From contig NZ_AUIA01000017.1 in assembly GCF_000423465.1 (NCBI RefSeq), positions 1 through 64,000 on the forward strand: a stretch of 64,000 nucleotides of DNA, written 5' to 3'. A model generated the notes under the pieces. That model was not told the origin of the DNA, made no database searches, and worked only from the letters and a program-made list of their open reading frames with translations. Shown piece by piece: positions 1 to 64,000 of the stretch (position 1 is the first letter of the stretch; every line of letters starts with the position of its first letter). The stretch is from Propionicicella superfundia DSM 22317. GTDB taxonomy: Bacteria > Actinomycetota > Actinomycetes > Propionibacteriales > Propionibacteriaceae. The position numbers and the translations under genes are program-made.

Positions 1-318
1 TGTACGGTGCACACCGACAGAGGGTCGCAATTCCGCAGCAGAAAATTCGTCGGTGCGCTCCACCGCCACTCGATGGTCGGATCGATGGGCAGGGTCGGTG
101 CCTGCGGCGACAACGCCGCCATGGAGAGCTTCTTCTCCCTGCTCCAGAAGAACGTCCTCAACCGGCACGCCTGGACCACCCGCGAGGAACTCCGGATCGC
201 CATCGTGACCTGGATCGAACGCACCTACCACCGACGCCGGCGCCAAGACGGGCTGGGCCGATTGACCCCCATCGAGTACGAGACCATCATGACCACGACA
301 GCCACTCAGGCTGCGTGA
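1..318 (+). CDS. IS3-family transposase (OrfB), C-terminal part, cut by window edge
   Basis: The frame is open from the first base and encodes the end of a DDE (rve-type) transposase. The residues HTDRGSQF match the HSDRGSQY block around the second catalytic Asp of IS3 OrfB. Further on, NAAMESFFSLLQKN contains the conserved block with the catalytic Glu, and the protein ends with a WIERTYHRRRRQDGLGRLTPIEYE tail motif typical of the family (W-I-x-x-Y-N-x-x-R-x-H-x-x-L-x-x-x-x-P-x-x-Y/F). Only about the last third of the protein is in the window, so it is unknown whether the copy is complete. I could not define the terminal inverted repeat, which should lie just after the stop. It marks the left part of the mobile island. 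Confidence 0.85.
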   Translation, partial: CTVHTDRGSQFRSRKFVGALHRHSMVGSMGRVGACGDNAAMESFFSLLQKNVLNRHAWTTREELRIAIVTWIERTYHRRRRQDGLGRLTPIEYETIMTTTATQAA

Positions 319-750
319 CTAACCACTGTCACCTGATCGTGCAGCAGACCCCTCAAGTGACTTGGCTGGTGCCGTCTTCTTCGCTACGCGTGCCACGCGT
401 GCCCCTCTCGATCCCCCGCTCCATCGCTGGCTGAAACACTATCCGCGACGACCGACAGCAGGGTGGATCTCCAGCCTGAACAGGTTGGGGGAACGTATGC
501 AGCACTCGGCAGGAGTGTGCATAGGTGATGGTTTCGGCGCTGCCACGATTCCCTCCGCCTGCCATCCCTGGGGCGAAGCCCACCGGCTCAGCCCTTGATC
601 GGACCATAACACCTAGCCAAAGCCATGATTACCGCCTGCACTGTCCAATCCAGAGAGCGATCTGGGCTTCGCCCCCCCACGTCCCCAGATCGGGTCCCCA
701 GACCCGGATTCCCTGATACACCCTGTGCACTTCGGAATAGATCAAGACCC
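319..750. other. Intergenic stretch without a recognisable gene
   Basis: This 430-bp stretch lies between the IS3 transposase and the leftward TIGR02391 gene. Several short frames are open on both strands, but none has a credible ribosome-binding site or a familiar sequence. The first tens of bases after the transposase stop probably hold the IS right end. The rest looks like degenerate island DNA. Confidence 0.5.
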
Positions 751-1602
751 TCAGACGGCTGACGTGCGCTCTCCTGCAGAGACCGACACCACGGCGCAGG
801 AGTCGATAAGCCGTGCGAGCACACTCAGCGTTGCCAACCGTTCCAGGGCATCCTGCTCGGTCAGCGCCTCGTCGACGTGGGTGGCAGGGTTCCGGATCAC
901 CATGTTGGCGCCGGGCGCGAACTGCCGGAGCCCGTCGTTCATCGTGCGCACGTCCTGGTCGACCGGGTCTCCCGGCCATCGGAGACGGGGCTTCCCGGCT
1001 TCGGGTGAGCTCGCCGAGAAGGCTTGCTGCCAGAGGGAGGTGTCGGCTGAGTCGTTGCGCCCGGTTAGCTGCTTCATCTGGCCGGTGACTGCTTCGCCAG
1101 CTGCGGCGACTGCCTGCCTGAGGTGGCCGTCGTTCCAGAGCCGGCACGCCGCCGCCCAAACCAGAGGATGCAGTCGGACCGGGTCGAGCGAAGGGGCGGC
1201 AAGCGCCTCTGCCTTCGCCCTCAGCCCTTGCAGTCGGCCTGCTGCCTGGACTGCGCAGCCTCGCACGTTCGACGCCTCCAGCAGCGGTTTGGGCTGGAGC
1301 ATGGTCGCCCAGTTCATGAAGGGATCGATCGTCCCAGCGCCCTGGACAGTCATGTAGATGCTGGTGACCTCGCTGAGGTCCATCAGAGTGCCGGACAGGC
1401 GGTGTAGCTCGGCAGTCAGTTCCTTGACGCGCCCCGCATCTGCGCCATCCCTCTCAAACACTGCGGGCGCAATCCCGAGTGCCAACGCGTTCGGGCCGGT
1501 GTTCTCAACGTGCAGCGTCATGAACTCATCGAACACAGCGATGAACTCCTGTAGGTGGCGAGAGAGAAAGTCGAGGTACTCCAGGTTCGTCTTCGGATCC
1601 AC
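751..1602 (-). CDS. TIGR02391 (Ymh-like) family protein
   Basis: 283 aa with a GTG start. The C-terminal half, from about residue 145 (LHPLVWAAACRLWNDG), carries the conserved TIGR02391/Ymh signature: LHP-x-V, a helical stretch ending in a DNxxxRxN-like region (TGRNDSADTSLWQQAFS), and NPATHVDE near the end. The N-terminal half is helical and not recognised. The biochemical role of the family is unknown; members are often found in mobile or defence-related regions, as here. A -10-like CACGAT ends exactly 6 nt before the GTG, so the mRNA is probably leaderless. The next gene on the same strand, upstream, ends 41 bp away. Confidence 0.75.
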   Translation of the reverse strand: MDPKTNLEYLDFLSRHLQEFIAVFDEFMTLHVENTGPNALALGIAPAVFERDGADAGRVKELTAELHRLSGTLMDLSEVTSIYMTVQGAGTIDPFMNWATMLQPKPLLEASNVRGCAVQAAGRLQGLRAKAEALAAPSLDPVRLHPLVWAAACRLWNDGHLRQAVAAAGEAVTGQMKQLTGRNDSADTSLWQQAFSASSPEAGKPRLRWPGDPVDQDVRTMNDGLRQFAPGANMVIRNPATHVDEALTEQDALERLATLSVLARLIDSCAVVSVSAGERTSAV

Positions 1603-1643
1603 GGATCCATCGTGTCAGAGCCCGACGACAGCCCTGGCGGCGC

Positions 1644-2468
1644 TCAGTCTCGCTTGCGCTTGGCCTTCCCCGACACCCACCCGCCGCTGCTCGGAGACTG
1701 TGACCAAGCAACAACCTCGCGCTCTGCCTTGGCAGCCTTGGCGGCTGCCTCAACCGCCTGCGAGTACGCGCTGATCGCCTGCTTCGCCGTCTCGATGTCC
1801 GGAGTATCGATGACAGCGACGACCTCGCCGCCAGGGAGTGGGGTTCGCAGCTCGATCCGGGTCGTTGCGGCCGGGTCGAGTTTCCGCCGCTTCGGAAGCA
1901 CAGCCATCAGCATCAGCTTCACTCCATCCCAGACTGCACTGGCCGCAAGGTCCGGACCGAGCGCGATGACGAAGTTCATGCCCAGTTCGAGAACCATCCT
2001 CGCGTCGTCCACCACGGAGAACTGGTAGAGACGGTTCCCGTTGGTCGTGGCCACCGCGCTCATGATCGAGCACGCAGCGGCAATCGTGTCGTCATCGAAC
2101 CATGCGGCGTCGGCGGAAAGTTCGATTGATTCTGCGTCGGGGTTGATGCCGTCTGCTCTGCCCAGGGGTTCGATGGTTGCGAACGACATGCCATGCACAT
2201 CGCCGACTTCGGCCCAGTCGTCAGTGTGGACGAAGCCGGTCAGCCTTACCGCACGCTCACCATCACTCAGCGTCACGATCTCTGCGTGAAGATCACGGGT
2301 GCGGATCGGTTGAAGTGGGTCATGGTGACCCTGAAACGGCACTCCGCCGGAGTTGAGCCCATCCGCGATGTCAGCAAGGGCGCTGTCGCTCAACCTGATG
2401 CCACCGTACTTCTCGACCCTGTGGGTGGTGGCCACGATGGCCTCAATCTCCGACCATTCATCCGTCAT
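1644..2468 (-). CDS. Hypothetical island protein, 274 aa
   Basis: I do not recognise this protein. It has no signal peptide or membrane segment. The N-terminal 140 residues look globular and acidic, with a GHHDP motif near residue 47 and HGMSFATIEPLGR near residue 91. The last 60 residues are Ala/Lys/Glu-rich and probably a helix ending in a basic tail (GKAKRKRD). The spacing of a conserved-looking His and a GMS motif faintly recalls prohead-protease folds, but this is too weak to call. The start ATG is preceded by TACGCT and exactly 6 nt, so it is probably leaderless. It lies between the TIGR02391 gene and the nucleotidyltransferase module on the same strand. Confidence 0.6.
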   Translation of the reverse strand: MTDEWSEIEAIVATTHRVEKYGGIRLSDSALADIADGLNSGGVPFQGHHDPLQPIRTRDLHAEIVTLSDGERAVRLTGFVHTDDWAEVGDVHGMSFATIEPLGRADGINPDAESIELSADAAWFDDDTIAAACSIMSAVATTNGNRLYQFSVVDDARMVLELGMNFVIALGPDLAASAVWDGVKLMLMAVLPKRRKLDPAATTRIELRTPLPGGEVVAVIDTPDIETAKQAISAYSQAVEAAAKAAKAEREVVAWSQSPSSGGWVSGKAKRKRD

Positions 2469-2534
2469 TCCTGAAGCGTATTGCCAGCACGCGCCGCACC
2501 CCGGACAAGAACCGGGTACATCGGAAGTTGGCCA

Positions 2535-3293
2535 TCAACCTGTTGAGATGCCAAGCGCCCGTCGAACAAGGATGACATTCAACCGACCGCGGCGCCGGTC
2601 GGGCTCGTCGAGGTTCGCCCAGGACGGGTGAGTCTCGTCAGCAAGCAGGTCAGTGGTGGCCTTGATCCGCTTGCGATCGTTCGAACTCGCCGACGCGTAG
2701 TCGAGTGTCGAGGCATCCTCAATGCAGGCGAGCAGGACCGCTGAGTCGTCGAGGTGCCGTCCGCGGTCGCGATTGTCGACAAGGAAGGCCGCACTCTTGG
2801 CGACCAGCGCCCCGAGTTCGTCGGGGACGCCGATCTCGACATGCTTTCCGCCTCGGAATTCGAGCCGGTAGATGTCGCGCCGACGGATGGCCTGTTCACC
2901 GGCTGGCGCGGCGAACGCCGGCATTTGCGCGAGTCTCGGCTTCATCCGGGACGGCAGGTGGTCGGCGATCATGACGTCGATCTTCCGGCCGTCGGCGTGC
3001 ACGAAACGGTAGGCGAACGTGTCGCCACGGCTGAGCCCAAAGCCAAGCCTCGCGAGCACCGTGCGAGCCTCGATGAGGCTCGCACGGTTCGCCGCGTAAT
3101 CGACAAGGGCGTCGACGTCGTCGGTCGGACGGCCCATCAACACGCCGGCGCGCCTCGCGTGGGCGGCGACCATGAGCCCGCCGACGAGCGTCCAGTTCGA
3201 ACCGGTGCCGGACTCGGCGAGTTCGATGACGGTTTGCCAGGCGGGGAGGCGGTCGTCATCCTGCATGTCGACGGTTAGTGCGCGGCCAGCCAT
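2535..3293 (-). CDS. Nucleotidyltransferase-fold protein, probable toxin of a TA pair
   Basis: 252 aa. Residues 35-70 contain VGGLMVAAHARRAG followed by RPTDDVDALVD, the GG...RxTxDxD signature of the minimal/AbiEii-like nucleotidyltransferase superfamily, with the two metal-binding Asp residues. A later region (KSAAFLVDNRDRGRHLDDSAVLL) has a basic helix followed by RxxxD(x)xD, as in AbiEii toxins. Its start overlaps the end of the upstream HTH gene by 19 bp, so the two are translated together. By analogy with AbiE, this would be the toxin, transferring nucleotides to tRNA or another acceptor. The substrate cannot be read from sequence, and the pairing as TA is inference. Confidence 0.75.
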   Translation of the reverse strand: MAGRALTVDMQDDDRLPAWQTVIELAESGTGSNWTLVGGLMVAAHARRAGVLMGRPTDDVDALVDYAANRASLIEARTVLARLGFGLSRGDTFAYRFVHADGRKIDVMIADHLPSRMKPRLAQMPAFAAPAGEQAIRRRDIYRLEFRGGKHVEIGVPDELGALVAKSAAFLVDNRDRGRHLDDSAVLLACIEDASTLDYASASSNDRKRIKATTDLLADETHPSWANLDEPDRRRGRLNVILVRRALGISTG

Positions 3294-3955
3294 GCCTGCC
3301 TCAACTCCTCGATCGCCCCCAACCCGGCACTGCGCTCCCGGGTATCCGTACTCAAGGCCAGGTCAGCGGCCACAACCGCCGCCGGCATCACGTCACCATC
3401 GAACCGGATTGGCAGGGTGTTCTCGTAGAGGACGTCCTGGCCGGCGAGTTCGGCAACCATGAAGTGCTGCTCGGCATAGTCGTCCACGGAGCCCTCACGG
3501 ACGTAGCCGGAGACGCGGCGACGGTCGTCGATCAGGTCGGTGCCCAGGACCCTTGCTGCTGCGCGTCCGGTCGCGATGAGGCGCTGGGACGCGCGCTCAA
3601 CATTGGCAGCCGTGTAGCGACGGGCGACTGTCCGCTTGCCGACTGCCTTAACGATCTTCTCGGCGCTCGACTCCCGGATACGCCGGCGGACGCGAGCCCG
3701 GGTGCTGGGCGTGAGCCAACCGGCGTCTAGGCCGGAGAGCTCCCACAGCAGACCCCAGGCCGAGGCCGCATCCAGGCCGCGGCCCTTGCCTCGCCGCGCC
3801 GACGTCTCGTAGCGAAGCACCGAGTCGCTGTCGGCCAGCCACGTCCTGTTGGCCAGCTGGCGCCCCGCGATGTCGCCGGTGTCGAGCAGGTCGCGCGCAC
3901 GCCGCGTCGTCACGCCGAGGCGGTCGGCGAGTTCGGTGACGGTCAACTCAGCCAT
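3275..3955 (-). CDS. HTH protein, probable antitoxin/autorepressor paired with the nucleotidyltransferase
   Basis: 226 aa. The first 25 residues (TVTELADRLGVTTRRARDLLDTGDI) form a winged or MerR-like helix-turn-helix. The remaining 200 residues are mostly helical and basic in the middle (RARVRRRIRESS) and do not match a family I can name. The ATG at 3955 has a good SD (AGGAAG) 9 nt upstream. Its 3' end overlaps the start of the nucleotidyltransferase gene by 19 bp, the usual arrangement of an antitoxin first and a toxin second. The palindromic sequence next to its promoter suggests autoregulation. Confidence 0.65.
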   Translation of the reverse strand: MAELTVTELADRLGVTTRRARDLLDTGDIAGRQLANRTWLADSDSVLRYETSARRGKGRGLDAASAWGLLWELSGLDAGWLTPSTRARVRRRIRESSAEKIVKAVGKRTVARRYTAANVERASQRLIATGRAAARVLGTDLIDDRRRVSGYVREGSVDDYAEQHFMVAELAGQDVLYENTLPIRFDGDVMPAAVVAADLALSTDTRERSAGLGAIEELRQAWLAAH

Positions 3956-3960
3956 GTCAG

Positions 3961-4008
3961 AAAACTTCCTATCTCGGAACTATTCTGCCATACCTAGCAC
4001 GGTCTGAC
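3961..4008 (-). promoter_or_regulatory. Candidate promoter and operator of the HTH/nucleotidyltransferase operon
   Basis: Read leftward, TGTCAG and AGAATA are separated by 17 bp, a plausible weak -35/-10 pair. Immediately downstream is the inverted repeat TTCCGAGATAGGAA (TTCC-6-GGAA, 3967-3980), which also covers the SD. An HTH product encoded directly downstream makes autorepression at this dyad likely. No experiment supports this. Confidence 0.4.
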
Positions 4009-4164
4009 AGGAGAGCGGGCCACAGATTGCGGTCGTACAAGGCCACACGTTGCAGCGATCCTCGGCCACGAGGCGCGGTTCCCCGCCCAAAGAGGTGGTC
4101 ACAGAGAGGGGTCTCGGTTCCTTCTGGGGAGGTGAGGAACGAGGTCTCAGCAGATTCATGGCCC

Positions 4165-4423
4165 TCTCGGTGGCCACCGAGGGCAGGTCGGTGCCTTCTT
4201 CATAGGTGAACTCGACGCTGCGGGCGGCATCTTCCACGGCGGGGGTGTCCGTACAGGGGCGAGGAGCTGCTTCGGGTGGGCGAAAGGAGGCGAGTTGTCC
4301 GGCGAGAGGCGTTCCCAACTGGCGGTGCCCGGGGCAACACACGCCAGTTGAGAGTCACACAACGTGGACAGCCTGTTAGTGAGCGACCACCCCGGGCACC
4401 TGAACCGAAGCCTCGGCCGAGGC
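4165..4423. other. Dyad-rich region with candidate oriT
   Basis: The 650 bp between the leftward HTH gene and the rightward relaxase contain no convincing gene but several dyads. There is a perfect 16-bp palindrome CTCGGTGGCCACCGAG (4165-4180) and a perfect 14-bp palindrome GCCTCGGCCGAGGC (4410-4423). Between them is a 9-bp inverted repeat, CAACTGGCG (4316-4324) and CGCCAGTTG (4342-4350), with a 17-nt loop. MobF relaxases bind an inverted repeat next to nic, normally close to their own gene, so 4316-4350 plus the following 20-40 bp is the best oriT candidate. The decamer CTCATCTGCY also occurs twice (4507 and 4574) just ahead of the relaxase start. Confidence 0.45.
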
Positions 4424-4609
4424 CCGATCTGACGTCAATCGAACTAGCAGCAGCCTGTAGGGGGTGAGACGCGCCAAGTTCTCCAGGTCTGTCCGGCGAA
4501 GGCCCGCTCATCTGCCTGTAGTGAGTGGGTGCTCAACAAACACATCGACGCGGGTGTCCGAATCAGGGTCGGCTCATCTGCTTATGAAAGTAGGAGGTGT
4601 TCGTCCGTG

Positions 4610-7600
4610 ATGTCGATCGTGAAGCTGACTCCGGGGACGGTGGGCGACTACCTGACCCGCCACGTCGCTGCCCTGGACTCCACCGAGCTGGGACGGACGA
4701 AGCTCGCCGACTACTACCAGGTGGCCGGCGAGTCACCCGGCCGGTGGATGGGTTCGGGCCTGACTGGACTGGGCATGAAGCCCGGGGACGAGGTGACCGC
4801 CGAGCAGATGAAGTACCTGTTCGAGCAAGGCCGCCACCCGCTCAGCGACCAGCTCATCGAGGCGCTCGGCCCGGATGCGTCCGATCGCGACAAGGCCAGA
4901 GCGATCCGGCTGGGCCAGAAGTTCCCCGAGTTCGACAAGGCGACCCCGTTCCAGCTCGAGCTCGCTCGCCGCTACGACGAGGCCACCCGGGGACGTTCGC
5001 TCTCGGCGACGGACGGACGGAACCTCCGAGCCCGGCTGCGCAGCGAGGTCGGCGCCGAGCTGTTCCTCGCCAAACACGGTCGCGAGCCACTGACCCGCAA
5101 CGAGCTGTACGGGTTCATCGCGAAGGTGTCCGCCCCGCCGAAAGCCGTCTCCGGATTCGACCTGACCTTCTCCCCGGTGAAGAGCGTGTCGACGCTGTGG
5201 GCGCTGGCCGACCCGAAGCTCGCCGCCCTCATCCGCCAGGCCCATGACGATTCGGTCGCCCACACCCTCGACTGGCTGGAGAGCAGCGCCGTCTTCACCC
5301 GCCGAGGCGCTGGCGGCGTCCGACAGGTCACCACGCGCGGGCTGATCGCCGCCGCGTTCACCCACCGCGACTCCCGCGCCGGCAATCCTGACCTGCACAC
5401 CCACGTCGCCGTCGCGAACAAGGTGCAGGCCGAGGACGGCACCTGGCTCGCCCTCGACGGGGACACGCTCTACAAGGCGCGCGTGGATGCCTCGGAGGAG
5501 TACAACACCCACCTGGAGACCCGGCTCAAGGAGTTGGGACTGCGGTTCGCCCCGCGGCCGACCATCGAGCCGGGACGGCGGCCCGTCCGCGAGATTGTCG
5601 GGGTTCCCAGCGAACTGCTGGACGCGTGGTCGGTCCGGGCCCGCACGATCCGGGTCAAGGAGAAGGAACTCGCCCGGCGCTTCCAGGACGAGCACGGACG
5701 TCCACCCACCCCGATCGAGCGGATCGAGCTGGCGCAGCAGGCCACCCTGGCCACCCGCGAGCACAAGCACGCCCCCATCAGCGAGGCCACCCAGCGCGCC
5801 CGCTGGCAGCACGAGGCCCTCGGGGTGCTCGGGCCAGTCGCGTACGCCCGGATGCGCGACACCCTGTTCGGCGCCCCGCCCGCCCCGGCGCCGGTGCTGG
5901 ACGACGCCTGGTTCGACCGCGTCGCCCAGGTTGTCGTCGAGACCATCGAACGGGACCGTGCCGAGTGGGGACCCACCCATGTCCGTGCCGAAGCCTCCCG
6001 ACAGGCCCGCACCCACAACGTCGGCCTCGACCAGCTGGACGCTGCCGTGGACCGGTTGGTCGCCACCGCCCTCTCTCGGCACAGCGTCCCGCTGGACGCG
6101 TCGGACGACGGGATCGTCGAACCCGCCGGACTGCGCCGTCCGGACGGCACGTCGGTCTACGTGCGGGCGTTCTCGGCCCGGTACAGCTCGGCCCGGATCC
6201 TGGCTGCCGAGGCCGACCTCGTGAACGCCGCCGGCGCGCGTGGCGGGCGGGTCGTCGACCCGAACTCGCTCCACCTCGCCCTGCTGCAGTCCCTGGCCAA
6301 CCGCGCGCCCCTCAACCCTGGCCAGCGGGACCTCGTTACCGCGATGGCCACCTCTGACCGGCGGCTGATGGTGGCGATCGCCCCGGCCGGTACCGGCAAG
6401 ACCACCGCCCTGCGCACCCTCGCCGCCGCCTGGCGCAACAGCCGCGGTCATGTGCTCGGGCTTGCGCCGTCCGCGGCGGCCGCCGACCAGTTGCAGGAGC
6501 AACTCGGCGGGCGCACCGAGACGCTCCACAAGCTCGCCTGGCACCTTGCCCGACCCGAGGAACCGTTGCCCGAGTGGGCCGGGCGGGTCGGGCCGGCGTC
6601 CATGCTCGTGATCGACGAGGCCGGCATGGCGGACACCCTCACCCTGCACGCCGTCGTGACCTGGGCAATCGGACGGAGCGCAGCCGTTCGGCTGGTCGGC
6701 GACACCGCGCAGCTTGGGGCGGTCGGTGCCGGCGGCGTGTTGCGCGACATCGACGCCACATGGAGTGCGATCCGGTTGGAGGAGGTCGTCCGGTTCACCG
6801 ATCCCGCGGAGGCAACCGCGTCGCTTGAGCTGCGGGACGGGAACCTGTCCGGGCTCGGGTACTACTTCGACCACGACCGCGTCCATGTGGGCGACTCCGA
6901 CACCGTCCTCGACCAGGTGCTCGACGCCTGGGCCTTCGACCGGCAGAACGGACTCGACGCGATCATGCTCGCCCCCACCCGCGAGCAGGTCGCCCAGCTC
7001 AACGCGCTGGCCCGGGACGCCCGGCTCGGTGGGCACCTGGCGCGCTGGGAGGTTCCGCTGCGCGACGGGAACGCTGCGTCGAAGGGAGACGTGGTGATCA
7101 CCCGCACCAACGACCGGCGGCTGCGCGTCGGGGCGTCCGACTGGGTGCGTAACGGCGACCGCTGGCTGGTCACCCGTGCCCGCGCGAGTGGTGCGATGAC
7201 CGTGAAGCACCTGCGCACCGGCAAGACCACTGTGCTGCCGGCCGACTACGTCGCCGCCTCGGTCGACCTCGGCTACGCCACGACCATCCACACCGCCCAG
7301 GGCACCACCGCCGACACCTGCCACGGCATTCTCACCGGTGCCGAAGCCCGTCAGCTGTTCTACACGATGGCCAGCCGCGGACGGCAGGCCAACCACCTCT
7401 ACCTCCAGGTGACCGGGCCGGTCGACGAGCATTCCGCCAACGATGCCCGGGTGCTCGAGCCGCCGTCGGCAGCCGAGCTGCTGGAGGCCATCCTCGCCCG
7501 GGACGACGGCCCGGTCTCGGCCACAACCCTGCGCCGCGAACTCGCCCGACCCGCCGAGCCACTGGCGCACGCCGTCGCCTGCTACCTCGACGCCATCACC

Positions 7601-8557
7601 TACGCCGCTGAGCAGATCGCGGAGCCGGGCCTGAAGGATGCGATCGATCGGCTGCCGTCCGCGTTCACCATGCTGGAGGACGCGCCCGCCTGGCCGACCC
7701 TGCGCGCCCACCTGTTCGTGATCGCAGCCGACGGACGCAACCCGCTGGGAGCCTTCCGCGCTGTCGTCGAGGAAGGACCCGTGGACGACGCCCGCGACGC
7801 AGCGGCCGTCCTCGACCACCGCCTCGACCGGCTCGACCCGGACGCCGGGCGCAGGCCGCTGCCGTGGCTGCCCGGCGTCCCCGCCCGGCTTGCCGCCGAC
7901 CGCTACTGGGCCGGCTACCTCACCCAACGGGCGCAGTTGGTCACGCGGCTTGGCCGCGAGGTCCGCGACGAGGCCCTCGCAGCTACCACCGAGCCTGCCT
8001 GGCTGCACAGATTGCACATCGACCTGCCCGACGAGGTGGTCGCCGACATCGCCCAGTGGCGCGCCGCCCACGGCATCCCCGACACCGACCTGCGACCTAC
8101 CGGCCCGATGACCCACCATCCTGCCGAGGTCCGCGTCCAGGAGCAGCTGAACGACCTCACGCTGACCGACCGGCCCGCCGTCCAGCTCTGGAACCGGCTG
8201 CTCACCGCCTGGGCACCCGTGCTCGCCGATGATCCCGGCACGGCTCTGCTCGCCCAGGAACTCGCCCACCGCTCAGCCACCCTCGACGGGCTTGAGAAGG
8301 ACGTGGTGGCAGCAATCAACCGGCGCCCCCTGCCCGTCGACCAGCCCGCCGCCGCGCTCCGACTGCGACTCGACTACGACCTGCGCCCCGACCGTCCCGT
8401 CATCTGGGAGACCGTCGTGCCGCCCCGCCGCCCAAGCCCGCGGCCCACCCACACCGGGCCCAGCCTGCGCCCCGACGAGCACCTCGTCCGCAGCCCTGAC
8501 CCGTTCCCCGGCGGCCCGCACCGCCAGGACCCCGGCGGCTACAGCATCGGCCGCTGA
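4610..8557 (+). CDS. traA: MobF (TraA/TrwC-type) conjugative relaxase-helicase
   Basis: About 1315 aa. The N-terminal TrwC relaxase domain has candidate catalytic tyrosines at residues 14, 35 and 36 (ADYYQ) and the metal-binding HTHVAVANK histidine motif near 263. The C-terminal RecD2-like helicase has Walker A APAGTGKT near 590, Walker B VIDEAGM near 666, motif III VGDTAQLGAVG and motif V TIHTAQGTT. It would nick oriT, stay covalently attached to the 5' end and unwind the transferred strand. I chose ATG 4610, since AGGAGG at 4592-4597 precedes it; GTG 4607 is an equally possible start with better spacing, while the frame itself opens earlier. No coupling protein or type IV secretion gene is visible nearby, so the element is perhaps mobilisable rather than self-transmissible. 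The protein looks intact. Confidence 0.92.
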   Translation: MSIVKLTPGTVGDYLTRHVAALDSTELGRTKLADYYQVAGESPGRWMGSGLTGLGMKPGDEVTAEQMKYLFEQGRHPLSDQLIEALGPDASDRDKARAIRLGQKFPEFDKATPFQLELARRYDEATRGRSLSATDGRNLRARLRSEVGAELFLAKHGREPLTRNELYGFIAKVSAPPKAVSGFDLTFSPVKSVSTLWALADPKLAALIRQAHDDSVAHTLDWLESSAVFTRRGAGGVRQVTTRGLIAAAFTHRDSRAGNPDLHTHVAVANKVQAEDGTWLALDGDTLYKARVDASEEYNTHLETRLKELGLRFAPRPTIEPGRRPVREIVGVPSELLDAWSVRARTIRVKEKELARRFQDEHGRPPTPIERIELAQQATLATREHKHAPISEATQRARWQHEALGVLGPVAYARMRDTLFGAPPAPAPVLDDAWFDRVAQVVVETIERDRAEWGPTHVRAEASRQARTHNVGLDQLDAAVDRLVATALSRHSVPLDASDDGIVEPAGLRRPDGTSVYVRAFSARYSSARILAAEADLVNAAGARGGRVVDPNSLHLALLQSLANRAPLNPGQRDLVTAMATSDRRLMVAIAPAGTGKTTALRTLAAAWRNSRGHVLGLAPSAAAADQLQEQLGGRTETLHKLAWHLARPEEPLPEWAGRVGPASMLVIDEAGMADTLTLHAVVTWAIGRSAAVRLVGDTAQLGAVGAGGVLRDIDATWSAIRLEEVVRFTDPAEATASLELRDGNLSGLGYYFDHDRVHVGDSDTVLDQVLDAWAFDRQNGLDAIMLAPTREQVAQLNALARDARLGGHLARWEVPLRDGNAASKGDVVITRTNDRRLRVGASDWVRNGDRWLVTRARASGAMTVKHLRTGKTTVLPADYVAASVDLGYATTIHTAQGTTADTCHGILTGAEARQLFYTMASRGRQANHLYLQVTGPVDEHSANDARVLEPPSAAELLEAILARDDGPVSATTLRRELARPAEPLAHAVACYLDAITYAAEQIAEPGLKDAIDRLPSAFTMLEDAPAWPTLRAHLFVIAADGRNPLGAFRAVVEEGPVDDARDAAAVLDHRLDRLDPDAGRRPLPWLPGVPARLAADRYWAGYLTQRAQLVTRLGREVRDEALAATTEPAWLHRLHIDLPDEVVADIAQWRAAHGIPDTDLRPTGPMTHHPAEVRVQEQLNDLTLTDRPAVQLWNRLLTAWAPVLADDPGTALLAQELAHRSATLDGLEKDVVAAINRRPLPVDQPAAALRLRLDYDLRPDRPVIWETVVPPRRPSPRPTHTGPSLRPDEHLVRSPDPFPGGPHRQDPGGYSIGR

Positions 8558-8617
8558 CCCACAGACCCCCGGCCCAGCCGGACAAGAAAACCCATCCCCA
8601 CGAAAGGAACGCCCATC

Positions 8618-8875
8618 ATGAGCTCCCTCGCCGCGGTACGTCCGCTCTCCAACTCCGAGCCGCTGCCCGAGAGCCGGGAGTGGCTGTCGCTGCAGCAGGC
8701 GTCCCTGCGCTTCGGACTCAGCGTCGACACCCTCCGTCGCCGCATCCGCAAGGGACGGCTCCCCGGCTACCGCTTCGAAGGCCGACCCATCCGGGTCCGC
8801 ATCGAGGACGTCGAGGCGCTGTTCCACCCCATCCCGATCGGCGACCGGATCGTTCGCCGGCGTCGGTCGCAGTGA
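8618..8875 (+). CDS. Excisionase-like helix-turn-helix DNA-binding protein
   Basis: 85 aa. Residues 25-70 (EWLSLQQASLRFGLSVDTLRRRIRKGRLPGYRFEGRPIRVRIEDVEAL) form the MerR-type HTH_17 fold typical of excisionases and plasmid regulators, with the LSxxxAAxxLGVSxxTLRRxI...G.LP pattern. The ATG has a good SD (AAAGGAAC). It lies 60 bp after traA and is probably co-transcribed; a hairpin follows immediately. It could be a recombination directionality factor or a regulator of transfer genes. No integrase is present in the window, so the excisionase role is inference. Confidence 0.8.
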   Translation: MSSLAAVRPLSNSEPLPESREWLSLQQASLRFGLSVDTLRRRIRKGRLPGYRFEGRPIRVRIEDVEALFHPIPIGDRIVRRRRSQ

Positions 8876-8877
8876 TC

Positions 8878-8904
8878 CCCTCACGAAGCGGAATCTCGTG
8901 AGGG
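8878..8904 (+). terminator. Hairpin after the traA-HTH operon
   Basis: CCCTCACGA (8878-8886) and TCGTGAGGG (8896-8904) form a perfect 9-bp stem with a 9-nt loop, starting 2 bp after the stop codon. There is no clear U tract, as is common in actinomycetes. Confidence 0.6.
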
Positions 8905-8965
8905 CAAGTGCCGGTCGCAGCTGCGGGTGCGTCCCTCGGGCGCACGCCGGCGGCTGTGGCTGGCT

Positions 8966-9058
8966 GCTGACTACGGCAAACGAATATGTGCCCCACTGTG
9001 GCAACAATTCGGGGCGCCAGCCGCGAACCGGCGGACCTTCCAAGTTCAGTTGACAAGC
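8966..9058 (+). repeat. Left copy of ~90-bp degenerate direct repeat flanking the AbiE module
   Basis: This copy and 10573-10664 share GCTGACTASGGCAAACGAAT, then CACTG..GCAACA, then CTTCCARGTTCA at matched spacing with one 1-bp offset. The two copies lie just outside abiEi-abiEii and its operator. They may be recombination ends, duplicated regulatory DNA, or relics of tandem insertions. Confidence 0.6.
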
Positions 9059-9104
9059 CACCCCGAACCTCCAAGTGAAGGGGCCCCAAACTTGGAAGGT
9101 TCCG
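9032..9104. repeat. Inverted repeat upstream of abiEi
   Basis: CGGACCTTCCAAGTT (9032-9046) faces AACTTGGAAGGTTCCG (9089-9104), 15 of 16 positions complementary allowing a one-base gap, with a 42-bp spacer. The left arm lies inside the direct repeat and is partly conserved in the right copy (ACTTCCAGGTTCA). It could be the site of a recombinase or a transfer protein. Confidence 0.55.
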
Positions 9105-9147
9105 CCGCGCGCCAGCCCACCGCCCGCCTTGATCTGGCGGACACGCG

Positions 9148-9179
9148 CCAATACCGTACCAATATTGGTACGCTATTGG
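9148..9179. promoter_or_regulatory. 32-bp palindromic operator of the abiE operon
   Basis: The core CGTACCAATATTGGTACG (9155-9172) is a perfect palindrome. It is extended by CCAATA on the left and TATTGG on the right, giving 32 bp with a single mismatched pair. It ends one base before the SD AGGAGG of abiEi. TTGATC (9129-9134) lies 17 bp upstream of its left part and may be a -35. AbiEi antitoxins are known to bind inverted repeats upstream of their own gene and repress, which fits exactly. Confidence 0.75.
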
Positions 9180-9190
9180 CAGGAGGAACG

Positions 9191-9727
9191 ATGACCCACA
9201 GGCAGACCCTGCGCGAACTCGCATTCGACACCCACGGCGTCGTCACCGTCCGGGACGCCGAGGCAGCTGGCGTGCCTGCGGTCGAGGTCCGCAAGCTTGC
9301 GACCCGCGGCGCTCTCACCCGGGTCGGCCACGGCGTGTACCTGATGAATGAGGCTCCCAAGGACGGCCTGACCGAGTTCGCGATCGCGGTCGCTCTGGCG
9401 GGTGAGGATGCGGTGCTGGCCGACGACGCGGTGCTCGCCGCGCACGACCTCGCCCAGGTGAACCTCCGCCGCATCCGGGTCGCCACCGGCGACCGCGTCC
9501 GCAAACGCCTCCCGCCTTCTGTCGAGTTGGTCCGCCTGGACGTACCCGCCGAGGACCGCGACGACATCGACGGCGTGCCGGCGATGCGGCTCGGAACCGC
9601 CTTGCTTGCCAGCCGCGGCCGCGTGATGACCTCTCGGCTCGTTGACGCTGCGCGTCTCGCCGCCGCACGAGGCCTCATGGACGACGCCGAGGCCCAATCC
9701 GTCATCGCCGAACTGGAGAATGCATGA
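9191..9727 (+). CDS. abiEi: AbiEi-type antitoxin (type IV toxin-antitoxin system)
   Basis: 178 aa. The start at 9191 follows a perfect AGGAGG SD; the open frame extends upstream but has no better start. The N-terminal 60 residues form the AbiEi winged HTH (LRELAFDTHGVVTVRDAEAAGVPAVEVRKLATRGALTRVGHGVYL), and the rest is the AbiEi C-terminal domain. It should repress its own promoter through the 32-bp palindrome and counteract the co-encoded nucleotidyltransferase toxin without direct binding, as known for type IV systems. The stop overlaps the toxin start (ATGA). Such modules provide phage abortive infection or stabilise mobile elements. Confidence 0.9.
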   Translation: MTHRQTLRELAFDTHGVVTVRDAEAAGVPAVEVRKLATRGALTRVGHGVYLMNEAPKDGLTEFAIAVALAGEDAVLADDAVLAAHDLAQVNLRRIRVATGDRVRKRLPPSVELVRLDVPAEDRDDIDGVPAMRLGTALLASRGRVMTSRLVDAARLAAARGLMDDAEAQSVIAELENA

Positions 9728-10548
9728 CCATGGAAGCCCCGCGCCGCGTGAGCGATCTGCGACGCCAGATCGCCGGTCTGGCTCGTGACATGGGAACGAC
9801 TGAACGGCGCCTGATGGCGCTGTTCGGCAACATGGTGCTGGCGCAGATGTTGCCCGACTCGGCCATCAAGGGCGGTACCGGGCTGAAGCTCCGCCTGGGC
9901 GAGCGCCTCACCCGCGAGACTCCCGACCTCGACACGGCCTACCGCGGCGACCTCGATGCCTTCCGCGACGAACTCGCGGCCCGGCTTGCAGCCGGCTGGG
10001 GCGGCTTCACGGGCACCGTGACGATGGGAGCCAAGCGCGCTCCAGCGACCGTCCCTGCGGCCTACGCGATGCAGCCCTTCCGCGTCACGCTGCGCTACCA
10101 GGGCAAGGTGTTCAAGGCGATCGACCTTGAGGTTGGCTACGACGAACTCGAGGCGACCGCCGAGCCAGCTGAACTCCGCATGTCAGCGGAGGTGGTGGAC
10201 CTCTTCGCCGCTCTCGGCTTGCCTGCCCCCGCGCCGGTGCGGGTGCAGCCCCTGCATCACCAGGTCGCCCAGAAGATCCATGCGGCCACCGCACCCGGCA
10301 GCGACCGAGCCCACGACCTGGTCGACCTGCAACTGACCGTCCCGCTCACCGACGAAACCCTGGTCGCGACAGCAGCACGACGGACGTTCGCCTACCGCAA
10401 TGAGCACCCCTGGCCGCCGACGGCGGTTGCCGACCCCGAGTGGGAGAGCCTCTACGCCATCGCCGCCGAGGGCCTCGACGTGCTGCCCACCGCCGAGTCC
10501 GCCGTCGACTGGCTCAACACCTACATCGCGCGCCTCGCATCGATCTGA
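9724..10548 (+). CDS. abiEii: AbiEii-type nucleotidyltransferase toxin
   Basis: 274 aa, overlapping abiEi by 4 bp. Motif I is IKGGTGLKLRLGERLTRETPDLDTAYRGD, with the GG and the two metal-binding Asp residues of DLD. Next come the IDLEVGYDE strand with a third acidic residue, HHQVAQKIHAA with the conserved Lys, and RAHDLVDLQL with the conserved Asp. AbiEii enzymes use nucleoside triphosphates to modify RNA, and close homologues block tRNA acceptor stems. All visible motifs are intact, so the toxin should be active. Confidence 0.9.
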   Translation: MTMEAPRRVSDLRRQIAGLARDMGTTERRLMALFGNMVLAQMLPDSAIKGGTGLKLRLGERLTRETPDLDTAYRGDLDAFRDELAARLAAGWGGFTGTVTMGAKRAPATVPAAYAMQPFRVTLRYQGKVFKAIDLEVGYDELEATAEPAELRMSAEVVDLFAALGLPAPAPVRVQPLHHQVAQKIHAATAPGSDRAHDLVDLQLTVPLTDETLVATAARRTFAYRNEHPWPPTAVADPEWESLYAIAAEGLDVLPTAESAVDWLNTYIARLASI

Positions 10549-10572
10549 TTCGTCGGCAGGCTGCGACCAGAC

Positions 10573-10664
10573 GCTGACTAGGGCAAACGAATTGTTGGCA
10601 CACTGAAGCAACAGTCGGCGTGGTAGGGCGGACGGGTAAGAACTTCCAGGTTCAATTTGCATGC
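10573..10664 (+). repeat. Right copy of the ~90-bp degenerate direct repeat; island junction
   Basis: This is the partner of 8966-9058. Its right end coincides with the point (about 10662) where homology to a ParE/RelE toxin stops on the opposite strand, so this repeat end is probably the physical end of an inserted segment. Confidence 0.6.
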
Positions 10665-10784
10665 TAGGTCAGCATCAGCCTCGTCCACGAGGCGACTGCC
10701 CAAGCCAGGCGCCTGGTCCTCGTACCAATCGACGGCGTCCAGAAACTCCTCGCGAGCCGCAGGGTGCTCGCGCCAACCCAGCAT
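10662..10784 (-). pseudogene. Truncated ParE/RelE-family toxin gene
   Basis: The first 41 codons (MLGWREHPAAREEFLDAVDW, then YEDQAPGLGSRLVDEADADLA) match the N terminus of ParE/RelE toxins, with the xxHPAAxxEFxxAxxWYEExxPGLGxRF pattern. The frame then enters the direct repeat and reads nonsense to a stop at 10578. The usual length is 90-105 aa, so more than half, including the catalytic or gyrase-interacting C terminus, is missing. Its start overlaps the antitoxin stop (TAATG). Loss of the toxin but retention of the antitoxin is the expected outcome of insertion into such a pair. Confidence 0.85.
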
Positions 10785-11023
10785 TACTTACGACGCTCGG
10801 CCAGGCGTGCCCGCGCGATGGCGATCGTCTCCTCGCCGTCGACAAGCTCCACCTTGCCGGTCATGATCTCGTCGACCCGCCGGTCAATCTCCTCGTCCCA
10901 AGCAGCATCGACCTCGGCCTGCTCGGCCTCGTCAACCCGCTGCAGCGCGAGCGCGGCGATCTCACGCTCATCGGGAGACAGGTGCTTACCCGCCTCGATG
11001 TAGTCCGCGAGTTCCGACGTCAT
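10784..11023 (-). CDS. Addiction-module antitoxin (PF09720-like), orphaned
   Basis: 79 aa. The pattern LSPDEREIAALALQRVD, then AWDEEIDRRVDEI and a GKVELVDGEETIAIARARL tail, is that of the short antitoxins paired with ParE/RelE toxins. The start ATG 11023 is preceded by TACGCT and exactly 6 nt, so it is probably leaderless; the larger open frame upstream is not coding. It is coupled by TAATG to the broken toxin. With the toxin truncated it may persist only as a remnant, or protect against homologous toxins on incoming elements. Confidence 0.85.
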   Translation of the reverse strand: MTSELADYIEAGKHLSPDEREIAALALQRVDEAEQAEVDAAWDEEIDRRVDEIMTGKVELVDGEETIAIARARLAERRK

Positions 11024-11152
11024 GGCTTGAGCGTACGACCCGCATCCGACGTTGAGACGAGAGTTGACGTCCCCTGGAAGCGCCCCGCGGAAATTTAGCG
11101 CAAAGATAGCGCACAACCTCGGCTTTGACTGGTCAACTGACTCAGAAACGAC

Positions 11153-11180
11153 GATTCCCGCCCTAGTCAGGGCGGGAATC
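11153..11180 (-). terminator. Terminator of tRNA-Ser(GGA)
   Basis: GATTCCCGCCC (11153-11163) and GGGCGGGAATC (11170-11180) form a perfect 11-bp stem with a 6-nt loop. It begins 4 bp beyond the tRNA 3' end on the minus strand and is followed by a short T-rich run (CGTTTCT). Confidence 0.8.
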
Positions 11181-11184
11181 GGAG

Positions 11185-11272
11185 TGGCGGAGGATACGAG
11201 ATTCGAACTCGTGAGGGTGTGAACCCAACCCGCTTTCCAAGCGAGCGCCATAGGCCTCTAGGCGAATCCTCC
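11185..11272 (-). tRNA. tRNA-Ser, anticodon GGA
   Basis: 88 nt including an encoded CCA. The acceptor stem is GGAGGAT/ATCCTCC with discriminator G, the anticodon loop is CTTGGAAAG with anticodon GGA, there is a long variable arm, and the T loop is GTTCGAATC. The 3' end points toward the island. The 3' ends of tRNA-Ser genes are common integration targets, but I found no second copy of this 3' end elsewhere in the window. Confidence 0.95.
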
Positions 11273-11363
11273 GCCAGGTAGCGTACAGGACTCGTCCCGT
11301 TCGCTCGAACCGGCCCGTTGGACACCCGTCTGTCGCCGACCGACCACCCCGTAGAGTCCGAGG

Positions 11364-12272
11364 GTGGTCCAGGCAGGCAAGCATCGCGGCGGCGTCCTGC
11401 CGACGCTGCTCATCCTCGCCATGACCGCGGTCTGGGGTTCCACGTTCTTCCTCATCCGCGATCTCGTGAAGATCATGCCGACCCTGGACTTCCTGTCGGT
11501 GCGCTTCACCATCGCCGCGGTCGTCATGGTCGCGCTCTTCTGGCGCCACCTGCGCCGCCTCACTCGCCGCGACTGGCTCGCCGGTGCCCTCATCGGCGGC
11601 CTGTACGGCGCCGCCCAGATCCTCCAGACCTTCGGGCTGGAACGCACCTCGGCGACCATGTCGGGCTTCGTCACCGGGCTGTACGTCGTGTTCACCCCGA
11701 TCCTCGCCGCACTCGTGTTCCGCGACCGGCTGGGAGGGGCCGTGTGGACGGCGGTGGCCCTGTCGCTGGCAGGCCTCGCAACGCTGTCCCTCCAGCCCGG
11801 CGGGCTGCAGTTCGGCCCCGGGGAATGGCTCACGCTCGCCTCGGCCATCGTCTACGCCGCCCAGATCCTCGCGACCGGACGGTGGTCCACCGTCTCGAAC
11901 GCGACCGGGCTCGCCGTGGTCCAGACGATGACCATCGCCGCCATGACGACGGTGGTCGCGGCGCCCGACGGGTACATCCTGCCGACGTCCTCGACGCACT
12001 GGATCGTCATCGCCTACATGGCGCTCATCGCCGGCGCGGGCGCCGTGTGGGCGCAGACATGGGCACAGGCCCGCATCGCTCCGGCCCGCGCCGCCGTCCT
12101 GATGACGACCGAGCCCCTGTTCGCCGCGTTGTTCGCCATCGGCATCGGCGGCGAGCCGTTCACCCTGCGGGTCGTCGTCGGCGGGTTGCTGATCGTGTCG
12201 GCCATGTACGTGGTCGAACTCGGGTCGCGCCGCGCCCCACCCGCCGAGGCGATCCACCCGACAGCGCCCTGA
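11364..12272 (+). CDS. EamA/DMT-family membrane transporter
   Basis: 302 aa with ten predicted hydrophobic segments in two EamA repeats. The first begins TAVWGSTFFLIRDLVK, typical of the drug/metabolite transporter superfamily, and the second (residues 150-290) contains LASAIVYAAQI and MTTEPLFAALFAIGIGGEPF. It likely exports metabolites or amino acids; the substrate is unknown. A TAGAGT hexamer ends 6 nt before the GTG start, which supports this start and leaderless translation. It is divergent from tRNA-Ser(GGA). Confidence 0.85.
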   Translation: MVQAGKHRGGVLPTLLILAMTAVWGSTFFLIRDLVKIMPTLDFLSVRFTIAAVVMVALFWRHLRRLTRRDWLAGALIGGLYGAAQILQTFGLERTSATMSGFVTGLYVVFTPILAALVFRDRLGGAVWTAVALSLAGLATLSLQPGGLQFGPGEWLTLASAIVYAAQILATGRWSTVSNATGLAVVQTMTIAAMTTVVAAPDGYILPTSSTHWIVIAYMALIAGAGAVWAQTWAQARIAPARAAVLMTTEPLFAALFAIGIGGEPFTLRVVVGGLLIVSAMYVVELGSRRAPPAEAIHPTAP

Positions 12273-12364
12273 GGATGCCGGCGCCCGCCCCGCCCGTCTT
12301 CTGCGGCGAGTCGAGGCCCGCTCGGTCACGTGGTCGGTTCGTGCACACGATCTAGACTCGGCGC

Positions 12365-12841
12365 GTGGCCGAACTCACGGGGATCGAGCGCGCCGAAGCC
12401 GCGCTGACAGCGTCCGGGATCGCGTTCGAGATCACCCGGCACGGCCCGGTCTCCTCGCTGGAGGAGGCCGCCGCGGCGCGCGGCGTGACCCCGGGCGACA
12501 TCGTGAAGACCCTCGTGGTGCGGAGGTCCGAAGGCGAGTACCTGTTCGTGCTCGTGCCCGGCGATCGCCAGATCAGTTGGCCGAAGCTGCGCACCCACCT
12601 CGGCGTGAACAGGGTGTCCATGCCCGACGCCGCCACCGCGCGGGACGCCACGGGCTACGAACGAGGCACCATCACCCCCTTCGGATCGATCCACCCCTGG
12701 CCGGTCGTCGCCGATGCGACGGTGGCCGGACGACGGGTGTCCATCGGTGCGGGCGGCCACGGCGTCGCCGCACTCGTGGACGCCGACGACCTCATCCGCG
12801 TCCTCGGCGCCGAGTCCGTCGACGTGTCGGAACCCGCCTAG
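12365..12841 (+). CDS. ybaK: YbaK/ProX-type aminoacyl-tRNA deacylase
   Basis: 158 aa spanning one YbaK/EbsC domain. It includes the conserved VKTLVVRR segment with the catalytic Lys, VPGDRQISWPKL, and GYERGTITPFG with the GxxxGxxxP substrate loop. The family hydrolyses mischarged tRNA, typically Cys-tRNA(Pro), as a trans-editing factor in the cytoplasm. TAGACT ends exactly 6 nt before the GTG start, so it is probably leaderless. It is convergent with the glycan operon, 66 bp away. Confidence 0.9.
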   Translation: MAELTGIERAEAALTASGIAFEITRHGPVSSLEEAAAARGVTPGDIVKTLVVRRSEGEYLFVLVPGDRQISWPKLRTHLGVNRVSMPDAATARDATGYERGTITPFGSIHPWPVVADATVAGRRVSIGAGGHGVAALVDADDLIRVLGAESVDVSEPA

Positions 12842-12907
12842 CGGAGCGCCCGACGCTCGTCGAGAACGACCGGAACCGTCGCGGGAAGCGACCAGCTCAT
12901 CGGCCCG

Positions 12908-14191
12908 CTACACAGGCCGCGACGCCTCCAGCAAGGCGACAGGATCGTCCCCGATCACCTGCAGCGCGCGTCGCATCGCCTTCTCGGGGATCACATTGCG
13001 GTGGAACGACCACGTGGCGCTCAGCCGCCCGCCCACGAGCATCGTGGCCAACGTCACGGCATCGGGGGCGGCCGGAGTGGTGCTCGCGCTGTAGCAGCGC
13101 AGGTCCTTCCGTCGCCACGGCATCAGTTCGACGTCGCGGCTGCGCGGGGCGAAGGCGAAAGCCGGAACGATGACGGGCGACGAGGACACCGACCTCGGCG
13201 GTCCCTGTCGGGCGAAGCGCCTCTTCGCCGTCGAGACCGCCATCGTCGCCAGCGGGCGACCCGACACGAAGGTGCGGCTGAGAGTGTCGCCCACCTCGAT
13301 CGGGTCGTCGGCGAAACGCTGCCGGATCCCGACCACGAAGTTCCCCCGTGCGCAGGCCCCGCGCGGAAGATGCCTGCGGCAGTCGTACAGGACGAGCGTG
13401 TCGGGGGACACCGGGACTCCGGCCTCCCTCAAGGCGAGCCGCATCAGGACGAGGTAGACACTCGCCATGGACGCGTCGGGGGCCTGAGCGCGCCGCCAGC
13501 GCTGCACGCTCTCCCACGAGGAACGGTCGAACACCGTGAAGACGCTGGCCATGGCGGGCTCCCACGGCTCCGTCGCCGTGGCCGCCGGTTCGGACCGCCG
13601 CCCGAACGGACGGACGGCGGACAGGCGGTCGCGGATCAACCCCGAGAACCGCCCGCTACGCTGGCCGAACGCGTGTCGCACCGCCAGCAGGAGCGGGTGC
13701 CTGCTCGGCTCCGCGGCGACCCATTTCGGAAGCAGACCCGTCGTGGCCACCCCGACGAGCGCACTCGTCATGCCGAGGAGAAGCTGAGCGTCCCCGAGGG
13801 CGTGGCTCTGGTCCCACAGGAGCAGATCGCCGGCTCGGGTGATCGACAGCGGCAGCCGTTCGCGGTTGCGCCCGGCCGAGAGCCGCTCGATCGCGGCAAG
13901 GATCTCCGCAGGAGCCGGCTCGCCCTCGGGCAGAGCGGGCTCCCCGGCGTGCACGACCTCCTCGGCCAGTTCCGCAAGCCGACCGGGGTCGAAACACCAG
14001 CGTCTTCGACGGGCATCGATGGTCCAGCCGGCGCGCGTCCTGCCGTCCAGTTCCGCCAGCTCGACGAAGGCTGCGCGCAGATCCGAGACCGGGGGCAGAT
14101 CCAGCGGGCCGATCACGGCCGTGGTCTGCTGGCCGACCCACTGTCTGTCGAGACCGCTGATGGGTATGCACCGAGCGCTGCCGGATGTCAT
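12908..14191 (-). CDS. Condensation-fold acyltransferase-like protein at the end of a glycan operon
   Basis: 427 aa, no signal peptide or membrane segment. Two features recall the condensation/WS-DGAT/PapA superfamily. LLLWDQSHALGDAQ (residues 124-136) has the HxxxD active-site core, with Ala where Gly usually follows, and CRRHLPRGACARGNFVVG matches the RxxxxxGNxxxx latch motif. A likely role is acylation of a lipid-linked sugar or surface glycan, inferred only from the location. It is the last gene of a four-gene operon and overlaps the preceding gene by 4 bp (ATGA). Annotation pipelines would probably call it hypothetical. Confidence 0.6.
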   Translation of the reverse strand: MTSGSARCIPISGLDRQWVGQQTTAVIGPLDLPPVSDLRAAFVELAELDGRTRAGWTIDARRRRWCFDPGRLAELAEEVVHAGEPALPEGEPAPAEILAAIERLSAGRNRERLPLSITRAGDLLLWDQSHALGDAQLLLGMTSALVGVATTGLLPKWVAAEPSRHPLLLAVRHAFGQRSGRFSGLIRDRLSAVRPFGRRSEPAATATEPWEPAMASVFTVFDRSSWESVQRWRRAQAPDASMASVYLVLMRLALREAGVPVSPDTLVLYDCRRHLPRGACARGNFVVGIRQRFADDPIEVGDTLSRTFVSGRPLATMAVSTAKRRFARQGPPRSVSSSPVIVPAFAFAPRSRDVELMPWRRKDLRCYSASTTPAAPDAVTLATMLVGGRLSATWSFHRNVIPEKAMRRALQVIGDDPVALLEASRPV

Positions 14192-17100
14192 GACTCGCCT
14201 TTCTGAACGGTGGCCCGGAACACCCACAGGTCTTCGTCGTGGATCACCAGGGTCCATCTCGGGTTCTCCTGCAGCAGCGCCGGGAGCCGCTCCAACCCGC
14301 CATCGGGGTACAGGCCGTAGTAGTCCGAGACGACGACCATCTGCCGGCTCACGACCACGTAGGTCGGGATCCCCTGCTGCCCGATCGCGGCCTCCAGCAC
14401 GGCGACGTCCGCCTGCGAGGTGAAGGCCAGTGTGGAGACCTCCAGGTTGGGCACGAGGGGGAGGTCGTAGTTCGCGTAGGCACGGGCGAACGCGACGTAC
14501 TCCGCGACGGGACGATCGGGCAGCCCGGTCGCCATTCCGAGGATGAGCGCCGGCGGATCGATCCGTGCGTACAGCGACTTCGCGTGAGCGAACTGCTCCG
14601 TGGAGACATAGCTCGCAGGCCAGGTGCCCAGGTAGCCCTGCAGGGAGCACAGGGACATCACGATCACGAGCACGCTGGTCAGGATCCCGTGCGCTTTCGC
14701 CTGGACGCCTCGGACGGGCAGGCGCGCGAGGCCGTTGACCAGCCACCCCGACACGAGCAGGGCGCAGCCCGGCAAGGAGTACAGAAACACCCGGAAGATC
14801 GCCTCGCCGCCGTAGGACTGCCCGAGGAGCAGCCCGAAGGAGGAGAACCCCAGGATGAGCGGGACCCACACCGGCCGCCCGGTGAGCCATCTGTTCACCG
14901 CGAGGACGGCCGCCCCGGCCCACAGCACGAGCGGGGGAAGACGGTCGACGAACATGGTGAACTGTCTCCCGGCCGAGCCGACCGTCGGGATGTTGGACTG
15001 CGCGTTCGTCAGCGGCGAGAACCCCGACACGAACCCGTAGTCGGCCACGATCGAGGAGTTCGCAGCCACGAACGAGCCGGCGACGAGGGCGAGGACGATC
15101 CCGAGCCACCACGGCCTGACCCGCCGGGTGACGCCCAGGACGAGGGCGATCCCGGCGACCCAGATCGGTGTCAACTGATGCGTGACGGTGAGGGCGACGA
15201 ACGACGGCACGATGAGCCACCCCAGCCGCGGCATGGTCTTCGTGCGGAGGAGCAGTCCGATCAGGCCCACGGCCATGAGGTACGCGACGGACTGGGGCGC
15301 GTAGTAGTCCTGTCCCACCCAGTTGAGCGTCTCGACGACGAGCACGGCCATCAGCGCCACGCGCCGCGTCCGCCCGAACGCGCGCGCCAGGTCGTAGACC
15401 GCGGTCGCCAGCCCGATGTGGATTCCGACGGCGAACCAGTGGGCGAAGCCGAGTTGACCCGCTCCGCTGACCGACATGAGCCAGGCGGAGCCGGCGAACA
15501 TCCCCGGCCACATGTTGTAGATGTCGACGTCCGGTGCGAGCGTGCCGGTCTGCAGGATCCAGTCGACGACACCCATGTGCTTGTACGCCCAGGTGTAGAT
15601 GGGCAAAGGGCTGAGCAGCGGCACGCTGGCCCGGGTGACGGCGATGAGCGCCAGCAGGGCGCCGGCCGCGCCCACGAGCCGATCCTGCATCAGGAGCAGG
15701 ACGAATCCCAGCAGGACGAGAACGGTCGCCACGATCAGGCCCGGCACCTGGAAGAGCAGCCCGAAGTTGCTGGTGGGAGTCCCGTCCGCCGTCAGAAGCG
15801 AGACGACCCAGACGAGGAGACCGCCCACGGTCACCACCACCGGCCCCAGGAGGCCCAGCCGGTCCCCGACGCGCAGACGACGACCGTGGGCGATCTTCAG
15901 CCACCGCGGCCACGACGAACGCAGGACGCCGGGCCGCAATCCCTGCACACCTCCGACGACCGTTATGGCCAGGAGCACCCAGGTGACCGTGCCGGGGTAC
16001 CAGGACCCGAGGACGAGCATCAGATACCCCACTCCGGTGAGGAGGGAGAGCCCGACGGTCATCGTCACCACCGCTGCCGTGCTGGTCGGCAGGGCGAGCC
16101 GCGCCGCGATGACGGCTCCGGGCCCGACGAGGAGGAAGACGACGATCCCGGCGAGCCGCAGGTCGGAGGGCAATGCGGCGATCTGGCCCAGAAGACCGCA
16201 GGCCGCCGCGACCAGCGCCGCGACGCGCAGCCAGGCCGCGCGACCGGTCCGGCCGAGCCCGCCGGACAGCGGCAGCGACTCGTGGCCCGCGGGTTCGGCA
16301 TCCATGCGCAGCGGTGCCGGGCGTCCGCCCATCATGCGCGACCGCACCAGCCGCCACGGACCTCGTAGCGCCGACCTCACTTCGAGGGCACCGAGGTCCT
16401 GCGTGTACTCGGCAGGCAGATCCGCATCGGAGATCGCCCTGCCCTCCCGTTCCGGGGCGGCCTCTCCGCGAGCCATCCTCGCGGCGCGGCGGATCCCTCC
16501 CGGGACGCGCCGGGCGAGCATCCATGCCGTGCGGGGCTGGAGCGCGACCTTGGTCAGCCACGCGCCGAGCCCGAGACCGTACCCGACCGCCTGTTTGCGC
16601 AGGGCGGGGATGTCGTCGCGGTGCCGGTGCCACACGACGGCGGACGGCTCGACGACGAGACCGCCGCCGTCCAGCAGGATCCGGACGAACATGTCGATGT
16701 CCTCGCCGCCGCCGGTCGGCGTCCCGACGCCGAGGGCCTCGTCGAAGCCGCCGAGCCGCTGCAGGGTCTCGCGCCGCACCGCGAAGCTCGCGCCGGTGCC
16801 GAAGTCGCCCACGCGGAACGGGAACAGGGGGTTGTCCGCCGGGGGCTCGTCGAGCCGGAACATCCGCACGCTCGTGGCGTCGGACCAACTGACGCGGCGG
16901 TCGAACCACATCTGGGTGCGGGTGCGCAGTTCGCCGGTCGGCACCAGCCCGCTGACGCACTCGACGTCGCCACGGTCGAATCCCGCGACGAGCCCCCGCA
17001 GCCACAGCCGGTCGACGACCACGTCGTCGTCGGTGTACGCGACGATCTCGCCGCGTGCCGCCCGCAGCCCGGTGTTGCGGGCGCGGGAGAGGCCCGGGAC

Positions 17101-17625
17101 GGGTTCGGACACCAGCCGGATCCGCGGATCGCCGAGGCTCCGGACGTAGTCGGCTGTCGCGGGGGTCGGGGACGCGTTGTCCACGACGACGATGTCGTAG
17201 TCCTCGTAGTCGAGATCGCGGACGGAGGCCAGCGCGGAGGCCAGGGAGTCGACACGGTCGCGGGTGCAGATGATCACGGTGATCGACGGGGACGTCGCAG
17301 GGCTCGGCACCTCGTCGCCATGCGGCAGGCCGGCCGCCGCGCGGCTCAGCTCGGCGGTCTCGATCCAGCCGTCGTCCGTCTGCGAGGCGTAGATCGGCAG
17401 CACGACGAAGCCGCGGACCCGCATCCCCTCGCGGATCAGCACCTGGGCACGGTTGTACCCCCGCGAACCCCGCAGGGGCAGCCAGTCGGCGGCTCCGTCG
17501 AGACGGGTGAGGTCCACCCCCGCGACCCAGGTCGCCCCGCGCCACGGCAGGTCGTCGACCTGCTCGGGGACGTCGGTGGACATGGCCGGGAAGATCTCCC
17601 GCAGGGCCGGGGCCGAGTCGTTCAT
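14188..17625 (-). CDS. GT2 glycosyltransferase fused to a large polytopic membrane domain
   Basis: 1145 aa. After about 110 N-terminal residues comes a GT-A GT2 domain (ITVIICTRDR near 115; VVVDNASPTP near 147; DDD at 199-201 as the DxD metal site; GFDEALGVGTPTGGGEDIDMF). A basic linker around 380-440 leads into some 700 residues with about 14-16 hydrophobic segments and extracellular loops, ending in a soluble C terminus. The membrane half resembles polyprenyl-sugar-using GT-C or polymerase-like proteins, but I cannot assign a family. One unbroken frame covers both halves. It overlaps both neighbours by ATGA, so translation is coupled. It may act as a glycan polymerase or transfer sugars across the membrane. 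Confidence 0.8.
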   Translation of the reverse strand: MNDSAPALREIFPAMSTDVPEQVDDLPWRGATWVAGVDLTRLDGAADWLPLRGSRGYNRAQVLIREGMRVRGFVVLPIYASQTDDGWIETAELSRAAAGLPHGDEVPSPATSPSITVIICTRDRVDSLASALASVRDLDYEDYDIVVVDNASPTPATADYVRSLGDPRIRLVSEPVPGLSRARNTGLRAARGEIVAYTDDDVVVDRLWLRGLVAGFDRGDVECVSGLVPTGELRTRTQMWFDRRVSWSDATSVRMFRLDEPPADNPLFPFRVGDFGTGASFAVRRETLQRLGGFDEALGVGTPTGGGEDIDMFVRILLDGGGLVVEPSAVVWHRHRDDIPALRKQAVGYGLGLGAWLTKVALQPRTAWMLARRVPGGIRRAARMARGEAAPEREGRAISDADLPAEYTQDLGALEVRSALRGPWRLVRSRMMGGRPAPLRMDAEPAGHESLPLSGGLGRTGRAAWLRVAALVAAACGLLGQIAALPSDLRLAGIVVFLLVGPGAVIAARLALPTSTAAVVTMTVGLSLLTGVGYLMLVLGSWYPGTVTWVLLAITVVGGVQGLRPGVLRSSWPRWLKIAHGRRLRVGDRLGLLGPVVVTVGGLLVWVVSLLTADGTPTSNFGLLFQVPGLIVATVLVLLGFVLLLMQDRLVGAAGALLALIAVTRASVPLLSPLPIYTWAYKHMGVVDWILQTGTLAPDVDIYNMWPGMFAGSAWLMSVSGAGQLGFAHWFAVGIHIGLATAVYDLARAFGRTRRVALMAVLVVETLNWVGQDYYAPQSVAYLMAVGLIGLLLRTKTMPRLGWLIVPSFVALTVTHQLTPIWVAGIALVLGVTRRVRPWWLGIVLALVAGSFVAANSSIVADYGFVSGFSPLTNAQSNIPTVGSAGRQFTMFVDRLPPLVLWAGAAVLAVNRWLTGRPVWVPLILGFSSFGLLLGQSYGGEAIFRVFLYSLPGCALLVSGWLVNGLARLPVRGVQAKAHGILTSVLVIVMSLCSLQGYLGTWPASYVSTEQFAHAKSLYARIDPPALILGMATGLPDRPVAEYVAFARAYANYDLPLVPNLEVSTLAFTSQADVAVLEAAIGQQGIPTYVVVSRQMVVVSDYYGLYPDGGLERLPALLQENPRWTLVIHDEDLWVFRATVQKGES

Positions 17626-18920
17626 CGCGCCACTCCCGGGCCGGTGCGCACGAGCCCGATCGCGCCCGGCACGCTCGTCACGAGTGTTCCGGCGAGGACG
17701 CCGCACGCGGCTCCCGGGGCACCGGCCATGCCTGCGCCCACCAGGGCGAGTGACACGGTGACGGTCGCTCCGAGGATGTTGACGATCAGCAATTCGGTGG
17801 TGCGGTGGTGGATCCGCATGAGGGCGGTCCACACCTCGAAGGCCGTTCGCAGCGCCGAGCCGACCGCGAGCACGATCAGCGTCAGGTAGGCGGCCGTCGT
17901 CTGATACTCCGGCCCGAAGACTCCCAGCGCCCATCGCCCGAGGACCAGCAGGCCTGCGAGGAAGACGCCGGCGATCAGGAGCAGCCGCAACCAGACCCGT
18001 CGGGCGAGATCCCCCACGCGTTCGGGATGAGCGGCTCCGTTGGTCGTCAGCGAGACCGTGATCGCGCTCGTGATCAGGTCGAAGCCCAGGCTCACCTGCA
18101 GGCAGAGCATGAACACCGCGCCCTGACTGCCCCCGGCCACGGCCGTGACGACGAACGGGAGACCCATGAAGACCCCGAGGCCGAGCGCGGAACCGGTCCC
18201 GTCGCGCAGGACGAAGAGGACGACCCGGCGTCGGCTCTCGCGCAGCCACGCGCGTCCCTCCGCGGGGGGATCGGCGATCCCGGCGCATTCGGCGGCGGTC
18301 GGCGGTGCGACCCGCGTCCGGATCAGGCCGAGCACGACGACGACGGCGACGATGGCCGGCAGCACCATGGACACGCTCGCCGGATGGGGGACGAGCGGGG
18401 CCAGCACCAGCAGGAGCGCCAGTTTCGCGATGTTGACCGGAAGGTTCTCCCAGACGAGCCAGCGTGCCCGGCCCGTGGCGGTGAGGACCGGATCCTGTAC
18501 GACGAACAGCGCCCACACCATCGTCGCGGCGGTGACGAGCAGCACCGTGAGCGGCGATTCGTTGCCCGGGACGAGGAGCATGACGAGGACCCCGACGATC
18601 AGGCCGGTGACGAGGGATGCGCAGAGGACGATCCTGAGCCCGAACTGGATCAGTCTCGCCCGCCCGACTCCGCTGCCGGGGATGCAGACGACGAAGGCGT
18701 TCCCGACTCCCGTCGCTGCGATGGCGGCCGCCGCCGTGATCGCGGAGACGACCGCCGAGTCGTTCCCCAGCGCCTCGGCCGGCATGAGCCTGGCTGCGAC
18801 GACCCAGAACGCGACACCGACGAGCGCCGTGGAGCCCGACGCGATGAAGAGGAACACGGAGTCCCCCACGATGTGGCGGATCAGGCTGTCGTGCGGTCGT
18901 TTCTCGGGTGCGATCGTCAC
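17622..18920 (-). CDS. Wzx/MATE-like polysaccharide flippase
   Basis: 432 aa with about 12 hydrophobic segments in the MOP (Wzx/RfbX) arrangement. The N terminus (HIVGDSVFLFIASGSTALVG, then FWVVAARLMPAEALGNDSAVVSA) is typical of polysaccharide exporters. It should flip a lipid-linked oligosaccharide made by the neighbouring glycosyltransferases to the outer face. The GTG start overlaps the stop of the GT4 gene (GTGA), and its own stop overlaps the GT2-fusion start (ATGA). Confidence 0.88.
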   Translation of the reverse strand: MTIAPEKRPHDSLIRHIVGDSVFLFIASGSTALVGVAFWVVAARLMPAEALGNDSAVVSAITAAAAIAATGVGNAFVVCIPGSGVGRARLIQFGLRIVLCASLVTGLIVGVLVMLLVPGNESPLTVLLVTAATMVWALFVVQDPVLTATGRARWLVWENLPVNIAKLALLLVLAPLVPHPASVSMVLPAIVAVVVVLGLIRTRVAPPTAAECAGIADPPAEGRAWLRESRRRVVLFVLRDGTGSALGLGVFMGLPFVVTAVAGGSQGAVFMLCLQVSLGFDLITSAITVSLTTNGAAHPERVGDLARRVWLRLLLIAGVFLAGLLVLGRWALGVFGPEYQTTAAYLTLIVLAVGSALRTAFEVWTALMRIHHRTTELLIVNILGATVTVSLALVGAGMAGAPGAACGVLAGTLVTSVPGAIGLVRTGPGVAR

Positions 18921-20074
18921 GCGACCTCCGCACGGACGCGCGCGGCGACGCGGTCGGCCTGCGCGGTCAGGGAGAAGCCGTCCACGACGCGGCGGCGTCC
19001 CTGTGCGCCGAGACGCTCGCGGAGCGTCGCGTCCTGGGTCAGGCGCGCCAACGCCGCGCGTAGGGTTCCGACGTCGAGGGCGGGGACGACGAATCCCGTC
19101 TCCCCGTCGGCGACGATCTGCGGTACTCCGGCCGCCCGGTAGGCGACGACCGGGATGCCGCACGCCTGTGCCTCGAGGAGGCCCAGGGGCATGCCTTCGA
19201 CGGTGCCGCAGTGAGCGACGACGTCGCTCGCGTTCAGCACCGCGGGCACGTCCGACCGCTCCCCCACGAATCGCACCCGGCCGCCGAGCATCCGCTCCGC
19301 GCGGGCCGTGACCTCGGCGGCGTAGTCGGGATACTGGCTGGTCGCCCCCGCGACGGCCAGTCTGACGCGCGGGTCGGAGATGCCGGCGACGGCGTCGATC
19401 AGATCCTCGATCCGCTTCACCGGGTCGAGCCGGGTGAGCGCTGTGACGAGGATGTCGCCCGGCTGCGCTCCGAGTTCCCGCCGGGTCGCCGGATCGGCGC
19501 CGGTGGGGTGGAACATGCCGATGTCGACGCCGTTGGGGACGACGGTGGTCCGCGGCCCTCCTTTCACCTGCTCGGCGACGTCGGCGCTGACCGCGATGGC
19601 GCCGCGGGCGAGCGTGCAGGCGAGCCGGCGCAGCCTCGTGCCGAATCCGGGGACGCTCTGTTCGTGCAGGTACAGCAGGGTGGGCACCCTGCCCGACAGT
19701 CCTGCGAGCGCCGCGTCGAGATGTGTCCAGTGGGCGTTGGCCAGCACGACGTCGGCGCCGGTCTCGGCCGCGCCCCGTGCGATGGCCCCGACGGCGCGCG
19801 GCACGCCGGCCGCCTCGCGGGCAAGGCGGGCGACGCTGATGGGCCCGGTGTCGCCCTGCGTCCGGATCGAGTGGTCCAGGGGGATGTCGAGCTCGTGGAA
19901 GCCGAAGCCGGCGGCCTGCCATTGGAGCGCGAGGTCGAGCCCCGGCGGAGATCCGAGAACAGGCGTGATACCCCGCGCCACCAGCAGCGGAGCGAGCCGC
20001 AGGAGCACCCGCTGGGCTCCGAACATGCCCCGGCCCTGGTCGACAAGGAGCAAGGTCAATCCGTCCCCCGTCAT
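18917..20074 (-). CDS. GT4-family glycosyltransferase
   Basis: 385 aa from the ATG at 20074, which has a strong SD (GGGGGAG). The frame stays open further upstream but that part lacks family similarity. The GT-B fold is seen in the N-terminal FGAQRVLLRLAPLLVARG, the middle VVPNGVDIGMFHP and TRLDPVKRIEDLI, and the C-terminal donor motif GMPLGLLEAQACGIPVVA with the E-x7-E-type signature. It transfers an NDP-activated sugar to a growing surface glycan in the cytoplasm. It is the first gene of the leftward operon GT4, flippase, GT2-fusion, acyltransferase-like protein. Confidence 0.9.
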   Translation of the reverse strand: MTGDGLTLLLVDQGRGMFGAQRVLLRLAPLLVARGITPVLGSPPGLDLALQWQAAGFGFHELDIPLDHSIRTQGDTGPISVARLAREAAGVPRAVGAIARGAAETGADVVLANAHWTHLDAALAGLSGRVPTLLYLHEQSVPGFGTRLRRLACTLARGAIAVSADVAEQVKGGPRTTVVPNGVDIGMFHPTGADPATRRELGAQPGDILVTALTRLDPVKRIEDLIDAVAGISDPRVRLAVAGATSQYPDYAAEVTARAERMLGGRVRFVGERSDVPAVLNASDVVAHCGTVEGMPLGLLEAQACGIPVVAYRAAGVPQIVADGETGFVVPALDVGTLRAALARLTQDATLRERLGAQGRRRVVDGFSLTAQADRVAARVRAEVA

Positions 20075-20394
20075 AAGCTCCCCCCGTAAGCAGTCGCCCA
20101 CCCCTGCATGAACGCGGCTGCCCCCCGGCATCACCGCGCGCCTCGGCGAGCGACCATGATTCTTCCGAGCCGTCATCGTAATCGCCTCGTCTCCGAGGGA
20201 AAAACTACGACTGCATTCCTGGAACCACAAGCGCAAACGCATCCCTTGTCCCCCAGGTAGGTGACATCCCTTCCACAGAAGGGCTCCCAGTGACCCCGGT
20301 CCGTGATGAAGTGAAATCCTCCAGCGGGGGGTGGAGCGCTGTCATATACATTTTCCTGCCTCCCTCCGATGTCTCGCACTGGGAGGTGCAGTAA
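20075..20394. promoter_or_regulatory. Divergent control region between the two glycan operons
   Basis: The 320 bp are more AT-rich than the surroundings and should hold both promoters. TATACA at 20344-20349 is a -10 candidate for the rightward operon, and CCCTTCCACAGAAGGG (20269-20284) is a small dyad. I see no known riboswitch fold. An open leftward frame continues from the GT4 gene to 20242 but has no convincing start. Confidence 0.4.
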
Positions 20395-21207
20395 GTGTTC
20401 TTCCGTCCGACCCCAAATGTCAGCATCATCATTCCTGCCATGAACGAGGCGGATAATCTCCGCCAATTGCTTCCGACCCTTCCTGAGGTTCACGAGGTGG
20501 TTCTCATCGACGGGAACTCGACGGACGGCACGGTCGACGTCGCCCGTGAGGTGATGCCCGACATCACGGTCGTGAAGCAGACACGCCGAGGCAAGGGCAA
20601 CGCTCTGGCTTGCGGGTTCGCCGCCGCCACCGGCGACATCCTCGTGATGTTCGACGCCGACGGCTCCGCCGATCCGGCAGAGATCCCGCGCTTCGTCGAC
20701 GCTCTCCTGGCCGGAGCCGACTTCGCGAAGGGAAGCCGCTTCGTCGAAGGCGGCGGGAGCCACGACATCACCCGGATCCGTGACCTGGGCAACCGTGGCC
20801 TGAACCTCGTCGGGAATCTTGCGTACCGTACGCATTTCACCGACTTGTGCTACGGCTACAACGCGTTCTGGCGGGACCTCCTTCCGGTGCTGGACCTGCC
20901 CCCGGTCGACGCCCGCGCCGAGGAGGGCACCATGCTCTGGGGCGACGGGTTCGAGATCGAGAGTCTGATCTTCTGCCGCATGTCGGCCGCCGGGGTGGTC
21001 ACGACCGAGGTTCCGAGCGTCGAGCGCGAGCGGACCTTCGGCGTCAGCAACCTCAACGCCATCTCCGACGGCACGCGCGTCCTGCGGACGCTGATCACCG
21101 AGCGGCAGCGGACTCTTCGTCGCCGCCCCGAGGTCGCCAACGTCGGGATGCGCTGGATGCGGCGCGTCACCGCCCTCTCCCGCGAGGCGTCGCAGAAAGC
21201 CGCATGA
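20395..21207 (+). CDS. GT2 glycosyltransferase, DPM1/UgtP-like
   Basis: 270 aa. The GT-A domain has SIIIPAMNEADNL, VLIDGNSTDGT, RGKGNALACGFAAATGDILVMFDADGSADPAEI with the DxD, and a C-terminal FTDLCYGYNAFWRD typical of polyprenyl-phosphate mannose/glucose synthases. It has no membrane anchor. It may make the polyprenyl-phosphate sugar used by the membrane-bound GT2 fusion across the divergent promoter. GTG start with SD GGGAGG. It overlaps the next gene by ATGA. Confidence 0.88.
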   Translation: MFFRPTPNVSIIIPAMNEADNLRQLLPTLPEVHEVVLIDGNSTDGTVDVAREVMPDITVVKQTRRGKGNALACGFAAATGDILVMFDADGSADPAEIPRFVDALLAGADFAKGSRFVEGGGSHDITRIRDLGNRGLNLVGNLAYRTHFTDLCYGYNAFWRDLLPVLDLPPVDARAEEGTMLWGDGFEIESLIFCRMSAAGVVTTEVPSVERERTFGVSNLNAISDGTRVLRTLITERQRTLRRRPEVANVGMRWMRRVTALSREASQKAA

Positions 21208-22247
21208 CCACTGCACAGGCGACGGTCATCGTGTGCGCGTACACGATGAGGCGCTGGGGCCAGTTGGCGGAGGCGATCGCGTCCGCGCTGGCCGAGCGCC
21301 CGGCCGAGGTCCTCCTCGTCATCGACCACAACGAGGAGCTGCTCGCCCGCGCCCGGCGCGAGCTCCCGGCGACCCGGATCATGCCGAACGCGCTGCGGCA
21401 AGGGCTGTCGGGGGCCCGGAACACCGCGGTCCTCGCAGCTCGCGGCGAGATCCTGGTCTTCCTCGACGACGACGCCTCGGCGGAGCCGGGTTGGCTGGAT
21501 GCCCTGCTGGGTCCGTTCGCCGACCCGAAGGTGCTGGGGGTGGGCGGAACAGCCGTCCCGCGCTGGCCCACCGGTCTCGGGCGTCCGGGCACGCTGCCGC
21601 TTGCCGCCGACGGCGAACGCGGGGTGCTGGACTGGGTTGTGGGCTGCTCGTTCAGCGGGCAGCCCGCCAGCACCGGCCCCATCCGCAACCTGATGGGCTG
21701 CAATATGGCGGTCCGGCGCGAGGTCGCGGTGCAGGCCGGCGGCTTCGCGGAGAGCCTCGGGCGGGTCGGGAAGACCCCGCTGGGGTGCGAAGAGACCGAG
21801 CTGTGCATCCGTGCCGTCCGGTTCAACCCGCAGGGCCGCTTCATGTTCGAGCCCGGGGCACGCGTTCATCACCACGTGAGCGAGGACCGGCTGACGTGGC
21901 GCTATCTGCGGCGACGCAGCTTCGCCGAGGGCGTGTCGAAGGCCATGGTCACGGCGCTTTCGACCCCCGGTGCCGCACTGAGCTCCGAGAGGTCCTATGC
22001 GTTGCGGGTGATCCCGGGGGCGTTCTGGCGTCAGGTGCGACGGGCGAACGCCGCGGGTGCCGCAGCCGTCGTGACGTGCCTGCTGTGGACGGTCGCCGGG
22101 TACGTTCGCGGTCGCGTCTCCATCCGGCGGACCGGCATCCCGCCCCGCCAGGGCCTCGAAGACGCGACCTCCGCCGAGGCCACGAGCGGGCCTCGGTCGT
22201 CCACCGTGAGTGTTCTCCACCCCGGTCAGGACAGGCGACGGCCGTGA
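21204..22247 (+). CDS. GT2 glycosyltransferase
   Basis: 347 aa. The GT-A domain runs ATVIVCAYTMRRWGQL, VLLVIDHNEEL, GLSGARNTAVLAARGEILVFLDDDASAEPGWL (DDD metal site), NLMGCNMAVRRE and ETELCIRA, as in rhamnosyl-type enzymes such as WbbL. A short hydrophobic stretch near 290-305 (AAAVVTCLLWTVAGYV) may anchor it. It is coupled to the flanking genes (ATGA upstream, GTGA downstream). Start by overlap; the larger frame has no other start. Confidence 0.88.
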   Translation: MTTAQATVIVCAYTMRRWGQLAEAIASALAERPAEVLLVIDHNEELLARARRELPATRIMPNALRQGLSGARNTAVLAARGEILVFLDDDASAEPGWLDALLGPFADPKVLGVGGTAVPRWPTGLGRPGTLPLAADGERGVLDWVVGCSFSGQPASTGPIRNLMGCNMAVRREVAVQAGGFAESLGRVGKTPLGCEETELCIRAVRFNPQGRFMFEPGARVHHHVSEDRLTWRYLRRRSFAEGVSKAMVTALSTPGAALSSERSYALRVIPGAFWRQVRRANAAGAAAVVTCLLWTVAGYVRGRVSIRRTGIPPRQGLEDATSAEATSGPRSSTVSVLHPGQDRRRP

Positions 22248-23068
22248 CCCGTGCCCGGTCCGGCGCTCGTCCGCTTTCGCGGCGCCGGTTCCTGGGCACG
22301 CTCGCCGCGACACCGCTCATCACGGCCTGCAGCTCCCCGAGTCCTGCGGTCCCGACGCTCACCGGCCGGCTGTCGTCGCGATTCACCGGCAGCAGGCACG
22401 ACTGGGTCGTGTGGTATCCGGCGGGGACGCCTACCGGCGCGGACCTGCCCGTCGCGATCGTCCTGCACGGCCTCGGCGACTCCATCCACACGGCGGATCG
22501 GATGCACTACCCCGAGCACCTCGCCGACGTCGTCCGCGACGGAGCCGCCCCGTTCGCACTCGCGGCGATCGACGGAGGCAGCCTGTACTGGCAGAAGATC
22601 GGAAGCCAGGATGCCGGCGCCCTGGTGGCCGAGGAGTTCGTGGCGTTGCTGGCGACGCAGGGGCTGGACACCTCGCGGCTGGGGCTCACCGGATGGTCGA
22701 TGGGCGGCTGGGGGACGCTGCGGCTCGCCTCCCAGGATCTGCAGGGCAGGCTGCGTGCCGTGGCGGCGCTGAGCACCCCCTGCTACGAGCGATTCGACAG
22801 CCTGCCGACGCAAGAGGCGGTCACGCGCGCTCAGTTCGACGCCAACAACTTCGTCCCGCACCCGGAGAGACTGGCCGATCTGCCGATCCTCCTGGCGTGC
22901 GGAAGGAGCGACACCTTCTTCCCGGGCAACGAGTCCTTCGCCGAGGTTCTGCGTGCCACGCCCGGCGTCCCCGAGCCGACGACCCTGTTCGCCGCGGGAG
23001 ACCACTCGCAGACCTTCTGGGAGTCGGTGGCGCCGGCACAGTTGCGCTTCCTCGCCGAACGGCTCTGA
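22244..23068 (+). CDS. Exported alpha/beta-hydrolase (esterase-like) lipoprotein
   Basis: 274 aa. The N terminus combines a twin-arginine motif (SRRRFLG, 12-18) with a lipobox LITAC (Cys29), so it is likely Tat-exported and lipid-anchored. The mature protein has an esterase fold: AIVLHGLGDS oxyanion region, GWSMGGWG with the nucleophile Ser, CGRSDTFFPGN with a likely catalytic Asp, and GDHSQTFW with the His. It resembles putative esterase/S-formylglutathione-hydrolase-type and mycolyltransferase-like hydrolases. Being the third gene of the rightward glycan operon, it may trim or transfer acyl groups on the surface glycan. Confidence 0.85.
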   Translation: MTRARSGARPLSRRRFLGTLAATPLITACSSPSPAVPTLTGRLSSRFTGSRHDWVVWYPAGTPTGADLPVAIVLHGLGDSIHTADRMHYPEHLADVVRDGAAPFALAAIDGGSLYWQKIGSQDAGALVAEEFVALLATQGLDTSRLGLTGWSMGGWGTLRLASQDLQGRLRAVAALSTPCYERFDSLPTQEAVTRAQFDANNFVPHPERLADLPILLACGRSDTFFPGNESFAEVLRATPGVPEPTTLFAAGDHSQTFWESVAPAQLRFLAERL

Positions 23069-23150
23069 CGGCGTTCGACCCCCGTCCGCCGGGCCACGAT
23101 TCTCCGCCCCGGAACGGGGTCGTGCGCGACCGGACCGGCCCCCACCACAC

Positions 23151-23238
23151 CGCGACACCGACGCCGGTATGCCGCACAACCTGGCGGTCACCACCGAGAA
23201 CGCAGACGACCCCCACCCCCACCCACACGTTGGTCCCG
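23151..23238 (+). repeat. 88-bp direct repeat, copy 1
   Basis: Nearly identical (2 mismatches) to 23519-23606. It includes the core TATGCCGCACAACCTGGCGG, which occurs again at about 23482-23508, and in inverted degenerate form near 23438-23460. No protein is plausible here. Confidence 0.85.
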
Positions 23239-23518
23239 CGGGCCAGGAGCACGACGCCGTGGCCAAGACCGACCCCCACCACATCCGCGAAGCGAGCGCA
23301 GCGGCACGCTCCCCCAACGAGCGCAGACCAGACCAACCCCCGGCGGCACGACCCCGCCGCCATGCGGACCACCCGTCGACCTCACGCCGACCGCCACGTT
23401 GCGAGGCATACGAGACCGGGCTGCCGGGCCGGAGCAGACTCACCGCCAGGTTGCACGGGCTACAACCCCTCGAATCCGAGCCGTATGCCGCACAACCTGG
23501 CGGTCACCTCTCCGCACC

Positions 23519-23606
23519 CGCGACACCGGCGCCGGTATGCCGCACAACCTGGCGGTCACCACCGAGAACGCAGACGACCCCCATCCCCACCCACACGTTG
23601 GTCCCG
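23519..23606 (+). repeat. 88-bp direct repeat, copy 2
   Basis: Second copy of the repeat at 23151-23238, offset 368 bp. It is followed directly by the 66-bp tandem repeat. Confidence 0.85.
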
Positions 23607-23609
23607 TGG

Positions 23610-23741
23610 TCCGGGGGAGCGGCGCCGTGAGCGTGAACCGGACTGGCCCCCACCAACCGCACACAGGTCCGGGGGTCCGGAGGAACGGCGCCGTGAGCGT
23701 GGACGGGACTGGCCCCCGCCGAGCCTGCGAGGCGGGTGGTT
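23610..23741 (+). repeat. 66-bp tandem repeat
   Basis: Two consecutive units (23610 and 23676) begin TCCGGRGGARCGGCGCCGTG and share GACTGGCCCCC at the same offset. A partial third match (AACGGCGCCGT) lies near 23744. Then CGACCCGGAC is repeated at about 23781-23800. The whole gap 23069-23945 is non-coding, repeat-dense DNA between convergent genes. Confidence 0.7.
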
Positions 23742-23816
23742 GCGAACGGCGCCGTCCCCCGGACCCCAGGACCACAGGACCGACCCGGACCGACCCGGAC
23801 CGAACAGGACCACCCA

Positions 23817-23880
23817 ACGCCGAACGCTCCCAAACCGCCGGATTCTGCGCGAATTCCGGCGGTTTGGGAGCGTTCGGCGG
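23817..23880. repeat. 64-bp palindromic repeat, copy A (near-perfect hairpin)
   Basis: The arms 23818-23842 and 23855-23879 are perfectly complementary over 25 bp, beginning CGCCGAACGCTCCCAAA. The stem continues inward with one bulge to a 5-nt loop. It lies between the convergent esterase and SDR genes and could act as a bidirectional terminator. It belongs to a four-member family. Confidence 0.9.
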
Positions 23881-23945
23881 GTCGAGCGCGGGGCCCGGGC
23901 CGACCCGAACCGAACCGGGCCACAGGAACGAGCCAGACCCGACCG

Positions 23946-24836
23946 TCAGCGACCCGTCACGTAGGTCGCCGCAGCGACGAGATCGCCATGGACATGGACG
24001 AAGCCGCTGTCGACGAGCACCGACCCGACGATGCGCTGGCTCCCGAGGATGTCGGAGGCGAACTCACCCATCACCGCCCTGAGAGCGAAGGCCGGCGTCG
24101 GCACCAGCGCCGGCCGGTGCAACGCCGCGGCCAGCGCCCCGGCGACATCCCGCTGCCGAGCCGGTTCCGGCCCGACGGCGTTGACAGGACCCACGATCCG
24201 CGGACGCTCGATCAGGTGGATGATCGCCGCGACCTCGTCGGCGAGCGTGATCCACGGCCACCACTGGTCGCCCGTGCCCATCGGCCCCAGGAGCCCGAGC
24301 CGGCCGAGACGGACGAGCGGGGCGGCCGCGCCTCCCCCCGGGGCGAGGACGATGCCGGTTCGCAGATAGGCCACGGACGCTCCGGCGTCGACCGCCGGGG
24401 CGGCGGAGCGCTCCCAGTCCGTCACGACCTCGGCCAGGAACCCCCGGCCGCGGGCGCTGACCTCGTCGAGCGGCTCGTCCCCGCGGTCGCCGTAGTAGCC
24501 CACCGCGCTCGCCTGCACCAGGCGCACCGGATGGTCCGCGGCCGCGACGGCCTCGGCGAGCGTCCGGGTCGCCGTCACCCGCGACGCCCGGATGACCTCC
24601 TTGTACTCGGCCGTCCAGCGACGGTCGCCGATCCCCGCGCCCGCGAGGTTCACCACCGCATCCACCCCTGAGAGGTGGGCGGGACTGAGCGGCGTCCCGG
24701 GCTCCCAGCGAAGGTCGTCACGATCCACAGGTGCGCGGCGGAGGAGGCGCCGGGCGACATGCCCGCGAGTACGCAACTCGCGACACAGCGCCGTCCCGAT
24801 CAGGCCCGAAGATCCGGCGACGAGAACGTTCGTCAT
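23946..24836 (-). CDS. TIGR01777-family SDR epimerase (YfcH-like)
   Basis: 296 aa. The N-terminal VLVAGSSGLIGTALCREL is the GxxGxxG NAD(P)-binding motif, and the family signature follows in VVNLAGAGIGDRRWTAEYKE, SAVGYYGDRGDEPLDE and TGIVLAPGGG. The C-terminal DUF1731 part contains VPTPAFALRAVMGEFASDILGSQR. The biochemical role of this family is not settled. TACGAT ends exactly 6 nt before the ATG, so it is probably leaderless. It is convergent with the glycan operon across the repeat-rich gap. Confidence 0.9.
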   Translation of the reverse strand: MTNVLVAGSSGLIGTALCRELRTRGHVARRLLRRAPVDRDDLRWEPGTPLSPAHLSGVDAVVNLAGAGIGDRRWTAEYKEVIRASRVTATRTLAEAVAAADHPVRLVQASAVGYYGDRGDEPLDEVSARGRGFLAEVVTDWERSAAPAVDAGASVAYLRTGIVLAPGGGAAAPLVRLGRLGLLGPMGTGDQWWPWITLADEVAAIIHLIERPRIVGPVNAVGPEPARQRDVAGALAAALHRPALVPTPAFALRAVMGEFASDILGSQRIVGSVLVDSGFVHVHGDLVAAATYVTGR

Positions 24837-24903
24837 GCCCGCATCGTAGGAAAGACGGCCCCCGGTCTCCAGAGCGACCGCCGGGCGCGCGGGCGACGGC
24901 CGA

Positions 24904-26631
24904 TCAGTGCCGCAGCACAGCCACCGAGAGAGGGCCCACCTCGAGCTCCGTCGTCCCGGTCGTCTCGTCCACGACGAGGTCCACCCGACCGAACCGGGCG
25001 ACGATCTCGCCTCCCACAGGCACAGACACCGCGGACGGACCGGACGTCAGGACGACCGTGAGCGGCCCTCGCTCCATCCGGAACCACCCGTCGCCTGCCT
25101 CGGCGTCGACCACCTGCTCACAGGCCCCGTCACCGAACGTCTCGCGGCGGAGAGCGATCAGCGTCCGGTACCACTCCCACAGTTCGCGGTGTTCCGGCAC
25201 GCGGAGGTCGCTCCAGTCCAGCTTGGAGCGCTCGAACGTCGCCCGATCCTGGGGGTCGGGGACGTCGCCACCCGGCACGCGAGCCCCCCAGTCGAACGCG
25301 GCGAACTCCTGCCGACGTCCCTCCGACACCGCCCGGCCCAACTCGGGCTCGTGGTCGGTGAAGTACTGGAAAGGCCGCGGCGAACCCCATTCCTGGCCCT
25401 GGAACAGCAAAGGCGTTCCGGGATTGACGAGCAGCACGGCCGCCTGGCCGGCCAGGGCGCCGGGAGCGAGCGCGGCCGCAGGCCTGTCCCCCGCCGCGCG
25501 GTTGCCGACCTGGTCGTGGTTCTCCGAGCACGCGACGAGGCGGCGCCGATCGACATCCTCCGGCAGCGGCTCGCCCCAGGGACCGCCGTGGTACGGCGAG
25601 TATCGACCGTCCCACCAGAACCCCTTCTCGACCACCGTCACGAGGGGCTCCGAGCCACCGAAGTCCACGTAGTACCCGAAGCGCTCACCGGTGTAGTAGG
25701 CGTGCAGCGCGTGGTGGAAGTCGTCGGACCAGATCCCGTCCAGCCCGTCCCCGCCCTCGGCGGTCGGCGTGATCAGCCGCACCTCGTTCGTGTCCGTCTC
25801 GCCGATGATGCGCAACGGACGTCCCAGACGGTCGGCCAGCGACCGCGTCTCGTCGCTCAACTGCGCGAGGAACCGCTTCTCCGAACCGTCGGCGAGCGTC
25901 TGGATCGCGTCCAGCCGGAGCGCGTCCACGTGGAAGTCGCGGAACCACCCGAGCGCGTTGTCGATGAGGTATCGGCGGACGCCCTCGTTGCCCTCCTGGT
26001 CGAGGTTGACCGCCCACCCCCACGGAGTGTGATGCGCGTCGGTGAAGTACGGGCCGAACTGCGAGAGATAGTTGCCCGCCGGCCCGAGATGGTTGTACAC
26101 GACGTCGAGGACGACGCCCAGCCCGTGCCCGTGCGCCGCGTCGACGAACCGCTGCAGCGCCGCCGGGCCCCCGTAGGCGTCATGGACGGCGTACAGGTCG
26201 ACCCCGTCGTACCCCCAGCCCCGGTCGCCGGGGAACGCCGCCACGGGCATCACCTCGACGAGGCCGATCCCCAGCTCGGCGAGGACGGGCAGTCGCTCGA
26301 TCGCGGCATCCAACGTCCCCCGCGGGGTGAACGTGCCGACATGGAGCTCGTAGATCACCTGTCCGAGAGCGTCCGCCCCGGCCCAGGCCGCGTCGCCCCA
26401 GGGGTGGGCGCCGACGTCGAACGCCCGCGTCGGCCCGTGGACGCCGTGCGGCTGCCAGCGCGACCGGGGGTCGGGACGTCCCGGGCCACCGTCCACCGAC
26501 AGCAGATAGTCCAGGCCGGGCCACACCTCGCCCCGCCAGTACCCCCCGTCGCCGCGGGTCAGCGGCTCGACGGCGTCGTTGATCAGCAGGTCCACCGATC
26601 CCGCGGCGGGAGCCCACACGGACAGCTCCAC
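24904..26631 (-). CDS. treZ: Malto-oligosyltrehalose trehalohydrolase TreZ
   Basis: 575 aa. It starts at GTG 26631 (VELSVWAPAAG), chosen because AGGAGG lies 6 nt upstream and because the GTG is 1 bp after the treY stop; the longer frame overlaps treY. An N-terminal beta-sandwich precedes the GH13 barrel: VVLDVVYNHLGP, DALRLDAIQTL (nucleophile Asp), IIGETD (acid Glu) and SENHDQVGN. It releases trehalose from maltooligosyl-trehalose made by TreY. A debranching enzyme (treX/glgX) is not adjacent. Confidence 0.95.
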   Translation of the reverse strand: MELSVWAPAAGSVDLLINDAVEPLTRGDGGYWRGEVWPGLDYLLSVDGGPGRPDPRSRWQPHGVHGPTRAFDVGAHPWGDAAWAGADALGQVIYELHVGTFTPRGTLDAAIERLPVLAELGIGLVEVMPVAAFPGDRGWGYDGVDLYAVHDAYGGPAALQRFVDAAHGHGLGVVLDVVYNHLGPAGNYLSQFGPYFTDAHHTPWGWAVNLDQEGNEGVRRYLIDNALGWFRDFHVDALRLDAIQTLADGSEKRFLAQLSDETRSLADRLGRPLRIIGETDTNEVRLITPTAEGGDGLDGIWSDDFHHALHAYYTGERFGYYVDFGGSEPLVTVVEKGFWWDGRYSPYHGGPWGEPLPEDVDRRRLVACSENHDQVGNRAAGDRPAAALAPGALAGQAAVLLVNPGTPLLFQGQEWGSPRPFQYFTDHEPELGRAVSEGRRQEFAAFDWGARVPGGDVPDPQDRATFERSKLDWSDLRVPEHRELWEWYRTLIALRRETFGDGACEQVVDAEAGDGWFRMERGPLTVVLTSGPSAVSVPVGGEIVARFGRVDLVVDETTGTTELEVGPLSVAVLRH

Positions 26632-26632
26632 G

Positions 26633-29128
26633 TCACGCCTCCTCGAGCCGCTCGAACACCGCACTGGGATACGGGCCGAGCACGTCGGCCAGCCGAACCA
26701 GCCCCCCGCTCACCGTGAGCCCGGTGAAGATGTCGGTCCAGCGCCCCTCGGGCAGGGCCACGGTGTGCTCCTGGAATCCGCCGAGTGCGGTCAACGCGCC
26801 CGAGAGCCGGGTGGCGAGGACGACGACCTCCGCGCCGCGTTCGTACGCGATGAGATGCCCCGTGGTCGTCGCGAGCGGGCGGTAGCACGCGGCCTCGCCG
26901 ACGAACGCCTGCGGCCGGCGGCGACGCAGGTCGCAGATCCGGTGCGTGATGAACAGTTTCTCCTCGGCGAGGGTGGACGGCGGCCGCTCCTGGACCGACG
27001 TCAGCAGCCGCGACAGGGCGGCGACGTCCACGGGACGCCGGTTGTCGGGGTCGACGAGATGCGTCTGCGTCGTCTCGGTCCCCTGGTAGATGTCGCCGAC
27101 GCCGAGGCAGGTGAGCTGGATGATCTTGCGCGACAGGACCGCGGTGCGGTTGGCGTCGTGGGTGAGTTGCGCCCAGCGTCCGAACGCGTCCATGACGTGG
27201 TCGTCGGTGAGCAGCGCGTCGATGAGTTCGAGGACCTGGTCCTCGGCCTCGGTGTCGGGACTCGTCCAGGTCGTCCACGTCTTCATCTCGCGCGACGCCT
27301 TCAGCATGTACTGCTTCAAGCGGTCGGCCGAGATCGGCCCCTCGTCGGTCCAGGTGCCCGCCAGGGTCTGCCACAGCAGGTTCTCCGTCGCCCCGTCGAG
27401 CCCCGCCACCAGCGGATGGACCTTCTCCAGCAGCGTCAGCCAGTCGACCGAGAACTGGCTGATGACGTTGATGCGGGCCCGGACGTCCTCGCCGCGCTTG
27501 GTGTCGTGCGTGGTTCCCACGGTCATCGTCGCCGGCCAGCGCTGCGACATCTCCGAACACCAGGCGTGGAACTGGTCGGGGCCGTAGCTCCACGCGGTCG
27601 GGGAGCCGCCGACCTCGTTCAGGCTGACCAGGGGCGTCCAGCGGTAGAACGCCGTGTCCTCGACCCCCTTGGCCTCGACCGCTCCGCAGACCTGCTGGAA
27701 TCTCACGACCAGTTCGTCCCGCAGGTCCTGCTGGCGGTGGCCGGCGCTGCCGACCTCGACCCCGGTGACCAGGTCGACGACGACGTCGAGCGTGTCGAGC
27801 AGGTCCTCGTCGAGACGCCGGCGGGCGATCTCGGCGGCGCGCTCGATGGCCGCGCGCGAGTCGGGGTGAACGTCCTGGCCCGGGACGATGTACGCGCGGT
27901 AACGGTCGAACGCGACGATGAGCTCGATGAGGCACCGGCGCAGCCAGCGGAAGGTGTGGTCGCGCAGGTAGATGTCGTCCTTGACGATCTCCTGGGCGAG
28001 GGACGCGAGCCGGTGCACCTCGGCCGACAGGGACGTCGCGATGATCTCTCGCTTGGACGCGTCCACGACGTCGTGCAACTGCGACGGCTGGGACTCGCCC
28101 AGGCCCTCGGCGGCCATCGTGAGGTTCACGCCGCCGGCGCTGTCGACCTGGAGCGCGCCGATGCGCCAGGACGCGTCGTACCCGGTCGTGCCGGACACCG
28201 GCCAGTCGTCGGGCAGCATCTCGCCGCCGCTCAGGATCTTCTCGGCCACGATCCAGGCGCCGCCGGTCGCGATGGACAGCCGCCGCAGGTACCCGCGGGG
28301 ATCGGCCAGCCCGTCGGGATGGTCGATCCGGAACCCGTCGATGTAGCCGGCGTGGTAGAGCTCGAGCAGCAGGGCGTGGGTCGCCTCGAACACCTCCGGG
28401 TCCTCGACCCGGATCGCCGCGAGCGTGTCCACGTCGAAGAAGCGGCGGTAGTTGAGTTCCTCGTCGGCGACCTTCCAGTACGCCAGCCGGTAGAACTGCT
28501 GCTGGACGCACTCGGCCAGCGGCAGCGTCTCGGTCCCGGCGCGGACGGGGAACACACGGTCGTAGTACTCCAGGACGCCCTGTTCGCCCTCGTCCTCGAA
28601 GCCCGGGATGACCTTCCAGGTGAGAGAGATCTGGTCCGTGGCGATCACCGTCCCGATCCGTGCGCCGAGGACCGGCATGAGCAGTCCGTCGCTCGTGTCG
28701 ATGCCGTCGAACCAGTTCGCGTACGGCGACTGCGGCCCCTCCTTCAGGACCGACCAGAGCGCCCTGTTGGCGTACAGCGGTGTGGGGAACGACATGTGGT
28801 TCGGGACGACGTCCACGATGACGCCCATGTCCCGCTCGTGCGCGGCGCGGGCGAGCGCCTCGAATCCCTCCCGGCCGCCGAGTGCCTCCGAGATGCGGCT
28901 GTGGTCGACCACGTCGTACCCGTGGGTCGAGCCGGGCGAGGCCGCGAGGATCGGTGACAGGTACAGGTCGGTGATCCCGAGCCGCTGCAGGTAGTCGAGC
29001 CGGTCGGCGGCCTGCGCGAACGTGAGGTTCGGGCCGAGCTGCAGCCGGTACGTCGTGACCGGAACCCGCCGCCCCGGGGAGGGGAGATGCGGCCGGAGAC
29101 GGTCGGCATGCTCGGTTTCGGATGGCAT
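26633..29128 (-). CDS. treY: Malto-oligosyltrehalose synthase TreY
   Basis: 831 aa, near the family's usual length. The N-terminal TYRLQLGPNLTFAQAADRLDYLQRLGITDLYLSP is diagnostic. GH13 active-site segments follow in VDVVPNHM, GFRIDHPDGLADP (nucleophile Asp), VAEKIL (acid Glu) and TTHDTKRGED. It converts the reducing end of maltodextrin or glycogen chains to an alpha,alpha-1,1 linkage. It is followed by treZ after 1 bp, giving a treY-treZ operon for trehalose as an osmo- or desiccation protectant. The start ATG lacks a strong SD. Confidence 0.95.
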   Translation of the reverse strand: MPSETEHADRLRPHLPSPGRRVPVTTYRLQLGPNLTFAQAADRLDYLQRLGITDLYLSPILAASPGSTHGYDVVDHSRISEALGGREGFEALARAAHERDMGVIVDVVPNHMSFPTPLYANRALWSVLKEGPQSPYANWFDGIDTSDGLLMPVLGARIGTVIATDQISLTWKVIPGFEDEGEQGVLEYYDRVFPVRAGTETLPLAECVQQQFYRLAYWKVADEELNYRRFFDVDTLAAIRVEDPEVFEATHALLLELYHAGYIDGFRIDHPDGLADPRGYLRRLSIATGGAWIVAEKILSGGEMLPDDWPVSGTTGYDASWRIGALQVDSAGGVNLTMAAEGLGESQPSQLHDVVDASKREIIATSLSAEVHRLASLAQEIVKDDIYLRDHTFRWLRRCLIELIVAFDRYRAYIVPGQDVHPDSRAAIERAAEIARRRLDEDLLDTLDVVVDLVTGVEVGSAGHRQQDLRDELVVRFQQVCGAVEAKGVEDTAFYRWTPLVSLNEVGGSPTAWSYGPDQFHAWCSEMSQRWPATMTVGTTHDTKRGEDVRARINVISQFSVDWLTLLEKVHPLVAGLDGATENLLWQTLAGTWTDEGPISADRLKQYMLKASREMKTWTTWTSPDTEAEDQVLELIDALLTDDHVMDAFGRWAQLTHDANRTAVLSRKIIQLTCLGVGDIYQGTETTQTHLVDPDNRRPVDVAALSRLLTSVQERPPSTLAEEKLFITHRICDLRRRRPQAFVGEAACYRPLATTTGHLIAYERGAEVVVLATRLSGALTALGGFQEHTVALPEGRWTDIFTGLTVSGGLVRLADVLGPYPSAVFERLEEA

Positions 29129-29233
29129 CGATCACGACCTCTCGCGCTGCCGGCAGATCCCCGCCAGAGTAACAAAGCGCCGCCGAATGCCCCGCCCGGA
29201 GCCCGAATCCCGCCGCGAAAACGACGACCGGGC

Positions 29234-29297
29234 TCGCCGAACGCTCCCAAACCCACGGAAATCGGAGGAAATCCGGCGGAAGCAGAGCGTTCGGCGA
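29234..29297. repeat. 64-bp palindromic repeat, copy B
   Basis: The ends TCGCCGAACGCTC and GAGCGTTCGGCGA are perfectly complementary (13 bp) and the total length is 64 bp. It lies between the end of the substrate-binding-protein gene and the start of treY, so it may terminate the ABC operon. Confidence 0.85.
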
Positions 29298-29319
29298 AGG
29301 ATCCGGCCGTCGTGGCGTC

Positions 29320-30387
29320 TCAGAGGTCGACCTGCACCACCAGGTTGTCCACGAACTGCTCGGTGTCGATGCTGCTGGACAGGTAGCCGACGTCCTTCAG
29401 CTTGCCGACGAAGAAGAGCGCATCGTCCCGCGCTTGGGAGTCCGAGGACGCGGAGGACGCGTGGTTCTTGTAGTGGTAGCTCTTCAGCAACGTGACGAGG
29501 AGTTCCTGGTCCTCGGACGGGACGTATGCCTCGTGCTGGCTGCTGTCGGTGACGATCCTGGCCGTCTCCTCGGGGTTCTCGGCGATCCACTCGATCGCCT
29601 TGTACCAGCCGCGCAGCAGCGCGGCGACGGTCTCGGGCTTGTCGTTGACCGCCGCGCCCGAGGCGTACAGGAAGCAGCAGAACCTGCCCGCGAACAGGGG
29701 ATGCGAGCTGATGTCGACCAACACGCGGAACCCGTTGTTCTCCGCGATGGTCGCCTGCGGATCCCAGGCGGCGATGGCGTCGACCTCGCCCCGTTTCGCG
29801 ACCTCCTCCAGCGTGGTCAGGTCGTAGGGCGCGAACGTCACCTGGCCCGCGGACTCCGACGGGTCGATCCCCGCATCCCCCAGGGCCACCGACGCGACGG
29901 CCCACGGAGTGCCGCCGATCTCGTCCACGCCGATCTTCTTGCCCTTCAGCCCCGCCACCGAGGTGATCGGCGAGTCGCCGGGGACGAGCAGCTTGATGCA
30001 GCCGGTGTGCATGCCGCCGATGATCTTGAGGTCCAGCCCCTGCTCGACCGCGGGGAAGAACTGGAAATCTCCGTTGGCCACGAGGTACTGGCCACTGGCC
30101 AGGCCGTCCTTCTGCTGCTGGAAGGTGCCGCTCACCAACTCGACGTCGATGCCCTGCTCGGCCCAGAAGCCCTTTTCCTGGGCGATGTAGCTCGGAGAGC
30201 CGCACAGGCCCCCGCCCAGCGCCTGCACCTGCGTCTTGCCCAGCGAGGCGGCGCCGGACGTCCCCCCGGTCGCCCCGCTCGTGGCGGGCGCACCGCACGC
30301 CGACAGCAGCGACGGCACGCCGATGGCCAGGGCCGCCGTCCCCCCGAGGAGGAAGAACCTCCTCCGATCGAGATTGATCTGACTCAT
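29320..30387 (-). CDS. NitT/TauT-type ABC transporter substrate-binding lipoprotein
   Basis: 355 aa. The N terminus has a Tat motif (DRRRFFLLGG) and a lipobox LLSAC, so it is exported and membrane-anchored. The mature part is an NMT1/SsuA-like binding protein (YIAQEKGFWAEQGIDVELV, IGVDEIGGTPWAVASVAL, VDAIAAWDPQATIAENNG). Candidate substrates are alkanesulfonates, nitrate, taurine or thiamine precursors, and the sequence does not decide. It is the last gene of the importer operon, 206 bp after the ATPase gene, with its own SD (AGGAGA). The 64-bp repeat follows its stop. Confidence 0.9.
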   Translation of the reverse strand: MSQINLDRRRFFLLGGTAALAIGVPSLLSACGAPATSGATGGTSGAASLGKTQVQALGGGLCGSPSYIAQEKGFWAEQGIDVELVSGTFQQQKDGLASGQYLVANGDFQFFPAVEQGLDLKIIGGMHTGCIKLLVPGDSPITSVAGLKGKKIGVDEIGGTPWAVASVALGDAGIDPSESAGQVTFAPYDLTTLEEVAKRGEVDAIAAWDPQATIAENNGFRVLVDISSHPLFAGRFCCFLYASGAAVNDKPETVAALLRGWYKAIEWIAENPEETARIVTDSSQHEAYVPSEDQELLVTLLKSYHYKNHASSASSDSQARDDALFFVGKLKDVGYLSSSIDTEQFVDNLVVQVDL

Positions 30388-30593
30388 TTCGTTTCTCCTG
30401 ACAGTGGTTCACGACTCGATGCGGCCGACGCCACGACGTTTTGCGGGACGTTCGGCCGGTGTTCTGGCCCGGATTGGCCGGTCGCCGCGGACTCAGCCCC
30501 GCGAGGCGGCGGGGGCGGCGGGTGTTCTTCCGGCGACGTGGCGGGACGGACATCGCATCTGCCTGGCACCTCCCTCGGGAATCGTCCGGCGGC

Positions 30594-31379
30594 TCATCGG
30601 GATGCCCGTTCCGGGTGGGCGCCCGGCCTCGAACCGGCCAGGTTCAGCTTGTCGAGGATGCGCGAACGCAGGCGGAGGAACCCGTCGTCGTCGCGGGCAC
30701 GGGGGCGGTCGAGCGAGACGTCGATGATCTCGCTGATCCTGCCCGGGCGGGGCGTCATGACGACGATGCGATCGCTCAGGTAGATGGCCTCGTCGACGTC
30801 GTGGGTCACCAGGATCATGGTCGAGCCCAGGCGCTGCCACAGGTCCAGGAGCTTGTCCTGGACCTCGACGCGGGTGAACGAGTCGAGTGCCCCCATCGGC
30901 TCGTCGAGCAGCAGCACCCGCGGCTCGTTGATCAGCGCGCGGGCGATCGCCACGCGCTGCGCCATGCCGCCGGAGAGCTGGTGCGGGTAGGCCTCGGCGA
31001 AACCGTCCAGCCCGACCAGTTCGACGTACTCCGGCACACGGTGCTGCTGCTGCCGGTACACGCCTCGGGCCTTGAGGCCGGTGGCGATGTTCTGCGCCAC
31101 GGTCGCCCAGGGGAACAACGCCCCCTGCTGGAAGACGTACCCCCGCTCGTGGCTGGGGCCGGAGATCTGCTCGCCGGCCACGTGCAGCGTGCCGCCCTGC
31201 GGGACGTCGAGACCGGCGATCAGGCGCAGCAGCGTGGTCTTGCCGCACCCCGACGGGCCGATGAGGCTGACGAACTCCCCCTGCGCGACCTGCAGGGACA
31301 CGTCCTGCAGCGCGTGGGTCTCGTCCTTGCCGTTGCCGTAGACGCGCGTGACGTGAGCGATGTCGACCAGCGGGCTCAT
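30594..31379 (-). CDS. NitT/TauT-type ABC transporter ATPase
   Basis: 261 aa. Walker A GPSGCGKTT, Q-loop VFQQGALFPW, signature LSGGMAQRVAIARAL, Walker B VLLLDEPMGALD and H-loop VTHDVDEAIYLSDRI match the SsuB/TauB/NrtD group. It energises import by the adjacent permease, with which it overlaps (ATGA). The C-terminal 20 residues are an unconserved tail. Confidence 0.93.
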   Translation of the reverse strand: MSPLVDIAHVTRVYGNGKDETHALQDVSLQVAQGEFVSLIGPSGCGKTTLLRLIAGLDVPQGGTLHVAGEQISGPSHERGYVFQQGALFPWATVAQNIATGLKARGVYRQQQHRVPEYVELVGLDGFAEAYPHQLSGGMAQRVAIARALINEPRVLLLDEPMGALDSFTRVEVQDKLLDLWQRLGSTMILVTHDVDEAIYLSDRIVVMTPRPGRISEIIDVSLDRPRARDDDGFLRLRSRILDKLNLAGSRPGAHPERASR

Positions 31380-32479
31380 TGCTCCACCAGCCCCTCCTGC
31401 CAGCGCAGCACCCGCTTCTTGACGAGGTCGATGAGCGCGAGGATCACGCTGAAGACGATGAACATGATGATGATCGCGGCGTACACCTGGTAGTACTTGC
31501 TGAACGTCTTCGAGTAGTTGATGAAGTACCCCAGGCCCGCCGTGGCGCCCATCATCTCGGCGGCGACGAGCGTCAGGAACGACATGCTCGTCGCCATGCT
31601 GATGCCCGTGAAGATGCTCGGGGTCGCGTGCGGGATCGCCACGTGGAACAGCAGGTAGCTGCGCGTGGCGCCGAGCGTCCGGCTGACCTCGTAGAGGACC
31701 TTGGGGGTGGACACGATGCCCTGGCACATCATGAACGCGATGATGAACCAGGAGGCGATCACCAGCAGGAAGGTCATGGCCACCGGCGGCGGCTTCAGGA
31801 GGACGGTCGCGATGGGCATCCAGGCCGTGGCCGGCACGACCCCCGTGAACTTGAGGACCGGGTACAGCCAGTAGAACCACTGCCGGTACCAGCCGATGAG
31901 GATGCCGGTCCCCACCCCCGCGACGATGCCGAGCAGCAGGCCGATGGCGAACAGGCGGCTGGAGGCGACGATGTGACCGAGCAGGTTCACCGCGTTGGTC
32001 GGCAGGTACGCGAGGATCGTCACCGGTCCGGGGAAGTAGGGCGGACGCATCCAGAAGAGCTTGGACGTCAGGAGATCCCAGACGCCGAGCGCCAGCGCCC
32101 CGGCGAAGATGAACTGCGCCTTGTGGAAGACGCGATCGCCCCATCGCGGGACGCGTCGCAGGATCGGGTACAGCAGCACGAGCGCCCCGGCGCAGGCAGC
32201 CAGGAGGATGCGGTAGTTGGTGGGGTCGAGCGGATAGTCCGGGGAGAAGTCCTTGCCGGGTTTCAGGCCGGGGAGGTTGCCCGGCACGGCCAGGCTCGCC
32301 GTGAGCGAGGCCACGAAGCCGAGGATCGCGACCGCGTACCACCCACGGGACCCGGCCTTCCAGTAGCGCGGGTCCACGGGGGCCTGCCGCGGCTCGGCAC
32401 ATCCGCGGGGCGGCGAGGACGGGGTCTGTGCCGTCCCCGGCGAGGACGAGGCGGTTTCCGCGAGTGCGAGTGTGTTCAT
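31376..32479 (-). CDS. NitT/TauT-type ABC transporter permease
   Basis: 367 aa, longer than the usual 250-280. An extra N-terminal part (residues 1-130) includes a cytoplasmic segment and about two additional hydrophobic helices before the binding-protein-dependent permease domain (GIVAGVGTGILIGWYRQ, then EVSRTLGATRSYLLFHVAIPHATPSIFTGI, the EAA loop). First gene of the importer operon, with SD-like GAAGAAGA. Together with the ATPase and the binding lipoprotein it forms a complete importer. Confidence 0.9.
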   Translation of the reverse strand: MNTLALAETASSSPGTAQTPSSPPRGCAEPRQAPVDPRYWKAGSRGWYAVAILGFVASLTASLAVPGNLPGLKPGKDFSPDYPLDPTNYRILLAACAGALVLLYPILRRVPRWGDRVFHKAQFIFAGALALGVWDLLTSKLFWMRPPYFPGPVTILAYLPTNAVNLLGHIVASSRLFAIGLLLGIVAGVGTGILIGWYRQWFYWLYPVLKFTGVVPATAWMPIATVLLKPPPVAMTFLLVIASWFIIAFMMCQGIVSTPKVLYEVSRTLGATRSYLLFHVAIPHATPSIFTGISMATSMSFLTLVAAEMMGATAGLGYFINYSKTFSKYYQVYAAIIIMFIVFSVILALIDLVKKRVLRWQEGLVEQ

Positions 32480-32912
32480 GAGCGGTCTTCTTCACGGCTG
32501 GTCGTGGCGAGCGGATCGTCAGCGGCGAGCGGCGGGGACGCTGCCGGTGCGTCGACCGGACGGCTCGGGCGGGGACCGGTGAGGTCCGCCGCGTGCGCAC
32601 GGTGTCAGCCCGCGAAGGCGGGTGCGGGGATGGCCCGAGGAGGGCGCGGGACGTCCGGTGCGCGGAGCCCGGTCAGGAGGAGCGGGTCGGAGGAATCAAC
32701 AACCCATACACATGGACGGCATACACATGGACCGCAGGCACCGGAGGGCCGAAGATGCGGGACGTCCATGCGTGGTCATGCGCGCACACTAACACGTCCC
32801 TCCCTCGGCCGAGATCGTGCGTCGGAAATCGCGGGCGAACGGTCCGGTGCGCGGTGCCGAGGTGGGCGTTTCGTCAATGCTCGCGGGAAGGGGGCCCTCG
32901 GGCGCGGGCCGG
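32480..32912. promoter_or_regulatory. Control region upstream of the importer operon, with a 15-bp tandem repeat
   Basis: No gene is visible in these 430 bp. CATACACATGGAC occurs twice head to tail (32705-32717 and 32720-32732), a 15-bp period that suggests two operator half-sites on one face of the helix, about 225 bp ahead of the permease start. A short hairpin CCCGCGAAGGCGGG lies near 32609-32622. No TPP or SAM riboswitch core could be recognised. Confidence 0.4.
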
Positions 32913-33395
32913 CTAGCGGAGGATGATCCGCAGGCCGCGCTCGAAGGACGCGTCCAGATCCGGGTCGGGCGCGATGAGGCCCAGGTCGGCCGCCTGTCGG
33001 TGGAGCTGGGATGCCTGCGTGTGTCCCATCACGTAGATCAGCAGCGTGCGGGCCACGTCCGCCGACGTGAACGCGGCGAACCGGCTCTCCAGCCCGGTCA
33101 GGTCGAACCGGAACGCCGACGCGGTCGCGACGACCTCTGCCCCGTCGCGGACGGCGAGCATGGCGTCGCGCAGCCGCCGGCAGGAGGCCACCAGGTCCTC
33201 GTCGATCCGCACCCCGGCGACGATCCGGTCGGCCATGAGCCCGAGCAGGGTCTGCTTGTCGCGGACGTGGTGATACAGCGCGCTGGGCTGGACGCCGAGT
33301 TCCCCCGCCAGCCGCCGCATCGAGAAGAACTCCAGCCCCCAGGCGTCCAGGACCCGCATCGCCGCCTGGACGACGTCGTCGAGACTGTTGGCCAT
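32913..33395 (-). CDS. bioQ: TetR-family regulator, BioQ-like (biotin uptake repressor)
   Basis: 160 aa. The N-terminal TetR HTH (FSMRRLAGELGVQPSALYHHVRDKQTLL) is followed by a short TetR_C ligand domain. It is transcribed divergently from bioY-bioM-bioN, and two copies of TGAAC-N3-RTTCA lie between them. BioQ regulators of corynebacteria and mycobacteria are TetR proteins that bind this kind of 13-bp palindrome (TGAAC-N3-GTTAC in Corynebacterium) and control biotin genes, so the assignment is good but inferred. TAGGCT ends 6 nt before the ATG, implying a leaderless mRNA. Confidence 0.8.
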   Translation of the reverse strand: MANSLDDVVQAAMRVLDAWGLEFFSMRRLAGELGVQPSALYHHVRDKQTLLGLMADRIVAGVRIDEDLVASCRRLRDAMLAVRDGAEVVATASAFRFDLTGLESRFAAFTSADVARTLLIYVMGHTQASQLHRQAADLGLIAPDPDLDASFERGLRIILR

Positions 33396-33416
33396 TTCGG
33401 CAGCCTATCGGTAGCC

Positions 33417-33445
33417 TGAACACCGTTCACCTGAACACCATTCAG
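33417..33445. promoter_or_regulatory. Two BioQ-type operators in the bioQ-bioY intergenic region
   Basis: TGAACACCGTTCA (33417-33429) is a perfect 5-3-5 palindrome and TGAACACCATTCA (33432-33444) is an imperfect copy 15 bp on, within CTGAACACCATTCAG. They sit just downstream of a possible rightward promoter (TTGGCC-18-TAGCCT, 33388-33417) and upstream of the leftward -10, so bound repressor could silence both directions. Confidence 0.75.
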
Positions 33446-33486
33446 TCGCCATCGTCCCGCGTCACCCGGGCCGTCCCAGGAGAGTC

Positions 33487-34101
33487 ATGACCGATCCCGT
33501 CGCCACCGATGTCATCGCGGAGCCGGCCGCCCGCACCCGCGCCCGCCTCACCACCACCGATCTCGCACTCGTCGCCGCCTTCGCCGCGCTCATCGGTGCG
33601 CTGGCCTACCTGGGCGCCATCCCCGTCGGCGGTGCCGGCGTGCCGATCACCCTGCAGACCCTCGGTGTCGCACTCGCCGGCGCGATCCTCGGCCCGCTGC
33701 GCGGCTTCCTCGCCGTGAGCCTCTACCTCGGACTGGGCGCGATCGGCCTGCCGGTGTTCGCCGAGCACTCCTCGGGGCTCGGTGTCTTCACCGGCGTGAG
33801 CGCCGGCTACCTCATCTCGTTCCCGATCGCGGCGGCCCTCATCGGCTTCCTGGTGAAATACGTGGTGGGCCCGCGTCGTATCCGGGCGCTCCTCGTCCTG
33901 CCCGCCGTCGCGGCCGGCAGCATCCTGGTGGTCCACCCCCTCGGCATCGCCGGCATGATGATCCACCAGGGCGTCCCGTTCGAGGTCGCCCTCTCGTGGG
34001 ACATCCCGTTCTGGCTGGGCGACGTCATCAAGATCACGCTCGTGTCGCTGATCGCCGCCGAGGTGCACCGGGCCTTCCCGAAGCTGCTCGCCCGCTCGTG
34101 A
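33487..34101 (+). CDS. bioY: BioY, biotin-binding S component of an ECF transporter
   Basis: 204 aa with six hydrophobic segments. GALAYLGAIPVGGAGVPITLQTLGVALAGAILGPLRGFLAVSLYLGLGAIGLPVF is the BioY signature region, read here in pieces: the VPITLQTLG loop and the LGxxGLPVF motif. It captures biotin at the membrane and works with BioM and BioN. It has SD AGGAGAG and overlaps bioM by GTGA. Confidence 0.95.
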   Translation: MTDPVATDVIAEPAARTRARLTTTDLALVAAFAALIGALAYLGAIPVGGAGVPITLQTLGVALAGAILGPLRGFLAVSLYLGLGAIGLPVFAEHSSGLGVFTGVSAGYLISFPIAAALIGFLVKYVVGPRRIRALLVLPAVAAGSILVVHPLGIAGMMIHQGVPFEVALSWDIPFWLGDVIKITLVSLIAAEVHRAFPKLLARS

Positions 34102-34802
34102 CGGCGACCATCGAACTGCAGGACGCCGCCGTCCGGGTCCCCGACGACGACCTGCTGATCCTCGAACCGACCTCGTTGCGGCTCACCGAGCGCCGCATCG
34201 GGGTGATCGGCGGCAACGGGTCGGGCAAGTCCACGCTGGTCCGGCTGTTCAACGGACTCACCACGGCGACGACCGGCCGGGTCCTCGTCGACGGCCTCGA
34301 CCCCGCGAAGGATCCGGCGGCCGTGCGACGCCGCGTCGGGTTCTGCTTCACCGATCCCGCCGCTCAGCTCATCATGCCGACCTGCGTCGAGGACGTGGAG
34401 CTGTCCCTCCGGCGCGGACTTCCCGACCCGGCCCGCCGGAGAGCGGCGGCGCTCGACATCCTGGCCGAGTTCGGCCTCGCCGACCGCGCCCGGACCAGCG
34501 TCCATGCCCTCTCCGGCGGCCAGCGGCAGCTCCTGGCCCTGGCCGGCGTCCTGGCCACCCGGCCCGCGGTCGTCGTCGCCGACGAGCCCACCACCCTGCT
34601 CGACCTGGCGAACTCGCGCCGGGTGGCACAAAGACTGTTCGAGCTGGAGCCGCAACTCGTCCTGGTCAGCCACGACCTCGACCTCGTCCGGCGCTGCGAC
34701 CGGGTGCTGGTCGTCGATCACGCCCGGGTGGTCTTCGACGGCCCGGCCGAGGCCGCCGTCGAGCACTACACGGAACTGGCCCTCGCCGAGGCCGCCTCGT
34801 GA
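34098..34802 (+). CDS. bioM: BioM/CbiO-type ECF transporter ATPase
   Basis: 234 aa. Walker A GGNGSGKST, Q-loop region FTDPAAQLIMPT (typical of ECF A-components), signature ALSGGQRQLLALAGVL, Walker B VVVADEPTTLLD and H-loop LVSHDLDLVRRC. The GTG start overlaps the bioY stop, and its stop overlaps the bioN start (GTGA). It powers biotin import. Confidence 0.95.
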   Translation: MTATIELQDAAVRVPDDDLLILEPTSLRLTERRIGVIGGNGSGKSTLVRLFNGLTTATTGRVLVDGLDPAKDPAAVRRRVGFCFTDPAAQLIMPTCVEDVELSLRRGLPDPARRRAAALDILAEFGLADRARTSVHALSGGQRQLLALAGVLATRPAVVVADEPTTLLDLANSRRVAQRLFELEPQLVLVSHDLDLVRRCDRVLVVDHARVVFDGPAEAAVEHYTELALAEAAS

Positions 34803-35401
34803 CGTCCCCGCTCGTCGGCCAGTACCAACCCGGCGACACACTCCTGCACCGGATGCCCGTGTGGATCAAGATCGCCGGGCTGGGGATCTGGAGCATCGCG
34901 ATCGTCAGCATCCGGAACCTGCCGTGGGCTCTCGCGTGCCTCCTTTTCGCGCTCGTCCTCACGGGTGTCGCGCGGCTGCGGTGGCGATCCGCGGCGCGCC
35001 AGGTGCGCGGGGTGCTCATCGTCGCCGTCGCCGTCGCCGGGTTCCAGTGGTGGCTGTTCGGGGCGGCACGCGCCGTCGAATCGCTGGCCGACCTGGTGAG
35101 CCTGGCCCTCCTCGCGCTGGTCGTGATGACCACGACCGAGGTGAACGCCCTGCTCGACGCCGTGACCCGCGGCCTTCGCCGTGTGCCGTTCGTCGACGCC
35201 GACCGGGTCGCGCTGCTGTTCGCGCTGTCCATGCACGCGCTGCCCGAGAGCGTCGAGCTGGCCCAGGAGACCCGGGACGCCGTCGCCGCCCGCGGGCTGG
35301 GGCGCAACCCGCGCCACTACCTCGCCCCCTACGTGGTGCGGGTCGTCGCCCGCGCCCAGCAGACCGGGGACGCCCTCGCCGCCCGCGGCCTCGGGGACTG
35401 A
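34799..35401 (+). CDS. bioN: BioN/EcfT-type transmembrane component
   Basis: 200 aa with four to five hydrophobic segments and the two Ala-Arg-Gly coupling motifs of EcfT proteins near the C terminus (AVAARGLGRNP and ALAARGLGD), which contact the ATPase. It completes the BioYMN transporter. No terminator hairpin was found after it; tRNA-Ser(GCT) follows on the opposite strand 164 bp on. Confidence 0.93.
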   Translation: MTSPLVGQYQPGDTLLHRMPVWIKIAGLGIWSIAIVSIRNLPWALACLLFALVLTGVARLRWRSAARQVRGVLIVAVAVAGFQWWLFGAARAVESLADLVSLALLALVVMTTTEVNALLDAVTRGLRRVPFVDADRVALLFALSMHALPESVELAQETRDAVAARGLGRNPRHYLAPYVVRVVARAQQTGDALAARGLGD

Positions 35402-35565
35402 CTGCCCCTGGCCGGGTCCACTTCGAAGCCTCGTGGTGGTCCGCTGCACGGCGCGAGCCTTGTCCTCGCCGATCTGGGAGTGAGGAACCTGAACCGGTTC
35501 GCCAGAACCAACCCTCGCCCGGAATCGCCTTCCCCGGGTGACGACGCGCAAGACGCGCGTCCAAC

Positions 35566-35659
35566 TGGCGGAGGTGGCGGGATTTGAACCCGCGAGAGGG
35601 TTGAAGCCCTCAACCCGCTTAGCAGGCGGGCGCCATAGACCGGACTAGGCGACACCTCC
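35566..35659 (-). tRNA. tRNA-Ser, anticodon GCT
   Basis: 94 nt including CCA. Acceptor GGAGGTG/CACCTCC with discriminator G, anticodon loop CTGCTAAG with GCT, long variable arm (GGGTTGAGGGCTTCAACCCTC) and T loop GGTTCAAATCC. TAGCAT just upstream on the minus strand is a possible -10. Confidence 0.95.
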
Positions 35660-35996
35660 CGGCCGCGCCAATGCTACAGGTGGGTCGGCGCGATGGGCAA
35701 AGCGCTTTCCCGAGCGGCCCATCGGACGCGCACAGACGTCGCCGACCCGCACCTCGCGGTGAGGAGGGCACCGCGTCGCAAAGGACCTGCCGCACCGTCG
35801 TGGAGGGGCCGGTCGCGTCGTCCGCTGACCGCGCGCGATCGATGCCGAAGAGCCGCCGAATGCGCACGCTCACAGGAAACTCCTAGTCAGGCGGCGGACC
35901 CCGAAATGGGGGGCGGACGCACACCGCGTTGCCCGGATAGTTACCATTGGGGAGGTTGATAACCTGACGGGTTACTAGCGCGACCCCAGGAGGGGC
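35660..35996. promoter_or_regulatory. Intergenic control region ahead of the LCP gene
   Basis: The distal 230 bp show nothing recognisable. The 60 bp before the gene are AT-rich for this genome and hold the dyad AGGTTGATAACCT (35952-35964), flanked by TAGTTACC (35938-35945) and its near-complement GGTTACTA (35970-35977). These are plausible regulator sites; no consensus promoter is obvious. Confidence 0.35.
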
Positions 35997-37628
35997 ATGA
36001 GCAGTTGGACGCCGGACGACTCCGAGCCACGGCGGATCCTCGACGACGGCGACGAGCCGCCCGCTGCCGCCTCCGGGTCTCCGCAACGGGCCGCTGTGCC
36101 GGATCTCCGCACCGGTTTCGCCGCCTCTGCCGGCTGGACCGTCCTGGCGGCCGTCGTCCCGCCCGTCGGGCTCATCCGGTCGGGCCGCAAGGTCCTCGGC
36201 TGGTCGCTGCTCGGCGTGATGGCCGGGGCGGTCGCCGGTCTCGGATACGTCCTGATCCGCTACCGGGCGGACGCCGTGTCCGCAGTCGCGTCGTACATCA
36301 GTGTGAACACCCTCGCCTTCGCCGGGGCCGCGATCGCCGTCGGGGGCCTTCTGTGGGTCATGGTCGTCGGCTACACCCACCTGCGGACGCGTCCGGCCAA
36401 TCCCAGCCTCGGGCAGCGCGCCGCCGGCGCCATCCTCGTCGGGCTCCTCTCCTTCGTCGTCGCCGCCCCTGCCGCCGTGGCCGTCCGGTACATCTACGAC
36501 ACCGCGTCCCTCCTCGGCACGGTGTTCACCAATACCAAGTCGGCGACGCGCTCGACGACGAAGCCGACGACCACCAGCGCCGCCCCGTTCAACGGGCGGC
36601 TCAACGTCCTCCTTCTCGGTGGCGACAACGGATTCGACCGCGACGAGTCGCTGGGCGCCCGCACCGACACCGTCATCGTCGCGAGCATCGACACCGTGAC
36701 GGGCGACACCGTCCTCATCTCGCTGCCACGCAACACGGCGAAGATGCCGTTCCCGACGTCGTCGCCGCTGTACGAGTACTACCCGGAGGGCTTCTACGAC
36801 GGGTACGACCCCGACAACGCCGAGTACATGCTCAACGCGATGTACGACAATGTCCCGGCCACCGTCGGCACCGACATCCTCGGAGAGACCGACAACGTCG
36901 GCGCCGACATCATGAAGATCTCCGTCGGATATGCGCTCGGGCTGGACATCGACTACTACGCGATGATCAACCTCGACGGGTTCAAGGACCTCATCGACGC
37001 CCTCGGCGGGATCACCGTCAACATCAACTACCGGATCCCGAAGGGCGGCAGCACCGACAAGGGCATCCCGCCCGAGGAATGGCTGGAGCCCGGCCCGAAC
37101 CAGCACCTCGGCGGCACCGACGCGCTGTGGTACGCGCGGGGTCGCTACGGGCTGGACGACTACAGCCGCATGGAGCGCCAGCGCTGCGTGATCTCCGCCG
37201 TCGTCCGGCAGGCCGATCCGGTCAACGTCCTCACCCGGTACGAGGCGATCACGAAAGCCGGCAAGCAGATCATCCGCACGGACATCCAATCCGACATCCT
37301 GCCCGACATCCTCACCGTCGCGACCAAGGTGAAGGAGAAGAACAACCTCAAGTCGATCGTGTTCAAGCACGGCGTCGACGGCTTCTCCAGCCGCTACCCC
37401 GACTGGGACATGGTCCGTACCCGGGTGGCGACGGCGCTCACGCAGGCGTCTGCGACCTCCACCGCGCAGGCCTCGCCCACCTCGTCCAGCTCGGCACCGG
37501 GAACGAGTACCACCGGCACTTCGACACCCACGGCCACGAAGACGACGAGTTCCGCCGGCACGGCCAGCGCGTCGACCCAGGCCGCCGAGGACACCGCTGA
37601 CGCCTGCGCGTACAACCCGAAGACGTAA
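35997..37628 (+). CDS. LytR-CpsA-Psr (LCP) family cell-wall glycopolymer ligase
   Basis: 543 aa. Three to four hydrophobic segments occupy residues 45-170. After a Thr-rich linker, the extracellular LCP domain (about 200-460) has LNVLLLGGDNG, ARTDTVIVASID (conserved Arg and Asp), LISLPRNTAKM, INLDGFKDLIDALGGITVNI and the RYGLDDYSRMERQR arginine cluster that grips the polyprenyl pyrophosphate. The C terminus is a 60-residue Ser/Thr tail. LCP enzymes attach teichoic-acid-like or capsular polymers to peptidoglycan, so it may finish the glycan made by the 12.9-23.1 kb locus. SD AGGAGG. Confidence 0.93.
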   Translation: MSSWTPDDSEPRRILDDGDEPPAAASGSPQRAAVPDLRTGFAASAGWTVLAAVVPPVGLIRSGRKVLGWSLLGVMAGAVAGLGYVLIRYRADAVSAVASYISVNTLAFAGAAIAVGGLLWVMVVGYTHLRTRPANPSLGQRAAGAILVGLLSFVVAAPAAVAVRYIYDTASLLGTVFTNTKSATRSTTKPTTTSAAPFNGRLNVLLLGGDNGFDRDESLGARTDTVIVASIDTVTGDTVLISLPRNTAKMPFPTSSPLYEYYPEGFYDGYDPDNAEYMLNAMYDNVPATVGTDILGETDNVGADIMKISVGYALGLDIDYYAMINLDGFKDLIDALGGITVNINYRIPKGGSTDKGIPPEEWLEPGPNQHLGGTDALWYARGRYGLDDYSRMERQRCVISAVVRQADPVNVLTRYEAITKAGKQIIRTDIQSDILPDILTVATKVKEKNNLKSIVFKHGVDGFSSRYPDWDMVRTRVATALTQASATSTAQASPTSSSSAPGTSTTGTSTPTATKTTSSAGTASASTQAAEDTADACAYNPKT

Positions 37629-37636
37629 CGTCTCGG

Positions 37637-38095
37637 TCAGCCCTTGTTCGTGCCGTCCGTCAGCCCGTACCCGCGGTTCGCGTCGAGGTGCTCGACGATG
37701 GACGCCTTGAGCCTCGCCAGTTCGACGCCCTCGACCTGACCGACGAGGTGGATGACGGCCCCGTCACGCCGGTGCAGCGTGATTCGCCGCCCCGACGGCG
37801 ACTGGCTGACCCTGGTGATGTCCTCCCATCGGCCGCGCTGCGGACCTCCCGGGCCGAGCACGAGGAACCCCACGTCGTCGATCTCGACGCGAACCCGGCT
37901 GCGGCGTACCGCCCCGATCGCCGCGAGCAGCAGCAGGCCGGCCACGACGAAGCAGACGATCCCGGCGATGCGCAGCACGATTCCCCACGAGACGGCGTCG
38001 GCCGCCACGTACGCGACCACCCCGACGATCGTTGCGGCCGCGACAATGGCCAACGCCCGGATCGGTGGGCGAGGCCGGAGCGTTATGACGTCCAC
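37637..38095 (-). CDS. Small membrane protein with PH-like C-terminal domain
   Basis: 152 aa. Two hydrophobic helices (residues 12-35 and 40-62) precede a soluble domain with DDVGFLVLGPGG, GRWEDITRVSQ, RRITLHRRDG and ALxxxIVEHLD-like ends, resembling bacterial PH (bPH2) domains. Function unknown. I chose GTG 38095 because CAGAAT ends exactly 6 nt upstream, suggesting leaderless translation; the frame is open further upstream without support. It is convergent with the LCP gene, 8 bp away. Confidence 0.75.
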   Translation of the reverse strand: MDVITLRPRPPIRALAIVAAATIVGVVAYVAADAVSWGIVLRIAGIVCFVVAGLLLLAAIGAVRRSRVRVEIDDVGFLVLGPGGPQRGRWEDITRVSQSPSGRRITLHRRDGAVIHLVGQVEGVELARLKASIVEHLDANRGYGLTDGTNKG

Positions 38096-38190
38096 GGCTT
38101 CATTCTGCCCGGACAGCCCCCGGGTACGGCCACCATCGGCCTCGTGGCGCTCGGCGAGTCCCCGCCGATTCCGAGCCCTGGGGCCCCACG

Positions 38191-38254
38191 TCGCCGAACG
38201 CTCCGGAACTGGCGGAAATCCGCCGGAATCCGACAGCTTCGGAGCGCTCGGTGA
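38191..38254. repeat. 64-bp palindromic repeat, copy C
   Basis: It begins TCGCCGAACGCTCCGGAACT and ends CGGAGCGCTCGGTGA. The arms pair with two mismatches over the outer 14 bp. Unlike the other copies it lies between divergent genes, so a terminator role does not explain it. Confidence 0.8.
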
Positions 38255-38392
38255 GCGTTGAGATCCGCCCCCGGGACTACCGCCGGCCCCCCTGCGGGAA
38301 CACGTCGCCGCGGCACGGGGACGCTCACGGACACCGCCGCCGGCGACCACAGCGGGACGCGTCCGCCGACGTCCGGGCGAAAGGCTGGAGCC

Positions 38393-39202
38393 ATGACTGG
38401 ATCCGACTCCCTGGAGGCGCGCGGCCTCACGAAGACCTACGACACCGGAACCGTCCACACCCGTGCTCTCGCCGGGGTGGACCTCACCCTCTCCCGCGGC
38501 GAGTCCCTCGCGGTGATGGGGCCGTCCGGATCGGGGAAGACCACTCTCCTGCACGTCCTGGCAGGCATCCTGGCGCCGACCTCGGGCGAGGTCCGGTGGC
38601 GGGGGCGGGATCTTTCGGGCCTCTCCGAGCGCGAACGCACGAGGCTGCGTCGGTCCGAGTTCGGGTTCGTGTTCCAGTCGGGACAGCTCCTTCCGGAGCT
38701 TCCGGCCGACGAGAACGCCGCCCTGCCGCTGCTGCTGGCGGGGACGTCACGAGCCGAGGCCACCGCACGGGCGCGGGAGTGGCTGGGACGGCTGGGGCTC
38801 TCCGGCATGGAGTCGCGGCGTCCCGGCGAACTGTCGGGCGGGCAGGCCCAGCGCGTCGCCATCGCCCGCGCCCTCGCGAGCGACCCCGGCGTCATCTTCG
38901 CCGACGAGCCCACCGGCGCCCTCGACCGGCAGACGGGCTGGGACATGATGCGGCTCCTCACCGCGGCCGCGTCCGAGCAGGGGGCCGCTCTCGTCGTCGT
39001 CACCCACGACGCGGAGGTCGCCCGGTGGTGCTCACGCACCGTCCATATGCGTGACGGCGTGATCGCTCGCGAGGCGCGCCAGATGCCGTCTCCGCCGCCG
39101 ACCGCACTCGGAAGCACCGTCTCCACCGGCGCCGGACCCGCGACCCCCGGCCGTGCACCGTTCCTCCCGCCCGCGTACGATCCCATGGCGGTGAGCCGGT
39201 GA
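38393..39202 (+). CDS. LolD/MacB-type ABC exporter ATPase
   Basis: 269 aa. Walker A GPSGSGKTT, Q-loop FVFQSGQLLPEL, signature LSGGQAQRVAIARAL, Walker B VIFADEPTGALD and H-loop VTHDAEVA, as in ATPases that pair with FtsX-type permeases. The C-terminal 45 residues are Pro-rich. ATG 38393 is preceded by AAGGCT and 6 nt (GGAGCC), so either a leaderless start or a short-spaced SD. It overlaps the permease gene by GTGA. Confidence 0.9.
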   Translation: MTGSDSLEARGLTKTYDTGTVHTRALAGVDLTLSRGESLAVMGPSGSGKTTLLHVLAGILAPTSGEVRWRGRDLSGLSERERTRLRRSEFGFVFQSGQLLPELPADENAALPLLLAGTSRAEATARAREWLGRLGLSGMESRRPGELSGGQAQRVAIARALASDPGVIFADEPTGALDRQTGWDMMRLLTAAASEQGAALVVVTHDAEVARWCSRTVHMRDGVIAREARQMPSPPPTALGSTVSTGAGPATPGRAPFLPPAYDPMAVSR

Positions 39203-40545
39203 GCACCCTGCGCCTGTGGTGGCTGCTGCGTCGCCGCCGTCAGGTGGACACCTCCGACCCGGCCCGGCTGACCGGCGTCCTCGCCGTCATCGCGTTCGCC
39301 GTGACGACGGCGATGGCGCTCGTCGTCGGGGGCGGCTTCCTCGCGTTCTGGCGCCGCGCCGACGCCGGGACGTCGGTCGGCGACTACGACGGCGGCTCGT
39401 ACGTGTTCCTCGCCGGCTTCGCCGTCCTGCTGCTGCTGGTTCCGCTCACGACGCTCGGAGCGGCAGCCGCCCGGCTCGCCGTCGCGCGGCGGGACGCCCG
39501 GCTCGCCGCGCTTCGCCTCGCGGGCGGCACGACGGCGCAGGTGTCCGCCCTCACGGTGTTGGACGCCACGCTCCAGTCGGTGCTCGGCGGCCTCCTCGGC
39601 ATCGCCGGCTATGTCGCCCTCCTCCCGGTCGTCGCGCACCTGAACTTCCAGGGGAGGACGTTCGACATCGCCGAGTTGTGGGTCGGGGTCCCGGTGCTGC
39701 TGGGCGCGTTCGCCGGTGTGGTCGTCGTCGCGCTCGTGTCGGCGCTCAGCAGCCTCGGCCGGGTGACGATCACCCCGCTGGGCGTCGCGACCCGGGTCAC
39801 GCCGCCTGCGCTGCGGGCCGTCCGCGTCCTGTCGGTGGTCGTCGCGTTCGTCGCCCTGCTCGCGGCCAATGCCCTCTCGGGTCAGGCCGGGATGCTCGTG
39901 GTCGTCCTCCTGATGGCGGTCATCGCCGCCGGCATGGCGACCCTCAACATCGTGGGACCGTTCATCCTCGGCATCGTCGGCCGCATCGCCGCCGGCACGT
40001 CCAGGAATGTCGCGACCCTGCTTGCCGGACGCCGCATCGCCGACGACCCGCGGACCGCGTGGCGCAGCGTCGGCGGCGTGGCCCTGGCGACGTTCATCGC
40101 CGGCATCACCGCGGTCGCCGGTCTCGTGTCGCCCGACAGCCTCGACGAGGGACAGCGCATCTTCGCGACCGATCTCAGCACGGGCGGGCTGCTGGCGCTC
40201 GCCATCGCGGGGGTCCTCGCCGCCGTCTCGACCGGCGTCCTGCAGGCGGGACGTGTCATCGACCAGCGTCAGGAATATCGCTCGCTCGTCCTCGCCGGGA
40301 CCGATCGCCGGACGCTGGATCGGGCACGCCTTCGGGAGACCCTCATCCCGCTCGTGGCGGGCATGAGCACCTCCACCGGCTTCATGCTGCTGTTCAGCGT
40401 CCCCATCATCGGCGCGGGCGCCTTCGCGCAGCCGATGGTCCTGCTGCGCTTCCTGATCGGCGTGCTCGGCGCCGGGGCGCTGGTGCTGCTGGGCGCCGCC
40501 GCGTCCGGACTCATCGCGCGCCGCATGGTCGCCGTCCCGGCCTGA
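39199..40545 (+). CDS. FtsX-type ABC exporter permease
   Basis: 448 aa with about eight to ten hydrophobic segments. An LAALRLAGGTTAQVSALTVLD coupling region (residues 95-115) and a second copy (YRSLVLAGTDRRTLDRARLRE) mark two FtsX repeats, as in the BceB/MacB-like exporters. No large extracellular MacB domain is seen. With the overlapping ATPase it likely forms an exporter of lipids or antimicrobials; the substrate is unknown. Confidence 0.85.
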   Translation: MSTLRLWWLLRRRRQVDTSDPARLTGVLAVIAFAVTTAMALVVGGGFLAFWRRADAGTSVGDYDGGSYVFLAGFAVLLLLVPLTTLGAAAARLAVARRDARLAALRLAGGTTAQVSALTVLDATLQSVLGGLLGIAGYVALLPVVAHLNFQGRTFDIAELWVGVPVLLGAFAGVVVVALVSALSSLGRVTITPLGVATRVTPPALRAVRVLSVVVAFVALLAANALSGQAGMLVVVLLMAVIAAGMATLNIVGPFILGIVGRIAAGTSRNVATLLAGRRIADDPRTAWRSVGGVALATFIAGITAVAGLVSPDSLDEGQRIFATDLSTGGLLALAIAGVLAAVSTGVLQAGRVIDQRQEYRSLVLAGTDRRTLDRARLRETLIPLVAGMSTSTGFMLLFSVPIIGAGAFAQPMVLLRFLIGVLGAGALVLLGAAASGLIARRMVAVPA

Positions 40546-40600
40546 CCGCGCTCCCGCCCCCGTTCCCCCTGACCGAACGCTCTCTTTCTCCCGCCGCCCC

Positions 40601-40664
40601 TCGCCGAGCGCTCCGGAACTGCCGGAATTCGGCTCGTTTTCGGGAGTTTGGGAGCGTTCGGCGG
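40601..40664. repeat. 64-bp palindromic repeat, copy D
   Basis: It begins TCGCCGAGCGCTCCGGAACT and ends TTTGGGAGCGTTCGGCGG. The outer 14 bp pair with one mismatch. It lies between the exporter permease and the Gfo/Idh/MocA gene, 22 bp before the latter's start, close enough to overlap its promoter. Confidence 0.85.
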
Positions 40665-40685
40665 GGGTTCGGGAAGACTGGGGGC

Positions 40686-41648
40686 ATGATCCGGATGGCC
40701 ACGATCGGCACGAGCACGATCACCCACACCTTCATCGCCGAGACCGCGGAGGTGCCCGAGATCGACGTCACCGTCGCGTACTCGCGGACCGCGGAGCGGG
40801 CGCAGACGTTCGCCGCCGCCAACGGGGTTCCGGGATGGGCGGCGGGCCCCCTCGACGACCTGCTCGCCTCCGACGCGATCGACGCCGTCTACATCGCGTC
40901 GCCCAACGCCCTTCACCACCGCCAGGCACAGGCCGCCATCGCGGCCGGAAAGCACGTCCTCGTCGAGAAGCCCGCGACACCGACCGCCGCGGAGTTCGCC
41001 GACCTCGTCGCCGCGGCCCACGCACGCGGGGTCGTGCTTCTCGAGGGGATGCGCAACGTGTACGACCCCGGCTTCGCCGCCGTCCGCGACCTGCTGCCAC
41101 GCCTCGGGACGATCCGCCGGGTCTCCTTCGGCTACCAGCAGCGCTCCGCCCGGTACGACATCGTGCTCGCCGGGGAACAGGTCAACATCTTCGACCCCGC
41201 GATGGCCGGAGGCGCCCTCCTCGACCTCGGCGTCTACTGCATCGCGCCGCTCGTGGACCTGTTCGGCGAGCCGCCGTCGCTCGTCGCGCGCAGCATCCCT
41301 CTGCCCGGCGCCGCCGACGGCGCGGGGGCTGTGCTGGCGTCCTACCCCGGGTTCATCGCCGATGCGAGCTGGTCGAAGATCACGTTCTCCCACCGGCCGA
41401 GCGAGATCCAAGGCGAGCTCGGCACGCTCACGATCGACCACATCGCCGCCCCGCGGACGCTCCACCTCACACTCCTGGACGGCACCGAGGAGCACCACGA
41501 ACTGGGCATCCCGAGGCCGAACCTCAGGTACCACGCACGCCGGTTCGCCCACCTCGTCGCATCCGGCGACGATCCCTCTCCCGACCAGACACGCACCCTG
41601 CGGACGCTGCGCACGATGGACGCCATCCGCCTGGCCTGCGCCGACTGA
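40686..41648 (+). CDS. Gfo/Idh/MocA-family oxidoreductase
   Basis: 320 aa. N-terminal Rossmann fold (MIRMATIGTSTITHTFI), then YIASPNALHHRQAQAAIAAGKHVLVEKPATPTAAE with the EKP motif, and a C-terminal domain with GGALLDLGVYCI, where the usual HxxD of the catalytic site is replaced by LDLGVYC. It probably oxidises or epimerises a sugar or cyclitol with NAD(P). AAGACT ends 6 nt before the ATG, compatible with a leaderless mRNA. Confidence 0.9.
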   Translation: MIRMATIGTSTITHTFIAETAEVPEIDVTVAYSRTAERAQTFAAANGVPGWAAGPLDDLLASDAIDAVYIASPNALHHRQAQAAIAAGKHVLVEKPATPTAAEFADLVAAAHARGVVLLEGMRNVYDPGFAAVRDLLPRLGTIRRVSFGYQQRSARYDIVLAGEQVNIFDPAMAGGALLDLGVYCIAPLVDLFGEPPSLVARSIPLPGAADGAGAVLASYPGFIADASWSKITFSHRPSEIQGELGTLTIDHIAAPRTLHLTLLDGTEEHHELGIPRPNLRYHARRFAHLVASGDDPSPDQTRTLRTLRTMDAIRLACAD

Positions 41649-41681
41649 CCGGTCCGCCATCGCCAGACGCGGCGCCGCCCA

Positions 41682-42620
41682 TCAGTCGAGACCTCTCTCC
41701 TCCCACGTCTCGCACCCGGCCGACTCGACCTGGAACGTCGAGTGGGACACCGTGACCGGGAAATGCTCGGCCACGCACGTCTGCAGCTCACGCAGGATCT
41801 CGGGAGCGTGCCCGTCGGTGAAGCACTCCCCGTCGACCACCACGTGGGCGGTGAGGACAGGCAGGCCGCTGGCGACCGTGGACGCATGCAGGTCGTGGAC
41901 GCCGCGCACGTGCCTCACGTCCAGCAGGTGCGTGCGCACCTCGTCCAGGTCGAGGCCGCGCGGCGTGAACTCCATCAGGATGTGGGTGGCGTCGCGCAGC
42001 AGGACGAGCGCACGGGGCACGATCAGCCCGGCGATCACGAGACCCGCGACGGCGTCGGCCTGCTGCCATCCGGTGAGGGCGATGACGACCGCCGCCACGA
42101 TGACCCCGATCGAGCCCAGGGCGTCGTTGACCACCTCGAGGAACGCTCCTCGCGTCGCGAGGTTCGCCTTCCGCCCGCCGGCCAGCACCCACATCGACAC
42201 GACATTGCCGATCAGCCCGAGGACGCCGAAGAGGAGGAGTTCGGCCGACGCCATCTCGGGCGGCTCCCACAGGCGGCGCGCGCCCTCGATGGCCGCGAAG
42301 ATGCCGACGGCCAACAGGATGCTCGCCTGGGCGAGGGCGGCCAGCACCTCGACGCGCCGGAAGCCCCACGTGCGGGACGGCGACGGCGGACGTCCGGCGA
42401 GCACGGACGCGCCGAGCGCGACGGCCAGCCCCGCGGTGTCGGTGAGCATGTGCGCGGTGTCGGTGAGCAGGGCGAGGCTGCCGGTCCACACAGCGCCGAC
42501 GGCCTGGGCGACGAGCAGCGACGCGGTGATCCCGAAGGCGATCGCGAGCCGCTGCCGATGAGCGCCGAGGTGGGCCTCGTCCACCGCGCCGTGGGTGTGG
42601 GAGTGGGAATGGCCGCCCAT
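41682..42620 (-). CDS. Cation diffusion facilitator (CzcD/ZitB-like) metal exporter
   Basis: 312 aa. It has an N-terminal His-rich stretch (GGHSHSHTHG), six hydrophobic helices and a C-terminal cytoplasmic domain ending DGECFTDGHAPEI...HSTFQVE. Helix II has the HxxxD metal site (AHMLTDTAGL). In helix V the usual HxxxD reads EVVND, so the first ligand is Glu instead of His, a variant that could alter specificity. It uses proton exchange to expel Zn/Cd-like ions. The ATG overlaps the sensor gene stop (TGATG), so the two form one operon. Confidence 0.92.
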   Translation of the reverse strand: MGGHSHSHTHGAVDEAHLGAHRQRLAIAFGITASLLVAQAVGAVWTGSLALLTDTAHMLTDTAGLAVALGASVLAGRPPSPSRTWGFRRVEVLAALAQASILLAVGIFAAIEGARRLWEPPEMASAELLLFGVLGLIGNVVSMWVLAGGRKANLATRGAFLEVVNDALGSIGVIVAAVVIALTGWQQADAVAGLVIAGLIVPRALVLLRDATHILMEFTPRGLDLDEVRTHLLDVRHVRGVHDLHASTVASGLPVLTAHVVVDGECFTDGHAPEILRELQTCVAEHFPVTVSHSTFQVESAGCETWEERGLD

Positions 42621-43003
42621 CACGACACCTCCCGCTCGTGCTGCCCGTGCGGGTGCATGAGGTGGGTGCACAACGTCACCCGGCCGCCCGTCGCGGCCAG
42701 CAGGTCTTCCGCGGCACCCAGCAGCCTGGCGAGCAGATCCGGCGAGGCGAGGCTGAACCAGGACGCGCGTCCTTCGGTGCGCGACTCCACGAGGCCGCAC
42801 TCGCGCAGGCAGGCCAGGTGGGCGCTGACCGTCGACTGGGCGAACCCGAGGTGCCCCACGAGGTCGCGGACCCGGTGCGGCCCGGCGGACAGGTGCTGCA
42901 GGATCGCCAGCCGCGTGGAGTCGGACAACGCGTCGAACAGATCGGAGAACCGCTCCGTCGCGGTGTGGTCGAGCGCGACTCCCGCCACCTGATTGATCGT
43001 CAT
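42620..43003 (-). CDS. ArsR/SmtB-family metal sensor of the CmtR type
   Basis: 127 aa. The winged HTH is RVRDLVGHLGFAQSTVSAHLACLRECGLV. The recognition helix carries Cys65 and Cys69 (ACLREC), and Cys112 lies in a His-rich C terminus (LCTHLMHPHGQHE). This matches the Cd/Pb sensor CmtR of mycobacteria (ACLRDC plus a C-terminal Cys). Metal binding should release the operator and induce the CDF exporter downstream. TATCAT ends 6 nt before the ATG (leaderless), and an operator dyad overlaps it. Confidence 0.88.
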   Translation of the reverse strand: MTINQVAGVALDHTATERFSDLFDALSDSTRLAILQHLSAGPHRVRDLVGHLGFAQSTVSAHLACLRECGLVESRTEGRASWFSLASPDLLARLLGAAEDLLAATGGRVTLCTHLMHPHGQHEREVS

Positions 43004-43005
43004 GC

Positions 43006-43020
43006 GGCGATGATATCGCC
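43006..43020. promoter_or_regulatory. Operator dyad and leaderless promoter of the metal-sensor operon
   Basis: GGCGAT-GAT-ATCGCC is a perfect 6-3-6 inverted repeat. On the minus strand it contains the -10 hexamer TATCAT (43015-43010), so sensor binding would block RNA polymerase directly. Confidence 0.65.
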
Positions 43021-43252
43021 TCCCGGCGTCGTCGCGGTGCACGTCCACATTCCCGGACCCCGACCCGACTCCCAGGCCGCGTGACGAGCCGGACGACACG
43101 CGATCCGCCCCGGCAGGAGTCCGCGTCCGGGCGCCGGATCGCGCGGCCCCACAACGCGATGCGCCGTCAGCTTCGGGACGTCGGGCCCACGTGAGGGCCA
43201 CTGCGGTGTGCGATCCTGGGGAGGCTCTCCGCGCGGTCCCCGAGGTGGTGTC

Positions 43253-44068
43253 ATGAACTCACGCACAGCAGCCCTTCCGGCGAACTGGACGACCGACCTC
43301 GCGATCCTGGAACTCGCCGGCGCCCGCATCGCACGGCGCGACGACCACCTGATCGTGCGGACGCCGCAGAACCGATGGGCGCACTGGGCGAACTTCCTCC
43401 TGGTCACCGATCCGGCGACCGTGTCCGACGCCGACCGCTGGACGGCGGCGTTCGCCGAGGAGTTCCCCGACGCCGGGTGGGTTGCCGTCGGTCTGCCCAC
43501 GACGCCGGACGCCACGGGCTGGGCCCGTCACGGCATCGACATCCAGCCCCTCGACACGCTGGCCGCGATGGCAGCCCCGCACGAGACCCCGCCCGTGCCG
43601 GGCTACGAGATCCGGCCCTTCACCCCCGACGACTGGGCTCACGACGTCGAGCGGGCGATCGCCGAGAACGCCGCCACCCGGGCGCAGGATCCCGCCGAGT
43701 TTGCAGCCTTCGTCACCGCCCAGGCCCGGCAGCGGCGACGGCTGATGGACCGCGGCGTCGCGGCGTGGTTCGGAGCATTCTCGAAATCCCGGCTCCTCGC
43801 CGACCTGGGCATCGTCCTGTGCGGCCACCGCGCCCGCTATCAGGACGTCAGCACCGATCCCGAGCACCGCCGGCGCGGACTGGCATCCCATCTCCTGGGC
43901 GTCGCCGGGCAGTGGGCGGCCCGGCGCGGCTGCGCCGAGTGGGTCATCGTCACCGAACCGACGAACGCGGCCGGCCGTGTCTACCGAGCCGCCGGCTTCC
44001 GCGCCGTGCCGGGCGGGGCGGAGGCGTATCGGAAGCCGCCGCCGGCGGCCGTCTCCCCGGCCCTCTGA
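43253..44068 (+). CDS. GNAT-family N-acetyltransferase
   Basis: 271 aa. The C-terminal GNAT core has YQDVSTDPEHRRRGLASHLLGVAGQWA (acetyl-CoA pyrophosphate loop RRRGLA) and VTEPTNAAGRVYRAAGFR. The N-terminal 120 residues form a poorly conserved GNAT-like half, so it may be a tandem GNAT. Substrate unknown. I prefer ATG 43253 (weak SD GAGGTGG) over GTG 43208. Confidence 0.8.
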   Translation: MNSRTAALPANWTTDLAILELAGARIARRDDHLIVRTPQNRWAHWANFLLVTDPATVSDADRWTAAFAEEFPDAGWVAVGLPTTPDATGWARHGIDIQPLDTLAAMAAPHETPPVPGYEIRPFTPDDWAHDVERAIAENAATRAQDPAEFAAFVTAQARQRRRLMDRGVAAWFGAFSKSRLLADLGIVLCGHRARYQDVSTDPEHRRRGLASHLLGVAGQWAARRGCAEWVIVTEPTNAAGRVYRAAGFRAVPGGAEAYRKPPPAAVSPAL

Positions 44069-44095
44069 CAACCGGAACGTGGCGGGCGGGGCCCG

Positions 44096-44182
44096 CGGCG
44101 AGAGTGGGATTCGAACCCACGGAACGGTCACCCGCTCGGCCGCTTTCAAGGCGGCTGCACTAGTCCACTATGCGATCTCGCC
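44096..44182 (-). tRNA. tRNA-Ser, anticodon TGA
   Basis: 87 nt; CCA is not encoded. Acceptor GGCGAGA/TCTCGCC with discriminator G, anticodon loop CTTGAAAG with TGA, long variable arm and T loop GGTTCGAATCC. A GCGGGC-3-GCCCGC hairpin (44082-44096) directly follows on the minus strand and may terminate transcription. This is the third tRNA-Ser in the window. Confidence 0.94.
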
Positions 44183-44297
44183 GTCCCCGGAAGGACGCCT
44201 CATCGTACCCCTGGCGACGATCGCCCCGGACGTCGCCGAAGGGACGCCACGGAACTCGTTTCGCCCGCCTGGCGGACGTCCATGGCAAGCTGACACC

Positions 44298-45266
44298 ATG
44301 CGCGCAGTCATCGTCACCGAACCCGGTGGGCCCGAGTCTCTCCGGATCGCCGAGGTGGAACGGCCGGTCCTCCGACCCGGCCAGGTGCTCATCCGGTCCG
44401 TCGCCGCCGGCGTCAACCGTGCCGACCTCCTGCAGCGCCGCGGCTTCTACCCCCCGCCGCCCGGAGAGAGCGACACCATCGGCCTGGAGGTGTCCGGGAT
44501 CATCGAGGAGGCCGGCTCCGAGGTCACGGCGCGAAAGGTGGGCGAGCCGTGCGTGGCGCTGCTCGCCGGAGGCGGGTACGCCGAGTACGTCGCCGTCGAC
44601 GCCGGGCAGGTCATCACCCCTCCCGGCGGGTTCGACCTCGTGTCGGCGGCTGGGATCATCGAGGTGGCGGCCACGGTCGTCTCCAACCTCGACCACGTCC
44701 ACCTGTCCGCGGGCGAGACCTTCCTCGTCCACGGCGGCGCGGGCGGCATCGGGACGTTCGCGATCCAGTACGCGAAGGCGCTCGGCGCGCGGGTGATCGC
44801 CACGGCCGGCTCACCCGAGAAGCTGCAGATCTGCCGCGATCTCGGAGCCGACGTCGCGATCGACTACCACGACGACTGGGTGGCCGCCGTGAAGGAAGCG
44901 GCGGGCCCCGGGGCCGACGTGATCCTCGACGTCATGGGCGCCAAATACCTCGAGGCCAACGTGACGGCACTGTCCCCCGATGGCCGGCTCGTCGTCATCG
45001 GTCTCCAGGGCGGGCGGAAGGGAACCCTCGACCTGAACGCGCTCCTCGTCAAGCGGGGCACGGTGACGGCGACGAGCCTCCGCGGCCGCCCGCCCGTGCA
45101 GAAGGCGGCCATCTGCTGCCAGGTGGCCGAACGCGTCTGGCCGTTGTACGAGTCGGGCGCGATCCGGCATCCGCATGAGACGAGGATCCCGTTCGAGGAC
45201 GTCGCGCGAGCGCACGAACTCCTCGAATCAGGTTCGAACATCGGCAAGATCGTCCTCGAATTCTGA
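44298..45266 (+). CDS. NAD(P)H quinone oxidoreductase (PIG3/QOR, zinc-independent MDR)
   Basis: 322 aa. The pattern MRAVIVTEPGGPESLRIAEV, GVNRADLLQRRGFYPPPPGESD and LEVSGIIEEAG is that of the TP53I3/PIG3 group, and the nucleotide-binding HGGAGGIGTFAIQYAKALGARV follows. It reduces quinones one electron at a time with NADPH. The CAAGCT hexamer ends 6 nt before the ATG. It is followed 7 bp later by the CLC gene. Confidence 0.93.
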   Translation: MRAVIVTEPGGPESLRIAEVERPVLRPGQVLIRSVAAGVNRADLLQRRGFYPPPPGESDTIGLEVSGIIEEAGSEVTARKVGEPCVALLAGGGYAEYVAVDAGQVITPPGGFDLVSAAGIIEVAATVVSNLDHVHLSAGETFLVHGGAGGIGTFAIQYAKALGARVIATAGSPEKLQICRDLGADVAIDYHDDWVAAVKEAAGPGADVILDVMGAKYLEANVTALSPDGRLVVIGLQGGRKGTLDLNALLVKRGTVTATSLRGRPPVQKAAICCQVAERVWPLYESGAIRHPHETRIPFEDVARAHELLESGSNIGKIVLEF

Positions 45267-45273
45267 CCTCGCC

Positions 45274-46620
45274 ATGAGGGCGGGAGCGTTCCGCCGCGGC
45301 GCGGCCGTCGTGGGCCTCGTGGTGCTCGGCGGCGTCCTCACCGGCGGTGCCGCCATCGGCCTGATCCTGCTGCTGCGCGGCATCTCCCTGCTCGCGTTCG
45401 GGTCGGCGGCCGAACCCGACCTCACCGGAGCCTCGGCAGGCGGCGATCCGCTTTCGTGGGCGCGGCGCCTCGTGCCGCCCGTCGCGGGCGGGCTGATCGC
45501 CGGTCTCGCGTGGTGGGCGTTGCGCCGCCACGGCCCGGCCCCGACGGTCAACGCCCTCGTGCGAGCCGCCGGCGACGCGCGTCACCCGGCCGGCCGGCCC
45601 CGCGTCTGGCTGCGGACGGTGGCCGACGCCGCCACGCAGATCCTCGTCGTCGCGACGGGCGGGTCGATCGGCCGGGAGGCCGCACCTCGCCTCGCGGCGG
45701 CCGGGCTGGTCAGCGACCTGACCGCCCGCGCGCCCCTGTCGAGCGACCTCCGCCGGGTGCTCATCGGGGCCGCGGCGGGCGCCGGCCTGGCGGCGGTGTA
45801 CAACGTGCCGATCACCGGCGTCCTCTTCACCACGACGATCGTGCTGGCCGGCGCTCCCGCTCGGGACGGCGAGACGCGCGAGCGGCCCGGGGCGGCCCGG
45901 CGCCTGCTGCGCCGCGCGGTGGGATCGGGATGGTCGTGGCGGGCCGTCCTGTGCGCCGCGCCGATGTCGGCGATCGCATCCGTCCTCGCCTGGACGGTGA
46001 TCGGCTCCGGACCCCGGCTGCCCCTCCCGCCCCTCGACCCGAGCTGGACGGACGTCGCGTTCGCCCTCGGCGGCGGCGTCGTGGCGGGCCTCGCCGGGCA
46101 TGGCTTCGCCGCCGTGTCCGGACGGGCGCGGCGGTCGGCGATCGGACCGGGCGTGCGGCTCGTGCTGGGTGTCGCGGCCGTCGGGCTCGTCGTCGGCCTG
46201 GCGTCCTTCTGGCTTCCGGTCGGCGGGAACGGACTGGCGCTTCTGGAGCCGGCCCTGCGAGACGCCGAGACGCTGCCCGTCCTGCTGGCGTACATCGTGG
46301 CGAAGCCGCTGCTCACCAGCGCCTACCTGCGCAGCGGTGCCGTCGGCGGCGTGCTCATGCCGGCACTGTCCACGGGTGCGGCGGTGGGCGCCGCAGCCGC
46401 CCTGCTCACCGGGCAGCCGTCCGCCGCCGCCTTCGGCGTGATCGGCGCGGCCGCCTGCCTCGCGGCGTCCGAACGCGCCTGGATCTTCGCGGCCGCCATC
46501 ACCTGGGAGATGACACGCGCACCCTGGCACCTGGGTCTGTGCCTCGTGGCCGCCGCCGTCGTGGGACGTCTCGTCGCGGCGGCCATGGACGCGCTGGCTC
46601 CCCGCGCGGCCGCTGACTGA
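45274..46620 (+). CDS. CLC-family chloride channel/transporter
   Basis: 448 aa with ten or more hydrophobic helices. GGSIGREAAPRL near residue 130 corresponds to the GREGP selectivity segment with the gating Glu, and VYNVPITGVLFTTTIVL plus SGAVGGVLMPALSTGAAVG match later CLC helices. The first motif GSGIP is not evident, so ion specificity is uncertain. It lies 7 bp after the quinone oxidoreductase and is probably co-transcribed. Confidence 0.88.
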   Translation: MRAGAFRRGAAVVGLVVLGGVLTGGAAIGLILLLRGISLLAFGSAAEPDLTGASAGGDPLSWARRLVPPVAGGLIAGLAWWALRRHGPAPTVNALVRAAGDARHPAGRPRVWLRTVADAATQILVVATGGSIGREAAPRLAAAGLVSDLTARAPLSSDLRRVLIGAAAGAGLAAVYNVPITGVLFTTTIVLAGAPARDGETRERPGAARRLLRRAVGSGWSWRAVLCAAPMSAIASVLAWTVIGSGPRLPLPPLDPSWTDVAFALGGGVVAGLAGHGFAAVSGRARRSAIGPGVRLVLGVAAVGLVVGLASFWLPVGGNGLALLEPALRDAETLPVLLAYIVAKPLLTSAYLRSGAVGGVLMPALSTGAAVGAAAALLTGQPSAAAFGVIGAAACLAASERAWIFAAAITWEMTRAPWHLGLCLVAAAVVGRLVAAAMDALAPRAAAD

Positions 46621-46625
46621 CGACA

Positions 46626-46669
46626 GCGTGGAGGGTTGTTGTTGGTAGTCCAACAACAACCCTCCACGC
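46626..46669. terminator. Perfect 20-bp-stem bidirectional hairpin
   Basis: GCGTGGAGGGTTGTTGTTGG (46626-46645) and its exact complement (46650-46669) enclose a TAGT tetraloop. It lies between the convergent CLC and ABC permease genes, 5 bp from one stop and 14 bp from the other. It is an obvious shared terminator without U tracts. Confidence 0.9.
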
Positions 46670-46683
46670 AATGTCCCGGCGGG

Positions 46684-49140
46684 TCAGTCGACGTCGGCCA
46701 GCGCCTCCACGGGCGTCGCCAGCGCGGCCCGCCGCCCCGGCAGCACCGAGGATCCGACGGCCGCCGCGAGGGCGATGAGCACGAGGATGCCGGTCGTCGT
46801 CAGGTCGACCGTCAGGCCCGGGGCCGCGAAGTCCCCGGTCACCATCAGCGCCGCGCTGGCGAACCAGCCGAACCAGATGCCCGCCGCCGTCCCGACCGCG
46901 ACGCCGACGACGCCGATGAGCAGCGCCTCGACGGTGAGCGACGCGCGGAGCCCGCGCTTCTGCAACCCGAGCGCCCGCAGCAGCGCCGACTCGCGCGTCC
47001 TCTCCAGCACCGACAGGCCGAGCGTGTTGCCGACGCCGATCAGCGCGATCACGACGGCCACCCCGGACAGGATCGTCGCGACGAGCAGCAGGGCGTCGAG
47101 CACCTGCGTGATGAGAGCCGCGTACACGAGGCTGCCGCTGACCTGCAGTCCGCTCCCCTCGCCGACGATGTCCTGCACCGCCGAGTAGAGCGGCGCCGCC
47201 TCGTTCTTGTCGTTCGCCTTCAGCCACACCGCCATCGGCCCGACGTCGGCGGTCAGCGAGGAGAACGTCGCCGCGTCGGCCAGCAGCTCGTCGTACCCGA
47301 GGTAGTCGGCCGTCACGACATGGACGACGACCGCCGCCCCGCTCGCGCCGGTCAGCGTGAGGTTTCCCTCCTTCTGGCCTGGGGGAAGGACACCGGACCC
47401 GACGACGGCTCGGCCGGGACCGACGTCGACCTTCACGGCGAGGACGTCGGCCACCGCGGGGTCGTAGCGGTACACGCGCATCGACGACAGCGAATCCCCG
47501 TCGCTCGACCGCGCCTCGGCGATACCGCCGTGCAACACCGCGGAGGCGGCGACACCGGGCACGGCCTGCAGCTTCGTCACGGTCGCCGTGGGGATCGCCG
47601 GGCCCGCGCTGGAGACCGAGACGTCGAGGGGGTTGGCGGCGGCGATCTCGTCGATCATGGTCGCCTTGGTGGTGGCGGTCGCGACCTGGAGCGTCACGAC
47701 CAGCCCGACGGCGAGCATGAGCGCCGTCGCGGTCGCCGCGCTCCGCGTTGCGTTCCGCGACGCGTTGTCGGCCGCCAGGCGCGGCACCGGCCCGAGCGGC
47801 CGGACCAGCGCCCCCAGCCCGCGCAGCAACGGCGGGACGAACAGCGGCGACCCCGCCAGGATGCCGATCGCCAGCAACGCGCCCGAGGCCAAGGCGACGA
47901 AGAATGCGTAGGTTCCCGCCTGGAACGTGACCACCGCGAGCGCCACGCCACCGAGGGTCAGGACCGAGCACAGCACCAGTCGCACGACGGAGAACGACCT
48001 GGTCTGCAAGGTGACCTGCTCGCGGATCGCCTCCATGGGCGCGACGCGCATCGTGCGGCGCACCGGCACCCACGCGGCGACGACGGCCGCCAGGACGCCG
48101 GCGAGGAACGACACCACGACCGACATCCACGGGACCACGAGACCGAAGCCGAGCGACCCGCTCCACGCGCTGACGCCGGTAGCCGCCCCGAACCCGAGCC
48201 CGACCCCGAGCAGCGACCCGACGACGCCGACGAGGGTCGCCTCGACCAGCAGGCTGCGACGCACCTGGGCGGTGCTCGCGCCGATCATCCGCATGAGGGC
48301 GATCTGCCGGCGCCGCTGGGCCAGCAGGATCGCGAAGGTCGTGGAGATCATGATCGTGCCCACGACGAGCGACAGGACGCCGAACGCGTTCGCGATGATC
48401 TCGAGCGGGTTCACGCCGGGCGCCAGGCTCGCGACGACCGCATCGATGTACTGCGGCGTCGGCATCGCCTTCACCGCGCCGGCGCCCTGACGGGCCAGCT
48501 CGTTGTTGACGGTCTCGATGGCGGCCGTGACCGACATGCCGTCGGGCACCTTCACGATCCACTGCGAGGCGGAGACGTCGCTGAACGCGGCCATCGGGAC
48601 GCGCAGATGCACGCTCCCGCCGATCACGCTGTGCGGGTCGTCCGTGAGACCGACCAGCGTGTACCGCTGGTCTCCGGCGGCGATGGACTGGCCGACGTTC
48701 AGATGGAGGGCCTCGGCATCGCGCTGCGAGGTCACGAACTCGGTCGCTCCGGTCGGCCAGCGTCCCGACACGATACGGCCGGACCGCAGTGCCTCGCTGT
48801 CGGGGATCGCGGTCACGGTCGCGTACTGGGAGTCGCCGCCCTCCCCGACCGACGTCAGGGTGCTGAGGACCGGCGCGACCTCGGCCCCGGTGAGGGTCGC
48901 GAGGGCGGCGGGGGCCTTCGACGGGTCCGCCGCCGCGTCGGGGTCGGCGTCCGGCGGGACGGCCACGACGAAGTCCGCCGCCAGCACCTCGATCAGGTCG
49001 ACCTTGGCCAGCGCCGCCAACTCCGTGTGGGCGAGGATCTGCGTCGCCACGAGGAACGCGACCGACAGGGCGATGCCGGCCCAGGTCGCGAGGAGCCGGC
49101 GCGGGCGGTGACGGATCTCACGGAGCGCGACGGAGATCAT
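46684..49140 (-). CDS. FtsX-type ABC exporter permease (two-repeat, 818 aa)
   Basis: 818 aa. It begins MISVALREIRHRPRRLLATWAGIALSVAF and has a MacB-like extracellular domain (about 45-240), then three helices, a central connecting pair, a second extracellular domain and three more helices. Both FtsX coupling regions are present (RRRQIALMRMIGASTAQVRRSLLVEA and RTRESALLRALGLQKRGLRASLTVEA). Such permeases export peptides or lipids, or extract lipoproteins. Overlaps its ATPase gene (ATGA). Confidence 0.92.
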   Translation of the reverse strand: MISVALREIRHRPRRLLATWAGIALSVAFLVATQILAHTELAALAKVDLIEVLAADFVVAVPPDADPDAAADPSKAPAALATLTGAEVAPVLSTLTSVGEGGDSQYATVTAIPDSEALRSGRIVSGRWPTGATEFVTSQRDAEALHLNVGQSIAAGDQRYTLVGLTDDPHSVIGGSVHLRVPMAAFSDVSASQWIVKVPDGMSVTAAIETVNNELARQGAGAVKAMPTPQYIDAVVASLAPGVNPLEIIANAFGVLSLVVGTIMISTTFAILLAQRRRQIALMRMIGASTAQVRRSLLVEATLVGVVGSLLGVGLGFGAATGVSAWSGSLGFGLVVPWMSVVVSFLAGVLAAVVAAWVPVRRTMRVAPMEAIREQVTLQTRSFSVVRLVLCSVLTLGGVALAVVTFQAGTYAFFVALASGALLAIGILAGSPLFVPPLLRGLGALVRPLGPVPRLAADNASRNATRSAATATALMLAVGLVVTLQVATATTKATMIDEIAAANPLDVSVSSAGPAIPTATVTKLQAVPGVAASAVLHGGIAEARSSDGDSLSSMRVYRYDPAVADVLAVKVDVGPGRAVVGSGVLPPGQKEGNLTLTGASGAAVVVHVVTADYLGYDELLADAATFSSLTADVGPMAVWLKANDKNEAAPLYSAVQDIVGEGSGLQVSGSLVYAALITQVLDALLLVATILSGVAVVIALIGVGNTLGLSVLERTRESALLRALGLQKRGLRASLTVEALLIGVVGVAVGTAAGIWFGWFASAALMVTGDFAAPGLTVDLTTTGILVLIALAAAVGSSVLPGRRAALATPVEALADVD

Positions 49141-49886
49141 GCGACGTCCGCATCGTTCAGCGCCGCGAGGGCGTCCTGGCTGGTGGGGTGGGGGATGTCC
49201 TGCACGATGCGGCCGTCGGACAGGATGATCGCTCGCTCGGCGTACGCGGCGGCGATCGGGTCGTGGGTGACCATGACGATGGTGTGCCCCAGGGACGAGC
49301 TCGCGTGCGCCAGGTACTCCAGCAGCGCACGGCCCGTCCGCGTGTCGAGCGCCCCGGTCGGCTCGTCGGCGAAGATCAGATCTGGCTCGGACACGAGGGC
49401 GCGCGCGACGGCCACCCGCTGCTGCTCGCCGCCCGACAACTGGCTCGGCAGATGCCCGAGCCGGTCGGTGATCCCGAGCGAGTCGGTGATGACGTGGACG
49501 GCGGCGAGGTCGACGCGGCGCCCGGCGAGCTCCAGCGGGAGCACGATGTTCTGCAGGCCGGTCATCGTGGGCAACAGGTTGAACGCCTGGAAGATGAACC
49601 CGATCCGGTCGCGCCGCAGTCGTGTCAGATCGCGGTCGGGCAACGTCGTGATGTCGGAGTCGCCGATGTACACATGCCCTGTGGTGACCCGGTCGAGCCC
49701 CGCCAGGCAGTGCATCAAGGTCGACTTCCCGCTGCCCGATGGCCCCATCACCGCCGTGAACGATCCCCTCGCGATCTCGAGGTCCACCCCGGCGAGGGCA
49801 TGGACGGCGTTGGGGCCGGAGCCGTACACCTTCGTGAGGTCGCGCGCATAGGCGGCGAGTTCGACGACTGCTGCGGACAGGGTCAT
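49137..49886 (-). CDS. MacB/LolD-type ABC exporter ATPase
   Basis: 249 aa. Walker A GPSGSGKST, Q-loop FIFQAFNLLPTM, signature LSGGEQQRVAVARAL, Walker B LIFADEPTGALD and H-loop VTHDPIAA. SD AAAGG precedes the ATG. An inverted repeat, GCGGATC-7-GATCCGC (49955-49975), lies 70 bp upstream and may be an operator for this operon. Confidence 0.93.
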   Translation of the reverse strand: MTLSAAVVELAAYARDLTKVYGSGPNAVHALAGVDLEIARGSFTAVMGPSGSGKSTLMHCLAGLDRVTTGHVYIGDSDITTLPDRDLTRLRRDRIGFIFQAFNLLPTMTGLQNIVLPLELAGRRVDLAAVHVITDSLGITDRLGHLPSQLSGGEQQRVAVARALVSEPDLIFADEPTGALDTRTGRALLEYLAHASSSLGHTIVMVTHDPIAAAYAERAIILSDGRIVQDIPHPTSQDALAALNDADVA

Positions 49887-49954
49887 GTCGGTGCCTTTCG
49901 GATCGGAGGAGCGGAGGCGGTATGCCCAGCACGCTAGTGATGACGGCGGGTCAG

Positions 49955-49975
49955 GCGGATCGGCTCCTGATCCGC
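49955..49975. promoter_or_regulatory. Inverted repeat upstream of the ABC exporter operon
   Basis: GCGGATC and GATCCGC are perfect 7-bp arms separated by 7 bp, in the 188-bp gap between the HAD gene end and the ATPase start. A regulator site is possible but no regulator gene is adjacent. Confidence 0.35.
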
Positions 49976-50074
49976 TCCGTGGGGATGTTTCGGGTACCGG
50001 CGTCCCACCCGGGAACGACTGTGGTCCTGCCTGTCAGCAGGCTGTGTCCCCCTGAGGGTGCACCCGGCGGCGGG

Positions 50075-50929
50075 TCAGCCGCCGAGCATCGTCCGCAACG
50101 TGGTGACGACGCCGAGGTCCTCGTTGGACGGCGCGACGTGCCCCGCCGCGGCGATGATCGCCGGATGGGCGTTCGCCATCGCGAACGAGTGGTCGGCGGC
50201 GGACATCATCTCGAGGTCGTTGAGGTAGTCGCCGAAGACGACGGTCTGGGCCGGAGTCACGTCCAGCGCCTGCTGGAGATCGCGCACGGCGGTTCCCTTG
50301 TTGACCCCGGGCGCCATGATGTCGAGCCAGTGCCCCGTGGACACCACGACCTGGTTCGGAGCCCCGAACGCGCGCAGCACGGGGCCGCTTCCGGTCTCGG
50401 CGTCGTCGGCGTCGAAGACCGCGTACTTCAAGGTGTCGTCGACGGGCTCCAGGACATCGGGGACGATCTTCTTCTTGGCGTAGTACACCGCGACCTGCCG
50501 GACGAACTCGGGATCGGACGCCTCGATGTAGGCGGAGCGGCGACCGCACCGGATCCCGCCGACCCGGTACCCGTCGCGGCGCATCTCCCGCGTCTTCGCG
50601 ACGAGCCGCCGGACGTCGTCGGGATCCATCGGGTGAAGGCTCACGACCTCGCCGTCGAGAACGACCATCGTCCCGTTCTCGGCGATGTAGGCCAGCCGAT
50701 CCGCCTCGTGTGCGAACTGCTGCGTGAGGGTCGCGTACTGTCGTCCGCTCGCGGCCGCGAACACGATCCCCCGCTCGTGCAGTTCGGCCAGGAGCGGCCA
50801 GAATCCCTCGGGGAGGTGGCCCGCACCGTCGAGCAGGGTGCCGTCCATGTCGGTCACGACGAGCCGGACGTCCACCTCCGTCGGCGGCTCGGTGGGGACG
50901 ACGCGATCCTGCGGACTGCGGGTGGACAC
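50075..50929 (-). CDS. HAD-superfamily hydrolase, Cof-type
   Basis: 284 aa. Motif I LVVTDMDGTLLDG (nucleophile DxD), motif II FAAASGR, a C2-type cap (residues 85-195), a Lys in GVNKGTAVRDL and motif IV VVFGDYLNDLEMM. Cof-type enzymes dephosphorylate sugar phosphates and cofactors such as FMN or PLP. GTG start with SD AAGGAG. Confidence 0.9.
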   Translation of the reverse strand: MSTRSPQDRVVPTEPPTEVDVRLVVTDMDGTLLDGAGHLPEGFWPLLAELHERGIVFAAASGRQYATLTQQFAHEADRLAYIAENGTMVVLDGEVVSLHPMDPDDVRRLVAKTREMRRDGYRVGGIRCGRRSAYIEASDPEFVRQVAVYYAKKKIVPDVLEPVDDTLKYAVFDADDAETGSGPVLRAFGAPNQVVVSTGHWLDIMAPGVNKGTAVRDLQQALDVTPAQTVVFGDYLNDLEMMSAADHSFAMANAHPAIIAAAGHVAPSNEDLGVVTTLRTMLGG

Positions 50930-51077
50930 GGAGACTCCTTCGCGCTGAGAGGACCCGGGGCGCGCGGGTCGGCCAACCTCACGTCAGCTTATCGGCTGGG
51001 CCCTCGCACGGCGGGAGGGCGGGACGACTGCTCGTCCCGCCCTCCTCGTCTCGCCGCCGCGCCTGGCGCGGCGACCA

Positions 51078-51329
51078 TCAGTCGTTGCCGAACAGTTTCC
51101 CCTTCAGGCCCTCGAACGCGTCGGAGATCTTCTCGCCGACGTCCTCGAGAGCGTCGGCCACGTCGTCGGCCACGTCGGCGAGCTTGTCGCCGAGATCGCC
51201 GGCCGCCTCACTGGCCTCGCCCTCGATCCGCTCGGCCGCGTCGGCCACGGCGGACCCGTCGCCCGTCACGTCGCCGACGGTGTCGGACACCTGCTGGACC
51301 GTCTCGTCGATGTTGTCTTCGATTCCCAT
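51078..51329 (-). CDS. Small acidic helical protein, 83 aa
   Basis: Almost entirely amphipathic and acidic, with a repeating Asp/Ala/Val pattern (DLGDKLADVADDVADALEDVG) that predicts one long helix or coiled coil. It has no Cys, no signal peptide, and a positively charged end (GLKGKLFGND). It resembles the small CsbD/antitoxin-like or stress-associated proteins of actinomycetes only in composition. A good SD (GGAGG) supports translation. Function unknown. Confidence 0.65.
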   Translation of the reverse strand: MGIEDNIDETVQQVSDTVGDVTGDGSAVADAAERIEGEASEAAGDLGDKLADVADDVADALEDVGEKISDAFEGLKGKLFGND

Positions 51330-51586
51330 GCCGCCTCCTCGACTGCGGGTACGTCCATACGGTAGCCAGCAGACGACCCGGCAGGGAAGAGGAACGTCGC
51401 CGGTCGGGGGCGGCCGGTCACCTCGGACGGGGTTCGCGGGGCCGTCCCTGCCCGCACGGTCCCGGCCACCGAGTGGACGCGGGTGGGTCTCCCCCGCCCG
51501 CGGGGTCAGGCAGCCGGCTTGGTAGGTTGGAGGACGGCTTCGCGCCGGGCTCCGACCGTGCGCACGTCCAGAGGAAGAAGCTCCCC

Positions 51587-52951
51587 GTGCCCGTGTCCCG
51601 CGCCTCGCGCTTTCCGCGCCGGGGGAGCTATGCCGAAGCGCTGCGCATCGGCGACCTGCTGCGACGGGAGACCGTGGGCGGGGCGCTCCTGGTGGCCTTC
51701 GCCGCCGCAGCGATCGTGTGGGCGAACAGCCCGTTCGCGGCGTCGTACTTCGCGTTGCGCGATGTGACCTTCGGTCCCGCGGGGCTCCACCTCGACCTCA
51801 CGCTGGGCGGCTGGGCCGCCGACGGGCTGCTCGCGGTGTTCTTCTTCATGGTCGGGCTGGAGTTGAAGAGCGAGTTCGTCGCCGGCGACCTCCGCCGCCC
51901 TGCCGCCGCCCTCGTCCCGGTGACCGCGGCCGCGACCGGCGTGGCCGTCCCGGCGCTGCTCTACCTGGCCGTCGCCGGGGCCGACCCGGCCTACCGTCAC
52001 GGCTGGGCCATCCCCACCGCGACCGATATCGCGTTCGCCGTGGCGGTGCTCGCGATCATCGGCTCCCATCTGCCGCGGCAGTTGCGCCTCTTCCTGCTCA
52101 CGCTGGCGGTCGTGGACGATCTCATCGCCATCGTCATCATCGCGGTGTTCTACACGGATCATCTTTCCCCGCTGCCGCTCGCCGGCGCTCTCGCGGCCGT
52201 CGCCGTCTTCGCCGTGGTCGTGCAGCGCGGCCGTCGATGGTTCCTGCGCGCGACCTGGGCGGCGTGGGTCGTCCTGCTGCCGATCGGCATCGTCGCGTGG
52301 GCGGCGCTGCACGCCTCGGGTATCCACGCGACCCTCGCGGGGGTGGCTCTCGGGTTCACCGTTCCCGTGCGCCACCCCGACGGCGGCGACAGCCGAGGGC
52401 TCGCGGGCGAGTTCGAACACCGTTTCCGTCCTCTATCCACCGCGGTCGCCGTGCCCTTGTTCGCCTTCTTCTCCGCGGGGGTGGCGCTGGGCGGCTGGGG
52501 CGGCTTCGTCTCGGCCCTGTCCAGTCCGGTGACGCTCGGCATCGTGGCCGGGCTGGTCGTCGGGAAGCCGATCGGCATCGTCGCGGGTGTGTGGGTCACG
52601 ACGCGGCTGTCCCGCATCCGCCTCGATCCGTCGCTGCGCTGGGTCGACCTGCTCGGCGTGGGCATGCTGGGCGGCATCGGCTTCACGGTCTCGCTGCTCG
52701 TGGCGGACCTGAGCTTCGACGCGTCGTCCCCCGAGCACGGCTATGCCAAGGTCGCGATCCTGCTCGCCTCGGTCGTCTCCGCGGGCCTGGCGTCGGTCCT
52801 GCTGACCGTCCGGAACCGCCGCTACCGCGTGATCGAGCAGGAGGAGTCGGTCGACGCCGACGCGGACGGCATCCCCGACGTGTACCAGGCCGATGCGAGC
52901 GAGGGCGAGGCGGAGGGGCCCGGCGGCGACACCGGCACGGGCGGAGCCTGA
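51587..52951 (+). CDS. nhaA: Na+/H+ antiporter NhaA
   Basis: 454 aa from GTG 51587, chosen for the GAGGAAG SD 9 nt upstream; the open frame extends far upstream without other support. Hallmarks are LLAVFFFMVGLELKSEF, WAIPTATDIAFAVAV with the TDIAF core, TLAVVDDLIAI with the adjacent Asp pair that binds Na+/H+, and GIHATLAGVALGF. About 12 helices and an acidic C-terminal tail (VDADADGIPDVYQ) that is longer than in E. coli. It expels Na+ for pH and salt homeostasis. Confidence 0.95.
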   Translation: MPVSRASRFPRRGSYAEALRIGDLLRRETVGGALLVAFAAAAIVWANSPFAASYFALRDVTFGPAGLHLDLTLGGWAADGLLAVFFFMVGLELKSEFVAGDLRRPAAALVPVTAAATGVAVPALLYLAVAGADPAYRHGWAIPTATDIAFAVAVLAIIGSHLPRQLRLFLLTLAVVDDLIAIVIIAVFYTDHLSPLPLAGALAAVAVFAVVVQRGRRWFLRATWAAWVVLLPIGIVAWAALHASGIHATLAGVALGFTVPVRHPDGGDSRGLAGEFEHRFRPLSTAVAVPLFAFFSAGVALGGWGGFVSALSSPVTLGIVAGLVVGKPIGIVAGVWVTTRLSRIRLDPSLRWVDLLGVGMLGGIGFTVSLLVADLSFDASSPEHGYAKVAILLASVVSAGLASVLLTVRNRRYRVIEQEESVDADADGIPDVYQADASEGEAEGPGGDTGTGGA

Positions 52952-52991
52952 CGACGCCCGGGCGCCGCGACCCCGCCGAGGAGGTCCTCCG

Positions 52992-54065
52992 TCAGGCGGG
53001 GACGCGCTCGACGTAGCGCCGGAGCCGTGCCCACTGCCCTGCCGACGCCCGGTCGGCGGAGGCCCGGAGCGCCGCCCGCATGCTGCTGCGCACCGCCGAC
53101 GCGTCGAGCCGGGGCCCGATGGCGACGAGGGTGTCGGGACAGGCCGCCTCGCGCCCGCGCAGCGCGGCGAGTTGGACGTTCGTGCCGACGACGTTCACCG
53201 CGAAGCGGGTCGGCCGGGCGGGGGCGCGGACGTGCAGGATCCCCTTCAGCCGGTACACGCCCGCGGGCGGCGTCTCCAGCAGGCGCGCGAGTCGACCGGG
53301 GTCGACCGGCCCCGGCGGGGATTCGGTCACCACATCGGCCCGGCTGTGCCCGTGCCAGTCCACCGGCTCCGCGCCGGGCGGGGCGACGTCCTCGGCCTCC
53401 CACAGGAACGGCTGCGCGACGACGATGTCCGCCGTGTCCAGCAGGAGCGCGGGGTCGACCCTCCCGCGGATCGCTCCGACGACGACGGCTCGCGGGTTGC
53501 GCGCCTGCACTCGGCCCTCGATGCGGTCGAGGACGTCGCGCCGCAGGGACGGCGGAACCCGGTCGAGTTTGTTGACGATCACCAGCGAGGTGGCGGCATG
53601 CCGCCGCGGCGGCGCGGTGAACCGGTCCACCGTGTCGAAGTGCTCGACCGCGTCCACGACGTCCACGATGCCCGCCGGGCGGGCGCGCGGGCCGCAGGCC
53701 GCCCCGACGACGCGGGCGAGTGCACCCGGTTCGGCGACGCCGCTGGCCTCCACGACGATGGCATCGAGGGCCGTCCGCGGATCGGAGAGCCGATCAAGGG
53801 CGTCCGCGAGGGCGGTGGAGTCGGGTGCGCAGCACAGGCACCCGCCGGCCACGGCTCCCGGTTCGCCGACGTAGCCGGACACGAGCGCGGCGTCGACGTT
53901 CTCGGCACCGACGTCGTTGATGACGACCCCGATGCGCGCGGCCGATCGCAGCAGGTGGTTGAGCACGCTGGTCTTGCCCGCTCCGAGGTAGCCCGTCAGG
54001 CCGATCACGGGAACGGGTGCGATGCGTGGCGTACGCGGCCTGCTGCCCGGTGACGATCCGATCAC
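52992..54065 (-). CDS. CobW/COG0523-family GTP-dependent zinc metallochaperone
   Basis: 357 aa. Walker A GYLGAGKTS, the metal-binding GGCLCC (CxCC) motif, VVEASGVAEP (Walker B region), VNKLDRV (NKxD) and a C-terminal CobW_C domain with VYRLKGILHVR. COG0523 proteins deliver zinc under starvation, and the gene is preceded by a Zur-type box, which supports the zinc branch (ZNG1/YciC-like). GTG 54065 is 6 nt after the -10 TATCAT, so the mRNA is probably leaderless. Confidence 0.9.
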   Translation of the reverse strand: MIGSSPGSRPRTPRIAPVPVIGLTGYLGAGKTSVLNHLLRSAARIGVVINDVGAENVDAALVSGYVGEPGAVAGGCLCCAPDSTALADALDRLSDPRTALDAIVVEASGVAEPGALARVVGAACGPRARPAGIVDVVDAVEHFDTVDRFTAPPRRHAATSLVIVNKLDRVPPSLRRDVLDRIEGRVQARNPRAVVVGAIRGRVDPALLLDTADIVVAQPFLWEAEDVAPPGAEPVDWHGHSRADVVTESPPGPVDPGRLARLLETPPAGVYRLKGILHVRAPARPTRFAVNVVGTNVQLAALRGREAACPDTLVAIGPRLDASAVRSSMRAALRASADRASAGQWARLRRYVERVPA

Positions 54066-54072
54066 ACGCTAA

Positions 54073-54087
54073 TGATAACGGTTCTCA
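54073..54087. promoter_or_regulatory. Zur-type box overlapping the CobW-GTPase promoter
   Basis: TGATAACGGTTCTCA is a 7-1-7 inverted repeat with one mismatch per arm pair, fitting the actinobacterial Zur consensus TGANAA-N3-TTNTCA. On the minus strand it contains most of the -10 (TATCAT, 54077-54072), so zinc-loaded Zur would block transcription. Confidence 0.75.
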
Positions 54088-54122
54088 ACAAGAGAGGGCG
54101 CACCGCTCGCCAGGCTTCGACC

Positions 54123-55271
54123 TCACACCGGGACGGCGGCCTCCCGATGGGACGCGGCCGTGAACTGCGGCCGCGTCCACTCGCTGTCGCCGGTGAGGAT
54201 CACCTCGGCGAGCGCCTGCCCGTAGACAGGAGCGAACTTGAACCCGTTGCCGCTCATGCCCGCGGCGACGACGATCCGCCCGTCGGCGACGGTGTCGATC
54301 ACCGGCATCCGCGCCGCCGTCTTCGAGTCGGAGTGCACCGACCACCGGACGGCCTCGGGCACGAGATCGGGGATCATCCGCACCGCCTGCTCGCCGACCC
54401 ACACCAACTGCTCGCGGACCAGGCCCGGCGGGCGGGCCGCGATGTCGGCGACCTCGTCGAGATCCACCTGCGGACACATCTTGATGCTGTAGCCGTCCAG
54501 CGTGGGCACCCCGAACGCGTGGACGCCTCCGAGATCCCGCATGAACCCCGGGAAGCGGTCCGGCGTGAACCGCTCGATGTGGCGGGGCATGAACCACGTG
54601 AGGGCATACGTGGACACCGTCAGCAGGTCCGCGAGGTCGGGCAGGACACGCGTCGTCCACGGCCCGGCCGTCACGACCACCCGGTCGGCCAGGACGTCCC
54701 CCTCGCTCGTCGCGACGCGCACCCCGTCGGATGTGACGTCGATCCCGTCCACCTGGACGCCGAACCGGGCGGCCGCACCCAGCCGGATCGCCTCGCCCGT
54801 GGCCGCCAGCACTCCCACCTCGGAGCGGGTACCGCCACCGAGGACGTCCAGGACACCGACATCGTCCGCCTCGATGTGGAACTGCGGGTACCGGGCGCGC
54901 AACTCCGCCGCGTCCATCGTCTCGTGCGGCAGGTCGTGGTCGGAGATCGACTGCAGGGTGGCATCGAGGTCGGGATGACCGGCGGGGCCGACGCTCAGCG
55001 CCCCCACCTTCAGCAGGATCTCGCGGCCGGACGCCTGCTCCAGCTCGGTCCACAGCTCACGGGAGCGCACCAGCAGCGGGGTGTAGATGCGGCCCTCCTT
55101 CGCGGCCACACGGAACAGCCGCGACTCGCCCGCGTAGGCCCCGTGGAAGTGGACGCCGCCGTACTGTTCGATCCCCAGCAGCCTCAGATCGGGCCGGGCG
55201 GCCGCCAGCCGCCACAACGCCATCGACCCCATCGAGCCGAGCCCCACGACAACAACGTCCACGCGCTCCAC
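54123..55271 (-). CDS. solA: FAD-dependent amine oxidase, SolA/sarcosine-oxidase (MSOX) family
   Basis: 382 aa. The N-terminal VDVVVVGLGSMGSMALWRLA is the GxGxxG FAD site, followed by GVHFHGAYAGESRLFR, typical of monomeric sarcosine oxidase and N-methyltryptophan oxidase (the usual GSSHGxxRxxR block with modification). The C-terminal KMCPQVD carries the Cys that would bind FAD covalently, and GMSGNGFKFAPVYG closes the FAD site. It oxidises N-methyl amino acids to aldehyde and H2O2. The GTG start has SD GGGGAAGGGG. Confidence 0.88.
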   Translation of the reverse strand: MERVDVVVVGLGSMGSMALWRLAAARPDLRLLGIEQYGGVHFHGAYAGESRLFRVAAKEGRIYTPLLVRSRELWTELEQASGREILLKVGALSVGPAGHPDLDATLQSISDHDLPHETMDAAELRARYPQFHIEADDVGVLDVLGGGTRSEVGVLAATGEAIRLGAAARFGVQVDGIDVTSDGVRVATSEGDVLADRVVVTAGPWTTRVLPDLADLLTVSTYALTWFMPRHIERFTPDRFPGFMRDLGGVHAFGVPTLDGYSIKMCPQVDLDEVADIAARPPGLVREQLVWVGEQAVRMIPDLVPEAVRWSVHSDSKTAARMPVIDTVADGRIVVAAGMSGNGFKFAPVYGQALAEVILTGDSEWTRPQFTAASHREAAVPV

Positions 55272-55433
55272 GCTTCGCCCCTTCCCCGTCGGGTACGTCC
55301 TCCTGAGCCGACCATGTCACGGCGTCCGCGGGACCCCGCGATTCTGGACGCCTCCAGGTCGAGGTGTAACGCGATCCGAGCCGAGCCGTAACGCGGGCGA
55401 CACGAGATCGCCGGGCCCGTCTCCCCCGGGGCG

Positions 55434-55457
55434 GGCGCGGCGCCGGGACGCCGCGCC
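55434..55457 (-). terminator. Hairpin ending the MacAB-like operon
   Basis: GGCGCGGCG (55434-55442) and CGCCGCGCC (55449-55457) form a perfect 9-bp GC stem with a 6-nt loop, 2 bp after the stop of the second adaptor gene. Confidence 0.65.
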
Positions 55458-55459
55458 GC

Positions 55460-57505
55460 TCACCGCGGAGGCTGACCGCCGCCCATCCCGCCACCGGGAG
55501 GAGCGCCGCCCCCGCTCTGACCGCTCATGTCGCCGGGGCCCTCCTGCTCGGCATTCGGCGTCGAACTCGACACCGACGCCTCGGGCAGCGGTTCGTTCCG
55601 GTCGGCCACCGACACCTCGTCACCGGCCGACAGGCCCTCGACGACCTCGATCCAGCCGTCGCCCTGGGCGCCGACCGTGATCGTCTTCTCCGTGGCGGTC
55701 CCGCCGCTGACGACCGAGACGGTTCCGCTGTTCGTCTCGGTCGTCGACGGGGTGAACGCCGACGCGGGGATCGCGACGTCGGCCGTCACCGACGCGGTCA
55801 CGATCGACGTGGACACCCGGGTCGACTCCGCCAGCGACGATCCGCCCGTCGCGACGAGGACCGTCACCGGGTACGTCGTCGACGAGGTCGTGGAGGACGA
55901 CGTCGACGTCCCGCTGCCGGTGGACGTCCCGCTCGACGTCGAACTCGGCAGGAGCCCGATCCGGGTCACCTGACCCTCCAGCGTCTCCGACGTCGACGGA
56001 TTGGTCACCCGGGCCGTCTGCCCCACGGTCACGGTGGCGATGTCGCTGTAGGAGATGGGGACGGACACCTCGATCGCGCCGTCGCCGATGAGGACGACCT
56101 GGTCCGACGTGCTCGTGTTCTTGCCCGCGACGAACGGGATGCTGGCGATGCGCCCCGCGATCGGCGCGGTGATCGTCGCCGCGGACAGATTGTCCTTCGC
56201 CTGCTGGAGCGCGACCCGCGTCGTCTCCACCGACGCCCTGTTGGTGATGAGCGTCGCCTCCGTCACCTCCTGGCTCTGGCCGCCGGCGCCCCCGGCCGAC
56301 GACGAGTCCGAGGAGCCGCCCAGCGCCGAGCCGGCCGCGCTCACCGCGGAGCCGACGCTGGTGGCGGTCTGCTGCGTCTGGGACTGCAGGGACGCCGACT
56401 GGCTCTGGAGCTGGGCGGCCTGCTGCTCCAGCTCGGCCGCCTTGGCGGTCAGCTCGGCGGCCTGCGACGACACGGCCGCCGCCTGCGTGCGCAGCGCCGC
56501 GGCCTGCTTCTCCAGCGCGGTCTGCGCGGTCTTCATCGCGGTCTGCACCGCGGCGAGCTTCGCCGGGAGCGCCTGCGTGGAGGCGTTCAGCGCGGCCACC
56601 GCCGTGGTGCACTCCTGGGAGGCGCCCGATGTGGCGGTCGAGGTGGGGGTGGCGGAGCCGGACCCGGTCGCCGTCGCCGTCGGTGAGGCGGAGCCCGACG
56701 CGGTGGACGTCGCGGACGGTGACGCCGACGTCTGCGAGTCGGTCGCGGTCGCCGTCGGCGAGGACGTCTCCGTGACGGTGACGGTGACGGTCTGCGTGAC
56801 CGTGACCGTGACGGTCGCACCGGCCGCGGTGCACGCGCCGACGACGTCGGTGACCTGCTGCGAGATGGTGTCGAGCGCCGTCAGCAGCGGCTCGGTGACG
56901 TCGGTCAGATCCACGTCGACCGAGGAGGTGCCGCCACTCGTCCCTGTACTGCTCGACGCGGACGAGGGACGCGTCCCGGAGCCGGAGGAGGACCCGCCCG
57001 TCCCCGACGAGGAGGGAGCCGACGCCTGCGTCCCGGACGAGGAGCCGGAGCCGGAGGATCCCGAACCGCCGGAGGTCGAGGCCGAACTGGACGCCGTGGC
57101 GCTGGAGGACGTGCTGCTGGACGTCCCCTCGTAGGTCGCCTCGTTGACGGCCAGCGTCGCGACCGCCGAGAGATAGTCGGCCTGCGCCGAGGTGACGGCC
57201 GCTTCGAGGCTCGTCGTGTCCATCGTCGCGATGGTCTGCCCCGCCGTGACGGTGTCGCCGGCCGAGACGGAGACCGTCTTGACCGTCCCCGACGTCGGGA
57301 AGGACAGCGCCACCTGGTTCGTGTGGTGCACCGTCCCCGTCGCGGTCAGCGTCTGCTCGATCGCATGGGACCCGACGGTCACGACCGAGTAGGACGCGGC
57401 GCCGGTCCCGACGGCGAGCGCCTGGTACCCGACGACGCCGCTCACCAGGAGCGCGACGCCGAGCGCCGACCAGACGGCGATTCCTTTGTTCTTGCGACGT
57501 GCCAT
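55460..57505 (-). CDS. HlyD/MacA-type adaptor with long Ser/Thr-rich insertions (adaptor 2)
   Basis: 681 aa. One N-terminal transmembrane helix (residues 8-30) is followed by a split lipoyl/barrel-sandwich domain (TGTVHHTNQVALSFPTSGTV, IATMDTTSLEAAV; second half ATITAPIAGRIASI), a coiled-coil hairpin (about 320-400) and beta-barrel parts. Two low-complexity Ser/Thr/Gly blocks (about 122-190 and 240-295, including runs of TVTVT) extend the hairpin far beyond usual MacA, perhaps to span a thick wall. The C terminus is Gly/Pro-rich. It follows the permease stop by 2 bp; GTG 57511 is an alternative start. Last gene of the operon. Confidence 0.85.
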   Translation of the reverse strand: MARRKNKGIAVWSALGVALLVSGVVGYQALAVGTGAASYSVVTVGSHAIEQTLTATGTVHHTNQVALSFPTSGTVKTVSVSAGDTVTAGQTIATMDTTSLEAAVTSAQADYLSAVATLAVNEATYEGTSSSTSSSATASSSASTSGGSGSSGSGSSSGTQASAPSSSGTGGSSSGSGTRPSSASSSTGTSGGTSSVDVDLTDVTEPLLTALDTISQQVTDVVGACTAAGATVTVTVTQTVTVTVTETSSPTATATDSQTSASPSATSTASGSASPTATATGSGSATPTSTATSGASQECTTAVAALNASTQALPAKLAAVQTAMKTAQTALEKQAAALRTQAAAVSSQAAELTAKAAELEQQAAQLQSQSASLQSQTQQTATSVGSAVSAAGSALGGSSDSSSAGGAGGQSQEVTEATLITNRASVETTRVALQQAKDNLSAATITAPIAGRIASIPFVAGKNTSTSDQVVLIGDGAIEVSVPISYSDIATVTVGQTARVTNPSTSETLEGQVTRIGLLPSSTSSGTSTGSGTSTSSSTTSSTTYPVTVLVATGGSSLAESTRVSTSIVTASVTADVAIPASAFTPSTTETNSGTVSVVSGGTATEKTITVGAQGDGWIEVVEGLSAGDEVSVADRNEPLPEASVSSSTPNAEQEGPGDMSGQSGGGAPPGGGMGGGQPPR

Positions 57506-57507
57506 GG

Positions 57508-58770
57508 TCACTCGTTCCTCAGGGCATCGATGGGGGCAAGACGCGCCGCGCGCGCTGCCGGGTACACACCGGCGACGACCCCGATCAGCAGGGACACGCC
57601 GAGGGCCAGGACGGTGGCCCAGGGGGAGATGACGACGGGCTGGCTGATGACCTTCGGGATGACGTAGGCGCCGAGGAAGCCGAGCGCGACGCCCAGCCCG
57701 CCGCCCATCAGCCCGAGCAGGCTCGCCTCCACCAGGAACTGCCACCGGATCGACCGGGGCGTCGCCCCCAGCGCCTTGCGGAGGCCGATCTCCCGGACGC
57801 GTTCGGTGACGCTCACGAGCATGATGTTCATGACCCCGATGCCGCCCACGAGCAGCGAGATCGCCGCGATGCCTCCCAGCACGGCGCTGAGGATGGCCGT
57901 CAGCGAGCTGAGCGTGTCCACGAGGGCCTGCTGGCTCGACACCGTGAAGTTCTGCGTCGCGGCGTTCACCCCACGCTGCGACATCATCGTGTTGGTCGCC
58001 TGCTGGTACGCCGCGCTCAGCGTCTCGCTGCTCGTGGCCTCCAGGTAGATCGTGGTGACGTTGTTCATGTTGGACGACGAGGTCAGGTTCGCGGCGTACG
58101 TCCCGGCCGGGATCACCACGAGGTCGTCCTCGTCACCCGACAGGGTCGTCCCGATGGCGTCGAGCACGCCGATGACGGCGTAGGACTGGCTGTTGATCGT
58201 GACGGACTGCCCGACCGGGTCCACGCCGCTGCCGAAGAGCGTCTCGGCCGTCGTCGGGCCGAGCACCGCGACGCGGGACTGGATCGTCGACTCGTTGGCG
58301 GTGAAGAACCGCCCGTAGGCCAGGGTCCTGTTGCGGATGACCTGCCAGTCGGTCGTGGTGCCGACGACCGACACGGTGGACGAGTTCGTCGTGTCGCGGT
58401 AGGTCGCCGTCACGGTGGTGGACGATGTCGACACGGGGGCGACGCGTGCGATGTCGGGGTTCGCGGTCTGGTCGGCGAGCGCGTCGGCGTCGGCGAGCGT
58501 CAGCGACACGGACTCGCTCGACCGTTGCATCGTGCGGGTCTGGGTGCCGCTCGTCGACAGGCCCGTGCCGGTGCCCTGGGTGACCAGAAGCAGGTTCGAG
58601 CCGAGTTTGTTGACCTGGTCGGTGACGGACTGCTGCGCGCCCGTGCCCAGGCCCACGGTCAGCATGACCGACGCGATGCCGATGAGGATGCCGAGCATCG
58701 TGAGGGCGGATCGCAGCTTGCGGTGTGCGATGGCGTTGAACGCCGTCCGGAAGGTCTCCGCGAGGTTCAC
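57508..58770 (-). CDS. MacB-type ABC exporter permease
   Basis: 420 aa. One N-terminal helix (MLGILIGIASVMLTVGLGTG), a large extracellular MacB periplasmic-core domain (about 50-270), then three helices with the coupling motif VREIGLRKALGATPRSIRWQFLVEA. It pairs with the overlapping ATPase (GTGA) and the two adaptors. It likely exports a peptide, lipid or macrolide-like compound. Confidence 0.93.
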   Translation of the reverse strand: MNLAETFRTAFNAIAHRKLRSALTMLGILIGIASVMLTVGLGTGAQQSVTDQVNKLGSNLLLVTQGTGTGLSTSGTQTRTMQRSSESVSLTLADADALADQTANPDIARVAPVSTSSTTVTATYRDTTNSSTVSVVGTTTDWQVIRNRTLAYGRFFTANESTIQSRVAVLGPTTAETLFGSGVDPVGQSVTINSQSYAVIGVLDAIGTTLSGDEDDLVVIPAGTYAANLTSSSNMNNVTTIYLEATSSETLSAAYQQATNTMMSQRGVNAATQNFTVSSQQALVDTLSSLTAILSAVLGGIAAISLLVGGIGVMNIMLVSVTERVREIGLRKALGATPRSIRWQFLVEASLLGLMGGGLGVALGFLGAYVIPKVISQPVVISPWATVLALGVSLLIGVVAGVYPAARAARLAPIDALRNE

Positions 58771-59468
58771 GGCGTCACCCCCGCGGCGGTGACCGGCTGA
58801 TCGGAGAGCAGCCCGTCACGGATGACGAGTCGCCGTTCGGCGACCTCGGCGACGTCGTACTCGTGCGTGATGAGGATGATCGTGCGCCCCTGCCGGTGGA
58901 GGTCGTCCAGCAGCCCGAGCACGTCCCGGGTCGATACCGAGTCCAGGTTGCCGGTGGGCTCGTCGGCCAGGATGATGTCGGGGTTCGTGACCAGTGCCCG
59001 GGCGATGGACACGCGCTGCTGCTGTCCGCCGGACAGTTCTCCGGGTCGGTGGGCGCTGCGGTCGGCGAGCCCGACCCGTTCCAGGGCGGCCAGTGCGCGG
59101 TCCCGGCGCTCGGTGCGATGCACGCCGGCGTAGAGCAGGGGCAGTTCGACGTTGTGCCAGGCGGACATCCCGGCCAGCAGGTTGAACTGCTGGAACACGA
59201 AGCCGATGCGACGGTTGCGGACGTCGGCCAGCTCGGTCTCCGTCATCTCGGACACGTCCTCGCCGGCCAGGTGGTAGGTGCCCGCCGTGGGCACGTCGAG
59301 GCAGCCGAGGATGTGCATCAGGGTCGACTTCCCCGAGCCGGACGGGCCCATGATGGCGACGTACTCGCCCTGGTCGATGGTCGCGGTGATGCCGCGCAGC
59401 GCGTCCACGCTGAGCGTGCCCGAGGTGTAGGTCTTGCGCACGCCGGCGAGTTCGACGATGGCTGCCAT
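58767..59468 (-). CDS. MacB/LolD-type ABC exporter ATPase
   Basis: 233 aa. Walker A GPSGSGKST, Q-loop FVFQQFNLLAGM, signature LSGGQQQRVSIARAL, Walker B IILADEPTGNLD and H-loop ITHEYDVAEVA. The ATG follows the adaptor-1 stop by one base (TGACATG) and its stop overlaps the permease start. Confidence 0.95.
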   Translation of the reverse strand: MAAIVELAGVRKTYTSGTLSVDALRGITATIDQGEYVAIMGPSGSGKSTLMHILGCLDVPTAGTYHLAGEDVSEMTETELADVRNRRIGFVFQQFNLLAGMSAWHNVELPLLYAGVHRTERRDRALAALERVGLADRSAHRPGELSGGQQQRVSIARALVTNPDIILADEPTGNLDSVSTRDVLGLLDDLHRQGRTIILITHEYDVAEVAERRLVIRDGLLSDQPVTAAGVTP

Positions 59469-59469
59469 G

Positions 59470-60795
59470 TCACCGGCTCTGTTCGGACTGGGGCTGCGCG
59501 TAGCCGCCGTTGCCCGCCGGCATGCCGCCGCCGCTCGCCATTCCCCCGTTGGGGAAGCCTCCGGTCTGGCTGCCGCTGGGCATCTGCCCGCCGCCGCGGG
59601 CGCCGGACGTGCTCGTGTACACGACCTCGTCGCCGTCGTTCAGCCCTTCGGTGATCTCGGTGCTCGTCCCGAAGGTGCGGCCCACGGTGACCGCCGTCTT
59701 CGTGTCGGTGCCGTCGGCGCGGACCGTCACGTAGGCCTGCCCGTCCTCGGTGGTGACGGCGGCGGTGGGCACGGTGAGCGCCTCGACCGAGGTGAGCACG
59801 ACGGTCACGTCGGCGGAGCCTCCGATGTACAGGCCGCTCGGCGTCCCGTCGATGACGACGACGATCGGGAAGGTCGCTGTTCCCGAGGTGGAGCTGGAGC
59901 CGACCACGTCGATCGTCTTCAGCGTCCCGTCGAGGGTCTCGCTGGACCCGTCGGGGACGATCTCTGCGGACAGTCCCTTGCTGAGCTCGGCGACGTCCGA
60001 CATGCTCACGCTCGCCTCGACCTGCCATTTCGTGGTGTCCACGACGATGACGTCGCCGGTCGACGACGAGCCGGACGTCTCGCCGGGACCGGACGTGGTC
60101 GAGGTGCCGCCGGACGACGTCTCGCCGGCGGTGATGTTGAGCTCGGCGACGACGCCGGCGATGGGTGAGGTCATCGTCGCGCCGTCGAGGCTCTCCTCGG
60201 CCGAGACGAGCTTCGTCTTCGCCGCGGCGAGTGTCGCCTCGGCGGCGGCGATCTGTTCGTCGGTGGAGTCGGAGTCGTCCTCCAACGCCTCCAGGGTGGA
60301 GTCGGCGGAGTCGACGGCGGCCTGGGCCTCGGTCACTGCCGATTCGAGGCTCGTGGTGTCCTGCGTCGCGAGGACCTGTCCCTTGGTGACCTTGTCCCCG
60401 ACCGACACCTTGACGGCTGTGACGGTGCCCTGCGACGGGAACGAGAGGTAGCTCTCGTTCTGGGCCGCGAGGGTGCCGGTCGCCGTGACGGTGGTCTCGT
60501 GGGTGGTCTTCTCGGCCGTGGCGGTCACCTCGGTCGTCGTGGTCTCCTCGGCCTTCGGGCGGGTCAGCGCCCAGGCGGTCGTTCCCCCGGCGGCCAGGAC
60601 GAGGACGCCGGCCGTGACGCCGGCGAGGATCTTCGTGCGGCGCGACCACCTCGACGGCGGCCAGCGCCGTGTCCGGGTCGCGTCCGCGTCCGTCGTGCCG
60701 TCCGCGGCCGCCGTGTCGGCGGCCGCCGCACTGTCGGGCGATGGCCCGCGTGACGCCCCCTTCTTCGAGGACCGGCCCCGCCAGAACCCTGCCAT
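59470..60795 (-). CDS. HlyD/MacA-type adaptor (adaptor 1)
   Basis: 441 aa. A cytoplasmic N terminus rich in Ala/Thr/Asp (1-55), one helix (ILAGVTAGVLVLAAGGTTAWAL), then the split lipoyl domain (GTLAAQNESYLSFPSQGTV, VLATQDTTSLESAV; ATMTSPIAGVVAEL), a coiled-coil hairpin of about 60 residues, beta-barrel and membrane-proximal domains. The C-terminal tail is Gly/Met/Gln-rich (GGGQMPSGSQTGG...GNGG). AGGAGG precedes the ATG. First gene of the operon adaptor 1, ATPase, permease, adaptor 2. Confidence 0.9.
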   Translation of the reverse strand: MAGFWRGRSSKKGASRGPSPDSAAAADTAAADGTTDADATRTRRWPPSRWSRRTKILAGVTAGVLVLAAGGTTAWALTRPKAEETTTTEVTATAEKTTHETTVTATGTLAAQNESYLSFPSQGTVTAVKVSVGDKVTKGQVLATQDTTSLESAVTEAQAAVDSADSTLEALEDDSDSTDEQIAAAEATLAAAKTKLVSAEESLDGATMTSPIAGVVAELNITAGETSSGGTSTTSGPGETSGSSSTGDVIVVDTTKWQVEASVSMSDVAELSKGLSAEIVPDGSSETLDGTLKTIDVVGSSSTSGTATFPIVVVIDGTPSGLYIGGSADVTVVLTSVEALTVPTAAVTTEDGQAYVTVRADGTDTKTAVTVGRTFGTSTEITEGLNDGDEVVYTSTSGARGGGQMPSGSQTGGFPNGGMASGGGMPAGNGGYAQPQSEQSR

Positions 60796-61082
60796 GTAAA
60801 CGCCCTCCTGCGATGTGTCCACAGGGCACTGCCGGATCCGCGGTCGACGGCGCAGCACTCCCTCCTCGATGATGACGGGGCATCCCTGTGAAACCCGGGG
60901 TCTGGGCTGTCGGGCGCCTATGAGTTGGCCATGGACGCGTCGGCGACCCTCCTGCGACCGGACCTTGCGGACGCGGGGTGCCTTCAGCACGCATCGGACG
61001 CCTCACTCACTCTTTTTCTCGATGCGCCATAAACCCGCCTCGGGAGGTCGTTCAGCGCCGGAACAAAACGCTCGCCCTAGTC

Positions 61083-61120
61083 AGAGCGAAAAGAAACAAA
61101 CGCCGGGCGGAGAGCCCGGC
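61083..61120 (-). terminator. Leftward intrinsic terminator with no gene upstream
   Basis: GCCGGGC (61102-61108) and GCCCGGC (61114-61120) form a 7-bp stem with a 5-nt loop. Read leftward it is followed by GTTTGTTTCTTTT, a classic U-rich tail rare in this genome. No leftward gene lies between it and the rightward promoter at 61163, so it would end a short leftward RNA, or act as an attenuator in the adaptor-1 leader. Confidence 0.65.
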
Positions 61121-61162
61121 ATTCACGTCCGGCCGCATCGTAAAGCCCACAGAACTTGGCGT

Positions 61163-61191
61163 TTGACGCCCCTCATGGCGCATGTTAGCTT
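61163..61191 (+). promoter_or_regulatory. Promoter of the right-edge ABC exporter operon
   Basis: TTGACG (61163-61168), a 17-bp spacer and TAGCTT (61186-61191) make the best sigma-70-type promoter in the window, with transcription expected near 61198 and a leader of about 55 nt before the small ORF. Confidence 0.7.
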
Positions 61192-61254
61192 CACGTCACG
61201 GCCGCACATCGCAGCGAGGAATTCTTCACCCCCGACCCCGTAAAGGAGTTCCCG

Positions 61255-61398
61255 ATGAGGACGGTACCGGTGAAACCCGGTGGGACGACACCGCCGACAC
61301 GGGCAGATATCACAGGACGAACACCCGCCCCGACTCGGCGTTCTTCGCGCCTGGTGACAACGAGTTCGTTCGCTCTCGGCACGACCACGAGGTGCTGA
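61255..61398 (+). CDS. Possible small protein or leader peptide, 47 aa
   Basis: An AAAGGAG SD sits 6 nt before the ATG, and the promoter at 61163 reads into it. The product (starting MRTVPVKPGGTTPPTRADIT, ending TTTRC) is basic and Thr/Ser/Pro-rich, without a membrane segment. It stops 4 bp before the ABC ATPase start. Third-position GC is lower than in neighbouring genes, and an overlapping frame ending at 61406 has more typical codon use but no start codon after the promoter. It may be a leader peptide, a frameshifted remnant, or a real peptide exported by the following transporter. Confidence 0.4.
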   Translation: MRTVPVKPGGTTPPTRADITGRTPAPTRRSSRLVTTSSFALGTTTRC

Positions 61399-61402
61399 GC
61401 GG

Positions 61403-62089
61403 ATGACTGACGCTGTGGTAGCGCGGGGCCTGGTCAAGACCTTCGCGACACCGGCCGAGGAGGTCCACGTCCTGCGGGGCGCGGACCTCCTCGCCGCACC
61501 CGGCACGCTGACGTGCCTGTTCGGTGCGAGCGGGTCGGGCAAGACGACGCTGATCTCGATCCTGGCGGGCCTGCTGACCGCCGACGGCGGATCGGTCGAG
61601 CTTCTGGGGGCCGACTGCACGACCCTGAAGGACGCCGAGTACGCACACCTGCGACTCACCCGGATCGGCGTGGTGTTCCAGGACCACAACCTGATCATGC
61701 AGTTCACGGCCAAGGAGAACATCGCGCTGCCGCTGGTGGCGCAGGGTCTCACGCCGGCCGAGGCGGACACCGAGGCGATGCGATGTCTGGAGCTGGTCTC
61801 GCTGGGCGAACTGGCGAACCGGATGCCCGCCGAGATGTCGGGCGGGCAGCGGCAACGGGTGGGCGTGGCCCGGGCCATCGCCGGCCACAAGAGCCTGCTG
61901 CTGGCCGACGAGCCGACCGGATCGCTGGACCAGACGACAACGCGAGCCCTGTTCGCGACGCTGCGGAGCCTGGCTGGCGAGCACGGGATCACGGTGCTGC
62001 TGGGCACCCACGATCCCGGCGCGGCCGACGTCGCCGATCAGTCCTTCGATCTTGCCGACGGACGGCTGGTTCCCCATGTGGCGCACTAG
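61403..62089 (+). CDS. ABC exporter ATPase (MacB/LolD type)
   Basis: 228 aa. Walker A GASGSGKTT, Q-loop VVFQDHNLIMQF, signature MSGGQRQRVGVARAI, Walker B LLLADEPTGSLD and H-loop GTHDPGAADVA (usual TH preserved). It overlaps the permease start by 14 bp. It sits 4 bp after the 47-aa ORF. Confidence 0.93.
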   Translation: MTDAVVARGLVKTFATPAEEVHVLRGADLLAAPGTLTCLFGASGSGKTTLISILAGLLTADGGSVELLGADCTTLKDAEYAHLRLTRIGVVFQDHNLIMQFTAKENIALPLVAQGLTPAEADTEAMRCLELVSLGELANRMPAEMSGGQRQRVGVARAIAGHKSLLLADEPTGSLDQTTTRALFATLRSLAGEHGITVLLGTHDPGAADVADQSFDLADGRLVPHVAH

Positions 62090-64000
62090 CGGATTCATTG
62101 CCCGCCTGCTGACGCGATCGTCCCTGCTGCGCTCCACGGTGGTCGGGCTCGCGCTCGTCACGGGCGTGCTGTGCGCCATCACGACGGCGCTGCTCAGCCT
62201 GCCTCTCAGCCCCGAGCAGCAGGCGACGCAGACTCTGGGCGGCGCTGACGGCCAGACAACGTCTCCCATCCACCGCGTCGCCCCCGGATCAACCGGGTCC
62301 ACCGAGTGGGAACGCGCCGCGCGCGAGCACGGGGCGACCACCGTCGTTCCCGAACTCGTGACACGCCTCGATGCGATCACGTCGGACGGGCCCACCCAGC
62401 TCTTCTTCATCGAGACCGCCCCACCGTCGATCACGATCGAGGGGCGGTACGAGCTCCTGGAGGGCCGGTGGCCGCAGCAGGCGGGTGAATGCATCGCGAG
62501 CGGCTCCCTGACCGAGGTGCGGCTGGTTCCGGGCGATTTCGCACTCACTCTCGTGGGCCGGGTTCGCGATGTCTTCGACCCGCGCGACGCCATGGTGCTG
62601 TGCGCCCCCGGGACCTGGGCTTCGTGGAGCGTGCCCGATTATCTGGCGGATGGCCTGAGGGCTTCCACCGCCTACCTATGGATGTCCCCTCACCCGGCCG
62701 AGACGGCCGCCGCGCTCGCCCAAGAGGGTGTCGTCTATTCGCTGTCGCGCGATCAGATCCTCGATGACGCCTTCGAGGTGGATCAGCAGAACGCCACCTC
62801 GTCCTGGCCGTCCTTCGTCGTCGTGCTCGGAGTGAACCTCGCCGCCGTCGTGCGGCTGCGGCGCTGGCTCGCGCGTCAGACGACGATCCTGTGGCAGGTG
62901 GGCGTGCCGCGCCGCCCGGTCGCCGCGAGCCTGGCTCTCGCCCTCGTGGCGGCGGCCGCGCTCGCGTGCGCCGCAGGCGTGGTCGTCGGCGTCGGGATCG
63001 CCTTCGCCGCTCGTCCCGGTCTGGTCGAGCTGAACGGCGGCAAGCCGATCGCCCCGCTGGAAATCCCGACGGGGGTGCTCGCGGCGATGGGGGCGATGGC
63101 CGCGGTGGGGGTGGCGCTCGGGCTGCTGCTGCCGGTTCGCGCCCTGTCCGGGCGAGCTGCGGCACGGGCGAGGGCCAGGCGGCAGCGACTCAGCGACGAG
63201 ACGGCGCTCACGCTCGCCGGAGCGGCATTCCTGGCGTTCCTCGCGATCGGCATGTTCTCGCGCTCCAGCCTGCTGCTCGCGCTCGGTTCCGCCCTCGCCG
63301 TGGTCTCCGCGACACTGTGCCTGCCGTGGCTCCTGAGCCGTGCGCTGCCGCGACTGCGGCGCGGTGTGCGCCCCCGGGCGCTGGCCGCGCGCATCATCGG
63401 CGAGCAGCGAGCCCGGACCGACGCCCTCACCGGCAGCCTCGCCCTCGGCGTCGGGCTCATCGCGGCCATGCTGACCATGAGCTCCGCCGCCGCCGCCGGC
63501 GTCGACGCGATCAACGAACCGGCTGTTCCGGCGGGCACCGCCGTCGCCACCGTCACGCGTGTCGACGGCACGACGATCCCCGCCGACGCGGTGTCGGCGT
63601 TCATGGCCGCGATGGGCGACCCGCCGTCCATCGAGCTGACGCACGTCGGTTACGTCCAGGGTCACGGACCGGTCGTGTCCGTCGCCTCGGTCGAGGAGGC
63701 CCGGCGGCTCCTCCCTCAGCTCAGCACGCAGGGGCAGGAGGCGCTGGCGCGCGGCGAGATCGTGTTCGTCCAGGACGTGAGCGGCCCCGTCGAGCTGAGC
63801 TTCAACGACGGGAAGACGACCGCGCAGGCCACCGCGTTCGCCCACCCGCTGCCGGCGTGGCAGAGATCCGTCCTCTTCTCGGGGATCGTCCTCACCGACA
63901 AGGTGGCCGCCCCGCGCGACGGGGTCCAGGTGTACAAGGTCTTCTACGGCCTGTCCGACGAGCAACTGGCGGCTGCCGAGCACTACGTCGACACCACCGG
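62076..64000 (+). CDS. FtsX-type ABC exporter permease, cut by the right window edge
   Basis: ATG 62076 opens a frame that stays open to the window end (at least 641 codons), so a stop-to-stop search can miss it. The protein starts MWRTSGFIARLLTRSSLLRS, has an N-terminal helix (VVGLALVTGVLCAITTALL), an extracellular domain (about 45-245), a helix cluster (VVVLGVNLAAVVRLRRWL, ALALVAAAALACAAGVVVGVGIAFA, GVLAAMGAMAAVGVALGLLLPV, FLAFLAIGMF and more), and GEQRARTDALTGSLALGVGLIAAM before a second extracellular domain. The two-repeat layout resembles the 818-aa permease at 46684. It pairs with the overlapping ATPase. Confidence 0.85.
   Translation, partial: MWRTSGFIARLLTRSSLLRSTVVGLALVTGVLCAITTALLSLPLSPEQQATQTLGGADGQTTSPIHRVAPGSTGSTEWERAAREHGATTVVPELVTRLDAITSDGPTQLFFIETAPPSITIEGRYELLEGRWPQQAGECIASGSLTEVRLVPGDFALTLVGRVRDVFDPRDAMVLCAPGTWASWSVPDYLADGLRASTAYLWMSPHPAETAAALAQEGVVYSLSRDQILDDAFEVDQQNATSSWPSFVVVLGVNLAAVVRLRRWLARQTTILWQVGVPRRPVAASLALALVAAAALACAAGVVVGVGIAFAARPGLVELNGGKPIAPLEIPTGVLAAMGAMAAVGVALGLLLPVRALSGRAAARARARRQRLSDETALTLAGAAFLAFLAIGMFSRSSLLLALGSALAVVSATLCLPWLLSRALPRLRRGVRPRALAARIIGEQRARTDALTGSLALGVGLIAAMLTMSSAAAAGVDAINEPAVPAGTAVATVTRVDGTTIPADAVSAFMAAMGDPPSIELTHVGYVQGHGPVVSVASVEEARRLLPQLSTQGQEALARGEIVFVQDVSGPVELSFNDGKTTAQATAFAHPLPAWQRSVLFSGIVLTDKVAAPRDGVQVYKVFYGLSDEQLAAAEHYVDTT

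Follow-up and report, generated by a model that had tools for sequence, protein, structure and literature searches.

A fixed-length, lineage-private family of 62-bp palindromic elements behind genes of Propionicicella superfundia

What kind of sequence is a long intergenic palindrome that recurs at one length beside genes of differing arrangement, and how does it spread? The question is raised by a 64,000-bp stretch of Propionicicella superfundia DSM 22317 (NZ_AUIA01000017.1, positions 1-64,000; hereafter the window), part of a draft genome of 23 contigs and 97.97% completeness, in which a preliminary description had recognized four 64-bp palindromes. Four related palindromes do exist, and a gene caller places them in the gene contexts originally described, but the conserved unit measures 62 bp, and the earlier coordinates are one base too wide on each side. 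The two 12-bp ends attributed to every copy match exactly only in copies 1 and 2; copy 3 has the right end GAGCGCTCGGTG and copy 4 starts with CGCCGAGCGCTC. When the whole window was scanned with a weight matrix, these four copies and no fifth were recovered (Table 1). At the gathering score, Rfam 15 covariance models detected only two tRNAs in the window and nothing at the elements, so a known structured RNA family was rejected.

Table 1. Palindromic elements and an associated half-module in the window
Feature	Position	Strand	Context
Copy 1, 62-bp element	23818..23879	-	convergent gap; stop of minus-strand gene 23946-24728 is 66 bp away
Copy 2, 62-bp element	29235..29296	+	tandem; 23 bp behind stop of minus-strand NMT1-like gene 29320-30387
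Copy 3, 62-bp element	38192..38253	+	divergent gap; right end variant GGTG
Copy 4, 62-bp element	40602..40663	-	tandem; 56 bp past stop of 39199-40545
Decayed additional 31-bp half-module	40571..40601	+	abuts copy 4 in phase; under the 11-bit threshold and read by eye

Pattern and profile/weight-matrix searches of the draft genome found ~64 dispersed copies, all 62 bp long, which excludes the possibility that the family consists of the four window copies only. The exact paired-end motif matched 38 times genome-wide versus 0 times for a reversed control, and 62 times versus 0 with up to three mismatches. The spacer between the ends was 38 bp in all 38 exact-end copies, with 30-52 bp permitted. 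Taken singly, the 12-mer ends (≤2 mismatches) occurred 37 times within the window versus 29.9 expected, which is near chance (14 of 100 shuffles equalled or exceeded this count).

Each element is built of two ~25-bp arms (consensus CGCCGARCGCTCCCRAACTGCCGGA) flanking a 12-nt centre, and its predicted fold is stable (mean MFE -40.2 kcal/mol, z -6.8). The edges of the centre are asymmetric, with AA opposite AA on one strand, and pairing is avoided there: in 54 non-redundant copies, 26 of 108 cells show pairing of positions 26-27 with 37-36, versus 53.0 expected after re-pairing of the halves, a deficit reached by 0 of 5000 shuffles. Arm positions 13-25 paired in 521 of 702 cells versus 506.0 expected (p = 0.047; within-orientation shuffle, p = 0.0017), and positions 1-12 showed no pairing excess over chance. 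Arm pairing is thus weakly above chance, so covariation does not strongly enforce hairpin formation, and the two halves of the element vary almost independently. Additional half-modules in the same orientation stand exactly 31 bp off on 11 of 108 flank sides. A role as a DNA uptake signal was rejected on the basis of 400 kb of background picked away from the copies, which contained no half-site of at least 10 bits.

The copies lie mainly behind stop codons; 62 of 64 are outside called genes, and a few overlap a gene end. Convergent gaps, which make up 14% of intergenic bases, hold 27 of the 64 copies (62 placed; p = 1.7e-8), and divergent gaps, which make up 24%, hold 6 of the 62 placed copies (p = 0.003), near-duplicates being included in both counts. 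Tandem copies follow the upstream stop at a median of 25 bp, and the downstream start lies a median of 102 bp away. This distribution makes a two-way 3'-end hairpin possible, and the earlier statement that a simple terminator role fails was therefore too strong, although direct tests of such a role, given below, were not significant. A strand-specific RNA role was rejected, as 14 tandem copies have the same orientation as the gene and 15 the opposite. After subtraction of 62 bp, the convergent gaps measure 61 bp at the median, versus 59 bp for background gaps, which would fit addition of the element.

Six pairs of copies are near-identical (≥60 of 62 bases). One of these, the window copy at 40602 and G000:C1:903120, shares 61 of 62 bases between unrelated flanks, a clean element-only event which indicates that copying can involve the 62-bp unit by itself. 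The other five pairs either have flanks in common or are neighbours in tandem; segment duplication thus accounts for most of the recent copying seen. Flanking sequences showed no target-site duplication of k = 4 to 9 in any of 54 copies, and direct repeats were found in 5 of 54 at k = 2 (2.5 expected) and 2 of 54 at k = 3 (0.6 expected). Inverted matches of k = 3 were found in 11 of 54 (2.7 expected) and the mean palindromic extension score was 3.41 (reached in 1 of 500 shuffles) versus 2.84. One reading of these flanks, that the element had inserted into the loop of a pre-existing terminator, was set aside because outer half-modules supply part of the palindromy.

These data divide the preliminary REP/MITE-type proposal. 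Its dispersed intergenic palindromes, REP-like placement and copying of the element alone stand, but its classical MITE component and the suggested link to a RAYT find no support: the 97.97%-complete draft has 0 matches to the Y1/RAYT transposase PF01797, a search whose control was positive in 5 of 14 genomes, although a divergent gene, or one lying outside the draft, may have escaped it. A MITE, derived by deletion from a cut-and-paste DNA transposon and with the ~25-bp arms as its terminal inverted repeats, would account for dispersed copies and for the element-only event. The target-site duplications expected of it are absent, no longer element with the same ends is among the matches listed (150 candidates scored in the 23-contig draft), a single orphan half-site (C7:64529) is among those seen, and the element consists wholly of arms and a 12-nt centre. 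This reading is disfavoured, and we consider it very improbable.

The 62-bp family is lineage-private. It was not found in 56 relatives (≤2 mismatches), which represent genera other than that of the host, or in 390 further genomes of the order (E ≤ 1e-4). Weak profile matches in 15 of 146 other genomes of the family (E 3.3e-4 to 8.8e-3) were mostly partial and were treated as chance. Plasmid origin was rejected, with partial matches in six plasmid records (E 0.2-0.8), as was viral origin, with the exact ends not found in viral contigs.

A family of similar build but unrelated sequence, family E, is present in G022, a genome from another genus of the same family. An exact pattern gave one copy and a profile gave 12, all of 60 bp and all built as 24 + 12 + 24 bp, with 24-bp arms around a variable, asymmetric 12-nt centre; it was not found in three congeners (E ≤ 1e-5). 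Its centre differs from that of the 62-bp element in that pairing is avoided only in the two innermost pairs, which form in 1 and 0 of 12 copies, whereas the edge pairs form in 5, 5, 4 and 10 of 12, so the generality of the loop-edge rule is not established. Family E also lies farther from stops: 9 of the 11 copies with a flanking stop are >100 bp from it. At a locus with two copies, homology to the congeners is broken beside the element, leaving no clean empty site. By-eye reading of one gene end common to four congeners showed a family-E palindrome in G022, a different long palindrome at the same place in G084, and ordinary hairpins in both G099 and G067.

Among known systems, REP/REPIN sequences with a RAYT (TnpA-REP), as portrayed in two sources (PMC3733652, PMC3116915), resemble the 62-bp element in being lineage-specific, high-copy palindromes of intergenic DNA, which lie mostly in gaps between convergent or same-direction genes and have unpaired loop-edge residues. 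According to PMC3733652, RAYT cleavage of REP is reportedly lost once these residues are made to pair. REP units differ in measuring 20-40 bp rather than 62 bp and in carrying a GTAG or CGTC foot tag, whereas here GTAG lies close to an end in 2 of 54 copies, at no fixed place, and no abutting tetranucleotide exceeds 5 of 54. REPINs with a RAYT differ further from a family that has additional half-modules in 31-bp phase and whose draft genome lacks PF01797 matches. CGTC-tagged REPs, said in the abstract of PMC3733652 to have no dedicated transposase, are likewise palindromic, intergenic and without a known mover, but 20 of 54 copies here have CGTC within 12 bp of an end, counting both strands, at no fixed place. 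Escherichia coli BIME-2, as covered in PMC1525189 and PMC6379681, shares the modular arrangement of short palindromes in arrays that follow genes and might share a possible role in topology; it differs in that one 62-bp dyad predominates here and, probably, in having an unrelated sequence.

Two further explanations need to be weighed. AT-only dinucleotides are nearly confined to steps ~6, 16, 26, 36, 46 and 56 of the element (0.2% elsewhere), a 10-bp grid (equalled in 3 of 5000 symmetric placements drawn at random), and a second family (B) also follows a helical grid (40 of 5000). Together with the 31-bp phase and the near-independent halves, this is consistent with a double-stranded protein-binding array, in which each half-module (~3 helical turns) would be the site of gyrase or a nucleoid-associated protein and the dyad its dimeric site, with the copies located at the ends of genes, where supercoiling driven by transcription collects. 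PMC6379681 describes AT/GC-periodic arms in the E. coli gyrase motif and enrichment of BIME-2 repeats for gyrase sites, but that motif was derived from 130-bp windows and has two periodic arms, not 62 bp periodic across the centre. The grid itself counts as about one observation because all copies descend from one ancestor, and its peaks were chosen from the data themselves. In family E, the AT steps (6, 14, 19, 41, 46 and 54) form no 10-bp grid, and DNA wrapping was rejected as a general rule. Plain dyad binding, moreover, does not predict that the loop edges should avoid pairing, and we regard a protein array as rather doubtful.

Alternatively, the copies could be bidirectional transcription terminators kept for function and spread by segment duplication or gene conversion, without transposition. 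Placement behind stops and between convergent genes, stable folding, the five of six near-identical pairs that moved with flank or in tandem, and the differing palindromes and hairpins at the gene end shared by four congeners all fit such a history. Hairpins are also in excess at background gene ends of the host: z falls below -2 in 16% of 170 and in 18% of 147, versus 3% of 61 upstream of starts. The GC-rich hairpin behind a stop is that of an intrinsic terminator, but the T-tract after the stem was not found (1.37 and 1.52 T per 10 nt adjoining the two sides), and six copies are divergent. Native hairpins are not significantly scarcer at element-bearing ends in matched gaps (p = 0.30, 0.16); an unmatched difference in mean z (-0.24, n = 62, versus -0.90, n = 170) was lost on matching, and replacement of native terminators by the element was rejected. 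Termination requires neither exact length conservation nor unpaired loop edges, and most family-E copies are distant from stops. Retention as terminators alone is accordingly judged unlikely.

The reading we prefer, at a probability of about one half, is a RAYT-less, REP-like, non-coding hairpin family, dispersed by a trans-acting factor and either tolerated or put to use as a hairpin at gene ends that works in both directions. A putative factor would recognize the arms and the open loop and disperse the unit, perhaps in a manner akin to TnpA-REP on REP hairpins with unpaired loop edges. Insertions would persist mainly behind stop codons, and the symmetric hairpin may terminate or protect transcripts from both sides. 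Tentatively, and with less likelihood, RAYT-independent hairpin elements may form a general class in Propionibacteriaceae: species-private families of unrelated sequence and fixed length, with 24-25-bp arms around a variable, asymmetric 12-nt centre, spread by a putative hairpin-recognizing machine and sometimes taken into use as two-way gene-end signals. The rigid 62-bp build, the open loop edges, the fresh element-only copy and the look-alike in another genus make the question of a hairpin recognizer testable, and the family is natural material for asking whether dispersing repeats furnish bacteria with two-way gene ends.

The four window palindromes listed in the preliminary description as 64-bp repeats are real copies of a dispersed family whose conserved unit spans 62 bp rather than 64. 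The window covers the first 64 kb of contig C8. For one window protein, the best named relatives are Propioniciclava sinopodophylli (64%) and two Propionibacterium MAGs (62%), which suggests placement in the Propionibacteriaceae. Searching the draft genome of the strain (3.62 Mb, 23 contigs) with exact 12-bp ends and a free spacer of 30-52 bp recovered 38 copies, 38/38 with a 38-bp spacer, and none with the reversed control; with ≤3 mismatches, the paired-end motif had 62 copies (control, 0). A sequence-only profile built on 35 copies gave 136 matches, both strands together, and an ungapped weight-matrix pass over stretches retrieved from the genome gave 64 full copies. Since the profile search scored only 150 candidates, further decayed copies may be present.

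The oriented consensus is CGCCGARCGCTCCCRAACTGCCGGAAAnCnGCCGGAATCCGGCAGTTnCGGAGCGYTCGGCG. Across 54 copies, a set that excludes near-duplicates (≥58/62 identical) and copies scoring <40, mean pairwise identity was 77% over the whole element and 68% over the inner 38 bp. Compared with re-paired halves of these copies, pairing was no higher at arm positions 1-12 (592/648 vs 593.7/648), slightly higher at 13-25 (521/702 vs 506.0/702, P = 0.047), far lower at 26-27 (26/108 vs 53.0/108; 0/5,000 shuffles as low) and no different at 28-31 (94/216 vs 100.8/216); the edges of the 12-nt centre thus avoid pairing. Steps consisting of A and T only are confined almost wholly to near positions 6, 16, 26, 36, 46 and 56, a grid matched by 3/5,000 random symmetric placements, with peaks picked from the data. 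Outside the dyad, extra same-orientation half-sites lay exactly 31 bp away on 11/108 flank sides (z = 10.6 across the offset range 18-139). Lone same-orientation cases fell at 20, 32 and 33 bp (66 bp in the same array), opposite-orientation half-sites occurred twice, at 30 and 52 bp, and offsets of 74 and 96 bp correspond to neighbouring whole elements.

Placement was assessed with our own codon-model gene caller against background gaps from 400 kb of the same genome, picked away from element copies. Of the 64 copies, 27 lie between convergent genes, 29 between tandem genes and 6 between divergent genes, and 2 are within called ORFs (28, 29, 6 and 1 under the first training of the caller). In the background, convergent gaps made up 15% of gaps (14% of intergenic bases), tandem gaps 69% (62%) and divergent gaps 16% (24%). 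With near-duplicate copies counted in, convergent gaps were over-represented (P = 1.7e-8) and divergent gaps under-represented (P = 0.003). In tandem gaps, the median distance from the upstream gene’s stop to the element behind it is 25 bp. Convergent gaps with the element’s length subtracted have a median of 61 bp, compared with 59 bp for background, so the element looks like an addition to the gap. Results on a terminator role were mixed. GC skew switches sign within contig C1 while dnaA is on contig C5, so C1 probably contains the terminus; it carries 10/64 copies compared with 18.1 expected (P = 0.014).

Six copy pairs are identical at ≥60/62 bases. C1:903120 and window copy 40602 match at 61/62 bases in unrelated flanks. 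Other pairs have longer sequence in common: 145 bp for C2:98876 and C13:43564, 109 bp for C2:243455 and C2:247444, and 256 bp, including the 3′ end of a gene, for C1:96171 and C2:261566. The C2:261566 copy, a fragment at a second site, comprises that gene end, the element and 25 bp of the next gene, with 99.6% identity to C1:96171. Near-identical pairs on C9 and on C5 are tandem neighbours. These flanks therefore show the element copied by itself in one case, with duplication of short segments accounting for most of the others. No target duplication was found at the element ends of 54 copies, and the RAYT transposase domain (PF01797) was not found in the draft genome.

No element with ≤2 mismatches was found in 56 relatives, a set including no genome of the same genus. 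Profile searches with stricter filters and few candidates scored per genome, both of which still matched the strain’s own genome, gave weak matches alone in 15 of 146 other family genomes (E = 3.3e-4 to 8.8e-3, most partial) and none at E ≤ 1e-4 among 390 further genomes from the order; the three sets overlap. Neither the genome collection nor viral contigs contained the exact pattern, very near records possibly being left out of each, and no comparable family in Propionibacteriaceae was found described in the open-licence literature searched.

De novo palindrome searches of 400-kb samples found repeated families of other sequences in two relatives. Family E, in a genome of another genus (G022), has 12 copies, all compatible with 60 bp (24+12+24), and none in three congeners at E ≤ 1e-5. 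Its centre is variable and asymmetric, forming pairs from the edge inward in 5, 5, 4, 10, 1 and 0 of 12 copies; the unpaired positions are thus innermost, whereas in the 62-bp family they are at the edges, and the 10-bp AT grid of the 62-bp family is absent. Copies lie in 4 convergent, 5 tandem and 1 divergent gaps (2 unplaced), >100 bp from the flanking stop in 9/11 copies having one. At a gene end common to four congeners, sequences read by eye showed family E in G022, a different long palindrome in G084 and plain hairpins in G099 and G067. Another ~70-bp repeat of G022 (L255 ~1318-1387) has at least 17 other sites there among the matches listed.

The strain’s own genome holds further repeats (table). 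Family B carries four 23-bp sites (GACCGCCANNTTGYGNGGCATAC) at 0, +52, +94 and +146, of which the final pair is inverted. Its half-site has 97 matches at ≤2 mismatches, and 0 in 56 relatives; among the matches listed, at least 28 elements are anchored (at least three of four sites in register in 23/28), 14/27 placed elements are convergent and the contig presumed to hold the terminus has just 1 (P = 0.0015). Family C is palindromic (~70-90 bp, CGCTACG/GTAGCG-like motifs), and we read its two sets as a single family. Family D, with three copies in the 400 kb searched, is a nearly perfect hairpin of ~44 bp whose arms are GGAGGGTTGATGTTGG and whose centre is TAGT/ACTA.

Coordinates of half-modules and other repeats in the draft genome (L, analysed stretches)
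Feature	Location	Detail
Array of five 31-bp units	C2:247444	from flank rows
Decayed half-module unit	window 40571-40601	beside window copy 4
Family B element	window 23389-23557	169 bp
Family B single site	window 23167-23189	
Family C, first set	L067 2783-2871; L069 161-249; L074 3447-3537	
Family C, second set	L086 6520-6589; L088 14524-14599	
Family D	L085 2265-2320; L086 14184-14255; L094 15274-15331	
Tandem ~60-66 bp repeats	window 23587-23811 (gap); C13 (L074 3591-3875)	~84-85% identity

The constant length of the unit, its open loop edges, a spread private to one lineage and the single case of element-only copying point to a dispersed, REP-like hairpin element without RAYT. The location of copies at gene ends points to tolerance there, or to use as a two-way transcript-end hairpin.
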